Positions 1 to 64,000 of a stretch of DNA of 64,000 nucleotides are shown in pieces (the stretch's first letter is position 1; each line of letters begins with the position of its first letter). Origin of the DNA: Skeletonema tropicum. Lineage: Eukaryota > Bacillariophyta > Thalassiosirophyceae > Thalassiosirales > Thalassiosiraceae. The stretch covers positions 2,542,001 to 2,606,000 of the forward strand of contig CM074141.1 of the NCBI GenBank assembly GCA_037178625.1. Direction: 5' to 3'. Position numbers and translations under genes: made by a program. Under the pieces are notes generated by a model, which was given only the letters and a program-made list of their open reading frames with translations, made no database searches and was not told the DNA's origin.

Positions 1-499
1 AACCCAAATTTGCGTAAGTAAGACTGTTAAGGACGCTCTAGTACCTACTACTGCGATAGTTGAAGTTACATGTAGCATGGTGTACTTATAGGATACGAAG
101 ACAAGGATAGAGATTGCCTTTGGTGAGAAGTGAGTGATCGTTAAGAGAATGTGACGTTCCGTGCTACGCGAAAAGGTTACGGCCTCTCTCTAGAGAGGTC
201 GTAAAATCACAGTAAAAAAATGATTGTAAAATGAGAGTTGCTAAGGAAGTATTAGGAGCACAATAAACACTTGACGGCTCTTCACCATTGTGGAAATTGG
301 CCAATCAATCAACATGAGTATGTAAGTATTCTCGTCTTCAAACTATGAAATAATGGCGTAAGTTAAGTGCATGTTTATTTGTTAGTCAGCAGGAAATCAA
401 GACTTTCTCGCCAGAGATTTGAATAGATATAGATATTCCTCACGAACGGATCTGTTGCATGTCCTTTACATACTCTTGATTCAACTTCGTTCTTCCTAC

Positions 500-629
500 C
501 CAACCCAGCTCTTTTGACCTGCGCTCCATGGTTTCGTCTTTCCCCATGCCTCCAACACACTCCTCCTAAGGCAGCGTGGTTTGAGCACCCTTGCCTATTG
601 CGAAGACTTTTGCCCCGTGCTTGGTGCAC
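500..629 (-). pseudogene. Out-of-frame extra zinc-finger repeat downstream of copy 1
   Basis: In a different frame from the main ORF the minus strand reads RNRQGCSNHAALGGVCWRHG, a recognisable continuation of the zinc-finger repeat with C-x9-C-x2-H spacing. The homologous position after copy 2 (about 4650-4760) holds the equivalent RNRQGCSNQAALGEVCRRYG, also out of frame. The frame break is therefore ancestral to the duplication, or an unrecognised splice joins the frames. Confidence 0.6.
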
Positions 630-1402
630 AGTCCTAATCCTCCTCGAATAGCTTGATTTGTACGTCCATTACTGCTGCATCGCTTCACCTTTTTCTTTGC
701 CCCATGCCTCATGCACACTCCTCCATTCTGAGCTTGATTTGTACATCCATCGCTGCTGCATTGTTTGACCTTTGCCCCATGCCTCATGCACACTCCTCCT
801 CTGACGACATGATTTGTGCATCCATCGCTGCTGCATTGCTTCTTTCTTGCCCCGTGCCTAATGCATACTCCTCCTTGGACAGCTTTATTCGTACATCCAT
901 CGCTGCTGCATCGTTTAACCTTTGCTCCGTGCTTTATGCATACTCCTCCATTCTTAGCAATATTTGTACATCCATCAGCTGAGCATTCATATCGGTACTT
1001 CCTGGCAGCTTTCTTTGGAGCCGGCACCTCATCTGATGAGGACTTTCGCTTTCGATCGGATTGCGTTTGGGTCTTTTTCTCCTCTGAATTCACCGCTGCA
1101 GATGCAGATTTGGCATCAGACGTGTTAGAATTGGAGGAGGCATTATTTGATGGTTGCGATGAAGTTGATATTTTAGCAGATGGTGCTCTCTCTTTCTTGC
1201 TGTTCACCTTGTGATCATCAGTTGCAATATTCACATTCTTTTTCAGTTGATGAAAGTGACTAGTCGTAACATTCGCTGGAGTTTGTGCCACCACTGAAAT
1301 CTTTACCGTCGCCGTCGAAGATTCGCTGCTACTGCTACGCTGAAGCGGCTTCGACGACCTGATGACTCTCTTGATCTTGAACGTCCGAATTAGCGTGACC
1401 AT
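566..1402 (-). CDS. WRKY19-like zinc-finger-repeat protein, copy 1 (5 repeats)
   Basis: A 278-residue intronless ORF. The basic N-terminus (MVTLIRTFKIKRVIRSS) is followed by a Ser/Thr/Lys-rich low-complexity linker (about residues 20-135), then five tandem repeats of about 25 residues with the pattern C-x4-C-x9-C-x2-H-G (for example CSSDGCTNQAQNGGVCMRHG). The regular Cys/His spacing implies a zinc-binding module. Such repeats are common in stramenopile proteins annotated as WRKY19-like, but no WRKY heptad is present, so DNA binding is only inferred. Repeat 5 is degenerate (the second Cys is Arg). The ORF ends in a non-repeat tail (...GKGAQTTLP). A further repeat is readable in another frame at about 500-629, so the present C-terminus looks like the result of an old frameshift. 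Basic clusters suggest nuclear localisation. A close paralogue lies at 4707-5603. Confidence 0.7.
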   Translation of the reverse strand: MVTLIRTFKIKRVIRSSKPLQRSSSSESSTATVKISVVAQTPANVTTSHFHQLKKNVNIATDDHKVNSKKERAPSAKISTSSQPSNNASSNSNTSDAKSASAAVNSEEKKTQTQSDRKRKSSSDEVPAPKKAARKYRYECSADGCTNIAKNGGVCIKHGAKVKRCSSDGCTNKAVQGGVCIRHGARKKQCSSDGCTNHVVRGGVCMRHGAKVKQCSSDGCTNQAQNGGVCMRHGAKKKVKRCSSNGRTNQAIRGGLGLCTKHGAKVFAIGKGAQTTLP

Positions 1403-1707
1403 GATTCTCTCCTTTTAAATGATCTCGAGCTCTTTTGCTTTTGCGTTGTTCCTCTTTGCCCGGAGAAGTACTTACGTTCCGTCTTGGAACTTGGAATCTG
1501 GGGTTGACAGTGCTTGTTATCAGGCATCACGTGCATCTAAAACTAACAAACTGGGACTCGATTTCTCGCAATCTGCTGATGTACCTACCTGCCATCTGCC
1601 ATCTGCTCTGGTATTGATGACGAGTTGTTCTCTCGAAAAGATGCGAGCGCGAAAATAGATTTGAAAATAGGCTTGAAAACCCCGCCCCCTCCCGCCCCCT
1701 CCAAAAA

Positions 1708-1818
1708 CACCCCTACCACCGGGGACTGGGCCGCACAAGAGAGAAGAGAGAAGCTAGGAGTGCGACTAGCTCTCTGATGGTCTTCTCTCGTCTCGCCCAT
1801 CCCCCGGTGGTAGGGGTG
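1708..1818. repeat. 17-bp perfect inverted repeat (possible hairpin)
   Basis: CACCCCTACCACCGGGG at 1708-1724 is perfectly complementary to CCCCGGTGGTAGGGGTG at 1802-1818, leaving a 77-bp loop. It lies in the GC-rich region upstream of the minus-strand zinc-finger gene. It could be a structural element or the ends of a small insertion. No flanking target duplication was recognised. Confidence 0.6.
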
Positions 1819-1941
1819 CGTGAGCTGACTGACGGGCGGGCGATGAAGCTCGCTCCAGTGGCACGTAATTAATCATTTTGCTCAATTCAAAAAGGCACGT
1901 AAATTAATTTGGCGCATGTCATTATTTTTGCTGAGACCAAA

Positions 1942-2502
1942 CTACCCAGCAAAAAAAATGAGAATTCCAAATTTTCCATTTTTTCTAGGGATTTTCTAGC
2001 AAACTCACCCATAATTTTTAGCAACCAAGTCGACTACCTACTTCACAACCTGATTAATGTCATAAAAGACTCCTGCACACCAATAACCAGGCATTGCATG
2101 ATAGTCCATGTTACTGTCTTTCGATAGAGCCCCTGGGCAACGTCGCAGATGCTATTTTCTCCCTAAGTTGCTGATTGTCAAGAGGGTCGGTTGGTCTGGA
2201 AGGCGATTTTATTAGTGTTTTTTTGCTAGTAAAAAGCAATAAAAACACCAAGAATCATTAGATGATATCTCCATCAGTACTAGATATAATTAGTTCAACC
2301 AAGGGATAATCATATTCGGATAGACTTCAGTTTGGCATTTCTAATGGCCTTTTTTGTCGAAGGTCTATCTGTAGTGCTTAGTAGGGGAGGTTCTGACATG
2401 GTTGTTTGATGCCATTTTGTAAGTAAAGGAGATATGTACGAATTCCTACGTGATTTGATATTCCAGATTTTTTCACGATTCTCATTTTTTTTTTCTGGGT
2501 AG
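1942..2502. repeat. Possible foldback/MITE-like element flanked by inverted repeats
   Basis: The left end CTACCCAGCAAAAAAAATGA (1942-1961, then GAAT) matches the reverse complement of the right end (about 2477-2502) with one mismatch and a small poly-A length difference. The 8-mer AGACCAAA directly precedes the left end (1934-1941) and lies three bases beyond the right end (2506-2513). That resembles a target duplication but the spacing is imperfect. The interior has no credible ORF. The element ends about 35 bp upstream of the histone-fold gene, so it could contribute to its promoter. Confidence 0.35.
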
Positions 2503-2536
2503 CGAAGACCAAAAACTAAACTCCATCAAGCACGAG

Positions 2537-3101
2537 ATGAACCGACAACAAACAATCACCTTCACCACCATGATGACAGCGTATCAAATCCTACCAGCGA
2601 AAGCGCTGCAAGAAATGCGTCAAATGGCCGAGGACCGACAGAAAAAAGTTCCCTCGCCGCGAGGAGTTGCCGACTTTAATTTTCATGAGCCAGCGGAAGG
2701 TGCACGTGAAGGTGGGTCCGATGGCGATGTCGAGGTGAGTGCACTTTGGAACTCTTGTTGGCTGGCTTAGTTACACTAATGTATTGCAGAAGACTAAAAT
2801 ACATATGAATTACGCCGTGTTATTGTATACGTCTACATCATGTAACGAATAGAAGCAGAATCCAGAATTATCAGTAGCAGATGATGCAATCAAACAAATG
2901 ACATACAACTTCTTATGTCAGATTATCAATTCCGCAGCAACAATGACAGAGTTCTGCGGTCGGATGACCATTCAACCAGCTGACGTGGCCAAGGCGAAGG
3001 AACTATTTGCTGCCAATCATGAGGACGAGGATGAAGAATGGGCAGAGGAGCAAGCTGACGAGGATGAAACAATGGACGATGACGAGGCGTATCTCCCTTA
3101 G
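2537..3101 (+). CDS. Small histone-fold protein with acidic tail (two exons)
   Basis: Exon 1 is 2537-2734 (66 codons) and exon 2 is 2853-3101. The intron (GTGAGT...AATAG, 118 bp) is phase 0; without removing it the frame stops soon after the donor. The product is 148 aa. Residues about 70-120 read as histone-fold helix 2, loop and helix 3: DDAIKQMTYNFLCQIINSAA, then TMTEFCGRMTIQPADVAKAKELF. This aligns in register with the TYTEHAKRKTVTAMDV region of histone H4 and also resembles CENP-S-like subunits. The C-terminus is very acidic (DEDEEWAEEQADEDE). Such small histone-fold proteins act as dimer partners in nuclear DNA-binding complexes (TAF, NF-Y, CENP-S/X types); which one this is cannot be told. 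An acceptor 3 nt further on (2856) would also keep frame. Confidence 0.65.
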
Positions 3102-3114
3102 CACCGTCACCACC

Positions 3115-3535
3115 ATTTTTCACACACTCCTCCATGGTACACTTCATTTGGACATCCTTCACTACTGCATAGTTTCACCTTTGCACCGTGCCTTCTGCTA
3201 CACACTCCTCCAATCTCTGGGCATAATTATTGCATCCATCACTGCTGCATCGTTTGACCTTTGCTCCATGCTTGATGCACACTCCTCCGTTGACGACTTT
3301 ATTTTTTGGCGAGTTGTTGCAACACAATTATCAATAGGCCAACAACATCCTTCAATGCTGCATCGTTTGACCTTATCAGCTGAGCATTTTCTTGTTCTTG
3401 CAACTTTCTTTGGAGCTGGCTCCTCATCTGATGAGGACTTTTGCTTTCGATCGGATTGTGTTTGGATTTTTTCTCCTCTGGATTCACCGCTTCTATATAT
3501 ACGCCGAGAGTAGTTGCTGTTCTATTCGTTATCAA
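3115..3535 (-). pseudogene. Decayed zinc-finger-repeat gene fragment
   Basis: The minus strand contains pieces of the zinc-finger-repeat gene in different frames. One is a linker segment (EAVNPEEKKSKHNPIESKS) that parallels AAVNSEEKKTQTQSDRKRKS of the copy at 566-1402. The others are one to two remnants of the Cys/His repeat at about 3120-3290. Several repeats are missing and the frame is broken repeatedly, so no full-length product is possible. It begins just after the stop codon of the histone-fold gene on the other strand. Confidence 0.65.
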
Positions 3536-4390
3536 TAATCATGCCGTCATGCTATTGCAGAATATACGAGCGAAAATTCATGAGAGGATTCGGATGTCAT
3601 GCTTGTTCACGGGATATATCTCACTGCTATGAAGACCGGAAATGGCACTCCAGTTTTTGCGCATCCAGCTCAATATTAATAGAAAGAGATTGTGTGCTGA
3701 CCTGGGTTTATTACGTTTCAAGTGGGATGATATGCTCCATTTTCATTGTGATGACATGATATTGTGGCCACTTCCACTTGGCTTGCACTTGCCAGCTCAT
3801 TCTACATGATTACAGTGCAGGAACATGAATGAAGAGCCCAAAAATTTATCAAATTTCATTGCACATACACTGGTCATGAGTTCCGCGTATATGTTACATC
3901 ATGAGATAGGTTTTATCTGTGGTAGGCGACGATAGGGGCAAAGATACCATGGTTAGAGCCTTTTTGGTCTTGTGAGATCTGATGGATGGATGGCGCCATT
4001 TTTTCATAACCGGTCAGTATCCTCCTACACAAGCCATATGTAATTCCGCCATAGGGTGTGTAACTGTCTAATACCAGATAAGTGATTTTCTTGCAATTGT
4101 ATCTGTTGATATCTTCGACCATGGTGGTGCTATGAACATAATTCCTCCTATAAATCTCTTCTAATACCCTCAGGTAAGTATGCATATAATCACTTGGTCA
4201 ATGTTTTGGGCGCCATAAAAAGCAGATGAGCTGCGACCACGAACTTTGCTTTCCTCCTCTTTTTCTCTCCTCTTTATCGCACTCACCTCCGCTCAGGCGA
4301 AGCCCACAGCCTGAGAAATAGATAGATATGTAGATGCTATTAGGAGTAATTATTTAATACATACTTCTATATATCCCTAACGAACTTTGT
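3536..4390. other. Intergenic, no supported gene
   Basis: A minus-strand open stretch of 90 codons at 3913-4185 is the longest here. It has no recognisable domain and no supporting splice structure, so it is not called. No repeat or RNA gene was recognised. Confidence 0.5.
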
Positions 4391-5655
4391 AAACACTTGA
4401 CGGCTCTTCACCATTGTGGAAATTGGCCAATCAATCATGGCCAATCAATCAACCTAAGTATTCTTGTCTACAAAGTATGAAATAATGGGGTATGTTTATT
4501 TGTTACTCAGCGGGAAATCAAAACTTTCTCGCCGGAGATTCGAATAGATATTCCTCACGTACGAACGGATTTGCATGTCCTTTATTATGTACATACTCTT
4601 GATTTAACTTTGTTCTTCCTACTACTTGTACCTACAACATAGCTGCATCTTTTGACCTGCGCTCCATTTTGTTTTCGTCTTTCCCCATACCTCCGACACA
4701 CTTCTCCTAAGGCAGCTTGGTTTGAGCACCCTTGCCTATTGCAAAGACTTTTGCCCCGTGCTTGGTACATACTCCTCCTCGAATAGCTTGATTTGTACAT
4801 CCATCACTGCTGCATAGTTTCACCTTTTTCTTTGCGCCGTGCCTAATGCACACTCCTCCATTCTTAGCTTTATTAGTACATCCTTCACTATTGCATAGTT
4901 TCTTCTTTGCTCCATGCCTTCTACACACTCCTCCAATCTGGGCATAATTATTGCATCCATCGCTGCTGCATCGTTTGATCTTTGCCCCATGCCTCATGCA
5001 CACTCCTCCTCTGACGACATGGTTTGTGCATCCATCGCTGCTGCATCGCTTCTTCTTTGCCCCATGCCTAATGCACAATCCTCCTATCTGAACTATATTC
5101 TTACATCCATCGCTGCTGCATCGTTTAACCTTTGCTCCGTGCCTAATGCATACTCCTCCATTCTTAGCATGATTTGTACATCCATCAGCTGAGCATATGC
5201 GGCTTTTTCTTGCAGCTTTCTTTGGAGCCGGCTCCCCATCCGATGAGGATTTTCGCTTTCGATCGGATTGCGTTTGGATATTTTTCTCCTCTGAGGAATT
5301 CACCGCTGCAGATGTAGATCTGGCATCAGACGTGTTAGCATCGGAGGAAGAGGCCTTTGATGGTTGTGATGAAGTTGACATGTTATCAGATGGTGCTCTC
5401 TCTTTCTTGCTGTTCAACTTTTCATCATCAGTTGCAATATTCACTGTCATTTTTAGTTGACCATGATGAACGTCGCTAGTCGTAACATTCGCTGGAGTTT
5501 GTGCCACCGCTGAAATCTTGGTCATCGAAGATTCCCCACGCTGAATCGGATTCGACGACCTGATGACTCTCTTGATCTTGAACGTCCGGATTAGCGTGAC
5601 CATGATTCTCTTCTTTTAGAAGATGATCTCGAGCTCTTTTGCTTTTGAGTTGTTT
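4391..5655. repeat. Segmental duplication, copy 2 (zinc-finger-repeat gene block)
   Basis: Partner of 264-1450 in the same orientation. The shared left edge is AAACACTTGACGGCTC and the shared right edge is GATCTCGAGCTCTTTTGC. This copy carries one more zinc-finger repeat than its partner. Confidence 0.85.
4707..5603 (-). CDS. WRKY19-like zinc-finger-repeat protein, copy 2 (6 repeats)
   Basis: A 298-residue intronless ORF starting with the same basic N-terminus as the copy at 566-1402. A Ser/Lys-rich linker runs to about residue 140. Six C-x4-C-x9-C-x2-H repeats follow, all with intact ligands. One unit (CNSEGCTNKAKNGGVCIRHG) is absent from copy 1, and the last repeat keeps the Cys that copy 1 has lost. 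The tail KVFAIGKGAQTKLP matches copy 1, and a further repeat again lies out of frame beyond it. A zinc-binding nuclear protein is likely; the binding partner is unknown. Confidence 0.72.
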   Translation of the reverse strand: MVTLIRTFKIKRVIRSSNPIQRGESSMTKISAVAQTPANVTTSDVHHGQLKMTVNIATDDEKLNSKKERAPSDNMSTSSQPSKASSSDANTSDARSTSAAVNSSEEKNIQTQSDRKRKSSSDGEPAPKKAARKSRICSADGCTNHAKNGGVCIRHGAKVKRCSSDGCKNIVQIGGLCIRHGAKKKRCSSDGCTNHVVRGGVCMRHGAKIKRCSSDGCNNYAQIGGVCRRHGAKKKLCNSEGCTNKAKNGGVCIRHGAKKKVKLCSSDGCTNQAIRGGVCTKHGAKVFAIGKGAQTKLP

Positions 5656-5818
5656 GTCTGCTGACTTGTAGAGTTGTAGCCTCTTTGCTTACCCTTGTGC
5701 CTTACGTCCTGGCTGGACAATAAGTATTAAGTATTGTACATTACATAAATATGTAAGAAGAACCAATGGTTCAACAACTTTCACACTACCCGGACGCCGC
5801 CAGGCCACGATCTGGTAT

Positions 5819-6345
5819 CAGGGATTTGCACCCGAGGGAAAATCCCGTCGGGTATGGGTACGGGTATGGGTATCCCTGGAAAAGGGGCATCGGGTATGGG
5901 TATCGGGTATTGGGTATGGGTATTTGTTTTAGCGACCATGGTACTAATTCCTACCAATTTTAGCGAGATTGTTGGGTACTTAGAGAAAAATTTTGGTGAC
6001 TCATTTCGCCAACGCTCGAAAGGAGGCTTTTTGAATATGGAACTTGAGATAAAATCTTCCCGAAATCGGGGCAGCTCGCCCGATTTGAAGAAATATTGGA
6101 TCTTTTAGGTGCAAAATCGAAGCACTTTGGTCTAAAATGGCCACTAAACCGACCTTTTTCCACACGAAAATCACGAAATACCCATACCCGAAATCATGGG
6201 TATTTTACTCGGGTATCGGGTACCGGGTAATACCCGAGGGGGGACTTTTTGCGGGTATCGGGTATCGGGTATCGGGTATTTACCCGTACCCGAGCCAAAA
6301 ACCTCGGGTATCGGGTATGGGTGCGAACTCGGGTGCAAAACCCTG
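5819..6345. mobile_element. hAT-type non-autonomous transposon (MITE), 527 bp
   Basis: The 8-bp target duplication TCTGGTAT is perfect on both sides (5811-5818 and 6346-6353). The terminal inverted repeats are CAGGGATTTGCACCCGAG on the left and, as reverse complement, CAGGGTTTTGCACCCGAG on the right, differing at one position. An 8-bp duplication and CAGGG termini are the hallmark of hAT elements. Subterminal arrays of GGGTAT/GGGTAC hexamers lie in inverted orientation (about 5849-5926 and 6177-6325), so the single strand could fold into a long stem. The unique centre has no transposase, so movement would depend on a transposase supplied elsewhere. ORFs rich in Gly-Tyr across it are hexamer artefacts. 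Confidence 0.88.
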
Positions 6346-6353
6346 TCTGGTAT

Positions 6354-6639
6354 TAAAGCATGTATCAGCCTGTCTTAAGCCTGTGTACGTTCCGTAAAAG
6401 TTTACATAATTTGCAAGTCAATCACGAGAAAGAGAGAAGTGAGAACCGAACATCTTTACCATTTGTCTGGTTAATTCCGTTGACGAACGTGACCGACTTC
6501 TCATGCATTGTTCGATAGTGAGAATCACCGATTCTATGTAATTAAGTATTTAGGAAATCCAGTGAGAGAAAAAGAGACGTTCCAACCGTTTCATGACGGA
6601 CAACTACATAGTTAAGTATTTATCATGACTCAGTCTTTT
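6354..6639. other. Unassigned stretch between transposon and retroelement
   Basis: No gene was seen. It may hold the decayed 5' part of the retroelement that follows, but no reverse-transcriptase or endonuclease motif is readable here. Confidence 0.4.
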
Positions 6640-8559
6640 AGATAAATACGGCACCAAACTACAATTCGGTGGAACTCCCAAAACAGTTGTGGAGGTGGAG
6701 AGGCTATCTTCACTCTAAAACGCATTCTACACGCAAGAAGAAATCACGGCCTAGGAACATATTATGTGGTATTTGTAGAGTATTTAGTCAAAGCCTATGA
6801 TACAGCAAATCATGCGCTACTGCTTGAATTTCTAAATCTAAAACGTTTTGAAGACCTCCTCGTTTGGTCGACTGCGTCAAGCGCCTCTACCTCTACACCG
6901 ATATTCTTGTATCACTCAAAATTGTTGAAGAGAAAGAGAAGCTTGAAATCCTACAAATACAAACAGTAGGACTAAAGCAAGGCGACCCAATGGCTCCAGT
7001 ACTATTTCTATTTCTCATGGCAGCACTAGTGGAGATCATAGACAAAGAGTGGGCACGCAATCAGATCGAATTTGTCGAACTTTGTAGAGAATCAGATGAA
7101 AAAATGCAACGCCTCATCAAGTCTCGTCTGCTTTAGAATCAATGGAACGTATTACGTCGATGACATCGTCTCTCTATTCCACTCTAGAAGAGACCTCACA
7201 GTCACAGTAGGAATGCCCATCATCCAAAGTATACTATCAGATGTGGGCATGGAAATGCAGGTAGGCAAGATTATAGAAGGAACACGGAGCAAATCATATC
7301 AAAGACTGAATGCATCTATTTTCCACCATCCGATTACTTCAAGAAGCCTTAGACTACAAGCACAAACAAATGGCCTCGAGCTTGAGCTTGCGACACAAGG
7401 TAATGACGAGAACCTGACAGTCGACGAGAACCTGTATTTGAACAGTGAAGAAGCATCTGATGTCCCCATGAACAATGGATCTTTCATCACATTCACTACA
7501 CTCTTCAAGTATCTAGGACTAGGAACTCACATACACTTCACACTAGATGAAACCTACGACATTGAAATCAGGACGAACAAAGCCAACCAAGCACTTGGAG
7601 CCATGAGATTCTTCTTTAAAGAGACCTGAAGTAAACCTATGGACGAAGTATCTTATAATTCGGGCCATCCATATCAACATCCTATTATGGGGAGTTGAGA
7701 GCTGGGCCATCCACGATAACCACACATCAGAAAACTACAAACCTGGGTGAACAAAGCAATCAGATCAATTCTCGGAATTAGCATCACTGAGCTGAGGAAG
7801 ACTTCTCTAGTGTACAACACACGATCGATTTACGCCGTATGAATTTCCTAGGTAAAGTTACTCGAGGAAGCCCTGAAGCTCCAGCACGACTTGTACTAAT
7901 ACTAATAGCGTATGTTAACAATCCGAGACCGAGAGGACGCCCCATCACAAGCACAAAAGCTTCATTGATCAAAAGTCTCCAAATCTTTGGGGAATATAAT
8001 GGATTCAAAGTGGATTACACGGGCTCCCTCAAATGTTGGTACAGAGAAGCCATGGATCACTTATTCTGGGAGAAATGTCTCGAAGCAAGTGATCCAGAGG
8101 CAGAGGATAAGAATAAGAACCACCTCGACGACCTACACGTGACGGAAACCCCAGCGAAGGTCATCGCCACAGGTACAGCACTCGACACAACACTCAAAGC
8201 TCTACTCCTCCACCTCCTCCTTCCCCTCCAAGGAACTTACCCCCCTCCCCTCCAAGGGAACGGAGAGATCCACCGAGAAACATCGAAAACGAGAGTAGAG
8301 GTAGAGGTAGTAGAGGATATGACCCGGAAGGCGTAGGCCACAATCTCAATGACTCACTCTAGGCATCTTTGGTCTTGTAAGAGGAGCTGTATGGGTATGG
8401 ATGGATATCAAAGCTGAATTCAGACGACTCTCACGCCTGTATCATCCTGACAAACACAACCCTACAAGAACCAACACCAACATGACAAATGAAGATGCCA
8501 AAACCTTCTTTCAGCTCTTCAACAATGCAAGAGACTCCCTAGAAGAACACTATCTATAG
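6640..8559 (+). mobile_element. Degenerate LINE-like (non-LTR) retrotransposon fragment
   Basis: Reverse-transcriptase motifs are spread over three frames. FGGTPK with RRNHGLGTYYVVFVEYLVKAY (about 6670-6795) leads into the motif-A-like KAYDTANHALL at 6790-6822. Motif B (GLKQGDPMAPVLF) starts at 6969. The catalytic YVDD (within YYVDDIV) lies at 7150-7170. FKYLG and a thumb-like segment lie at about 7505-7600. Beyond are ILLWGVESWAIHD and ILGIS (about 7675-7780), typical of the region after the RT in LINEs, then a segment 7839-8336. Several frameshifts and stops interrupt the chain and no endonuclease domain is visible, so this is an inactive 5'-truncated copy. The RT active-site aspartates are still readable. 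No flanking target duplication or poly-A tail was found. Confidence 0.75.
8353..8559 (+). pseudogene. J-domain segment at the 3' end of the retroelement
   Basis: In frame from 8362 to the stop at 8557-8559 the sequence reads a helix-rich segment: KAEFRRLSRLYHPDKHNPT, then EDAKTFFQLFNNARDSLEEH. The HPD triplet (8443-8451), its basic flank and the downstream Ala-containing helix match the DnaJ family, in which HPD stimulates Hsp70 ATPase activity. It follows the RT remnant in the same orientation, separated by a frame change and a stop near 8359. It may be the original C-terminus of the element's ORF or a fragment of an unrelated DnaJ gene. Confidence 0.6.
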
Positions 8560-9208
8560 ACGTACTGGACATATGTAACAAACAACAACTTAAGAGTGCG
8601 AACTCTTTAAACATCGATTGAAATGATCTAAGCTACTTTGTGTAGGAGGAGACAGCAGGTAAAGTTGTTGGCGAAGGAACGCGTCAGGCTTTACGAACAG
8701 CTTGGAGGGCGTAGGCGTGCCACAAGTCAAGCTGCAACTCTGTCTAAAGATCCAACCCTGTAGGTGCAGAATGGGTCCCCTATAGATCTAGACACGGCAA
8801 AAGAGCAAGATTACCCATTGCCATTGAAGACCATCATAGGTAGGCTAATCCAATAAACTGTGGTCCTCTACTGCGTAATGGCATGAGGATTGAAAAGGCT
8901 CAGATGCATGGCAACATGAGCATCTGCATCACACTTGAGTGTCGGGGAAAGCCTCTTGTGAAACAACACCTTTTATAGTTCGACGGCGAGCGTTAAGCCC
9001 CCAATCTATCATTTTGAATTAAGTCATAGATCTAAGCGTGGTAAAGCTAAAGACTAAAGAACTCACTCACTCACTCTTTATGTATCCAACACCCAGCCAC
9101 TTTCGACGATTTTATAATGTAGGACTTAATAAGTAACAATATAAGTGCTACTTATCCGTCCACAACCTTTTGTTTTTCGAGGGGGATAGCGATGGGGACA
9201 TCACTCTC

Positions 9209-9210
<2 letters not shown>

Positions 9211-9247
<37 letters not shown>
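9211..9247. repeat. (GA)n microsatellite
   Basis: About 18 uninterrupted GA dinucleotides, preceded by CTCTCTA, which makes a small palindrome at the left edge. Confidence 0.95.
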
Positions 9248-9250
<3 letters not shown>

Positions 9251-9486
9251 GGACGGATTTTTTTCGGCCGGTTTCTCCGATCCGCCCGTCCACCTTCGCA
9301 CCTCGATCCGGGTGATCGGGATTTTGACTTCGTCCCACAACAGCTTCTTCTGAGGCTGTTGCATCACATCGAAATGAAATCTGAATCATTTCCTTCGCTG
9401 CTCTCATACTTGACTTTGATGCACACACAGCAAACACCCTTATAAGCCAATGCTGATGCTGCCCAGTGTTTTTAATATGTGAATGT

Positions 9487-10036
9487 GAAGCTTGCAACAA
9501 GCCCAAATTGCGCCCCATCGAGAACCTATAAGGCTGCAGCATCGTTGGTAAATACACCCAGTTCGCATAAGCAGTAGTATTTTGCATATATAATAATATC
9601 ATTATCAATCATAATGAGCCAAATGAAGCTGATCTTGCGCACATATCGGCGCCATTAGATACGGTATGGTACTTATAGCTGAAGTTGAATATGGATATGG
9701 AGATGGAGCTCATCCCAATTTTTTGACTTCAATTCATCAGGACACCTACGAGGTCGTAGCATCACTGACACGAGCACAATGTATGCATGAAAAGTATTAC
9801 TAAACTTTGATTCTATCAAAAGAAAACTTCGCTGGCCACTAGAAGTTGATCAAACTCATAACTATAATTACACCATAAGATACGATTTGGTGGTTGGGTG
9901 GGAGCTGCAAACAAGCCCAAATTGCACACCATCAGGTATCATACGAGGGTGCAGCATCGATGGTACGTGCCCAGTTCGTACGAGCATCTGTATTCTACGT
10001 CTATATTATTATAATCAATCATAGTGGTAGTGGGCC
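9487..10036. repeat. Pair of ~125-bp imperfect direct repeats
   Basis: 9487-9615 and about 9907-10036 share an ordered series of blocks: GCAA(A)CAAGCCCAAATTGC, the block TGCAGCATCG(T/A)TGGTA, CCCAGTTCG, and a final TAATCAATCATA-like end. They lie in the same orientation about 415 bp apart. No coding potential was seen; they look like copies of an old dispersed repeat. Confidence 0.6.
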
Positions 10037-10084
10037 ACTTGTAAGTTGATCGGCGCGGCGATGTGGAGAGGAAGAGGATATTAA

Positions 10085-10262
10085 CCATTCACAATTCATT
10101 CATCATCGGTGGCACCAATCCACAACATCCTCCTCACTAATACAACTACAGCCTCCTGCCGCCGATGCTGAATGAATTGTGAATTGTTGGCAAAGGAGGA
10201 TGAGAAGAAGGAGGAGGATGTTGTGGAGAGGATGATGTGGATTGGTGATTGGTAGGAGGAGG
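10085..10262. repeat. Imperfect inverted repeat (long stem)
   Basis: TTCACAATTCATTCA near 10088 pairs with TGAATGAATTGTGAA near 10170. CCAATCCACAACATCCTCC near 10115 pairs with GGAGGATGTTGTGG near 10215 plus a displaced GTGGATTGG near 10240. The two arms could form a broken hairpin. No transposon ends were recognised. Confidence 0.5.
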
Positions 10263-10456
10263 AGGGTGTTGTATTGGATTGTTGGTGATTGCTCATTCGC
10301 CTTACTACTCACTCGATAATGTCGGCGGGGTATAGTATGTTGTGTTGGGAATCATTATTGGACGGTACACATGTACCAACGAGTATGGACGATACCTCAT
10401 TCTCTTCTGCTTCACTGTTTTCTGGGTCCGATGGCAGAGCTCTGATTAGTAGTTTT

Positions 10457-10930
10457 GACTTTTGACGATGGCAATGAAGATGATAAAGATGGTACTAATC
10501 GATACAGCTTGAAGAGAGCTTTCGAATGGTGGTCATATTGTTAAATTTGATCATTTTAACTCACTTGTGTCAAATGGTGATATTCTGGCTGTAAATGTAA
10601 AACCGGATCCCGAATCTGGCCCAGCCGCTGCCGATCACTTTCCAACCCCAAGCTAGACAAAAGTGCTCCAATGAGGCTGGTCATACGCCTAATCGATAGA
10701 GCTCACTCTCAGCTTTCCACAACGCCACTTATCGTCCTCATTGGACGGCTAGGACACAAGATATCGGCCATTTTGTCATCTTAGAGCGTTTTGCACTCTT
10801 GAGGTTGAGGCTGGCCGGCTTGAGCTGATCAAAAAGTGAGAAGATGATGCCGCTTTGCAAATCTTCAGAAAGACGCCCTTTAAAATTAACGGAAATCTTA
10901 AAGTACGTCATGGTTGGCCCTCCAGAAAGA
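10457..10930 (+). repeat. Single-copy relative of the array-unit spacer
   Basis: This segment is collinear with the last ~420 bp of each array unit, for example 21196-21615. Shared blocks include GATGGTACTAATCGATACAG, CTTGAAGAGAGCTTTCGA, ACGCCTAATCGATAGAGC, GCCACTTATCGTCCTCAT, GACACAAGATATCGGCCATT and AGATGATGCCGCTTTGCAAA. Several substitutions and small indels separate it from the array version. It lies outside the array, about 8 kb upstream in the same orientation, and is a likely relative or source of that part of the chimeric unit. It has no ORF of note. Confidence 0.85.
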
Positions 10931-11365
10931 CGCCCTTTAGTCTATTTATTGATCATCTCTTCCACTTCATACTGTCAAGGCTTATGCTAGTACTAGTAAG
11001 GTAATAATTCACTTTGTTTAGCGTTTGGTGATGGCTTTATAGTTTGGAGAAGTGATTGTGTAGTGAAGAAGAGTTTGCATTGTGATTGTGAGAGTGTGAG
11101 AGGGAATAAAAGTAGAATTAGAATGTCATATTCTTGACCTTGATTCGATTGCAAAAACAAAAACTGTGAAGATGTATGATGAATAAATAAAGCCCCAAAT
11201 CAAACCTAATCTTGCTTTACATTAACATACTACTATCTTGAAAACCGGCTCCACTCACGCACTTCACACACATTAGAACAACTGATTGCCTCCTTTCATC
11301 TTTCACACATTCTCAACCAAGCTTTTGCTTTGCTTTTGTAGAGAGTTTCTAACTTTTTTATCGAG
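10931..11365. other. Intergenic, 3' flank of the beta-helix-like gene
   Basis: AT-rich sequence with no gene seen. It contains a second partial occurrence of CAGAAAGACGCCCTTT (about 10921-10940), already present at about 10868, a small local duplication. Confidence 0.4.
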
Positions 11366-13077
11366 CTAGTTGCATGTATCAGGACAAGATGCGCACACAG
11401 GCAACCCCTGTCCACCATACCACTCCAAAACAGTTTCGCAGCTGTATCCATCGGTACCCTCATCGATGAAGCTGACCTCATTCTCGCTATTACGGATATC
11501 AATTTCTCCATTATGGCAGGAGCTCAACGAGCCGCTCTCCTCCACAGTGAACAGAATGTCGTGATGGGGAGTGCTTGAAATACTCAGTCCGTCCCCACTG
11601 TTGCGATACAAACTAACGTCTCCCTTTACTGTGAAATTTGCATAGAACGGACTATCATCAAACCAGCCACCATAGCTTCCGAACCAAATACCCGCCCGGA
11701 GGTTATTGTGAGAAGATACCTTTCCTTCAAACTGGACCTTGGTCGTATACAATCCTTGTGGTTCGAAAAAGTAAAGGTCATTAGATCCAACGAAGATTCC
11801 CTCCATACTATTAAAGCTTGTGGTGGAATCTTTCACCGTGATATCTGGACCAAAGAGATGCATACCTCCGCCATTGTGCCTGCTCGTGACTTCTTCGAGT
11901 GTTACAACATTTGAGCTTGCAGCATTACGCACTTCGATACCATAGAAGAAGTTGTCGTGGGTGTATCTTCGAATGATTATGAGCGAATAAGAATTAGCAG
12001 CAGTGAATGATTATGTGAGGAGTCAATGAGAGAAGATTATAATAAAAAGTGACAATGTTTTTCATGTGCTTACACATCTGACACCTTCGTTTCAATTGAG
12101 CCGTTTACGTCTTGAACTGCGATTCCATGGGTATTTCCAGACGCCTCAGACTTTCTTATCTCGCCTCCATTTAAGATGAAGAACCCGTCATAAAAATTAT
12201 CTGCCTTGCAATTGATTGCCTTGGCGCCATCCACCAGCAATATACCTGCGTGGTAATAGTTGCTGCAAATTGGTCTACGTTCGAAGGGATCGTCAAAGCC
12301 CGTACCAAGAATTGACATCCAGCAAACAGGAGGAGGCCATGTCGGCGCGGTGTAAATCTGACGAATGCTGTGTCCTTTACAATCAATGCTTGCGCTGGGG
12401 CCCGACAATGTGATTGCGCCATTCACATGATTTAGCTGCTGCTTCTCTTCGTCTGTAAGCTTCCAATAGTCATTTGCGCAGAAAAGATCATGGGTCAAAA
12501 CAATCTCCTCATTGGTGAAGGTATCACCGCATTCAACGACCTTTGGCTCGCACTTATCTAGCCCATCATCGTCGATAGGATCGTGGTCACTCAAACAGAC
12601 CGAAGCAGTTGTGGATTTCCCAGCCTTGCTATGGCTGCTGTGAGATCTTCCATGACCCGTAATGGCTGAGAGGGCCTCCTGCTGCTGCTGCTGGTAATTG
12701 TTATGATCATAGATACTGCTCATGTAGATTCCTACGATTGCAGCTGTACCCAGCAACATAGTGGCTATGGAAATAGTAGCGGCAGTCTTCTTATTCAGGA
12801 AGAAAGATGAAGAGGTGGACTTGAAGTCGCTAAAGAAGCTTTTGTCAACACTCGGGGCTGCTGCGTCGTTGCTGCCACTGACATAATCATCTCCTGCATC
12901 TACCTCCATTTCCAATGCGTCGATGTTAGCGGTAGTGGCAGCATTATCAATGGCTGCGGAGGATAGATTAGGCTCAATATCAATATCGATACTGACACTG
13001 AGCTCTCCATCTTCCGCCTCCGCTTTGGAGAGTTCGTTGACTTTGACTTGAAAGTTGGCTGGCTTTAGACTCGACAT
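11366..13077 (-). CDS. Membrane-anchored beta-helix-like protein (two exons)
   Basis: Exon 1 is 12074-13077 and exon 2 is 11366-11966. The 107-bp intron (GTAAGC...GAAG) splits a Val codon in phase 2 and joins ...SDV to YTHDNFFYGIEVRN, giving 534 aa. The N-terminal ~95 residues are acidic and Ser/Ala-rich. One hydrophobic segment (about 98-120, ATISIATMLLGTAAIVGIYM) predicts a type II membrane anchor. A Gln/His/Ser-rich linker leads to a luminal or extracellular part with several Cys. From about residue 220, short repeated strands with Asn/Gly turns (GHSIRQ, GAKAINCKADNFYDG, GDVSLYRNSGDG) suggest a right-handed parallel beta-helix. The C-terminus has a C-x2-C-x3-C cluster (CASCPDTCN). Beta-helix proteins often bind or cut polysaccharide, but no catalytic motif is recognised, so function is open. 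Confidence 0.72.
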
Positions 13078-14830
13078 ATCTTAGAGAGGTTTGAGCAGGA
13101 TGTAGTAGTAATAGAGATTTAACTTGCTCAATTAAACTTCGCCTTCGTGGGCCGTTCGTCATATTAATATTATATTAATATTAGTTTTAGTTTTAGAATG
13201 CGATGAGAGAAGAGCAAGATCAAGATTAAAGCAGGCATGTGAGCATACAGATGGAATAAGTAGATATATGAGATATTGACGAGACGATTAAGTTCATATT
13301 CATATCTATGCTGAAGCTACATCACATTGAAATAAGAATGTGAAGCAATGGCAATATCCTGGCAATTACCTTTTCCTTTCCAACTTGAACTTGGACTTGG
13401 AGGAAATGAAAATGAAATCTACCCTTGTCCTTGTATTTTTGTGGTGTATTGAACTGGCGTGAAATGTTGTAATGAACGCTGTTCTTGGCTTTGCTGCTCT
13501 TTTTGCTGGGATATTATGGGCAGAGCTGATGCTATGATCGGCACAGCCGGCCCCCAAATTCGAAATGAGAGAAAAAATCTTTTTGCTTTTTCTTGCTATG
13601 TCTCTTTGTTTGCATTTGAATGAATTTGAATGGGATTGAATCCTTCTCCCGCCCAGTAAGCCGCTCAATAAGCTTCGTCTTTCAATTCATTGAACGCGTG
13701 AATTCCTTACTAAAAATATAATAAAAACTGTTTTCAATGATACTTGAAGCTTTCAAGATCACAGATCTCGATCGAAGAAAATGACCACTCTGCTCGCTCC
13801 ATCCCGATCCCCCGTTCGGCCGCCCGCGCGCGCCGATAGACATTTTCGTTCTCGTAATAGACCCCATTCTTTCTTCAACGCACGCATTTTGAGAAAAACA
13901 TTTTGAGAAAACATAACTTGCTTCTTGGCAGGAGAAACTTCATTTTTGTACATATTTTTAGCTGAATAGTACCTACTCCCTAGAGAACGGACAGCTCGGT
14001 AGCTTGCTGGTGCGCTAGCCCACCCGAAATGGGTCAATCATGGACAATTATTCTTGTTGGTATGAGAACGAACGCTCCAAAGTGGCTCTAACTTGTTGTT
14101 AGAAGCGAATGCAAACCTGAAGCGTCATGAAATCATGAATGTCGTGAATGTGAATCTGAAAGGGGGTATGGTTATGGTTTCATCCCTTTCAGTTTTGACC
14201 TACGTTGGCCTTACCTTGCTTGCTTGTTGGAATTGGAATGAGAATGGAGTTGTATGAAGGGGCTCTAACTCGCATGCTCTAGGTCTAGGTCTAGGTCAAA
14301 CTTGAACTTGAAGGGCAAAAAATCTGAAAGGAAATACTAGTTAGGTGGCCATCGCTGTCATGCTTGGAAAGCCCCACAAGCGCCGCGCGTGGAGGAGAAG
14401 GAGGCTCCGCGCGCTTGGAAAAAACGAATCCATCTATCACTTGAGCCGGAGGTAACTTTTACGCAACCTTAAAATCAGACACCACTAGGGTTATTTTCCA
14501 ATTTATGGATTCCGACGTTAAATAAAGAGAAAGGGTCAGCTGTGTGTAAGAAAAATTGCCTAACCTTAATGAAAAACGTTACCGTTTTAAGGCTATTTGC
14601 GTCTAATGTAGCTTACACATGAAGATGGTTAGAAGAAGATTATGTGTTTTGAGAAAGCACAAGCAAGATCGACTGAGGCTGTCCCCGCATGCCGTCCTAC
14701 CTCCACAAAGTTTGGATCTTCATCACGAGGAGACATGCCCTTCAATTTCTCCCATTCGGAAACACACTTTGACAACGCCTCGCTCATGATTGCGGAAGGC
14801 TCAAATGCACGGAGTCATCCCATTGCTTCC
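13078..14830. other. Intergenic, no supported gene
   Basis: Upstream region of the beta-helix-like gene. It contains an AT palindrome (ATTAATATTATATTAATATTA near 13162) and short tandem runs such as CTAGGT near 14280. Short ORFs here lack domains or splice support. A 98-codon plus frame at 14642-14938 leads into the repeated block that follows and is not recognised. Confidence 0.45.
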
Positions 14831-16060
14831 AGTAGATCTGCCTGCTCCACAATGTGCAACGTGCCAAAGCAAAGCCGAAGTCCGAAGTCATCAAAGACCA
14901 AAGAATGTTATGCCAGCAATTTCAAACCAACGAAGTAGTGTCCGATGCTAATCAGTTAATGATGAGTTTGGATAGGTTTGTGTCAAGTTGAGGTCCTCAA
15001 AAATGCATCCAAGACTGATATAAGAGACAGAGAAGCACAAAATTACAACGAGAACAAGAAGAGCAGAGAGAGTAACAAACTCAACAAGTCAAACTCCAAG
15101 GCTCTTAAGGATGCATTCACCTCTGCCGGCTGCCGGACTATGCAGTTAGCAGTAAAGGATCAGTAGTACCTGTTGGCGATGATCAAGAGGACGTCTTGGC
15201 AGACAAAATCCCTGTAACAAAATGCTGCGATGTACGATGTAGAGATGAGCTTGAATTATCAAGGTCGGCGAGTAACTCGAACAGTATCAATGGAAAAGCA
15301 AGAAAACAAGCGCAAGGCCACTTTTCTTCTCGAAATATCATAAACTGTCTCTGATAGCTCTAAAACTATCTATAGTAATGCATGGACTTCTTCTTCTACT
15401 GTGACCTGTCGGATCACATGCGCTTGATCTTGATGAGTGTAAAACGACTGAACTGCTTGCGCAAAGAATGGCGCGAATGGAGGAACGTTTGGGGCATCTT
15501 CTTCAGTGCATACCAGTGTCAGTTTGCAAGCTTACGCGTCCTTGCCTCAGAGACTGGAGGCACGCCTCTATCCTTCTTCCACGTATCTGGATCCTGATGC
15601 ATCGTAGCAGAAGAAACACGGATGCCTTCAACAAATTCTGGGTGGAGAAGATGGCTGCAGGGGTTTCCTTCATATGCAATTCTGATGGCAGTGGCAAGCA
15701 GATTGATGCAACAGTCAGGCATTTCCGCCTCTTGAAGAATGGCAACTTGCCACGCAGCTTAAGGAGATTTATGGATATCTTACACTTTGTATCACTTCTT
15801 TTATTCTCTACTGTGTCTGTAACACATGCACGCCCGCAGTGCCAAAATAGAGATCTCTAATCCGCTATTTACGATGTCGTCAAGAAATCGCATTTCCTCA
15901 ACCAAAAAGATAAACATCTTGGACGGAGGAGCAGGGTGTCCTCCGGATGCAGCAATTGCAGATTCACAATGCATAATTGATTCTTCTACGCACAACAACT
16001 TCAACCTACCAAAATTACTACTATCACACCAGCTCCAAACCCAAGCAGGCATCTCTTCGT
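14831..16060. repeat. Unidentified repeated block, copy 1 (A-x-B)
   Basis: Segment A (14831-15441) and segment B (15775-16060) recur downstream as A' (16063-16682) and B' (16682-16970). In copy 1 a 333-bp segment x (15442-15774) separates A and B. In copy 2 A' runs straight into B' at GATGAGTGTA/TATCTTAC. Differences are mainly substitutions and short indels. B encodes MHARSAKIEISNPLFTMSSR... in one plus frame and another open frame on the minus strand; substitutions between copies do not clearly favour either. An alternative plus frame entering B (ATG at 15772) starts with a signal-peptide-like MDILHFVSLLLFSTVSVTHA but stops after 29 codons. No family was recognised. Confidence 0.7.
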
Positions 16061-16062
16061 GC

Positions 16063-16970
16063 AGTAGATCTGCCTGCTCCACAATGTGCAACGTGCCAAA
16101 GCCAAAGTCAAAGTCAAAGTCGAAGAATGTTATGCCAGCAATTTCAAACCAACGAAGCAGCTTGTTCTTACCTCAAATTTGAGTCGCCCGATGCAGTTAA
16201 TCAGTTAATGATGTGTTTGGATAGGTTTGTGTCAAGTTGATGTCCTCAAAAATGCATCCAAGTCTGATATAAGAGAAAGAGACAGAGAAGCACACAATTA
16301 CAACAAGAACAAGAAGAGCAGAGAGAGCAACAAACTCAACAAGTCAAACTCCAAGGCTCTTAAGGATGCATTCACCTCTGTAGGACTACGCAGTTAGCAG
16401 TAAAGGATCAGTAGTACCTGATGGCAATGATCAAGAGGACGTCTTGGCAGACAAAATCCCTGTAACAAAATGCTGCGATGTAGAGATGAGCTTGAATTAT
16501 CAAGGTCGGCGAGTAACTCGAACAATATCAATGGAAAAGCAAGAAAACAAGCACAAAGCCAATTTTCTTCTCGAAATATCATATACTGTCTCTGATAGCT
16601 CTACAACTATCTACAGTAATGCATGGACTTCTTCTTCTACTGTGACCTGTCGGATCACATGCGCTTGATCTTGATGAGTGTATATCTTACACTTTGTGTA
16701 TCACTTCTTTTATTCTCTACTGCGTCTGGAACACATGCACGCCCGCAGTGCCAAAATAGAGATCTCTAATCCTCTATTTACGATGTCGTCAAGAAATCGC
16801 ATTTCCTCAACCAAAAAGACAAACATCTTGGACGGAGGAGCAGGGTGTCCTCCAGATGCAGCAATCCCAGATTCACAATGCATAATTAATTCTTCTACGC
16901 ACAACAACTTCAACCTACCAAAATTACTACTATCACACCAGCTCCAAACCCAAGCAGGCATCTCTTCGTG
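16063..16970. repeat. Unidentified repeated block, copy 2 (A'-B')
   Basis: Second copy of the block, lacking x. It begins AGTAGATCTGCCTGCTCCAC and ends AAGCAGGCATCTCTTCGTG, where sequence departs from copy 1. The longest plus frame over B' is 102 codons (from 16678). It is most simply a tandem duplication of A-x-B followed by loss of x, or the reverse with x inserted into copy 1. Confidence 0.7.
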
Positions 16971-17294
16971 TTGCCTCTTGTTTTAGTTTTATCCCTTTCA
17001 GATTTTCACTATGGTGATGGTGGGCTGTATCTGTATCTGTATAATTATGAAGATAATACGTTGTCATTTTCACAATCTTGATGATAGACACAATCGATTC
17101 CTCAAACAGCCTAGCTCCTCATCCGAGAGAGAGCATCTTCTGATCTTCTGCACGTCTGCAGAAGCAGAAGATATATATATACTCTCTGGAGTATATCTAT
17201 ACACCACTCTCTACTTAGGATGTCACTGCGGATTTTGACGTTTTGGAATGAGAGCGGAGTCGTACCTAGACCTAGAACTAGAACATTTAGTCAC

Positions 17295-17318
17295 ATCGAC
17301 ATCGACATCGACATCGAC
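17295..17318. repeat. (ATCGAC)4 microsatellite
   Basis: Four perfect head-to-tail ATCGAC units. Confidence 0.95.
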
Positions 17319-17371
17319 CCCATCACCATCACTTGGCTTGTGATTGTATCATCTTAGCCTTAGCGAGCCCC

Positions 17372-17475
17372 CCATGCCTTGTGCTTGTGCACACTCCTCC
17401 ATTCTGAGTTCTGAGCTTGATTCGATCACCCTACACTACTGCATTGTTCAACCTGTTCTTCATGCATACTACAAA
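17372..17475 (-). pseudogene. Short remnant of the zinc-finger-repeat gene
   Basis: The plus strand here (CCATGCCTTGTGCTTGTGCA, then CACTCCTCCATTCTGAG and CTACTGCATTGTTCAACC) parallels about one repeat of the minus-strand zinc-finger genes (compare 700-770). Small insertions break the frame and nothing else of the gene remains. Confidence 0.6.
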
Positions 17476-17699
17476 ATACCTCGTGAGAGAGAAAGCTCTG
17501 TTAACCCATCCCTGCCGCGCGCGCACCTCTTTTTTTTTTCGTCCATCACCATGGTGCACCTCCACCCAGTACATGCCGACACCATAATACACTACCTAAA
17601 CATAAATTTAGACGGTCCCGCTGCAGCAACACACTCTCAAATAGCATTTCTATGAAGTGGTGCCCTTGATTCTTTTCCGGCCGACGCCATCGCTACATA

Positions 17700-18053
17700 T
17701 CATGGCACCAAAGTAGAGGTGCCGGAAAATGGCATGTTGACATCGGTGCGATAATGCACTTCCGTCATGGTCTTCAGGTGAATAGTAGGAGGTGCGCCGC
17801 CACCGAACTGGTTTGCAGACGCCAACTTTATACTATTAGGCGGTTATATATCCCTTTGATAGCGTGCCTGGGCGTTATATGACGCATGCAGCGGCATGGT
17901 GAATGTAGGTGGTGAAAATGGATATTTTCCACAAAATACATCAAAAAGGAGAATGCATATATCTGACAGAAAATGAAATGAGAGGGTGCCAAAAGTCTGT
18001 GAGGTGATGACTATAATATAGCAATCAACGTGGTTGGTGTAGATATCTCTATT
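17700..18053 (-). pseudogene. Possible decayed coding stretch with one internal stop
   Basis: One minus-strand frame is open for 117 codons apart from a single TAA at 17844-17846. After that stop it reads PPNSIKLASANQFGGGAPP and TEVHYRTDVNMPFSGTSTLVP-stop; before it, FSPPTFTMPLHASYNAQARY. The composition looks protein-like, but there is no good start codon and no family was recognised. Confidence 0.25.
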
Positions 18054-18899
18054 TCATTGCGGCTACAACAATATTAGACTAGTTGGTATATAGCATTTTT
18101 TGGGGGGAAATGAAGAGCCCAATGCCATCACATACACGAGTATTTGAAGTGATATTGGTTGTGTTCATCCTGCAAGTAGGGGACCCTTTCACCCCACAAC
18201 ACCAATAGACATCTGTTGTGAGCGTTATACAGTGGATTCAGGTTATTATACGACTCCTAACAACACCATTCCTACTGGATGGCATCAAAACATCAGCGCA
18301 TGATTCGGCCTACTACTCCATTATTACATGAAATTGGCATGTAATCAATAAAACTGATAATAAATATCCATTAACATAATATATAGAAGGAGTGTGTAAT
18401 GCACCATGGCTATTAAATTACCGAATTCTGTTAAATATGAGTATATTATGAAGTTGCCCAGCATGTGCGGATTTCATGTCTGCGTAGGTTAGAGCCGTAT
18501 ACATCACAAAGACTTCGATTCGGCCACCGACGCTTACAGAAACGGAATCTGCACAAAAAATTAAGTTAGACAGAGTGTTGTTTACCATGTTTTGGGGTGT
18601 GTTGGTCCGATAGTACCATGGTTTGCCGACGGATTCGTCATGGTGGAGATGTTTTTTTGTTAGTGTGTGATGCGTGATGGCCGAGCGTACCTCCCGACCA
18701 ATATCAGTGACATGGTGATAGTTGCACAGGCGTTCTAAACTAACTAAATGGAAGACTGTTGGTCTTTGAACCAAAAGAATCGGCCTATTATTGGCTTAGT
18801 TATGGGCGGAAGTCAAAAGGAGGTAGGTACAAAGGAGGTACGCGGCAGGGATGGGTTAAGAAAGCACCTTTTGTCATTTTCTGTGCCGCTTCACAGAGG

Positions 18900-18918
18900 A
18901 CACAATCACCTGTGACAG
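18900..18918 (+). promoter_or_regulatory. 19-bp motif shared with the SNARE/zinc-finger promoter
   Basis: ACACAATCACCTGTGACAG lies 82-100 bp upstream of the ATG. It contains the near-palindrome TCACCTGTGA. The identical 19-mer occurs in opposite orientation at 55186-55204, in an otherwise different promoter. It recurs in each array unit and before the intact gene (51832-51850). Units 2, 8 and 11 carry a 6-bp insertion (TGTACA) near its 3' end. Transcription-factor binding is inferred. Confidence 0.55.
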
Positions 18919-18999
18919 TTGACAATACTCTTCAAATCAACAACGAAGCGAAGAAGTAGTGTTACGTGTTACTACGGTCGCTGCTAACTATAACTCTCC

Positions 19000-20217
19000 A
19001 TGACAATGATACCATCATCCCGAGGCAGCTATAGCCTCATCCTTGCGGTTGCTTCAATAATAATACTCCTACTTGGCCGAGCGCTTTTCTATGAAGCAAC
19101 TGCCTTTCAGCCAGCCGCTGTACATCATGTTGTACATCAAAAACATCACTACAAAACTAACAAGTTATCCATACCTCTTCGTGCAGCCAAAAAGAAGAAC
19201 GAAATCAGCAACACCGGCGACGGCGACGGCGACGATGAAGCAATAATATCGGATGTAATACCGTCCACCACCGCCACACGGAAAATGCTACTGGCCAAAC
19301 GGAAACAAACCGAAGCCGAAGGGGCCTCCTCCAAATCCTCCTCCAAACTATCCATCATGAATGACTACAAACAATCCAAAACCAAACGCTTCGACGACTA
19401 CTACGCCTACACCGCACGCTCCAAAGATGACGACGCCAACGGCCGTCGCGACAATTCCTATCTGATCGATCTCAAAAAGAAAATCGATCAAAAAATCATG
19501 AGAAACAATTGGAATCGAACGGGACAACGACGACCACGCGTCAATGATAACACTTTTCTGCAATCCTCGTCCTCGTCGGGCAGCATTACACCAGGTCAAT
19601 TACTACCCGAGGTGCACGTCCAACATGAAACGGACTCCATGCAATCATTATTAGGGTACAATCATTTCGAGGGGGAGTGGAGCGATCGCAATTCCACCAC
19701 GTATCATGTCGCCATTGTCTTTGGGAAGGGGTTGATCCAAGATCAGATATCCATCGAGTATGCCTCTCGGATACGAACACTGGTCAAACTTCTCAAGGAA
19801 GAGGAGGGATTTCGACCCAAATTGATTTGTTTTACGGGTGGCAACAAGAACAGTGACGAGGTCATGCAGGGTGCGCCTACCGATGTAGTGACATCATCAT
19901 CGATATCCGATGCATCGGCTGGATATGTCTACTTTCGACACTTGTGTGCCTCACAGGGAATCCCATTCGATCATCTCCAGACCAATGTTTGGGTAGACAA
20001 ACGGAACGGAAATGAACGTGAGACGATGGAACGTGTTGCGTCCGAATTATGGAGAAAGTACATCAAAACATTGGCGACAAAAGGGAAGAGTAATACTTAT
20101 GAATACGACAATCAACCAAATCGTCATCCTTTTCCTTGGGTGCACGATATAGATAAGATAGTACTGATGATGATGATGATAAATAATAGCGCCTCATATA
20201 GTAGAGCATTCAGATGA
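19000..20217 (+). CDS. Truncated DUF218 (YdcF-like) protein, array copy 1
   Basis: A 405-aa ORF identical to the intact protein (51932-54001) through residue 357, then 48 unrelated residues (LATKGKSNTYEYDNQPNRHP... ending SYSRAFR, with a Met run). It keeps the N-terminal hydrophobic segment (11-28), the plastid-import-like ATAFQP (33-38), the charged linker and the first half of the DUF218 fold: HVAIVFGKG (236-244), CFTGG (277-281), and the ASAGYVYFRHLCASQGIPFD helix and turn (305-324). The second half, including LVSTEYHLCN, is missing, so an active DUF218 fold is unlikely. The upstream ~125 bp equals that of the intact gene, so transcription is possible. It might be an inert by-product, a dominant-negative partner or an RNA source; none can be shown here. 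This copy has the shorter Gly-Asp run. Confidence 0.7.
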   Translation: MTMIPSSRGSYSLILAVASIIILLLGRALFYEATAFQPAAVHHVVHQKHHYKTNKLSIPLRAAKKKNEISNTGDGDGDDEAIISDVIPSTTATRKMLLAKRKQTEAEGASSKSSSKLSIMNDYKQSKTKRFDDYYAYTARSKDDDANGRRDNSYLIDLKKKIDQKIMRNNWNRTGQRRPRVNDNTFLQSSSSSGSITPGQLLPEVHVQHETDSMQSLLGYNHFEGEWSDRNSTTYHVAIVFGKGLIQDQISIEYASRIRTLVKLLKEEEGFRPKLICFTGGNKNSDEVMQGAPTDVVTSSSISDASAGYVYFRHLCASQGIPFDHLQTNVWVDKRNGNERETMERVASELWRKYIKTLATKGKSNTYEYDNQPNRHPFPWVHDIDKIVLMMMMINNSASYSRAFR

Positions 20218-21746
20218 TGCACCAATCGCATAATATTAAATAGTTAGCTTCTCTCCCTTTCACTTGTTGTAATCCCACGCACTTTACTTTATCCATTCAA
20301 ATCCACCTTTTCCTCTACTCCTTCCCTTGCAGTCGTCGTACCAAGGCAATAAGTGTCGTTTTAGAAACCTCTCATCAAGCTGTATCGATTGCTTGTGGTA
20401 TTGTATCTATTGAGACCGTACTTACGATATCGATCTTTTCGTCAATCGACCAAACTCAACTCGTACCAGCAGTACTAACTAACTACTCCAATCCTTCCAA
20501 GCTAGGGTCGCTTGTGGTTGGTTATTGTTATTGTTATTGTTATTGTTGTATCCATTATCGATAACCTCCACCTCCAACCACAAGCAACAACATCGCCGAC
20601 GATACCAATACTACTGTACTGCTTGTGGTTGGAGGTGGAGGTGGAGTTGCTGGTGTTGGGAACCTACCGTACTAGATGACGTTGGAGGAGGAGAAGGAGT
20701 TGGGAGTAAGGTAGTACTATAGTTGCTTGTGGTTGGAGTAGTATGTATTATGTATTGTAGTGGTTGGAGGAGGAAGATGACAACATCGTCGTCAGCAATG
20801 ATGTTGCTTGTGGTTGGAGTTGTAGTAGTACCATCGCCGAGCGTAGTCGAGAGGCAAGTTGATGTTGATTTTGTGTTGGATAGTAAGAAGTAAGATGGAC
20901 GATAGACGATACCATACCGTAACTAAGTTCATGATGAGGCTGATCTACGTGTCATTCTTCAGCGAAGCGTTTGGATCTCACCCGTGCCAACTCTCTGGAT
21001 CTTATTGCATTAAAAGGAAGTGTGTTGTGCGAGGCCCCCCGGCCGAGCTCTGTTTATTGTCTTCGGATCTTACAGCATAAAAGTGGTCGCTTTTTTGGAT
21101 CTTCGACGTACCGAGTACCGACTGTCTATGGATGAGGCTGATCGGCGATCTGTAGTGTAATTGCGAGGGCTTTGCCTGAGCACTGTTTATCAATTTTGAT
21201 GGTAATGATGGTACTAATCGATACAGCTTGAAGAGAGCTTTCGATTGGTGGTCATATTGTTGATTTTGATCATTTTCATTTTGACATATCTTGTGAAATT
21301 ATGGCTGGAAAGTCGGATCTGTCCGAGCCGATCACTTTCTAACCCCCCTTTTTTTAACCAAGCAGATTGAACAAAAGTGCTCCAATCAAGCTGATTATAC
21401 GCCTAATCGATAGAGCACACTCTCAGCTTTCCAAAACGCCACTTATCGTCCTCATAGGACGGCTAGGACACAAGATATCGGCCATTTTGTCATCTTGAGG
21501 TTGGCCGGCTAAGTACTAAGTAAGTACATATACATAGCTTGAGCTGAGATGAGGTCCGTTCAAAAAGTGAGAAGATGATGCCGCTTTGCAAATCTTTAGA
21601 AAGACGCTCTTTTGGCATTTTCTGTGCCGCTTCACAGAGGACACAATCACCTGTGACATGTACAGTTGACAATACTCTTCAAATCAACAACGAAGCGAAG
21701 AAGTAGTGTTACGTGTTACTACGGTCGCTGCTAACTATAACTCTCC

Positions 21747-22970
21747 ATGACAATGATACCATCATCCCGAGGCAGCTATAGCCTCATCCTTGCGGTTGCT
21801 TCAATAATAATACTCCTACTTGGCCGAGCGCTTTTCTATGAAGCAACTGCCTTTCAGCCAGCCGCTGTACATCATGTTGTACATCAAAAACATCACTACA
21901 AAACTAACAAGTTATCCATACCTCTTCGTGCAGCCAAAAAGAAGAACGAAATCAGCAACACCGGCGACGGCGACGGCGACGGCGACGATGAAGCAATAAT
22001 ATCGGATGTAATACCGTCCACCACCGCCACACGGAAAATGCTACTGGCCAAACGGAAACAAACCGAAGCCGAAGGGGCCTCCTCCAAATCCTCCTCCAAA
22101 CTATCCATCATGAATGACTACAAACAATCCAAAACCAAACGCTTCGACGACTACTACGCCTACACCGCACGCTCCAAAGATGACGACGCCAACGGCCGTC
22201 GCGACAATTCCTATCTGATCGATCTCAAAAAGAAAATCGATCAAAAAATCATGAGAAACAATTGGAATCGAACGGGACAACGACGACCACGCGTCAATGA
22301 TAACACTTTTCTGCAATCCTCGTCCTCGTCGGGCAGCATTACACCAGGTCAATTACTACCCGAGGTGCACGTCCAACATGAAACGGACTCCATGCAATCA
22401 TTATTAGGGTACAATCATTTCGAGGGGGAGTGGAGCGATCGCAATTCCACCACGTATCATGTCGCCATTGTCTTTGGGAAGGGGTTGATCCAAGATCAGA
22501 TATCCATCGAGTATGCCTCTCGGATACGAACACTGGTCAAACTTCTCAAGGAAGAGGAGGGATTTCGACCCAAATTGATTTGTTTTACGGGTGGCAACAA
22601 GAACAGTGACGAGGTCATGCAGGGTGCGCCTACCGATGTAGTGACATCATCATCGATATCCGATGCATCGGCTGGATATGTCTACTTTCGACACTTGTGT
22701 GCCTCACAGGGAATCCCATTCGATCATCTCCAGACCAATGTTTGGGTAGACAAACGGAACGGAAATGAACGTGAGACGATGGAACGTGTTGCGTCCGAAT
22801 TATGGAGAAAGTACATCAAAACATTGGCGACAAAAGGGAAGAGTAATACTTATGAATACGACAATCAACCAAATCGTCATCCTTTTCCTTGGGTGCACGA
22901 TATAGATAAGATAGTACTGATGATGATGATGATAAATAATAGCGCCTCATATAGTAGAGCATTCAGATGA
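21747..22970 (+). CDS. Truncated DUF218 protein, array copy 2
   Basis: 407 aa; one extra GGCGAC unit adds Gly-Asp near residue 78, otherwise the same protein as copy 1. The 19-bp upstream motif is interrupted by TGTACA (about 21659-21664). Confidence 0.7.
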   Translation: MTMIPSSRGSYSLILAVASIIILLLGRALFYEATAFQPAAVHHVVHQKHHYKTNKLSIPLRAAKKKNEISNTGDGDGDGDDEAIISDVIPSTTATRKMLLAKRKQTEAEGASSKSSSKLSIMNDYKQSKTKRFDDYYAYTARSKDDDANGRRDNSYLIDLKKKIDQKIMRNNWNRTGQRRPRVNDNTFLQSSSSSGSITPGQLLPEVHVQHETDSMQSLLGYNHFEGEWSDRNSTTYHVAIVFGKGLIQDQISIEYASRIRTLVKLLKEEEGFRPKLICFTGGNKNSDEVMQGAPTDVVTSSSISDASAGYVYFRHLCASQGIPFDHLQTNVWVDKRNGNERETMERVASELWRKYIKTLATKGKSNTYEYDNQPNRHPFPWVHDIDKIVLMMMMINNSASYSRAFR

Positions 22971-24493
22971 TGCACCAATCGCATAATATTAAATAGTTAG
23001 CTTCTCTCCCTTTCACTTGTTGTAATCCCACGCACTTTACTTTATCCATTCAAATCCACCTTTTCCTCTACTCCTTCCCTTGCAGTCGTCGTACCAAGGC
23101 AATAAGTGTCGTTTTAGAAACCTCTCATCAAGCTGTATCGATTGCTTGTGGTATTGTATCTATTGAGACCGTACTTACGATATCGATCTTTTCGTCAATC
23201 GACCAAACTCAACTCGTACCAGCAGTACTAACTAACTACTCCAATCCTTCCAAGCTAGGGTCGCTTGTGGTTGGTTATTGTTATTGTTATTGTTATTGTT
23301 GTATCCATTATCGATAACCTCCACCTCCAACCACAAGCAACAACATCGCCGACGATACCAATACTACTGTACTGCTTGTGGTTGGAGGTGGAGGTGGAGT
23401 TGCTGGTGTTGGGAACCTACCGTACTAGATGACGTTGGAGGAGGAGAAGGAGTTGGGAGTAAGGTAGTACTATAGTTGCTTGTGGTTGGAGTAGTATGTA
23501 TTATGTATTGTAGTGGTTGGAGGAGGAAGATGACAACATCGTCGTCAGCAATGATGTTGCTTGTGGTTGGAGTTGTAGTAGTACCATCGCCGAGCGTAGT
23601 CGAGAGGCAAGTTGATGTTGATTTTGTGTTGGATAGTAAGAAGTAAGATGGACGATAGACGATACCATACCGTAACTAAGTTCATGATGAGGCTGATCTA
23701 CGTGTCATTCTTCAGCGAAGCGTTTGGATCTCACCCGTGCCAACTCTCTGGATCTTATTGCATTAAAAGGAAGTGTGTTGTGCGAGGCCCCCCGGCCGAG
23801 CTCTGTTTATTGTCTTCGGATCTTACAGCATAAAAGTGGTCGCTTTTTTGGATCTTCGACGTACCGAGTACCGACTGTCTATGGATGAGGCTGATCGGCG
23901 ATCTGTAGTGTAATTGCGAGGGCTTTGCCTGAGCACTGTTTATCAATTTTGATGGTAATGATGGTACTAATCGATACAGCTTGAAGAGAGCTTTCGATTG
24001 GTGGTCATATTGTTGATTTTGATCATTTTCATTTTGACATATCTTGTGAAATTATGGCTGGAAAGTCGGATCTGTCCGAGCCGATCACTTTCTAACCCCC
24101 CTTTTTTTAACCAAGCAGATTGAACAAAAGTGCTCCAATCAAGCTGATTATACGCCTAATCGATAGAGCACACTCTCAGCTTTCCAAAACGCCACTTATC
24201 GTCCTCATAGGACGGCTAGGACACAAGATATCGGCCATTTTGTCATCTTGAGGTTGGCCGGCTAAGTACTAAGTAAGTACATATACATAGCTTGAGCTGA
24301 GATGAGGTCCGTTCAAAAAGTGAGAAGATGATGCCGCTTTGCAAATCTTTAGAAAGACGCTCTTTTGGCATTTTCTGTGCCGCTTCACAGAGGACACAAT
24401 CACCTGTGACAGTTGACAATACTCTTCAAATCAACAACGAAGCGAAGAAGTAGTGTTACGTGTTACTACGGTCGCTGCTAACTATAACTCTCC

Positions 24494-25717
24494 ATGACAA
24501 TGATACCATCATCCCGAGGCAGCTATAGCCTCATCCTTGCGGTTGCTTCAATAATAATACTCCTACTTGGCCGAGCGCTTTTCTATGAAGCAACTGCCTT
24601 TCAGCCAGCCGCTGTACATCATGTTGTACATCAAAAACATCACTACAAAACTAACAAGTTATCCATACCTCTTCGTGCAGCCAAAAAGAAGAACGAAATC
24701 AGCAACACCGGCGACGGCGACGGCGACGGCGACGATGAAGCAATAATATCGGATGTAATACCGTCCACCACCGCCACACGGAAAATGCTACTGGCCAAAC
24801 GGAAACAAACCGAAGCCGAAGGGGCCTCCTCCAAATCCTCCTCCAAACTATCCATCATGAATGACTACAAACAATCCAAAACCAAACGCTTCGACGACTA
24901 CTACGCCTACACCGCACGCTCCAAAGATGACGACGCCAACGGCCGTCGCGACAATTCCTATCTGATCGATCTCAAAAAGAAAATCGATCAAAAAATCATG
25001 AGAAACAATTGGAATCGAACGGGACAACGACGACCACGCGTCAATGATAACACTTTTCTGCAATCCTCGTCCTCGTCGGGCAGCATTACACCAGGTCAAT
25101 TACTACCCGAGGTGCACGTCCAACATGAAACGGACTCCATGCAATCATTATTAGGGTACAATCATTTCGAGGGGGAGTGGAGCGATCGCAATTCCACCAC
25201 GTATCATGTCGCCATTGTCTTTGGGAAGGGGTTGATCCAAGATCAGATATCCATCGAGTATGCCTCTCGGATACGAACACTGGTCAAACTTCTCAAGGAA
25301 GAGGAGGGATTTCGACCCAAATTGATTTGTTTTACGGGTGGCAACAAGAACAGTGACGAGGTCATGCAGGGTGCGCCTACCGATGTAGTGACATCATCAT
25401 CGATATCCGATGCATCGGCTGGATATGTCTACTTTCGACACTTGTGTGCCTCACAGGGAATCCCATTCGATCATCTCCAGACCAATGTTTGGGTAGACAA
25501 ACGGAACGGAAATGAACGTGAGACGATGGAACGTGTTGCGTCCGAATTATGGAGAAAGTACATCAAAACATTGGCGACAAAAGGGAAGAGTAATACTTAT
25601 GAATACGACAATCAACCAAATCGTCATCCTTTTCCTTGGGTGCACGATATAGATAAGATAGTACTGATGATGATGATGATAAATAATAGCGCCTCATATA
25701 GTAGAGCATTCAGATGA
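24494..25717 (+). CDS. Truncated DUF218 protein, array copy 3
   Basis: 407 aa, uninterrupted upstream motif. Its unit is marked by a single T deletion at about 25860 and by CCTGTAGC in place of CATAGC near 27032; both are outside the ORF. Confidence 0.7.
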   Translation: MTMIPSSRGSYSLILAVASIIILLLGRALFYEATAFQPAAVHHVVHQKHHYKTNKLSIPLRAAKKKNEISNTGDGDGDGDDEAIISDVIPSTTATRKMLLAKRKQTEAEGASSKSSSKLSIMNDYKQSKTKRFDDYYAYTARSKDDDANGRRDNSYLIDLKKKIDQKIMRNNWNRTGQRRPRVNDNTFLQSSSSSGSITPGQLLPEVHVQHETDSMQSLLGYNHFEGEWSDRNSTTYHVAIVFGKGLIQDQISIEYASRIRTLVKLLKEEEGFRPKLICFTGGNKNSDEVMQGAPTDVVTSSSISDASAGYVYFRHLCASQGIPFDHLQTNVWVDKRNGNERETMERVASELWRKYIKTLATKGKSNTYEYDNQPNRHPFPWVHDIDKIVLMMMMINNSASYSRAFR

Positions 25718-27241
25718 TGCACCAATCGCATAATATTAAATAGTTAGCTTCTCTCCCTTTCACTTGTTGTAATCCCACGCACTTTACTTTATCCATTCAA
25801 ATCCACCTTTTCCTCTACTCCTTCCCTTGCAGTCGTCGTACCAAGGCAATAAGTGTCGTTTAGAAACCTCTCATCAAGCTGTATCGATTGCTTGTGGTAT
25901 TGTATCTATTGAGACCGTACTTACGATATCGATCTTTTCGTCAATCGACCAAACTCAACTCGTACCAGCAGTACTAACTAACTACTCCAATCCTTCCAAG
26001 CTAGGGTCGCTTGTGGTTGGTTATTGTTATTGTTATTGTTATTGTTGTATCCATTATCGATAACCTCCACCTCCAACCACAAGCAACAACATCGCCGACG
26101 ATACCAATACTACTGTACTGCTTGTGGTTGGAGGTGGAGGTGGAGTTGCTGGTGTTGGGAACCTACCGTACTAGATGACGTTGGAGGAGGAGAAGGAGTT
26201 GGGAGTAAGGTAGTACTATAGTTGCTTGTGGTTGGAGTAGTATGTATTATGTATTGTAGTGGTTGGAGGAGGAAGATGACAACATCGTCGTCAGCAATGA
26301 TGTTGCTTGTGGTTGGAGTTGTAGTAGTACCATCGCCGAGCGTAGTCGAGAGGCAAGTTGATGTTGATTTTGTGTTGGATAGTAAGAAGTAAGATGGACG
26401 ATAGACGATACCATACCGTAACTAAGTTCATGATGAGGCTGATCTACGTGTCATTCTTCAGCGAAGCGTTTGGATCTCACCCGTGCCAACTCTCTGGATC
26501 TTATTGCATTAAAAGGAAGTGTGTTGTGCGAGGCCCCCCGGCCGAGCTCTGTTTATTGTCTTCGGATCTTACAGCATAAAAGTGGTCGCTTTTTTGGATC
26601 TTCGACGTACCGAGTACCGACTGTCTATGGATGAGGCTGATCGGCGATCTGTAGTGTAATTGCGAGGGCTTTGCCTGAGCACTGTTTATCAATTTTGATG
26701 GTAATGATGGTACTAATCGATACAGCTTGAAGAGAGCTTTCGATTGGTGGTCATATTGTTGATTTTGATCATTTTCATTTTGACATATCTTGTGAAATTA
26801 TGGCTGGAAAGTCGGATCTGTCCGAGCCGATCACTTTCTAACCCCCCTTTTTTTAACCAAGCAGATTGAACAAAAGTGCTCCAATCAAGCTGATTATACG
26901 CCTAATCGATAGAGCACACTCTCAGCTTTCCAAAACGCCACTTATCGTCCTCATAGGACGGCTAGGACACAAGATATCGGCCATTTTGTCATCTTGAGGT
27001 TGGCCGGCTAAGTACTAAGTAAGTACATATACCTGTAGCTTGAGCTGAGATGAGGTCCGTTCAAAAAGTGAGAAGATGATGCCGCTTTGCAAATCTTTAG
27101 AAAGACGCTCTTTTGGCATTTTCTGTGCCGCTTCACAGAGGACACAATCACCTGTGACAGTTGACAATACTCTTCAAATCAACAACGAAGCGAAGAAGTA
27201 GTGTTACGTGTTACTACGGTCGCTGCTAACTATAACTCTCC

Positions 27242-28459
27242 ATGACAATGATACCATCATCCCGAGGCAGCTATAGCCTCATCCTTGCGGTTGCTTCAAT
27301 AATAATACTCCTACTTGGCCGAGCGCTTTTCTATGAAGCAACTGCCTTTCAGCCAGCCGCTGTACATCATGTTGTACATCAAAAACATCACTACAAAACT
27401 AACAAGTTATCCATACCTCTTCGTGCAGCCAAAAAGAAGAACGAAATCAGCAACACCGGCGACGGCGACGGCGACGATGAAGCAATAATATCGGATGTAA
27501 TACCGTCCACCACCGCCACACGGAAAATGCTACTGGCCAAACGGAAACAAACCGAAGCCGAAGGGGCCTCCTCCAAATCCTCCTCCAAACTATCCATCAT
27601 GAATGACTACAAACAATCCAAAACCAAACGCTTCGACGACTACTACGCCTACACCGCACGCTCCAAAGATGACGACGCCAACGGCCGTCGCGACAATTCC
27701 TATCTGATCGATCTCAAAAAGAAAATCGATCAAAAAATCATGAGAAACAATTGGAATCGAACGGGACAACGACGACCACGCGTCAATGATAACACTTTTC
27801 TGCAATCCTCGTCCTCGTCGGGCAGCATTACACCAGGTCAATTACTACCCGAGGTGCACGTCCAACATGAAACGGACTCCATGCAATCATTATTAGGGTA
27901 CAATCATTTCGAGGGGGAGTGGAGCGATCGCAATTCCACCACGTATCATGTCGCCATTGTCTTTGGGAAGGGGTTGATCCAAGATCAGATATCCATCGAG
28001 TATGCCTCTCGGATACGAACACTGGTCAAACTTCTCAAGGAAGAGGAGGGATTTCGACCCAAATTGATTTGTTTTACGGGTGGCAACAAGAACAGTGACG
28101 AGGTCATGCAGGGTGCGCCTACCGATGTAGTGACATCATCATCGATATCCGATGCATCGGCTGGATATGTCTACTTTCGACACTTGTGTGCCTCACAGGG
28201 AATCCCATTCGATCATCTCCAGACCAATGTTTGGGTAGACAAACGGAACGGAAATGAACGTGAGACGATGGAACGTGTTGCGTCCGAATTATGGAGAAAG
28301 TACATCAAAACATTGGCGACAAAAGGGAAGAGTAATACTTATGAATACGACAATCAACCAAATCGTCATCCTTTTCCTTGGGTGCACGATATAGATAAGA
28401 TAGTACTGATGATGATGATGATAAATAATAGCGCCTCATATAGTAGAGCATTCAGATGA
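27242..28459 (+). CDS. Truncated DUF218 protein, array copy 4
   Basis: 405 aa, same protein as copy 1. The unit has one T deleted in GATTTTGATC near 29506, giving 2,740 bp. Confidence 0.7.
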   Translation: MTMIPSSRGSYSLILAVASIIILLLGRALFYEATAFQPAAVHHVVHQKHHYKTNKLSIPLRAAKKKNEISNTGDGDGDDEAIISDVIPSTTATRKMLLAKRKQTEAEGASSKSSSKLSIMNDYKQSKTKRFDDYYAYTARSKDDDANGRRDNSYLIDLKKKIDQKIMRNNWNRTGQRRPRVNDNTFLQSSSSSGSITPGQLLPEVHVQHETDSMQSLLGYNHFEGEWSDRNSTTYHVAIVFGKGLIQDQISIEYASRIRTLVKLLKEEEGFRPKLICFTGGNKNSDEVMQGAPTDVVTSSSISDASAGYVYFRHLCASQGIPFDHLQTNVWVDKRNGNERETMERVASELWRKYIKTLATKGKSNTYEYDNQPNRHPFPWVHDIDKIVLMMMMINNSASYSRAFR

Positions 28460-29981
28460 TGCACCAATCGCATAATATTAAATAGTTAGCTTCTCTCCCT
28501 TTCACTTGTTGTAATCCCACGCACTTTACTTTATCCATTCAAATCCACCTTTTCCTCTACTCCTTCCCTTGCAGTCGTCGTACCAAGGCAATAAGTGTCG
28601 TTTTAGAAACCTCTCATCAAGCTGTATCGATTGCTTGTGGTATTGTATCTATTGAGACCGTACTTACGATATCGATCTTTTCGTCAATCGACCAAACTCA
28701 ACTCGTACCAGCAGTACTAACTAACTACTCCAATCCTTCCAAGCTAGGGTCGCTTGTGGTTGGTTATTGTTATTGTTATTGTTATTGTTGTATCCATTAT
28801 CGATAACCTCCACCTCCAACCACAAGCAACAACATCGCCGACGATACCAATACTACTGTACTGCTTGTGGTTGGAGGTGGAGGTGGAGTTGCTGGTGTTG
28901 GGAACCTACCGTACTAGATGACGTTGGAGGAGGAGAAGGAGTTGGGAGTAAGGTAGTACTATAGTTGCTTGTGGTTGGAGTAGTATGTATTATGTATTGT
29001 AGTGGTTGGAGGAGGAAGATGACAACATCGTCGTCAGCAATGATGTTGCTTGTGGTTGGAGTTGTAGTAGTACCATCGCCGAGCGTAGTCGAGAGGCAAG
29101 TTGATGTTGATTTTGTGTTGGATAGTAAGAAGTAAGATGGACGATAGACGATACCATACCGTAACTAAGTTCATGATGAGGCTGATCTACGTGTCATTCT
29201 TCAGCGAAGCGTTTGGATCTCACCCGTGCCAACTCTCTGGATCTTATTGCATTAAAAGGAAGTGTGTTGTGCGAGGCCCCCCGGCCGAGCTCTGTTTATT
29301 GTCTTCGGATCTTACAGCATAAAAGTGGTCGCTTTTTTGGATCTTCGACGTACCGAGTACCGACTGTCTATGGATGAGGCTGATCGGCGATCTGTAGTGT
29401 AATTGCGAGGGCTTTGCCTGAGCACTGTTTATCAATTTTGATGGTAATGATGGTACTAATCGATACAGCTTGAAGAGAGCTTTCGATTGGTGGTCATATT
29501 GTTGATTTGATCATTTTCATTTTGACATATCTTGTGAAATTATGGCTGGAAAGTCGGATCTGTCCGAGCCGATCACTTTCTAACCCCCCTTTTTTTAACC
29601 AAGCAGATTGAACAAAAGTGCTCCAATCAAGCTGATTATACGCCTAATCGATAGAGCACACTCTCAGCTTTCCAAAACGCCACTTATCGTCCTCATAGGA
29701 CGGCTAGGACACAAGATATCGGCCATTTTGTCATCTTGAGGTTGGCCGGCTAAGTACTAAGTAAGTACATATACATAGCTTGAGCTGAGATGAGGTCCGT
29801 TCAAAAAGTGAGAAGATGATGCCGCTTTGCAAATCTTTAGAAAGACGCTCTTTTGGCATTTTCTGTGCCGCTTCACAGAGGACACAATCACCTGTGACAG
29901 TTGACAATACTCTTCAAATCAACAACGAAGCGAAGAAGTAGTGTTACGTGTTACTACGGTCGCTGCTAACTATAACTCTCC

Positions 29982-31205
29982 ATGACAATGATACCATCAT
30001 CCCGAGGCAGCTATAGCCTCATCCTTGCGGTTGCTTCAATAATAATACTCCTACTTGGCCGAGCGCTTTTCTATGAAGCAACTGCCTTTCAGCCAGCCGC
30101 TGTACATCATGTTGTACATCAAAAACATCACTACAAAACTAACAAGTTATCCATACCTCTTCGTGCAGCCAAAAAGAAGAACGAAATCAGCAACACCGGC
30201 GACGGCGACGGCGACGGCGACGATGAAGCAATAATATCGGATGTAATACCGTCCACCACCGCCACACGGAAAATGCTACTGGCCAAACGGAAACAAACCG
30301 AAGCCGAAGGGGCCTCCTCCAAATCCTCCTCCAAACTATCCATCATGAATGACTACAAACAATCCAAAACCAAACGCTTCGACGACTACTACGCCTACAC
30401 CGCACGCTCCAAAGATGACGACGCCAACGGCCGTCGCGACAATTCCTATCTGATCGATCTCAAAAAGAAAATCGATCAAAAAATCATGAGAAACAATTGG
30501 AATCGAACGGGACAACGACGACCACGCGTCAATGATAACACTTTTCTGCAATCCTCGTCCTCGTCGGGCAGCATTACACCAGGTCAATTACTACCCGAGG
30601 TGCACGTCCAACATGAAACGGACTCCATGCAATCATTATTAGGGTACAATCATTTCGAGGGGGAGTGGAGCGATCGCAATTCCACCACGTATCATGTCGC
30701 CATTGTCTTTGGGAAGGGGTTGATCCAAGATCAGATATCCATCGAGTATGCCTCTCGGATACGAACACTGGTCAAACTTCTCAAGGAAGAGGAGGGATTT
30801 CGACCCAAATTGATTTGTTTTACGGGTGGCAACAAGAACAGTGACGAGGTCATGCAGGGTGCGCCTACCGATGTAGTGACATCATCATCGATATCCGATG
30901 CATCGGCTGGATATGTCTACTTTCGACACTTGTGTGCCTCACAGGGAATCCCATTCGATCATCTCCAGACCAATGTTTGGGTAGACAAACGGAACGGAAA
31001 TGAACGTGAGACGATGGAACGTGTTGCGTCCGAATTATGGAGAAAGTACATCAAAACATTGGCGACAAAAGGGAAGAGTAATACTTATGAATACGACAAT
31101 CAACCAAATCGTCATCCTTTTCCTTGGGTGCACGATATAGATAAGATAGTACTGATGATGATGATGATAAATAATAGCGCCTCATATAGTAGAGCATTCA
31201 GATGA
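29982..31205 (+). CDS. Truncated DUF218 protein, array copy 5
   Basis: 407 aa with the long Gly-Asp run but the uninterrupted upstream motif. This combination is shared only with copy 3. Confidence 0.7.
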   Translation: MTMIPSSRGSYSLILAVASIIILLLGRALFYEATAFQPAAVHHVVHQKHHYKTNKLSIPLRAAKKKNEISNTGDGDGDGDDEAIISDVIPSTTATRKMLLAKRKQTEAEGASSKSSSKLSIMNDYKQSKTKRFDDYYAYTARSKDDDANGRRDNSYLIDLKKKIDQKIMRNNWNRTGQRRPRVNDNTFLQSSSSSGSITPGQLLPEVHVQHETDSMQSLLGYNHFEGEWSDRNSTTYHVAIVFGKGLIQDQISIEYASRIRTLVKLLKEEEGFRPKLICFTGGNKNSDEVMQGAPTDVVTSSSISDASAGYVYFRHLCASQGIPFDHLQTNVWVDKRNGNERETMERVASELWRKYIKTLATKGKSNTYEYDNQPNRHPFPWVHDIDKIVLMMMMINNSASYSRAFR

Positions 31206-32728
31206 TGCACCAATCGCATAATATTAAATAGTTAGCTTCTCTCCCTTTCACTTGTTGTAATCCCACGCACTTTACTTTATCCATTCAAATCCACCTTTTC
31301 CTCTACTCCTTCCCTTGCAGTCGTCGTACCAAGGCAATAAGTGTCGTTTTAGAAACCTCTCATCAAGCTGTATCGATTGCTTGTGGTATTGTATCTATTG
31401 AGACCGTACTTACGATATCGATCTTTTCGTCAATCGACCAAACTCAACTCGTACCAGCAGTACTAACTAACTACTCCAATCCTTCCAAGCTAGGGTCGCT
31501 TGTGGTTGGTTATTGTTATTGTTATTGTTATTGTTGTATCCATTATCGATAACCTCCACCTCCAACCACAAGCAACAACATCGCCGACGATACCAATACT
31601 ACTGTACTGCTTGTGGTTGGAGGTGGAGGTGGAGTTGCTGGTGTTGGGAACCTACCGTACTAGATGACGTTGGAGGAGGAGAAGGAGTTGGGAGTAAGGT
31701 AGTACTATAGTTGCTTGTGGTTGGAGTAGTATGTATTATGTATTGTAGTGGTTGGAGGAGGAAGATGACAACATCGTCGTCAGCAATGATGTTGCTTGTG
31801 GTTGGAGTTGTAGTAGTACCATCGCCGAGCGTAGTCGAGAGGCAAGTTGATGTTGATTTTGTGTTGGATAGTAAGAAGTAAGATGGACGATAGACGATAC
31901 CATACCGTAACTAAGTTCATGATGAGGCTGATCTACGTGTCATTCTTCAGCGAAGCGTTTGGATCTCACCCGTGCCAACTCTCTGGATCTTATTGCATTA
32001 AAAGGAAGTGTGTTGTGCGAGGCCCCCCGGCCGAGCTCTGTTTATTGTCTTCGGATCTTACAGCATAAAAGTGGTCGCTTTTTTGGATCTTCGACGTACC
32101 GAGTACCGACTGTCTATGGATGAGGCTGATCGGCGATCTGTAGTGTAATTGCGAGGGCTTTGCCTGAGCACTGTTTATCAATTTTGATGGTAATGATGGT
32201 ACTAATCGATACAGCTTGAAGAGAGCTTTCGATTGGTGGTCATATTGTTGATTTTGATCATTTTCATTTTGACATATCTTGTGAAATTATGGCTGGAAAG
32301 TCGGATCTGTCCGAGCCGATCACTTTCTAACCCCCCTTTTTTTAACCAAGCAGATTGAACAAAAGTGCTCCAATCAAGCTGATTATACGCCTAATCGATA
32401 GAGCACACTCTCAGCTTTCCAAAACGCCACTTATCGTCCTCATAGGACGGCTAGGACACAAGATATCGGCCATTTTGTCATCTTGAGGTTGGCCGGCTAA
32501 GTACTAAGTAAGTACATATACATAGCTTGAGCTGAGATGAGGTCCGTTCAAAAAGTGAGAAGATGATGCCGCTTTGCAAATCTTTAGAAAGACGCTCTTT
32601 TGGCATTTTCTGTGCCGCTTCACAGAGGACACAATCACCTGTGACAGTTGACAATACTCTTCAAATCAACAACGAAGCGAAGAAGTAGTGTTACGTGTTA
32701 CTACGGTCGCTGCTAACTATAACTCTCC

Positions 32729-33945
32729 ATGACAATGATACCATCATCCCGAGGCAGCTATAGCCTCATCCTTGCGGTTGCTTCAATAATAATACTCCTA
32801 CTTGGCCGAGCGCTTTTCTATGAAGCAACTGCCTTTCAGCCAGCCGCTGTACATCATGTTGTACATCAAAAACATCACTACAAAACTAACAAGTTATCCA
32901 TACCTCTTCGTGCAGCCAAAAGAAGAACGAAATCAGCAACACCGGCGACGGCGACGGCGACGATGAAGCAATAATATCGGATGTAATACCGTCCACCACC
33001 GCCACACGGAAAATGCTACTGGCCAAACGGAAACAAACCGAAGCCGAAGGGGCCTCCTCCAAATCCTCCTCCAAACTATCCATCATGAATGACTACAAAC
33101 AATCCAAAACCAAACGCTTCGACGACTACTACGCCTACACCGCACGCTCCAAAGATGACGACGCCAACGGCCGTCGCGACAATTCCTATCTGATCGATCT
33201 CAAAAAGAAAATCGATCAAAAAATCATGAGAAACAATTGGAATCGAACGGGACAACGACGACCACGCGTCAATGATAACACTTTTCTGCAATCCTCGTCC
33301 TCGTCGGGCAGCATTACACCAGGTCAATTACTACCCGAGGTGCACGTCCAACATGAAACGGACTCCATGCAATCATTATTAGGGTACAATCATTTCGAGG
33401 GGGAGTGGAGCGATCGCAATTCCACCACGTATCATGTCGCCATTGTCTTTGGGAAGGGGTTGATCCAAGATCAGATATCCATCGAGTATGCCTCTCGGAT
33501 ACGAACACTGGTCAAACTTCTCAAGGAAGAGGAGGGATTTCGACCCAAATTGATTTGTTTTACGGGTGGCAACAAGAACAGTGACGAGGTCATGCAGGGT
33601 GCGCCTACCGATGTAGTGACATCATCATCGATATCCGATGCATCGGCTGGATATGTCTACTTTCGACACTTGTGTGCCTCACAGGGAATCCCATTCGATC
33701 ATCTCCAGACCAATGTTTGGGTAGACAAACGGAACGGAAATGAACGTGAGACGATGGAACGTGTTGCGTCCGAATTATGGAGAAAGTACATCAAAACATT
33801 GGCGACAAAAGGGAAGAGTAATACTTATGAATACGACAATCAACCAAATCGTCATCCTTTTCCTTGGGTGCACGATATAGATAAGATAGTACTGATGATG
33901 ATGATGATAAATAATAGCGCCTCATATAGTAGAGCATTCAGATGA
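32729..33945 (+). pseudogene. Truncated DUF218 protein, array copy 6, frameshifted
   Basis: One A is missing from the AAAAA run at about 32918-32921 (Lys codons 64-66). The frame is lost at residue ~64 and stops at 32974. The original frame resumes as an open stretch from 33013. The unit also lacks one TTATTG repeat and one T of a T-run near 34812, making it the shortest (2,733 bp). Homopolymer position makes a sequencing error a real alternative. Confidence 0.75.
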
Positions 33946-35461
33946 TGCACCAATCGCATAATATTAAATAGTTAGCTTCTCTCCCTTTCACTTGTTGTAA
34001 TCCCACGCACTTTACTTTATCCATTCAAATCCACCTTTTCCTCTACTCCTTCCCTTGCAGTCGTCGTACCAAGGCAATAAGTGTCGTTTTAGAAACCTCT
34101 CATCAAGCTGTATCGATTGCTTGTGGTATTGTATCTATTGAGACCGTACTTACGATATCGATCTTTTCGTCAATCGACCAAACTCAACTCGTACCAGCAG
34201 TACTAACTAACTACTCCAATCCTTCCAAGCTAGGGTCGCTTGTGGTTGGTTATTGTTATTGTTATTGTTGTATCCATTATCGATAACCTCCACCTCCAAC
34301 CACAAGCAACAACATCGCCGACGATACCAATACTACTGTACTGCTTGTGGTTGGAGGTGGAGGTGGAGTTGCTGGTGTTGGGAACCTACCGTACTAGATG
34401 ACGTTGGAGGAGGAGAAGGAGTTGGGAGTAAGGTAGTACTATAGTTGCTTGTGGTTGGAGTAGTATGTATTATGTATTGTAGTGGTTGGAGGAGGAAGAT
34501 GACAACATCGTCGTCAGCAATGATGTTGCTTGTGGTTGGAGTTGTAGTAGTACCATCGCCGAGCGTAGTCGAGAGGCAAGTTGATGTTGATTTTGTGTTG
34601 GATAGTAAGAAGTAAGATGGACGATAGACGATACCATACCGTAACTAAGTTCATGATGAGGCTGATCTACGTGTCATTCTTCAGCGAAGCGTTTGGATCT
34701 CACCCGTGCCAACTCTCTGGATCTTATTGCATTAAAAGGAAGTGTGTTGTGCGAGGCCCCCCGGCCGAGCTCTGTTTATTGTCTTCGGATCTTACAGCAT
34801 AAAAGTGGTCGCTTTTTGGATCTTCGACGTACCGAGTACCGACTGTCTATGGATGAGGCTGATCGGCGATCTGTAGTGTAATTGCGAGGGCTTTGCCTGA
34901 GCACTGTTTATCAATTTTGATGGTAATGATGGTACTAATCGATACAGCTTGAAGAGAGCTTTCGATTGGTGGTCATATTGTTGATTTTGATCATTTTCAT
35001 TTTGACATATCTTGTGAAATTATGGCTGGAAAGTCGGATCTGTCCGAGCCGATCACTTTCTAACCCCCCTTTTTTTAACCAAGCAGATTGAACAAAAGTG
35101 CTCCAATCAAGCTGATTATACGCCTAATCGATAGAGCACACTCTCAGCTTTCCAAAACGCCACTTATCGTCCTCATAGGACGGCTAGGACACAAGATATC
35201 GGCCATTTTGTCATCTTGAGGTTGGCCGGCTAAGTACTAAGTAAGTACATATACATAGCTTGAGCTGAGATGAGGTCCGTTCAAAAAGTGAGAAGATGAT
35301 GCCGCTTTGCAAATCTTTAGAAAGACGCTCTTTTGGCATTTTCTGTGCCGCTTCACAGAGGACACAATCACCTGTGACAGTTGACAATACTCTTCAAATC
35401 AACAACGAAGCGAAGAAGTAGTGTTACGTGTTACTACGGTCGCTGCTAACTATAACTCTCC

Positions 35462-36679
35462 ATGACAATGATACCATCATCCCGAGGCAGCTATAGCCTC
35501 ATCCTTGCGGTTGCTTCAATAATAATACTCCTACTTGGCCGAGCGCTTTTCTATGAAGCAACTGCCTTTCAGCCAGCCGCTGTACATCATGTTGTACATC
35601 AAAAACATCACTACAAAACTAACAAGTTATCCATACCTCTTCGTGCAGCCAAAAAGAAGAACGAAATCAGCAACACCGGCGACGGCGACGGCGACGATGA
35701 AGCAATAATATCGGATGTAATACCGTCCACCACCGCCACACGGAAAATGCTACTGGCCAAACGGAAACAAACCGAAGCCGAAGGGGCCTCCTCCAAATCC
35801 TCCTCCAAACTATCCATCATGAATGACTACAAACAATCCAAAACCAAACGCTTCGACGACTACTACGCCTACACCGCACGCTCCAAAGATGACGACGCCA
35901 ACGGCCGTCGCGACAATTCCTATCTGATCGATCTCAAAAAGAAAATCGATCAAAAAATCATGAGAAACAATTGGAATCGAACGGGACAACGACGACCACG
36001 CGTCAATGATAACACTTTTCTGCAATCCTCGTCCTCGTCGGGCAGCATTACACCAGGTCAATTACTACCCGAGGTGCACGTCCAACATGAAACGGACTCC
36101 ATGCAATCATTATTAGGGTACAATCATTTCGAGGGGGAGTGGAGCGATCGCAATTCCACCACGTATCATGTCGCCATTGTCTTTGGGAAGGGGTTGATCC
36201 AAGATCAGATATCCATCGAGTATGCCTCTCGGATACGAACACTGGTCAAACTTCTCAAGGAAGAGGAGGGATTTCGACCCAAATTGATTTGTTTTACGGG
36301 TGGCAACAAGAACAGTGACGAGGTCATGCAGGGTGCGCCTACCGATGTAGTGACATCATCATCGATATCCGATGCATCGGCTGGATATGTCTACTTTCGA
36401 CACTTGTGTGCCTCACAGGGAATCCCATTCGATCATCTCCAGACCAATGTTTGGGTAGACAAACGGAACGGAAATGAACGTGAGACGATGGAACGTGTTG
36501 CGTCCGAATTATGGAGAAAGTACATCAAAACATTGGCGACAAAAGGGAAGAGTAATACTTATGAATACGACAATCAACCAAATCGTCATCCTTTTCCTTG
36601 GGTGCACGATATAGATAAGATAGTACTGATGATGATGATGATAAATAATAGCGCCTCATATAGTAGAGCATTCAGATGA
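35462..36679 (+). CDS. Truncated DUF218 protein, array copy 7
   Basis: 405 aa in a unit of exactly the base length, 2,741 bp, with no private variant noticed. Confidence 0.7.
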   Translation: MTMIPSSRGSYSLILAVASIIILLLGRALFYEATAFQPAAVHHVVHQKHHYKTNKLSIPLRAAKKKNEISNTGDGDGDDEAIISDVIPSTTATRKMLLAKRKQTEAEGASSKSSSKLSIMNDYKQSKTKRFDDYYAYTARSKDDDANGRRDNSYLIDLKKKIDQKIMRNNWNRTGQRRPRVNDNTFLQSSSSSGSITPGQLLPEVHVQHETDSMQSLLGYNHFEGEWSDRNSTTYHVAIVFGKGLIQDQISIEYASRIRTLVKLLKEEEGFRPKLICFTGGNKNSDEVMQGAPTDVVTSSSISDASAGYVYFRHLCASQGIPFDHLQTNVWVDKRNGNERETMERVASELWRKYIKTLATKGKSNTYEYDNQPNRHPFPWVHDIDKIVLMMMMINNSASYSRAFR

Positions 36680-38208
36680 TGCACCAATCGCATAATATTA
36701 AATAGTTAGCTTCTCTCCCTTTCACTTGTTGTAATCCCACGCACTTTACTTTATCCATTCAAATCCACCTTTTCCTCTACTCCTTCCCTTGCAGTCGTCG
36801 TACCAAGGCAATAAGTGTCGTTTTAGAAACCTCTCATCAAGCTGTATCGATTGCTTGTGGTATTGTATCTATTGAGACCGTACTTACGATATCGATCTTT
36901 TCGTCAATCGACCAAACTCAACTCGTACCAGCAGTACTAACTAACTACTCCAATCCTTCCAAGCTAGGGTCGCTTGTGGTTGGTTATTGTTATTGTTATT
37001 GTTATTGTTGTATCCATTATCGATAACCTCCACCTCCAACCACAAGCAACAACATCGCCGACGATACCAATACTACTGTACTGCTTGTGGTTGGAGGTGG
37101 AGGTGGAGTTGCTGGTGTTGGGAACCTACCGTACTAGATGACGTTGGAGGAGGAGAAGGAGTTGGGAGTAAGGTAGTACTATAGTTGCTTGTGGTTGGAG
37201 TAGTATGTATTATGTATTGTAGTGGTTGGAGGAGGAAGATGACAACATCGTCGTCAGCAATGATGTTGCTTGTGGTTGGAGTTGTAGTAGTACCATCGCC
37301 GAGCGTAGTCGAGAGGCAAGTTGATGTTGATTTTGTGTTGGATAGTAAGAAGTAAGATGGACGATAGACGATACCATACCGTAACTAAGTTCATGATGAG
37401 GCTGATCTACGTGTCATTCTTCAGCGAAGCGTTTGGATCTCACCCGTGCCAACTCTCTGGATCTTATTGCATTAAAAGGAAGTGTGTTGTGCGAGGCCCC
37501 CCGGCCGAGCTCTGTTTATTGTCTTCGGATCTTACAGCATAAAAGTGGTCGCTTTTTTGGATCTTCGACGTACCGAGTACCGACTGTCTATGGATGAGGC
37601 TGATCGGCGATCTGTAGTGTAATTGCGAGGGCTTTGCCTGAGCACTGTTTATCAATTTTGATGGTAATGATGGTACTAATCGATACAGCTTGAAGAGAGC
37701 TTTCGATTGGTGGTCATATTGTTGATTTTGATCATTTTCATTTTGACATATCTTGTGAAATTATGGCTGGAAAGTCGGATCTGTCCGAGCCGATCACTTT
37801 CTAACCCCCCTTTTTTTAACCAAGCAGATTGAACAAAAGTGCTCCAATCAAGCTGATTATACGCCTAATCGATAGAGCACACTCTCAGCTTTCCAAAACG
37901 CCACTTATCGTCCTCATAGGACGGCTAGGACACAAGATATCGGCCATTTTGTCATCTTGAGGTTGGCCGGCTAAGTACTAAGTAAGTACATATACATAGC
38001 TTGAGCTGAGATGAGGTCCGTTCAAAAAGTGAGAAGATGATGCCGCTTTGCAAATCTTTAGAAAGACGCTCTTTTGGCATTTTCTGTGCCGCTTCACAGA
38101 GGACACAATCACCTGTGACATGTACAGTTGACAATACTCTTCAAATCAACAACGAAGCGAAGAAGTAGTGTTACGTGTTACTACGGTCGCTGCTAACTAT
38201 AACTCTCC

Positions 38209-39432
38209 ATGACAATGATACCATCATCCCGAGGCAGCTATAGCCTCATCCTTGCGGTTGCTTCAATAATAATACTCCTACTTGGCCGAGCGCTTTTCTA
38301 TGAAGCAACTGCCTTTCAGCCAGCCGCTGTACATCATGTTGTACATCAAAAACATCACTACAAAACTAACAAGTTATCCATACCTCTTCGTGCAGCCAAA
38401 AAGAAGAACGAAATCAGCAACACCGGCGACGGCGACGGCGACGGCGACGATGAAGCAATAATATCGGATGTAATACCGTCCACCACCGCCACACGGAAAA
38501 TGCTACTGGCCAAACGGAAACAAACCGAAGCCGAAGGGGCCTCCTCCAAATCCTCCTCCAAACTATCCATCATGAATGACTACAAACAATCCAAAACCAA
38601 ACGCTTCGACGACTACTACGCCTACACCGCACGCTCCAAAGATGACGACGCCAACGGCCGTCGCGACAATTCCTATCTGATCGATCTCAAAAAGAAAATC
38701 GATCAAAAAATCATGAGAAACAATTGGAATCGAACGGGACAACGACGACCACGCGTCAATGATAACACTTTTCTGCAATCCTCGTCCTCGTCGGGCAGCA
38801 TTACACCAGGTCAATTACTACCCGAGGTGCACGTCCAACATGAAACGGACTCCATGCAATCATTATTAGGGTACAATCATTTCGAGGGGGAGTGGAGCGA
38901 TCGCAATTCCACCACGTATCATGTCGCCATTGTCTTTGGGAAGGGGTTGATCCAAGATCAGATATCCATCGAGTATGCCTCTCGGATACGAACACTGGTC
39001 AAACTTCTCAAGGAAGAGGAGGGATTTCGACCCAAATTGATTTGTTTTACGGGTGGCAACAAGAACAGTGACGAGGTCATGCAGGGTGCGCCTACCGATG
39101 TAGTGACATCATCATCGATATCCGATGCATCGGCTGGATATGTCTACTTTCGACACTTGTGTGCCTCACAGGGAATCCCATTCGATCATCTCCAGACCAA
39201 TGTTTGGGTAGACAAACGGAACGGAAATGAACGTGAGACGATGGAACGTGTTGCGTCCGAATTATGGAGAAAGTACATCAAAACATTGGCGACAAAAGGG
39301 AAGAGTAATACTTATGAATACGACAATCAACCAAATCGTCATCCTTTTCCTTGGGTGCACGATATAGATAAGATAGTACTGATGATGATGATGATAAATA
39401 ATAGCGCCTCATATAGTAGAGCATTCAGATGA
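38209..39432 (+). CDS. Truncated DUF218 protein, array copy 8
   Basis: 407 aa. The unit shares three marks with copy 11, exactly 8,235 bp away: the TGTACA insertion upstream, the long Gly-Asp run, and GGTGATGGGA instead of GGTGTTGGGA (A at 39871). It also lacks one T in two T-runs further on (about 40306 and 40494). Confidence 0.7.
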   Translation: MTMIPSSRGSYSLILAVASIIILLLGRALFYEATAFQPAAVHHVVHQKHHYKTNKLSIPLRAAKKKNEISNTGDGDGDGDDEAIISDVIPSTTATRKMLLAKRKQTEAEGASSKSSSKLSIMNDYKQSKTKRFDDYYAYTARSKDDDANGRRDNSYLIDLKKKIDQKIMRNNWNRTGQRRPRVNDNTFLQSSSSSGSITPGQLLPEVHVQHETDSMQSLLGYNHFEGEWSDRNSTTYHVAIVFGKGLIQDQISIEYASRIRTLVKLLKEEEGFRPKLICFTGGNKNSDEVMQGAPTDVVTSSSISDASAGYVYFRHLCASQGIPFDHLQTNVWVDKRNGNERETMERVASELWRKYIKTLATKGKSNTYEYDNQPNRHPFPWVHDIDKIVLMMMMINNSASYSRAFR

Positions 39433-40954
39433 TGCACCAATCGCATAATATTAAATAGTTAGCTTCTCTCCCTTTCACTTGTTGTAATCCCACGCACTTT
39501 ACTTTATCCATTCAAATCCACCTTTTCCTCTACTCCTTCCCTTGCAGTCGTCGTACCAAGGCAATAAGTGTCGTTTTAGAAACCTCTCATCAAGCTGTAT
39601 CGATTGCTTGTGGTATTGTATCTATTGAGACCGTACTTACGATATCGATCTTTTCGTCAATCGACCAAACTCAACTCGTACCAGCAGTACTAACTAACTA
39701 CTCCAATCCTTCCAAGCTAGGGTCGCTTGTGGTTGGTTATTGTTATTGTTATTGTTATTGTTGTATCCATTATCGATAACCTCCACCTCCAACCACAAGC
39801 AACAACATCGCCGACGATACCAATACTACTGTACTGCTTGTGGTTGGAGGTGGAGGTGGAGTTGCTGGTGATGGGAACCTACCGTACTAGATGACGTTGG
39901 AGGAGGAGAAGGAGTTGGGAGTAAGGTAGTACTATAGTTGCTTGTGGTTGGAGTAGTATGTATTATGTATTGTAGTGGTTGGAGGAGGAAGATGACAACA
40001 TCGTCGTCAGCAATGATGTTGCTTGTGGTTGGAGTTGTAGTAGTACCATCGCCGAGCGTAGTCGAGAGGCAAGTTGATGTTGATTTTGTGTTGGATAGTA
40101 AGAAGTAAGATGGACGATAGACGATACCATACCGTAACTAAGTTCATGATGAGGCTGATCTACGTGTCATTCTTCAGCGAAGCGTTTGGATCTCACCCGT
40201 GCCAACTCTCTGGATCTTATTGCATTAAAAGGAAGTGTGTTGTGCGAGGCCCCCCGGCCGAGCTCTGTTTATTGTCTTCGGATCTTACAGCATAAAAGTG
40301 GTCGCTTTTTGGATCTTCGACGTACCGAGTACCGACTGTCTATGGATGAGGCTGATCGGCGATCTGTAGTGTAATTGCGAGGGCTTTGCCTGAGCACTGT
40401 TTATCAATTTTGATGGTAATGATGGTACTAATCGATACAGCTTGAAGAGAGCTTTCGATTGGTGGTCATATTGTTGATTTTGATCATTTTCATTTGACAT
40501 ATCTTGTGAAATTATGGCTGGAAAGTCGGATCTGTCCGAGCCGATCACTTTCTAACCCCCCTTTTTTTAACCAAGCAGATTGAACAAAAGTGCTCCAATC
40601 AAGCTGATTATACGCCTAATCGATAGAGCACACTCTCAGCTTTCCAAAACGCCACTTATCGTCCTCATAGGACGGCTAGGACACAAGATATCGGCCATTT
40701 TGTCATCTTGAGGTTGGCCGGCTAAGTACTAAGTAAGTACATATACATAGCTTGAGCTGAGATGAGGTCCGTTCAAAAAGTGAGAAGATGATGCCGCTTT
40801 GCAAATCTTTAGAAAGACGCTCTTTTGGCATTTTCTGTGCCGCTTCACAGAGGACACAATCACCTGTGACAGTTGACAATACTCTTCAAATCAACAACGA
40901 AGCGAAGAAGGTAGTGTTACGTGTTACTACGGTCGCTGCTAACTATAACTCTCC

Positions 40955-42174
40955 ATGACAATTGATACCATCATCCCGAGGCAGCTATAGCCTCATCCTT
41001 GCGGTTGCTTCAATAATAATACTCCTACTTGGCCGAGCGCTTTTCTATGAAGCAACTGCCTTTCAGCCAGCCGCTGTACATCATGTTGTACATCAAAAAC
41101 ATCACTACAAAACTAACAAGTTATCCATACCTCTTCGTGCAGCCAAAAAGAAGAACGAAATCAGCAACACCGGCGACGGCGAACGGCGACGATGAAGCAA
41201 TAATATCGGATGTAATACCGTCCACCACCGCCACACGGAAAATGCTACTGGCCAAACGGAAACAAACCGAAGCCGAAGGGGCCTCCTCCAAATCCTCCTC
41301 CAAACTATCCATCATGAATGACTACAAACAATCCAAAACCAAACGCTTCGACGACTACTACGCCTACACCGCACGCTCCAAAGATGACGACGCCAACGGC
41401 CGTCGCGACAATTCCTATCTGATCGATCTCAAAAAGAAAATCGATCAAAAAATCATGAGAAACAATTGGAATCGAACGGGACAACGACGACCACGCGTCA
41501 ATGATAACACTTTTCTGCAATCCTCGTCCTCGTCGGGCAGCATTACACCAGGTCAATTACTACCCGAGGTGCACGTCCAACATGAAACGGACTCCATGCA
41601 ATCATTATTAGGGTACAATCATTTCGAGGGGGAGTGGAGCGATCGCAATTCCACCACGTATCATGTCGCCATTGTCTTTGGGAAGGGGTTGATCCAAGAT
41701 CAGATATCCATCGAGTATGCCTCTCGGATACGAACACTGGTCAAACTTCTCAAGGAAGAGGAGGGATTTCGACCCAAATTGATTTGTTTTACGGGTGGCA
41801 ACAAGAACAGTGACGAGGTCATGCAGGGTGCGCCTACCGATGTAGTGACATCATCATCGATATCCGATGCATCGGCTGGATATGTCTACTTTCGACACTT
41901 GTGTGCCTCACAGGGAATCCCATTCGATCATCTCCAGACCAATGTTTGGGTAGACAAACGGAACGGAAATGAACGTGAGACGATGGAACGTGTTGCGTCC
42001 GAATTATGGAGAAAGTACATCAAAACATTGGCGACAAAAGGGAAGAGTAATACTTATGAATACGACAATCAACCAAATCGTCATCCTTTTCCTTGGGTGC
42101 ACGATATAGATAAGATAGTACTGATGATGATGATGATAAATAATAGCGCCTCATATAGTAGAGCATTCAGATGA
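40955..42174 (+). pseudogene. Truncated DUF218 protein, array copy 9, broken by insertions
   Basis: An extra T after the third codon (about 40962) sends the natural ATG into a stop within 12 codons. An extra A in the GGCGAC run (about 41182) shifts the frame again. An extra G lies upstream at 40911 and a G is missing before the TTATTG run near 42478. All four are single-base indels concentrated in this one unit, which fits either a decayed copy or poor consensus quality at the middle of the array. Confidence 0.75.
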
Positions 42175-43696
42175 TGCACCAATCGCATAATATTAAATAG
42201 TTAGCTTCTCTCCCTTTCACTTGTTGTAATCCCACGCACTTTACTTTATCCATTCAAATCCACCTTTTCCTCTACTCCTTCCCTTGCAGTCGTCGTACCA
42301 AGGCAATAAGTGTCGTTTTAGAAACCTCTCATCAAGCTGTATCGATTGCTTGTGGTATTGTATCTATTGAGACCGTACTTACGATATCGATCTTTTCGTC
42401 AATCGACCAAACTCAACTCGTACCAGCAGTACTAACTAACTACTCCAATCCTTCCAAGCTAGGGTCGCTTGTGGTTGTTATTGTTATTGTTATTGTTATT
42501 GTTGTATCCATTATCGATAACCTCCACCTCCAACCACAAGCAACAACATCGCCGACGATACCAATACTACTGTACTGCTTGTGGTTGGAGGTGGAGGTGG
42601 AGTTGCTGGTGTTGGGAACCTACCGTACTAGATGACGTTGGAGGAGGAGAAGGAGTTGGGAGTAAGGTAGTACTATAGTTGCTTGTGGTTGGAGTAGTAT
42701 GTATTATGTATTGTAGTGGTTGGAGGAGGAAGATGACAACATCGTCGTCAGCAATGATGTTGCTTGTGGTTGGAGTTGTAGTAGTACCATCGCCGAGCGT
42801 AGTCGAGAGGCAAGTTGATGTTGATTTTGTGTTGGATAGTAAGAAGTAAGATGGACGATAGACGATACCATACCGTAACTAAGTTCATGATGAGGCTGAT
42901 CTACGTGTCATTCTTCAGCGAAGCGTTTGGATCTCACCCGTGCCAACTCTCTGGATCTTATTGCATTAAAAGGAAGTGTGTTGTGCGAGGCCCCCCGGCC
43001 GAGCTCTGTTTATTGTCTTCGGATCTTACAGCATAAAAGTGGTCGCTTTTTTGGATCTTCGACGTACCGAGTACCGACTGTCTATGGATGAGGCTGATCG
43101 GCGATCTGTAGTGTAATTGCGAGGGCTTTGCCTGAGCACTGTTTATCAATTTTGATGGTAATGATGGTACTAATCGATACAGCTTGAAGAGAGCTTTCGA
43201 TTGGTGGTCATATTGTTGATTTTGATCATTTTCATTTTGACATATCTTGTGAAATTATGGCTGGAAAGTCGGATCTGTCCGAGCCGATCACTTTCTAACC
43301 CCCCTTTTTTTAACCAAGCAGATTGAACAAAAGTGCTCCAATCAAGCTGATTATACGCCTAATCGATAGAGCACACTCTCAGCTTTCCAAAACGCCACTT
43401 ATCGTCCTCATAGGACGGCTAGGACACAAGATATCGGCCATTTTGTCATCTTGAGGTTGGCCGGCTAAGTACTAAGTAAGTACATATACATAGCTTGAGC
43501 TGAGATGAGGTCCGTTCAAAAAGTGAGAAGATGATGCCGCTTTGCAAATCTTTAGAAAGACGCTCTTTTGGCATTTTCTGTGCCGCTTCACAGAGGACAC
43601 AATCACCTGTGACAGTTGACAATACTCTTCAAATCAACAACGAAGCGAAGAAGTAGTGTTACGTGTTACTACGGTCGCTGCTAACTATAACTCTCC

Positions 43697-44914
43697 ATGA
43701 CAATGATACCATCATCCCGAGGCAGCTATAGCCTCATCCTTGCGGTTGCTTCAATAATAATACTCCTACTTGGCCGAGCGCTTTTCTATGAAGCAACTGC
43801 CTTTCAGCCAGCCGCTGTACATCATGTTGTACATCAAAAACATCACTACAAAACTAACAAGTTATCCATACCTCTTCGTGCAGCCAAAAAGAAGAACGAA
43901 ATCAGCAACACCGGCGACGGCGACGGCGACGATGAAGCAATAATATCGGATGTAATACCGTCCACCACCGCCACACGGAAAATGCTACTGGCCAAACGGA
44001 AACAAACCGAAGCCGAAGGGGCCTCCTCCAAATCCTCCTCCAAACTATCCATCATGAATGACTACAAACAATCCAAAACCAAACGCTTCGACGACTACTA
44101 CGCCTACACCGCACGCTCCAAAGATGACGACGCCAACGGCCGTCGCGACAATTCCTATCTGATCGATCTCAAAAAGAAAATCGATCAAAAAATCATGAGA
44201 AACAATTGGAATCGAACGGGACAACGACGACCACGCGTCAATGATAACACTTTTCTGCAATCCTCGTCCTCGTCGGGCAGCATTACACCAGGTCAATTAC
44301 TACCCGAGGTGCACGTCCAACATGAAACGGACTCCATGCAATCATTATTAGGGTACAATCATTTCGAGGGGGAGTGGAGCGATCGCAATTCCACCACGTA
44401 TCATGTCGCCATTGTCTTTGGGAAGGGGTTGATCCAAGATCAGATATCCATCGAGTATGCCTCTCGGATACGAACACTGGTCAAACTTCTCAAGGAAGAG
44501 GAGGGATTTCGACCCAAATTGATTTGTTTTACGGGTGGCAACAAGAACAGTGACGAGGTCATGCAGGGTGCGCCTACCGATGTAGTGACATCATCATCGA
44601 TATCCGATGCATCGGCTGGATATGTCTACTTTCGACACTTGTGTGCCTCACAGGGAATCCCATTCGATCATCTCCAGACCAATGTTTGGGTAGACAAACG
44701 GAACGGAAATGAACGTGAGACGATGGAACGTGTTGCGTCCGAATTATGGAGAAAGTACATCAAAACATTGGCGACAAAAGGGAAGAGTAATACTTATGAA
44801 TACGACAATCAACCAAATCGTCATCCTTTTCCTTGGGTGCACGATATAGATAAGATAGTACTGATGATGATGATGATAAATAATAGCGCCTCATATAGTA
44901 GAGCATTCAGATGA
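43697..44914 (+). CDS. Truncated DUF218 protein, array copy 10
   Basis: 405 aa in a 2,741-bp unit with no private variant noticed, like copies 7 and 12. Confidence 0.7.
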   Translation: MTMIPSSRGSYSLILAVASIIILLLGRALFYEATAFQPAAVHHVVHQKHHYKTNKLSIPLRAAKKKNEISNTGDGDGDDEAIISDVIPSTTATRKMLLAKRKQTEAEGASSKSSSKLSIMNDYKQSKTKRFDDYYAYTARSKDDDANGRRDNSYLIDLKKKIDQKIMRNNWNRTGQRRPRVNDNTFLQSSSSSGSITPGQLLPEVHVQHETDSMQSLLGYNHFEGEWSDRNSTTYHVAIVFGKGLIQDQISIEYASRIRTLVKLLKEEEGFRPKLICFTGGNKNSDEVMQGAPTDVVTSSSISDASAGYVYFRHLCASQGIPFDHLQTNVWVDKRNGNERETMERVASELWRKYIKTLATKGKSNTYEYDNQPNRHPFPWVHDIDKIVLMMMMINNSASYSRAFR

Positions 44915-46443
44915 TGCACCAATCGCATAATATTAAATAGTTAGCTTCTCTCCCTTTCACTTGTTGTAATCCCACGCACTTTACTTTATCCATTCAAATC
45001 CACCTTTTCCTCTACTCCTTCCCTTGCAGTCGTCGTACCAAGGCAATAAGTGTCGTTTTAGAAACCTCTCATCAAGCTGTATCGATTGCTTGTGGTATTG
45101 TATCTATTGAGACCGTACTTACGATATCGATCTTTTCGTCAATCGACCAAACTCAACTCGTACCAGCAGTACTAACTAACTACTCCAATCCTTCCAAGCT
45201 AGGGTCGCTTGTGGTTGGTTATTGTTATTGTTATTGTTATTGTTGTATCCATTATCGATAACCTCCACCTCCAACCACAAGCAACAACATCGCCGACGAT
45301 ACCAATACTACTGTACTGCTTGTGGTTGGAGGTGGAGGTGGAGTTGCTGGTGTTGGGAACCTACCGTACTAGATGACGTTGGAGGAGGAGAAGGAGTTGG
45401 GAGTAAGGTAGTACTATAGTTGCTTGTGGTTGGAGTAGTATGTATTATGTATTGTAGTGGTTGGAGGAGGAAGATGACAACATCGTCGTCAGCAATGATG
45501 TTGCTTGTGGTTGGAGTTGTAGTAGTACCATCGCCGAGCGTAGTCGAGAGGCAAGTTGATGTTGATTTTGTGTTGGATAGTAAGAAGTAAGATGGACGAT
45601 AGACGATACCATACCGTAACTAAGTTCATGATGAGGCTGATCTACGTGTCATTCTTCAGCGAAGCGTTTGGATCTCACCCGTGCCAACTCTCTGGATCTT
45701 ATTGCATTAAAAGGAAGTGTGTTGTGCGAGGCCCCCCGGCCGAGCTCTGTTTATTGTCTTCGGATCTTACAGCATAAAAGTGGTCGCTTTTTTGGATCTT
45801 CGACGTACCGAGTACCGACTGTCTATGGATGAGGCTGATCGGCGATCTGTAGTGTAATTGCGAGGGCTTTGCCTGAGCACTGTTTATCAATTTTGATGGT
45901 AATGATGGTACTAATCGATACAGCTTGAAGAGAGCTTTCGATTGGTGGTCATATTGTTGATTTTGATCATTTTCATTTTGACATATCTTGTGAAATTATG
46001 GCTGGAAAGTCGGATCTGTCCGAGCCGATCACTTTCTAACCCCCCTTTTTTTAACCAAGCAGATTGAACAAAAGTGCTCCAATCAAGCTGATTATACGCC
46101 TAATCGATAGAGCACACTCTCAGCTTTCCAAAACGCCACTTATCGTCCTCATAGGACGGCTAGGACACAAGATATCGGCCATTTTGTCATCTTGAGGTTG
46201 GCCGGCTAAGTACTAAGTAAGTACATATACATAGCTTGAGCTGAGATGAGGTCCGTTCAAAAAGTGAGAAGATGATGCCGCTTTGCAAATCTTTAGAAAG
46301 ACGCTCTTTTGGCATTTTCTGTGCCGCTTCACAGAGGACACAATCACCTGTGACATGTACAGTTGACAATACTCTTCAAATCAACAACGAAGCGAAGAAG
46401 TAGTGTTACGTGTTACTACGGTCGCTGCTAACTATAACTCTCC

Positions 46444-47667
46444 ATGACAATGATACCATCATCCCGAGGCAGCTATAGCCTCATCCTTGCGGTTGCTTCA
46501 ATAATAATACTCCTACTTGGCCGAGCGCTTTTCTATGAAGCAACTGCCTTTCAGCCAGCCGCTGTACATCATGTTGTACATCAAAAACATCACTACAAAA
46601 CTAACAAGTTATCCATACCTCTTCGTGCAGCCAAAAAGAAGAACGAAATCAGCAACACCGGCGACGGCGACGGCGACGGCGACGATGAAGCAATAATATC
46701 GGATGTAATACCGTCCACCACCGCCACACGGAAAATGCTACTGGCCAAACGGAAACAAACCGAAGCCGAAGGGGCCTCCTCCAAATCCTCCTCCAAACTA
46801 TCCATCATGAATGACTACAAACAATCCAAAACCAAACGCTTCGACGACTACTACGCCTACACCGCACGCTCCAAAGATGACGACGCCAACGGCCGTCGCG
46901 ACAATTCCTATCTGATCGATCTCAAAAAGAAAATCGATCAAAAAATCATGAGAAACAATTGGAATCGAACGGGACAACGACGACCACGCGTCAATGATAA
47001 CACTTTTCTGCAATCCTCGTCCTCGTCGGGCAGCATTACACCAGGTCAATTACTACCCGAGGTGCACGTCCAACATGAAACGGACTCCATGCAATCATTA
47101 TTAGGGTACAATCATTTCGAGGGGGAGTGGAGCGATCGCAATTCCACCACGTATCATGTCGCCATTGTCTTTGGGAAGGGGTTGATCCAAGATCAGATAT
47201 CCATCGAGTATGCCTCTCGGATACGAACACTGGTCAAACTTCTCAAGGAAGAGGAGGGATTTCGACCCAAATTGATTTGTTTTACGGGTGGCAACAAGAA
47301 CAGTGACGAGGTCATGCAGGGTGCGCCTACCGATGTAGTGACATCATCATCGATATCCGATGCATCGGCTGGATATGTCTACTTTCGACACTTGTGTGCC
47401 TCACAGGGAATCCCATTCGATCATCTCCAGACCAATGTTTGGGTAGACAAACGGAACGGAAATGAACGTGAGACGATGGAACGTGTTGCGTCCGAATTAT
47501 GGAGAAAGTACATCAAAACATTGGCGACAAAAGGGAAGAGTAATACTTATGAATACGACAATCAACCAAATCGTCATCCTTTTCCTTGGGTGCACGATAT
47601 AGATAAGATAGTACTGATGATGATGATGATAAATAATAGCGCCTCATATAGTAGAGCATTCAGATGA
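46444..47667 (+). CDS. Truncated DUF218 protein, array copy 11
   Basis: 407 aa. It carries the same three marks as copy 8 (TGTACA insertion, long Gly-Asp run, A at 48106) but not that copy's two T deletions. Confidence 0.7.
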   Translation: MTMIPSSRGSYSLILAVASIIILLLGRALFYEATAFQPAAVHHVVHQKHHYKTNKLSIPLRAAKKKNEISNTGDGDGDGDDEAIISDVIPSTTATRKMLLAKRKQTEAEGASSKSSSKLSIMNDYKQSKTKRFDDYYAYTARSKDDDANGRRDNSYLIDLKKKIDQKIMRNNWNRTGQRRPRVNDNTFLQSSSSSGSITPGQLLPEVHVQHETDSMQSLLGYNHFEGEWSDRNSTTYHVAIVFGKGLIQDQISIEYASRIRTLVKLLKEEEGFRPKLICFTGGNKNSDEVMQGAPTDVVTSSSISDASAGYVYFRHLCASQGIPFDHLQTNVWVDKRNGNERETMERVASELWRKYIKTLATKGKSNTYEYDNQPNRHPFPWVHDIDKIVLMMMMINNSASYSRAFR

Positions 47668-49190
47668 TGCACCAATCGCATAATATTAAATAGTTAGCTT
47701 CTCTCCCTTTCACTTGTTGTAATCCCACGCACTTTACTTTATCCATTCAAATCCACCTTTTCCTCTACTCCTTCCCTTGCAGTCGTCGTACCAAGGCAAT
47801 AAGTGTCGTTTTAGAAACCTCTCATCAAGCTGTATCGATTGCTTGTGGTATTGTATCTATTGAGACCGTACTTACGATATCGATCTTTTCGTCAATCGAC
47901 CAAACTCAACTCGTACCAGCAGTACTAACTAACTACTCCAATCCTTCCAAGCTAGGGTCGCTTGTGGTTGGTTATTGTTATTGTTATTGTTATTGTTGTA
48001 TCCATTATCGATAACCTCCACCTCCAACCACAAGCAACAACATCGCCGACGATACCAATACTACTGTACTGCTTGTGGTTGGAGGTGGAGGTGGAGTTGC
48101 TGGTGATGGGAACCTACCGTACTAGATGACGTTGGAGGAGGAGAAGGAGTTGGGAGTAAGGTAGTACTATAGTTGCTTGTGGTTGGAGTAGTATGTATTA
48201 TGTATTGTAGTGGTTGGAGGAGGAAGATGACAACATCGTCGTCAGCAATGATGTTGCTTGTGGTTGGAGTTGTAGTAGTACCATCGCCGAGCGTAGTCGA
48301 GAGGCAAGTTGATGTTGATTTTGTGTTGGATAGTAAGAAGTAAGATGGACGATAGACGATACCATACCGTAACTAAGTTCATGATGAGGCTGATCTACGT
48401 GTCATTCTTCAGCGAAGCGTTTGGATCTCACCCGTGCCAACTCTCTGGATCTTATTGCATTAAAAGGAAGTGTGTTGTGCGAGGCCCCCCGGCCGAGCTC
48501 TGTTTATTGTCTTCGGATCTTACAGCATAAAAGTGGTCGCTTTTTTGGATCTTCGACGTACCGAGTACCGACTGTCTATGGATGAGGCTGATCGGCGATC
48601 TGTAGTGTAATTGCGAGGGCTTTGCCTGAGCACTGTTTATCAATTTTGATGGTAATGATGGTACTAATCGATACAGCTTGAAGAGAGCTTTCGATTGGTG
48701 GTCATATTGTTGATTTTGATCATTTTCATTTTGACATATCTTGTGAAATTATGGCTGGAAAGTCGGATCTGTCCGAGCCGATCACTTTCTAACCCCCCTT
48801 TTTTTAACCAAGCAGATTGAACAAAAGTGCTCCAATCAAGCTGATTATACGCCTAATCGATAGAGCACACTCTCAGCTTTCCAAAACGCCACTTATCGTC
48901 CTCATAGGACGGCTAGGACACAAGATATCGGCCATTTTGTCATCTTGAGGTTGGCCGGCTAAGTACTAAGTAAGTACATATACATAGCTTGAGCTGAGAT
49001 GAGGTCCGTTCAAAAAGTGAGAAGATGATGCCGCTTTGCAAATCTTTAGAAAGACGCTCTTTTGGCATTTTCTGTGCCGCTTCACAGAGGACACAATCAC
49101 CTGTGACAGTTGACAATACTCTTCAAATCAACAACGAAGCGAAGAAGTAGTGTTACGTGTTACTACGGTCGCTGCTAACTATAACTCTCC

Positions 49191-50408
49191 ATGACAATGA
49201 TACCATCATCCCGAGGCAGCTATAGCCTCATCCTTGCGGTTGCTTCAATAATAATACTCCTACTTGGCCGAGCGCTTTTCTATGAAGCAACTGCCTTTCA
49301 GCCAGCCGCTGTACATCATGTTGTACATCAAAAACATCACTACAAAACTAACAAGTTATCCATACCTCTTCGTGCAGCCAAAAAGAAGAACGAAATCAGC
49401 AACACCGGCGACGGCGACGGCGACGATGAAGCAATAATATCGGATGTAATACCGTCCACCACCGCCACACGGAAAATGCTACTGGCCAAACGGAAACAAA
49501 CCGAAGCCGAAGGGGCCTCCTCCAAATCCTCCTCCAAACTATCCATCATGAATGACTACAAACAATCCAAAACCAAACGCTTCGACGACTACTACGCCTA
49601 CACCGCACGCTCCAAAGATGACGACGCCAACGGCCGTCGCGACAATTCCTATCTGATCGATCTCAAAAAGAAAATCGATCAAAAAATCATGAGAAACAAT
49701 TGGAATCGAACGGGACAACGACGACCACGCGTCAATGATAACACTTTTCTGCAATCCTCGTCCTCGTCGGGCAGCATTACACCAGGTCAATTACTACCCG
49801 AGGTGCACGTCCAACATGAAACGGACTCCATGCAATCATTATTAGGGTACAATCATTTCGAGGGGGAGTGGAGCGATCGCAATTCCACCACGTATCATGT
49901 CGCCATTGTCTTTGGGAAGGGGTTGATCCAAGATCAGATATCCATCGAGTATGCCTCTCGGATACGAACACTGGTCAAACTTCTCAAGGAAGAGGAGGGA
50001 TTTCGACCCAAATTGATTTGTTTTACGGGTGGCAACAAGAACAGTGACGAGGTCATGCAGGGTGCGCCTACCGATGTAGTGACATCATCATCGATATCCG
50101 ATGCATCGGCTGGATATGTCTACTTTCGACACTTGTGTGCCTCACAGGGAATCCCATTCGATCATCTCCAGACCAATGTTTGGGTAGACAAACGGAACGG
50201 AAATGAACGTGAGACGATGGAACGTGTTGCGTCCGAATTATGGAGAAAGTACATCAAAACATTGGCGACAAAAGGGAAGAGTAATACTTATGAATACGAC
50301 AATCAACCAAATCGTCATCCTTTTCCTTGGGTGCACGATATAGATAAGATAGTACTGATGATGATGATGATAAATAATAGCGCCTCATATAGTAGAGCAT
50401 TCAGATGA
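49191..50408 (+). CDS. Truncated DUF218 protein, array copy 12
   Basis: 405 aa in a base-length unit. It is the last truncated copy, followed directly by the unit that holds the complete gene. Confidence 0.7.
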   Translation: MTMIPSSRGSYSLILAVASIIILLLGRALFYEATAFQPAAVHHVVHQKHHYKTNKLSIPLRAAKKKNEISNTGDGDGDDEAIISDVIPSTTATRKMLLAKRKQTEAEGASSKSSSKLSIMNDYKQSKTKRFDDYYAYTARSKDDDANGRRDNSYLIDLKKKIDQKIMRNNWNRTGQRRPRVNDNTFLQSSSSSGSITPGQLLPEVHVQHETDSMQSLLGYNHFEGEWSDRNSTTYHVAIVFGKGLIQDQISIEYASRIRTLVKLLKEEEGFRPKLICFTGGNKNSDEVMQGAPTDVVTSSSISDASAGYVYFRHLCASQGIPFDHLQTNVWVDKRNGNERETMERVASELWRKYIKTLATKGKSNTYEYDNQPNRHPFPWVHDIDKIVLMMMMINNSASYSRAFR

Positions 50409-51931
50409 TGCACCAATCGCATAATATTAAATAGTTAGCTTCTCTCCCTTTCACTTGTTGTAATCCCACGCACTTTACTTTATCCATTCAAATCCACCTT
50501 TTCCTCTACTCCTTCCCTTGCAGTCGTCGTACCAAGGCAATAAGTGTCGTTTTAGAAACCTCTCATCAAGCTGTATCGATTGCTTGTGGTATTGTATCTA
50601 TTGAGACCGTACTTACGATATCGATCTTTTCGTCAATCGACCAAACTCAACTCGTACCAGCAGTACTAACTAACTACTCCAATCCTTCCAAGCTAGGGTC
50701 GCTTGTGGTTGGTTATTGTTATTGTTATTGTTATTGTTGTATCCATTATCGATAACCTCCACCTCCAACCACAAGCAACAACATCGCCGACGATACCAAT
50801 ACTACTGTACTGCTTGTGGTTGGAGGTGGAGGTGGAGTTGCTGGTGTTGGGAACCTACCGTACTAGATGACGTTGGAGGAGGAGAAGGAGTTGGGAGTAA
50901 GGTAGTACTATAGTTGCTTGTGGTTGGAGTAGTATGTATTATGTATTGTAGTGGTTGGAGGAGGAAGATGACAACATCGTCGTCAGCAATGATGTTGCTT
51001 GTGGTTGGAGTTGTAGTAGTACCATCGCCGAGCGTAGTCGAGAGGCAAGTTGATGTTGATTTTGTGTTGGATAGTAAGAAGTAAGATGGACGATAGACGA
51101 TACCATACCGTAACTAAGTTCATGATGAGGCTGATCTACGTGTCATTCTTCAGCGAAGCGTTTGGATCTCACCCGTGCCAACTCTCTGGATCTTATTGCA
51201 TTAAAAGGAAGTGTGTTGTGCGAGGCCCCCCGGCCGAGCTCTGTTTATTGTCTTCGGATCTTACAGCATAAAAGTGGTCGCTTTTTTGGATCTTCGACGT
51301 ACCGAGTACCGACTGTCTATGGATGAGGCTGATCGGCGATCTGTAGTGTAATTGCGAGGGCTTTGCCTGAGCACTGTTTATCAATTTTGATGGTAATGAT
51401 GGTACTAATCGATACAGCTTGAAGAGAGCTTTCGATTGGTGGTCATATTGTTGATTTTGATCATTTTCATTTTGACATATCTTGTGAAATTATGGCTGGA
51501 AAGTCGGATCTGTCCGAGCCGATCACTTTCTAACCCCCCTTTTTTTAACCAAGCAGATTGAACAAAAGTGCTCCAATCAAGCTGATTATACGCCTAATCG
51601 ATAGAGCACACTCTCAGCTTTCCAAAACGCCACTTATCGTCCTCATAGGACGGCTAGGACACAAGATATCGGCCATTTTGTCATCTTGAGGTTGGCCGGC
51701 TAAGTACTAAGTAAGTACATATACATAGCTTGAGCTGAGATGAGGTCCGTTCAAAAAGTGAGAAGATGATGCCGCTTTGCAAATCTTTAGAAAGACGCTC
51801 TTTTGGCATTTTCTGTGCCGCTTCACAGAGGACACAATCACCTGTGACAGTTGACAATACTCTTCAAATCAACAACGAAGCGAAGAAGTAGTGTTACGTG
51901 TTACTACGGTCGCTGCTAACTATAACTCTCC

Positions 51932-54001
51932 ATGACAATGATACCATCATCCCGAGGCAGCTATAGCCTCATCCTTGCGGTTGCTTCAATAATAATACTC
52001 CTACTTGGCCGAGCGCTTTTCTATGAAGCAACTGCCTTTCAGCCAGCCGCTGTACATCATGTTGTACATCAAAAACATCACTACAAAACTAACAAGTTAT
52101 CCATACCTCTTCGTGCAGCCAAAAAGAAGAACGAAATCAGCAACACCGGCGACGGCGACGGCGACGATGAAGCAATAATATCGGATGTAATACCGTCCAC
52201 CACCGCCACACGGAAAATGCTACTGGCCAAACGGAAACAAACCGAAGCCGAAGGGGCCTCCTCCAAATCCTCCTCCAAACTATCCATCATGAATGACTAC
52301 AAACAATCCAAAACCAAACGCTTCGACGACTACTACGCCTACACCGCACGCTCCAAAGATGACGACGCCAACGGCCGTCGCGACAATTCCTATCTGATCG
52401 ATCTCAAAAAGAAAATCGATCAAAAAATCATGAGAAACAATTGGAATCGAACGGGACAACGACGACCACGCGTCAATGATAACACTTTTCTGCAATCCTC
52501 GTCCTCGTCGGGCAGCATTACACCAGGTCAATTACTACCCGAGGTGCACGTCCAACATGAAACGGACTCCATGCAATCATTATTAGGGTACAATCATTTC
52601 GAGGGGGAGTGGAGCGATCGCAATTCCACCACGTATCATGTCGCCATTGTCTTTGGGAAGGGGTTGATCCAAGATCAGATATCCATCGAGTATGCCTCTC
52701 GGATACGAACACTGGTCAAACTTCTCAAGGAAGAGGAGGGATTTCGACCCAAATTGATTTGTTTTACGGGTGGCAACAAGAACAGTGACGAGGTCATGCA
52801 GGGTGCGCCTACCGATGTAGTGACATCATCATCGATATCCGATGCATCGGCTGGATATGTCTACTTTCGACACTTGTGTGCCTCACAGGGAATCCCATTC
52901 GATCATCTCCAGACCAATGTTTGGGTAGACAAACGGAACGGAAATGAACGTGAGACGATGGAACGTGTTGCGTCCGAATTATGGAGAAAGTACATCAAAA
53001 CATGGCTTCAGGAACGACCATTGACTGAACGTCTCAATCAACATTACGGAGTTGGGTGGCATATACTCGAACGACGTGTGGATATACACTTTACATTGGT
53101 GTCGACAGAGTATCATTTGTGTAATTTGAATGATGTTCATCATCGATCTCCGTCCAAGAGTTTTTTACAGCCGTTGGTATCGTTAAGGGGGTTGGTTGGG
53201 TCGGATCGATGGGTGAATAAGGATGAGTTGGAGGCGATGGATCCAAGTTATAGTTCGTCAGTTCATGTGAGTAGCAGTGGTGGTGGTAATACTGGATCAT
53301 CATCGCTATTACCAACGTCCGAGAGTGGCACGGCAAGATTTGCAGGGATTGAGAATAGTGTGGATACGTCATGGAGTTTTCAGTATGCGACCTTTCCCTT
53401 TTTGCATGGGAAGGAGGATTCGATTGTGTTTTTGGGACAGTGTTATTTGCTGGGGGAGGAGTTGACTCCGCTTTTGGTGAATATGAAGGGAGTTGTGGAG
53501 CAGGTAAGTTGCAATGTGATGTGATAATTATTTGGTGTGAACGGTTGTGCCACTCTCTCTAGAATTCTTCTAATCTCACAATTATTGTTCTGCATCTTAC
53601 TTGTTCATCAAAATAATAATGTATCAATTCAGACGGAATTCTTCCAACGAGACAACTATCTACTTCTAACCTCCATCCGACGATCACTAGTCTCCCTCGT
53701 GGAGGCATTATACACCGACAAAGGCCAATCCATCCGAGCAGGAGTCATCAAATACTTTGAAAGTCAGGGACGCAACCGATTCACAAAGGAAGATGTCAAA
53801 ATTATCGTCCTATTGGAATCTGCTCTATTGAACTTGGGCCGATGTATCGATTTGGTAAAGCCTGCTGGATTACTTGCCGGTTCTGTTCCTGCTCCCACTT
53901 GGGCTAGAGCATTAGATGCATTAGAGAAGAGTATGAACAACATTCAGGTTGTGTGTGATCCGGATCAACCGTTGGATCCAAAGGATTGGGGCAAGCTTTA
54001 G
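51932..54001 (+). CDS. Intact plastid-targeted DUF218 (YdcF/SanA-like) protein, two exons
   Basis: Exon 1 is 51932-53503 (524 codons) and exon 2 is 53633-54001. The 129-bp intron (CAG/GTAAGT ... TTCAG/ACG) is phase 0, giving 646 aa. Residues 11-28 are hydrophobic and end in a signal-peptide-like ATAFQP, where the Phe after the cleavage site is the hallmark of diatom plastid presequences. A charged low-complexity region (65-200) precedes the DUF218 core: VAIVFGKG (237-244), CFTGG (277-281), GIPFD (320-324), ERETMERVASELW (339-351) and IHFTLVSTEYHLCNL (385-399). DUF218 proteins such as YdcF, SanA and ElyC are linked to envelope or nucleotide-type ligands in bacteria; the plastid role is unknown. 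The C-terminal ~240 residues, partly Ser/Gly-rich, are outside the usual domain. This is the only complete copy, at the right end of the array, convergent with the SNARE gene (168 bp between stops). Confidence 0.82.
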
Positions 54002-54169
54002 GTTTACTTATTGCACGATCTATCCACGTGTTTTTCAATGTTATATGTTTCGCTGCCCAACTGCGCTCCACGAAGCAAATGTGTTGCTGTCTCGAGGAGC
54101 AATCCAACCATCTAAGTATCCGCTTCTCACCAAAATTGAATCATCCCATCAAACCATCCATCACATATG

Positions 54170-55118
54170 CTATGTATACAACACTAGAAAGAATAATATA
54201 ATCATAACAACCGATAAAAACACAATGATGATGAAATTTCGTTTCCCTCCTGACTTTTGAATCAATTCCTTTGTTTTTCGTGTGACGAGGTTTAGGTTCT
54301 CAGTAGCAGTTTCTAGATCTTCTTCCATTTCGTTGAGCATTCTGAGGGAGAGGAGATGTTAAGAGAGCATGAATGTGTGTCAGATACATGTCATGTAGTT
54401 GTTGAGTATGCAAATGTTTCGAGTTTCTATTGTTGCAAATTTTGCAATCGATAACGAAATATGAGCACCGGACGCCTAAGTTAGTCCCCTCACACTCATC
54501 ATTTTCGTTTCGTTCAATGGTGTTGAGGCATCACGAGAAGAAGCAATTGAAACTGATGCCATGTGCCCCATAGATCGAGATCCGTCGAGTCATTGTTCTT
54601 TCGAGTTTTGATCCGCCCCAATATTATGTGTGTTATTTTTGATCCCATAAATAATGATCCCCTTCGTCACTACAATGGCTGAGCATCACCAGTAACCTAA
54701 TGAATAACAAAATCACAACCACATCTACAACGCATATATATATTATACTCACTTATTCTGATGACCCAACTCCTCATGAATCCCCATTGATATTTGACTC
54801 AGCCGATCTGCCGATTGGCCGAGCATTTCGAGTCCTTCGTCTTGTTGCTTCAGCATCATCTAAAATAATCGTACATCAATATACAGAAATCAATGTTAGC
54901 AATTGACAAATATGTAATATCGAGCAACGACAACAGTCACGATCCAAACTAACACAAATATTTAAAGAGAGCTCACGCACCTGCTGCTGACGAATCTCAC
55001 GCTGTACAAAATCATCTTCCTCGATATTATCACCACTACTGTCCGAGTCCGAGTCGCTGTATGACCGCACTTGACTGTATTTCGATCCTCTGCTGTGGGC
55101 GGAGTTGCTGTGGAACAT
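54170..55118 (-). CDS. Qc-SNARE (syntaxin-6/8/SYP-like), three exons
   Basis: Exon 1 is 54981-55118, exon 2 is 54753-54859 and exon 3 is 54170-54341. Introns are 121 bp and 411 bp, both GT-AG, and the joins keep frame (QQQ/MMLKQQDEG and HQN-K-MLNEMEEDLE). The product is 138 aa. The N-terminus is short and Ser/Asp-rich. Residues about 44-110 form a SNARE helix with the zero-layer Gln in GIHEELGHQNKML, followed by TATENLNLVTRKTKELI. A C-terminal tail anchor (NFIIIVFLSVVMIILFFLVLY) ends the protein. Qc-SNAREs of this kind act in endosome or Golgi membrane fusion. The N-terminal regulatory domain seen in larger syntaxins is absent. It diverges from the zinc-finger gene at 55288. Confidence 0.85.
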
Positions 55119-55287
55119 GGTGAGCGTGTAGGCAAATGTAACCTATTACAATACAACCTAACAAGCTGTGGGCTTTTGTGGTCATCTGTCACAGGTGATT
55201 GTGTTACTTAGCGTAATGCTAGAAAACAAGGCACAACTACAGTCATCTCATCCATGGAAGATGGAAGATGGAAGTATCTAAAACATC
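55119..55287. promoter_or_regulatory. 169-bp divergent promoter between SNARE and zinc-finger genes
   Basis: Both genes must be driven from this interval. It contains the 19-bp motif at 55186-55204, 68 bp from the SNARE start and 84 bp from the zinc-finger start. The whole interval is duplicated at about 57348-57520 and partly at about 56778-56866. Confidence 0.6.
55186..55204 (-). promoter_or_regulatory. 19-bp motif shared with the DUF218 promoter
   Basis: On the minus strand this reads ACACAATCACCTGTGACAG, identical to 18900-18918 and 51832-51850. After one variable base, both contexts continue TGAC. Surrounding sequences otherwise differ. Confidence 0.6.
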
Positions 55288-56617
55288 ATGTCGACGAAGC
55301 GGAAGCAGAGGCAGTCACAAAAGATGATGAAATCAAATGATAGTGCTGTTGAGGAGGACGATGTGGGTGCCTTGATCTATAGGGAGGTTCAGCTGCGGAA
55401 GGCAGAGGCTGCGGCCGCAGCGGCAGCGGGCGAGAGCAAGAAGACATCAAGTGCTTCAACCCATCGTCGAACTTCAACTCGGAAGCGGAGGACTTCGCCT
55501 GTTAACAACCAGGCTAAAGGATCGTCGTTGACTAGGAGTAGCTCACAACGCAAAGTTTCTTCGAAAATGAAACGAGGTTCATCGTTGGAGGAAGATCCGC
55601 CCAAGAAAAAGGTGGTCAAAAGAAAAAGATATGAATGCTCTGCTGATGGATGCACTAATCGTGTCCTGAAGGAAGGAGTGTGTATTAGGCATGGAGCAAA
55701 GGTCAAAATATGCATTAATGAAGGATGCACAAGTGTCTCTGTAAGGGGGGGAGTATGCACGAGGCATGGTGCAAAGCGCAAACGATGCAGCAGTGAAGGA
55801 TGCACAAATGTAGCTAAGCAAGGAGGAGTGTGCATTAGGCATGGAGCAAGCATCAATCGATGCAGCAGTGAAGGATGTACAAATCAAGCTCAGATTGGAG
55901 GAGTGTGCATTAGGCATGGAGCAAAAATCAATCGATGCAGCAGTGCAGGATGCACGAATAAAGCTATACAAGGAGGAGTGTGTATTAAGCATGGAGCAAA
56001 GGTCAAACTATGCAGCAGTGCAGGATGCACGAATGAAGCTATACAAGGAGGAGTGTGCATCAAGCATGGAGCAAAGGTCAAACGATGCAGCATTGAAGGA
56101 TGCACAAATATCGTCGTAAAAGGAGGGGTGTGCTTGAGACATGGAGCAAAGGTCAAACGATGCAACAGTGATGGATGCACAAATATCGTCGTAAAAGGAG
56201 GAGTGTGTATTAAGCGTGGAGCGAAGGTCAAACGATGCAGCAATTGAAGGATGCACGAATAAAGCTCAGAAAAAAGGATTGTGCATTAGGCATGGAGCTA
56301 AGGTCAAACGATGCAGCAGCGATGGATGCACAAATTATGTCGTCAAAGGAGGAGTGTGTATTAAGCATGGGGCGAAGAAGAAACGATGCAGCAGCGTAGG
56401 ATGCTCAAATTATGCTATGAGTGGAGGAGTGTGCTTGAGGCACGGTGCATATCGCAATACACAAGAAGAATCTACTGCGTTTGGATCAGAATACGAGATG
56501 ACTGCTGCAACTCAAACACTTCCAAATCAGCGGGATTCTAGTGCTGCTATGGGAGGAGAAGGAAGCAGCGTCCCTGGAGAGGTGACCATCGTCTGCCAAG
56601 AAATAGCAGCGGTCTGA
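55288..56617 (+). CDS. WRKY19-like zinc-finger-repeat protein, 11 repeats, with one frame break
   Basis: The ORF from 55288 encodes 319 aa. The N-terminus carries MSTKRKQRQSQKMMK, an Ala/Glu-rich stretch and a Lys/Ser-rich linker, then eight C-x4-C-x9-C-x2-H repeats and the start of a ninth. An extra A at about 56242 (TGCAGCAATTGAAGG; elsewhere TGCAGCATTGAAGG) shifts the frame to a stop at 56245-56247. The other frame continues to 56617 with the rest of repeat 9, two more repeats and a tail (...GEVTIVCQEIAAV), about 443 aa if uninterrupted. Repeat 8 has lost its His (CIKRG). The single-base change in an otherwise clean gene could be a sequencing error or a recent mutation. The basic regions and zinc repeats suggest a nuclear protein. 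Confidence 0.65.
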
Positions 56618-56977
56618 TGCTACTGTATGCCTCTTTCATTCGTGTCAATGGAAGTACTCCTAAAGACCGGTTCACTTTGTGACCGTACTTGAGAGGATCG
56701 ATCTAATCTGATTAACTCCGCACTTATTCATTGATGTATTTCAGTCCTCTGCTGTGGGTCGAGTTGCTGTGGGACATGGTGAGCAAGTAGGTAGGCACGT
56801 AAGAACTAGATATGAAGTAAGAAGTGTGTTCACTTTTGGCTTTTCTGTGGTCATCTGTCACAGGGTCAGAAACTGCACAGTTAGGGTTCCTCCTCGACAA
56901 TACAAAGGCTGAGCATCAACAGTAACCAAATACCTACATCATAAACGCAGCCATACAGCGCGTATATTATAACTAAC
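56618..56977. other. Intergenic stretch with duplicated promoter remnants
   Basis: It contains the SNARE exon-1 fragment listed separately, and from about 56900 sequence related to SNARE intron 2 (GGCTGAGCATCA-CAGTAACC, compare 54678). Nothing else was seen. Confidence 0.5.
56683..56866 (-). pseudogene. Fragment of SNARE exon 1 and promoter
   Basis: The minus strand reads MSHSNSTHSRGLKY from the ATG at 56775-56777, matching MFHSNSAHSRGSKY of the intact SNARE, then degenerates. Upstream it retains GTCATCTGTCACAGG of the divergent promoter. It is the second of three copies of this start region. Confidence 0.65.
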
Positions 56978-57347
56978 TTATTCTGATGACCCAACTCCTC
57001 ATGAATCCCCATCGATATTTGACTCAGCCGATCTGCCGATTGGCCGAGCATTTCGAGTCCTTCGTCTTGTTGCTCCAACATCATCTAAAATGATAGCATA
57101 ATGAAAGTAAAAAAAGAAATCAATGTTAGCGATTGGCGAATATATAAGAGAGTGGAATCGATCAACGACACAGTCATGATCCAATCCAGCACAATAGAAA
57201 AGGGGGCTCACCTGCTGCTGACGAATCTCACGCTGTACAAAATCATCTTCCTCTATTACCACCGCTCCTGTCCGAGTCCGAGTCACTGTATGACCGTACT
57301 TGGCTGTATTTCGATCCTCTGCTGTGCGCGGAGTTGCTGTGGAACAT
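56978..57347 (-). pseudogene. Truncated, frameshifted SNARE copy (exons 1-2)
   Basis: Exon 1 is 57212-57347 (136 nt; 138 in the intact gene). A 2-nt loss near the acidic stretch shifts the frame into a stop, while IEEDDFVQREIRQQQ is readable in the other frame. Exon 2 (56978-57084, 107 nt) is nearly identical to the intact one, with MMLEQQ for MMLKQQ, and still has splice-like ends. Exon 3 with the tail anchor is absent, so no membrane SNARE can be made. Confidence 0.8.
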
Positions 57348-57418
57348 GGTGAGCGTGTAGACAAATAGCAAATAGTACAACTAACTACAACTAACAAGCT
57401 GTGGGCTTTTGTGGTCAT

Positions 57419-57437
57419 CTTTCACAGGTGATTGTGT
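57419..57437 (-). promoter_or_regulatory. Duplicated 19-bp motif with one mismatch
   Basis: In the duplicated divergent promoter the motif reads CTTTCACAGGTGATTGTGT on the plus strand, one base different from 55186-55204. Confidence 0.45.
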
Positions 57438-57520
57438 TACTTAGCGTAATGCTAGAAAACAAGGCACAACTACAGTCATCTCATCCATGGAAGATGGAAG
57501 ATGGAAGTATCTAAAACATC

Positions 57521-58255
57521 ATGTCGACGAAGCGGAAGCAGAGGCAATCGCAGAAGATGGTGAAGCCAAATGATAATGCTATTGAGGAGGACGATGTGGG
57601 TGCTTTGATCTACAGGGAGCTCACTGCGGAAGGCAGAGGCGGCGGACGCAGACGCAGCTGCCAAGAGCAAGAAGACATCAACAGCTTCAACACATCGTCG
57701 AACTTCAACTCGGAAGCGAAAGACTTCTCCTGTTAACAAGAATGCCAATGAATCGCCGTTGACTAGGAGTAGTTCACAACGCAAAGTAACTTCGAAAAGG
57801 AAACGAGAATCATCGTTGGAGGAAGATTCACCCAAGAAAAAGGTGGCCAAAAAGAAGTACCGATACGAATGCACTGCTAATGGATGCACTAATATCGTCG
57901 TAAAAGGAGGAGTGTGCTTGAGACATGGAGCAAAGGTGAAGCGATGCAGCAGTGATGGATGCACAAATATCGTCGTAAAAGTAGGAGTGTGCATTAGGCA
58001 CGGGGCAAACATCAAACGATGCAGCTGCAGCTGCAGCATTGATGGATGTAGTAATCATAATCAAGCTCGAAAAGGAGGATTGTGCAAGAAGCATGGACCA
58101 AACATGAAACGATGCAGCAGTGCAGGATGTACAAATCAAGCTAAGAAAGGAGAAGTGTGCATGAAGCATGGAGCAAAGGTCAAGATAGGCGATGCATCAT
58201 TGAAGTTGAAGGATGCACAAATATTGTCATAAAAGGAGGGGTGTGCTTGAGACAT
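57521..58255 (+). pseudogene. Zinc-finger-repeat gene copy, broken and truncated
   Basis: A copy of the gene at 55288 with the same start (MSTKRKQRQSQKM). A small deletion near 57618 shifts the frame, so the first frame ends at 57736. The linker and four to five repeats are readable from 57759 in another frame. A second break near 58187 ends that frame at 58232. The last repeat is cut in mid-unit (GVCLRH) at about 58255, where the subtilase array begins. One repeat contains an extra CSCS insertion from a GCAGCT run. Confidence 0.8.
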
Positions 58256-58688
58256 ATTCTACTATTGTACCGAGCAGCTTGCTTCTCCACGAGAAAGCAA
58301 GTGATACATACTGAAAGAGCAGATGGTATTGGTACTGGTACGCTCAAGCTCAAGCTCAAGCAAATATGTGATCACTGTTGAAGAGAAAGCACGTAAGCAG
58401 AAGTATGTATTGTATGCAGTACAAGTACAAGGGAGAGATTGGAAACATAGTGTGATCTCACTTGCAATGTAATAAATGTGGCAATGTGGATTCAAGTTCA
58501 AGATCAGATTCGGATTCGGAAGATAGCAACTTATCTATTTTATCCGGATTGACAGTCAAGTTAATCTGACAGCATTGTACTGCTTACTACACTTTCACTT
58601 TCAGCTTTGACCTTTTGCTTTTGGAATCATCATATTCATTTACATATACCAAGAGGAAGGAGAGGACACATCTCGATCTCGATCTCAA

Positions 58689-60163
58689 TCAAGGTGCGAG
58701 TGCAGCTTTATCGCTGCCCAAAAACCAATCATCCTCAGACTCATCAAGAAAAGTAAGGAATCCAAGCCCAGTCTCATTGTCAGGTCCTTTCACACCGATA
58801 TCTCTCACATACTTCTCATTGAGCACCTCACGGAGGCTTGCATCATGTTTGATAACGTCGCTGTACTTTCCACCCTCGGTCATTAGAGCCGCGACCAATC
58901 CACACACGTGGGGAGCAGCCATTGAAGTTCCTATGTATTGAGAAGAGAAGGAAGCATTGATAATATTAATATTGTGAGGTAATGCTTACAGTAATGGTAA
59001 TGCAGCAAGAATGGATTGCTTGAACTGATACTGATAGATATCACCGGGAATTCAAACTTTATGCAAATGCAAACACTATCTACCATAAGCATAAGCATAA
59101 GATCTCTCTAGACATAGACATAGTCAGACTTACCACTCATTTGATGAAGTCCTCCGCCGGGCTTGAAACTGTGGACGTCCACCCCGATACCCGCATAGTC
59201 GACTTGAGCATTGCTGTTGGAAAACCATGCAGTTGGAAGACCCTTGTACTTGCCTACTGCTGCGATGCTGATGACCTCTGGCCTCATCGCAGGATAGCTA
59301 TTCATGTGTTCATGGGAGCAGAAAAGGGCATAAGGGACGCAAGATGAAGCGTTAGATGATATGAAACTGTGAATGAGAATGAGTCCAATCGCAGTCGCGC
59401 TGCAAACTTCTTACTCTTACCTCCGTTCGTTTGTGAGAATATTGTCGTCTCCTTCGTTTCCAGCTGCGACGATCATAGGAACATTGTTCTCGTAAGCATA
59501 TTTAACAGCGCGTCCGATTTCCCAGCTTGCAAATGGACCTCCAAGAGACATGTTGATCACATCGCATCCATCTTCCACAGCCTGTCTGATAGATCTTGCA
59601 ATACTGATATCTATTCCATTCCCTTCCGCACCAAATACACGATAATCGTAGATCTCTGCCTCAGGTGCCATCATGTGAATAGTGCCTGCTACATGAGTAC
59701 CATGGTCATCCTCAGATAGAGGAGTTCCATAGCGATGCCAAACTTGCTGCTTCACTTGACCATGAAAGCCGGTATGGTCAGCGTCGACTCCACTATCAAT
59801 GACAGCCACACGTACACCTTTGCCGTTCAGGCCAGCGGTGCGAAGCTTATCGGCGCCAGTCAATTTGACGCCAAGAGGGAGGTTGTCGAAGAAGGCCTCG
59901 TCTTCGACGTCCATCTGCTCAGCGCTCGCTGGCTTCCTGACGACTTTGGGTCTCGAAATCGAGTCTTGACAATCGTCAACCATGAGGAGAGGCTGCGCAG
60001 TCGCAGTCGCAGTGCTCTCAACATTGGTATCAGCGCCGATGCTGACGAATAGTGCAGAGGAGCGAGAATGTGGAATCCTTGTAGGTACAGGTCCGAAGGC
60101 GAGAGCAGTGGGTGCTACTACTGCAGCAAGAGTAAGAGTGAGGGCGATGGGAGAGATCTTCAT
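58689..60163 (-). CDS. Plastid-targeted subtilisin-like serine protease, copy 1 (three exons)
   Basis: Exon 1 is 59421-60163, exon 2 is 59134-59297 and exon 3 is 58689-58930. Introns of 123 and 203 bp are GT-AG, and frames join as NER-S-YPAMRPE and MSG/TSMAAPH. The product is 382 aa. A hydrophobic signal (MKISPIALTLTLAAVVAPTA) runs into ALAFGP, a plastid-import motif; thylakoid or stromal location is inferred. A propeptide-like stretch extends to about residue 105. Catalytic residues are Asp123 (VAVIDSGVDADH), His154 (DDHGTHVAGT) and Ser305 (SGTSMAAPHV), with the oxyanion-type Asn236 in AAGNEG. All S8 peptidase elements are present, so it should be active. The substrate is unknown. The catalytic Ser motif spans the second splice site. 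Confidence 0.9.
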
Positions 60164-61019
60164 GTTCTTGTTCTTGTTTATGTTAGTTTAAGTATATTTT
60201 GTTTGTTTGATAAATTTTATGAGAGATGGTCATTGCCTTTTGCTTTTGCGGCGCTCTTTAAACAAGATCTTGATATCCAAGATCAGCTGTGTCGTACATC
60301 TTGAGCCAAGACCACATACTTACAGTTACAGCTGTGTCGTACATCGCTGATTGATCTTGCAAGTAGCCAGAAAGCTTCAGCTTTCAGCTGTCAGGTGTCA
60401 GAATCTTTGTCCACATAGGTACTTACGAAGGAGTCAGTACAAAGGCAATCTGGCTTCAACTTCAACAAGGTACCTTGCTTCTCTACCACAGATAACGCAG
60501 GTACAACGCGAATGACTTCTATGTGATCTATCGAGCACCTTGCTTCTACCAGAAGATAAAATGATCGATGTGAATTCTACTATTGTACCGAGCAGCTTGC
60601 TTCTCCACGAGAAAGCAAGTGATACATACTGAAAGAGCAGATGGCAGATGGTATTGGTATTGGTATTGGTACTGGTACGCTCAAGCTCAAGCAAATATGT
60701 GATCACTGTTGAAGAGAAAGCACGTAAGCAGAAGTATGTATTGTATGCAGTACAAGTACAAGGGAGAGATTGGAAACATAGTGTGATCTCACTTGCAATG
60801 CAATAAATGTGGCAATGTGGATTCAAGTTCAAGATCAGATTCGGATTCGGAAGATAGCAACTTATCTATTTTATCCGGATTGACGGTCAAGTTAATCTGA
60901 CAGCATTGTACTGCTTACTACACTTTCACTTTCAGCTTTGACCTTTTGCTTTTGGAATCATCACATTCATATACATATACCAAGAGGAAGGAGAGGACAC
61001 ATCTCGATCTCGATCTCAA
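60164..61019. other. Spacer between subtilase copies 1 and 2
   Basis: It serves as the promoter of copy 1 and the 3' flank of copy 2. It contains a short inverted AAGCTTCAGCTTTCAGCT-type run near 60370 and GCTCAAGCTCAAGC repeats near 60680. No further gene was seen. Confidence 0.55.
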
Positions 61020-62488
61020 TCAAGGTGCAAGTGCAGCTTTATCGCTGCCCAAAAACCAATCATCCTCAGACTCATCAAGAAAAGTAAGGAATCCAAGCCC
61101 AGTCTCATTGTCAGGTCCTTTCACACCGATATCTCTCACATACTTCTCATTGAGCACCTCACGGAGGCTTGCATCATGTTTGATAACGTCGCTGTACTTT
61201 CCACCCTCGGTCATTAGAGCCGCGACCAATCCACACACGTGGGGAGCAGCCATTGAAGTTCCTATGTATTGAGAAGAGAAGGAAGCATTGATAATATTAA
61301 TATTGTGAGGTAATGCTTACAGTAATGGTAATGCAGCAAGAATGGATTGCTTGAACTGATACTGATAGATATCACCGGGAATTCAAACTTTATGCAAATG
61401 CAAACACTATCTACCATAAGCATAAGCATAAGATCTCTCTAGACATAGACATAGTCAGACTTACCACTCATTTGATGAAGTCCTCCGCCGGGCTTGAAAC
61501 TGTGGACGTCCACCCCGATACCCGCATAGTCGACTTGAGCATTGCTGTTGGAAAACCATGCAGTTGGAAGACCCTTGTACTTGCCTACTGCTGCGATGCT
61601 GATGACCTCTGGCCTCATCGCAGGATAGCTATTCATGTGTTCATGGGAGCAGAAAAGGGCATAAGGGACGCAAGATGAAGCGTTAGATGATATGAAACTG
61701 TGAATGAGAATGAGTCCAATCGCAGTCGCGCTGCAAACTTCTTACCTCCGTTCGTTTGTGAGAATATTGTCGTCTCCTTCGTTTCCAGCTGCGACGATCA
61801 TAGGAACATTGTTCTCGTAAGCATATTTAACAGCGCGTCCGATTTCCCAGCTTGCAAATGGACCTCCAAGAGACATGTTGATCACATCGCATCCATCTTC
61901 CACAGCCTGTCTGATAGATCTTGCAATACTGATATCTATTCCATTCCCTTCCGCACCAAATACACGATAATCGTAGATCTCTGCCTCAGGTGCCATCATG
62001 TGAATAGTGCCTGCTACATGAGTACCATGGTCATCCTCAGATAGAGGAGTTCCATAGCGATGCCAAACTTGCTGCTTCACTTGACCATGAAAGCCGGTAT
62101 GGTCAGCGTCGACTCCACTATCAATGACAGCCACACGTACACCTTTGCCGTTCAGGCCAGCGGTGCGAAGCTTATCGGCGCCAGTCAATTTGACGCCAAG
62201 AGGGAGGTTGTCGAAGAAGGCCTCGTCTTCGACGTCCATCTGCTCAGCGCTCGCTGGCTTCCTGACGACTTTGGGTCTCGAAATCGAGTCTTGACAATCG
62301 TCAACCATGAGGAGAGGCTGCGCAGTCGCAGTCGCAGTGCTCTCAACATTGGTATCAGCGCCGATGCTGACGAATAGTGCAGAGGAGCGAGAATGTGGAA
62401 TCCTTGTAGGTACAGGTCCGAAGGCGAGAGCAGTGGGTGCTACTACTGCAGCAAGAGTAAGAGTGAGGGCGATGGGAGAGATCTTCAT
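61020..62488 (-). CDS. Plastid-targeted subtilisin-like serine protease, copy 2
   Basis: Exon 1 is 61746-62488, exon 2 is 61465-61628 and exon 3 is 61020-61261. The exon translations are identical to copy 1, triad included. Intron 1 is 6 bp shorter (117 bp). Gene dosage rather than new function is the simplest reading. Confidence 0.9.
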
Positions 62489-63343
62489 GTTCTTGTTCTT
62501 GTTTATGTTAGTTTAAGTATATTTTGTTTGTTTGATAAATTTATGAGAGATGGTCATTGCCTTTTGCTTTTGCGGCGCTCTTTAAACAAGATCTTGATAT
62601 CCAAGATCAGCTGTGTCGTACATCTTGAGCCAAGACCACATACTTACAGTTACAGCTGTGTCGTACATCGCTGATTGATCTTGGTACAGCAAGTAGCCAG
62701 AAAGCTTCAGCTTTCAGCTGTCAGGTGTCAGAATCTTTGTCCACATAGGTACTTACGAAGGAGTCAGTACAAAGGCAATCTGGCTTCAACTTCAACAAGG
62801 TACCTTGCTTCTCTACCACAGATAACGCAGGTACAACGCGAATGACTTCTATGTGATCTATCGAGCACCTTGCTTCTACCAGAAGATAAAATGATCGATG
62901 TGAATTCTACTATTGTACCGAGCAGCTTGCTTCTCCACGAGAAAGCAAGTGATACATACTGAAAGAGCAGATGGCAGATGGTATTGGTATTGGTACTGGT
63001 ACGCTCAAGCTCAAGCAAATATGTGATCACTGTTGAAGAGAAAGCACGTAAGCAGAAGTATGTATTGTATGCAGTACAAGTACAAGGGAGAGATTGGAAA
63101 CATAGTGTGATCTCACTTGCAATGCAATAAATGTGGCAATGTGGATTCAAGTTCAAGATCAGATTCGGATTCGGAAGATAGCAACTTATCTATTTTATCC
63201 GGATTGACGGTCAAGTTAATCTGACAGCATTGTACTGCTTACTACACTTTCACTTTCAGCTTTGACCTTTTGCTTTTGGAATCATCACATTCATATACAT
63301 ATACCAAGAGGAAGGAGAGGACACATCTCGATCTCGATCTCAA
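62489..63343. other. Spacer between subtilase copies 2 and 3
   Basis: Nearly the same as the spacer at 60164-61019, with an extra GTACA near 62691 and one fewer GGTATT unit near 62990. No gene seen. Confidence 0.55.
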
Positions 63344-64000
63344 TCAAGGTGCAAGTGCAGCTTTATCGCTGCCCAAAAACCAATCATCCTCAGACTCATC
63401 AAGAAAAGTAAGGAATCCAAGCCCAGTCTCATTGTCAGGTCCTTTCACACCGATATCTCTCACATACTTCTCATTGAGCACCTCACGGAGGCTTGCATCA
63501 TGTTTGATAACGTCGCTGTACTTTCCACCCTCGGTCATTAGAGCCGCGACCAATCCACACACGTGGGGAGCAGCCATTGAAGTTCCTATGTATTGAGAAG
63601 AGAAGGAAGCATTGATAATATTAATATTGTGAGGTAATGCTTACAGTAATGGTAATGCAGCAAGAATGGATTGCTTGAACTGATACTGATAGATATCACC
63701 GGGAATTCAAACTTTATGCAAATGCAAACACTATCTACCATAAGCATAAGCATAAGATCTCTCTAGACATAGACATAGTCAGACTTACCACTCATTTGAT
63801 GAAGTCCTCCGCCGGGCTTGAAACTGTGGACGTCCACCCCGATACCCGCATAGTCGACTTGAGCATTGCTGTTGGAAAACCATGCAGTTGGAAGACCCTT
63901 GTACTTGCCTACTGCTGCGATGCTGATGACCTCTGGCCTCATCGCAGGATAGCTATTCATGTGTTCATGGGAGCAGAAAAGGGCATAAGGGACGCAAGAT
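63344..64000 (-). CDS. Plastid-targeted subtilisin-like serine protease, copy 3 (cut by window end)
   Basis: Exon 3 is 63344-63585 and exon 2 is 63789-63952; the window ends inside intron 1, so exon 1 with the Asp and His residues is not visible. Visible exons translate identically to copies 1 and 2, including the Ser motif. Confidence 0.85.

Follow-up and report, generated by a model that had tools for sequence, protein, structure and literature searches.

We describe a tandem array of twelve truncated gene copies in Skeletonema tropicum that runs into one intact copy of the same gene. The array probably arose by a tandem duplication that had one breakpoint inside the gene and a dispersed repeat, designated E, at the junction; it would then have grown by unequal exchange, leaving the truncated reading frames as by-products. 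E is present in many other arrays, which suggests a repeatedly used route to gene-fragment arrays and not a role for this particular array. Taken alone, such a series of truncated copies would be ordinary. A single repeat family with an exact 15-base word at more than 20 array loci, several of them carrying parts of conserved genes and leading into a longer or intact copy, would provide a handle on how such arrays are born and grow. In assemblies like this one, fragment arrays may also be included in gene counts and "expanded families". Among titles and opening lines of abstracts in the open-licence literature, we found no description of arrays of this kind in diatoms.

The array and a second, inverted locus

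The array lies in a window of 64,000 nucleotides, the whole stretch of DNA analyzed here, which corresponds to scaffold C15:2542001-2606000 of a 78.4-Mb genome and contains no N bases. We use X for the repeated part of the gene (Table 1). Thirteen X anchors (18875, 21616 ... 51807) are separated by 12 regular spacings of 2,733-2,753 bp each, which bears out an earlier, sequence-only reading that had proposed 12 near-identical head-to-tail units with the first 357 codons. The order is X-E-X-E-...-X-rest of gene: twelve copies of X each lead into a spacer of ~1.54 kb (1,537-1,545 bp), X and spacer together forming the unit, and the thirteenth X continues into the rest of the gene. The upstream part of X, thought to be ~125 bp in every unit, is 125 bp in most and 131 bp in units 2, 8 and 11, which have a 6-bp insertion in common. 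The junctions placed by the same reading at the tail (20072-20217) and at 53003 proved exact, and its count of ten open truncated copies also held: in 10 of 12 units the frame is open, encodes 405 or 407 aa and ends in an identical 48-residue tail. Short indels shift the frame in units 6 (X from 32604) and 9 (X from 40829).

The 12 units vary at 13 places, including one plain substitution (T to A, confined to units 8 and 11) and one mixed place (unit 3); the others are short indels. The 6-bp insertion in units 2, 8 and 11 is no random read error. A regular three-unit higher-order repeat was considered and rejected: three variants are common to units 8 and 11, and the remainder are non-periodic.

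Table 1. Positions of features in the window
Feature	Position	Strand	Remarks
Partial E copy	10479..10881	+	single in window, 8 kb before array; 74-81% identity to right part of array's E; contains second E word
Left flank of first truncated copy	17564..18868	.	1 mismatch in 1,313 columns vs inverted second locus; no E present
X of unit 1	18875..20071	+	125 bp upstream region and codons 1-357
Truncated open frame of unit 1	19000..20217	+	405 aa; final 48 residues translated from spacer
Spacer of unit 1	20072..21615	+	1,544 bp; most or all is element E; dispersed relatives, inverted sub-terminal motifs; without long open frame
15-base word GACAATCAACCAAAT	20107..20121	+	on the left of E; found once in each of the 12 units
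E core	20720..21482	+	common to other tandem arrays, 72-76% identity
Units 2-12 (X and spacer)	21616..51806	+	
Near-identical X starts, units 2-12	21616, 24369, 27117, 29857, 32604, 35337, 38078, 40829, 43572, 46313, 49066		
X start of intact gene	51807		
Intact gene	51932..54001	+	ATG at 51932, stop at 54001; exon 1 51932-53503, intron 53504-53632, exon 2 53633-54001; 646 aa; YdcF-like fold (model)
SNP patch	53032..54233	.	28 SNPs vs inverted second locus, protein unchanged

The gene recurs in inverted orientation at C15:2411462-2415791, a second locus ~145 kb away from the array, where a single truncated copy and an intact one make up the minimal form X-E-X-rest of gene. What had been called the only complete gene is therefore the only one in the window, and one of two in the genome. 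A genome-wide search with the X-start word (up to 2 mismatches) returned 15 places, of which two belong to the inverted locus and the other 13 to the window. The two loci are 99.4% alike and colinear from 17564 to the window end and on into the scaffold tail, except in the number of units; this difference, 12 truncated copies versus 1, is a count that rests on an assembly of continuous long reads (CLR). Their 646-residue proteins are identical, and X of the two intact copies differs by no substitution. Compared with X in the window, the truncated copy at the inverted locus shows two substitutions and a short insertion. The left flank diverges by 1 in 1,313 columns and positions 54234-58200 by 3 SNPs; the 5,819 columns of a neighboring subtilase array contain gaps and a single mismatch. 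Homogenization of X between the loci was considered, given no SNPs in X versus 28 just downstream, and was dropped because both flanks are near-identical too and the SNP patch is itself odd. Farther to the left, window positions 5741-17564 (~11.8 kb) are replaced by ~0.5 kb at the inverted locus, and 4451-5741 matches at 99.9%.

A dispersed repeat in many arrays

The spacer is a dispersed repeat, E, from which the 48-residue tail of the truncated proteins is translated. A search with the spacer identified relatives at 72-76% identity in other tandem arrays (40 of 1,382 candidates scored). Each DNA search with E scored 40 of about 1,300 candidates, and array copies served as queries, so that the array linkage of E partly follows from this choice. 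The aligned relatives have a common core that ends near the repeated gene part. We saw no coding capacity in E, and its extreme ends yielded no terminal inverted repeats. Inverted core motifs occur on the spacer's left side in eight of the nine array units examined (window, C68, C12, C106, C6, C22, C8 and C13) and absent from that of C18; two other E copies examined had none that matched. The C22 copy of E was set aside as a candidate single copy, since it adjoins an array.

The 15-base word on the left side of E occurs at 110 places genome-wide, versus ~0.15 expected by base count, and the reversed word at none. Same-strand runs with a spacing of no more than 4 kb account for 94 of the first 100 places; for 100 random places the number was 1.1 on average and 8 at most. 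The remaining six are single, one of them at the inverted locus. A second word, from the right part of E, occurs at 260 places, and under a looser rule (spacing up to 10 kb) 86 of the first 100 fall into 10 runs and 14 are single. The longest E-word runs among the matches listed are at C4:564518-635447 (32 places) and C11:421166-488325 (22 places). At C16:1868729-1873246 the second word recurs with a 286-bp period, apparently as a short tandem repeat derived from part of E.

The 15-base word follows the truncated gene exactly in the window, C12/C106 and C8. Within 3 mismatches it is absent from the C68, C6, C22, C13 and C18 array pieces and from two other E copies. Ten further places have differing DNA upstream, related DNA downstream and differing reading frames. 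Judged from these comparisons, the word is preserved as DNA: it stays exact in arrays with about one-quarter divergence between their E cores, and its reading frame varies.

When the E-spacer and word matches listed, a part of the totals, were pooled and C16 was omitted, 23 loci had three or more units. Among these scaffolds, C12/C106, C23/C68 and C4/C77 are probably alleles of each other. In each of the seven genes with readable orientation, E has the same strand as the repeated gene part and lies upstream of it. Unit lengths are similar, mostly 2.1-3.4 kb. A longer or intact copy at one array end was found in three other gene families, encoding a BRCT-domain protein (which we take to be RFC1-like), a secreted Cys-rich protein and a prenyltransferase. 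The BRCT-domain array on C12 has three truncated frames (438-445 aa) leading into one longer frame (712 aa); that on C106 has three (438-440 aa) leading into one of 704 aa, together with two decayed copies (146 and 98 aa). E also precedes the first truncated BRCT copy, and therefore the form seen in the window is not universal. The Cys-rich array on C5, judged by open frame, likewise leads from truncated copies into a longer frame, the last unit listed having at least 414 residues and being still open; an inner unit on C22 has 341 residues between stops. In the prenyltransferase array on C6 the layout is mirrored, a 485-residue frame coming first and fragments after it. Additional E arrays involve a PQ-loop gene on C18, an unnamed frame on C8, and a histidine-phosphatase gene, presumably PGAM-like, with truncated copies on C23, in an array that breaks off at a run of N, and on C68. 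Two longer, near-identical copies of this gene lie ~270 kb apart on one scaffold, at C23:157457 and 428057.

Origin of the array

In the window, E abuts codon 357 on one side and a point ~130 bp before the start codon on the other. The founding event may have been a Bar-type exchange between an E inside the gene on one chromosome and an E just upstream of it on another, giving the minimal form; alternatively, a transposition reaction could have given the same minimal product. Unequal exchange between X-E units would then have raised their number from one to twelve. With the right breakpoint in the gene and the left one before it, truncated copies followed by the intact gene would result automatically. 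The layout needs no selection, because a tandem duplication with one breakpoint in the gene always leaves it. E would be expected at the junction if E copies supplied homology or ends, and the truncated frames would be by-products, still open because the copies are young.

Several findings argue for such a duplication. E relatives recur in other tandem arrays, with 94 of 100 listed word places in runs, and the minimal X-E-X form exists at the second C15 locus. Units 8 and 11 share variants that their neighbors lack, as unequal exchange or conversion would leave. The BRCT-domain (C12, C106) and Cys-rich (C5) arrays have the same layout, and the prenyltransferase array on C6 has its mirror image. 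As a point against the duplication, E copies are not observed at both founding sites. The neighboring subtilase array lacks E, and therefore E is not needed for arrays here; whole-gene amplification, which suits that array, was rejected for the X-E array.

Known systems offer partial parallels. In the Bar duplication of Drosophila, a transposable element is located at the junction. Bar is described as a product of duplication and unequal crossing over (PMC3924832). The diatom case resembles it in direct tandem duplication and in a repeat element at the junction, and its copy number may likewise have changed by unequal exchange; at both C15 loci direct repeats of a host segment do have the dispersed E between them. 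It differs in that a 1.2-kb gene fragment is repeated here, versus a large segment in Bar, and in that there are up to 12 units and many loci with one repeat family. Duplications of the Ac/Ds type have 8-bp target duplications at their breakpoints. Alternative transposition of Ac/Ds is reported to generate tandem direct duplications (PMC3744419). In these, too, the junction between the directly repeated segments is occupied by a transposable element. In the diatom, by contrast, no terminal inverted repeats were found at the extreme ends of E, and the duplications have expanded to arrays. Helitrons and Helentrons have typical ends with a 3' hairpin, and also sub-terminal inverted repeats. Tandem arrays of these elements have been described (PMC12628747; see also PMC4067079 and PMC7492417). 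E is similar to them as a non-coding dispersed element with candidate sub-terminal inverted motifs, head-to-tail arrays and adjoining host gene pieces. However, the diatom arrays run into an intact host gene in place.

A rival idea is that E builds arrays itself, by a rolling-circle or site-specific reaction at a conserved end that copies E and neighboring DNA head to tail. The exactness of the 15-base word between diverged cores, the constant position and strand of E before the gene part, the similar unit lengths and the rolling-circle Helitron arrays in the account cited above (PMC12628747) are all consistent with it. Nevertheless, we consider it unlikely: the arrays are located at the native gene and run into the intact copy, where a mobile product would need recombination to arrive, and E has no visible coding capacity. 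It is similarly doubtful that head-to-tail arrays of adjoining DNA are actively built by E as a so far undescribed element whose 15-base end site is fixed; many of the fragment arrays in this genome would then share one mechanism.

It is improbable that the copy number is an assembly product, i.e., that the short array of one haplotype was expanded from CLR reads and a misplaced haplotig gave rise to the inverted copy. According to the assembly report (PMC11032307), the genome was assembled from PacBio CLR reads with an N50 of 18 kb, compared with a 34-kb array, and was polished with Arrow and Pilon. For this reason, neither the number of units nor the single-base indels interrupting units 6 and 9 can be taken as certain. 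The same report gives a heterozygosity of 0.73% and states that redundant allelic contigs may remain (PMC11032307). In addition, the second locus has just one truncated copy, and the scaffold terminates inside another array. On the other hand, the window has no N, variants are common to subsets of units, the truncated frame also occurs on a contig of 2,914 bases (as protein P0009), several arrays are present on two scaffolds, and the junction itself is found at both C15 loci. The second locus probably represents either the other haplotype or a duplicate of recent origin. Its likeliest reading is a haplotig placed inverted at the scaffold end, which is favored because of the heterozygosity and the possible residual allelic contigs; the alternative is a recent inverted duplication. 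A telomere fold-back was rejected, as the scaffold ends in the subtilase array and the last 9,174 bases contain no TTAGGG or CCCTAA.

The intact gene, the truncated frames and their neighborhood

The closest relative of the intact protein outside this genome is a protein of S. marinoi, at 82% across its full length. The sequence-only reading had labeled the gene as DUF218. Pfam gave no DUF218 match to the 646-aa protein at E-values up to 1, and a PF02698 profile search of the genome matched only elsewhere. PF02698 matches were weak and present in 3 of 45 relatives (best E-value 0.0023), and hhalign of the protein against DUF218 gave 1.2%. A PDB sequence-profile search (best E-value 0.1) did not return YdcF, and the best Foldseek hits (E-value 0.016) were tRNA synthetases. 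The best match of the modeled 310-residue core (mean pLDDT 74.8), however, was E. coli YdcF (PDB 3ca8), at 11% identity. The label is thus supported by the YdcF-like fold of the model, and by neither Pfam nor a sequence-profile link.

Retention of the truncated copies for a function, whether as a dominant half-domain protein, by titration of a plastid partner or as a small-RNA source, is very improbable. Ten of 12 frames are open, the N-terminus is plastid-like by eye (ATAF-QP, putative targeting), and every copy retains 125-131 bp upstream; yet openness is expected at such an age. Codon 357 corresponds to core residue 143 of 310 and is predicted to lie within a helix, so that the truncated copies would lack the remainder of the modeled core. 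The tail is E sequence and is absent from other relatives: 87 of 89 have no 5-residue word in common with it, P0087 has one, and P0009 is the window's own protein. The truncated BRCT copies, which are older, also decay. Relative to the intact copy on the same scaffold, truncated copies carry 7-14 base differences on C12 and 13-14 on C106, with dN/dS of 0.45-0.62; the test is a weak one, since even the intact gene is under little constraint here (dN 0.0088 and dS 0.0070 between the two intact copies). The array and the open frames proposed earlier are upheld, the proposals of titration, dominance and small RNAs find no support, and the layout can be explained without selection.

The neighboring array consists of a plastid-type subtilase gene on the minus strand with a period of ~2.33 kb. 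It occupies window positions 58256-64000 and continues through C15:2606001-2615174, where the scaffold ends inside it; no E element was found in this array. Three genes rich in WRKY19-type zinc fingers (Pfam PF24906) are also present in the window, at 566-1402, 4707-5603 and 55288-56247.
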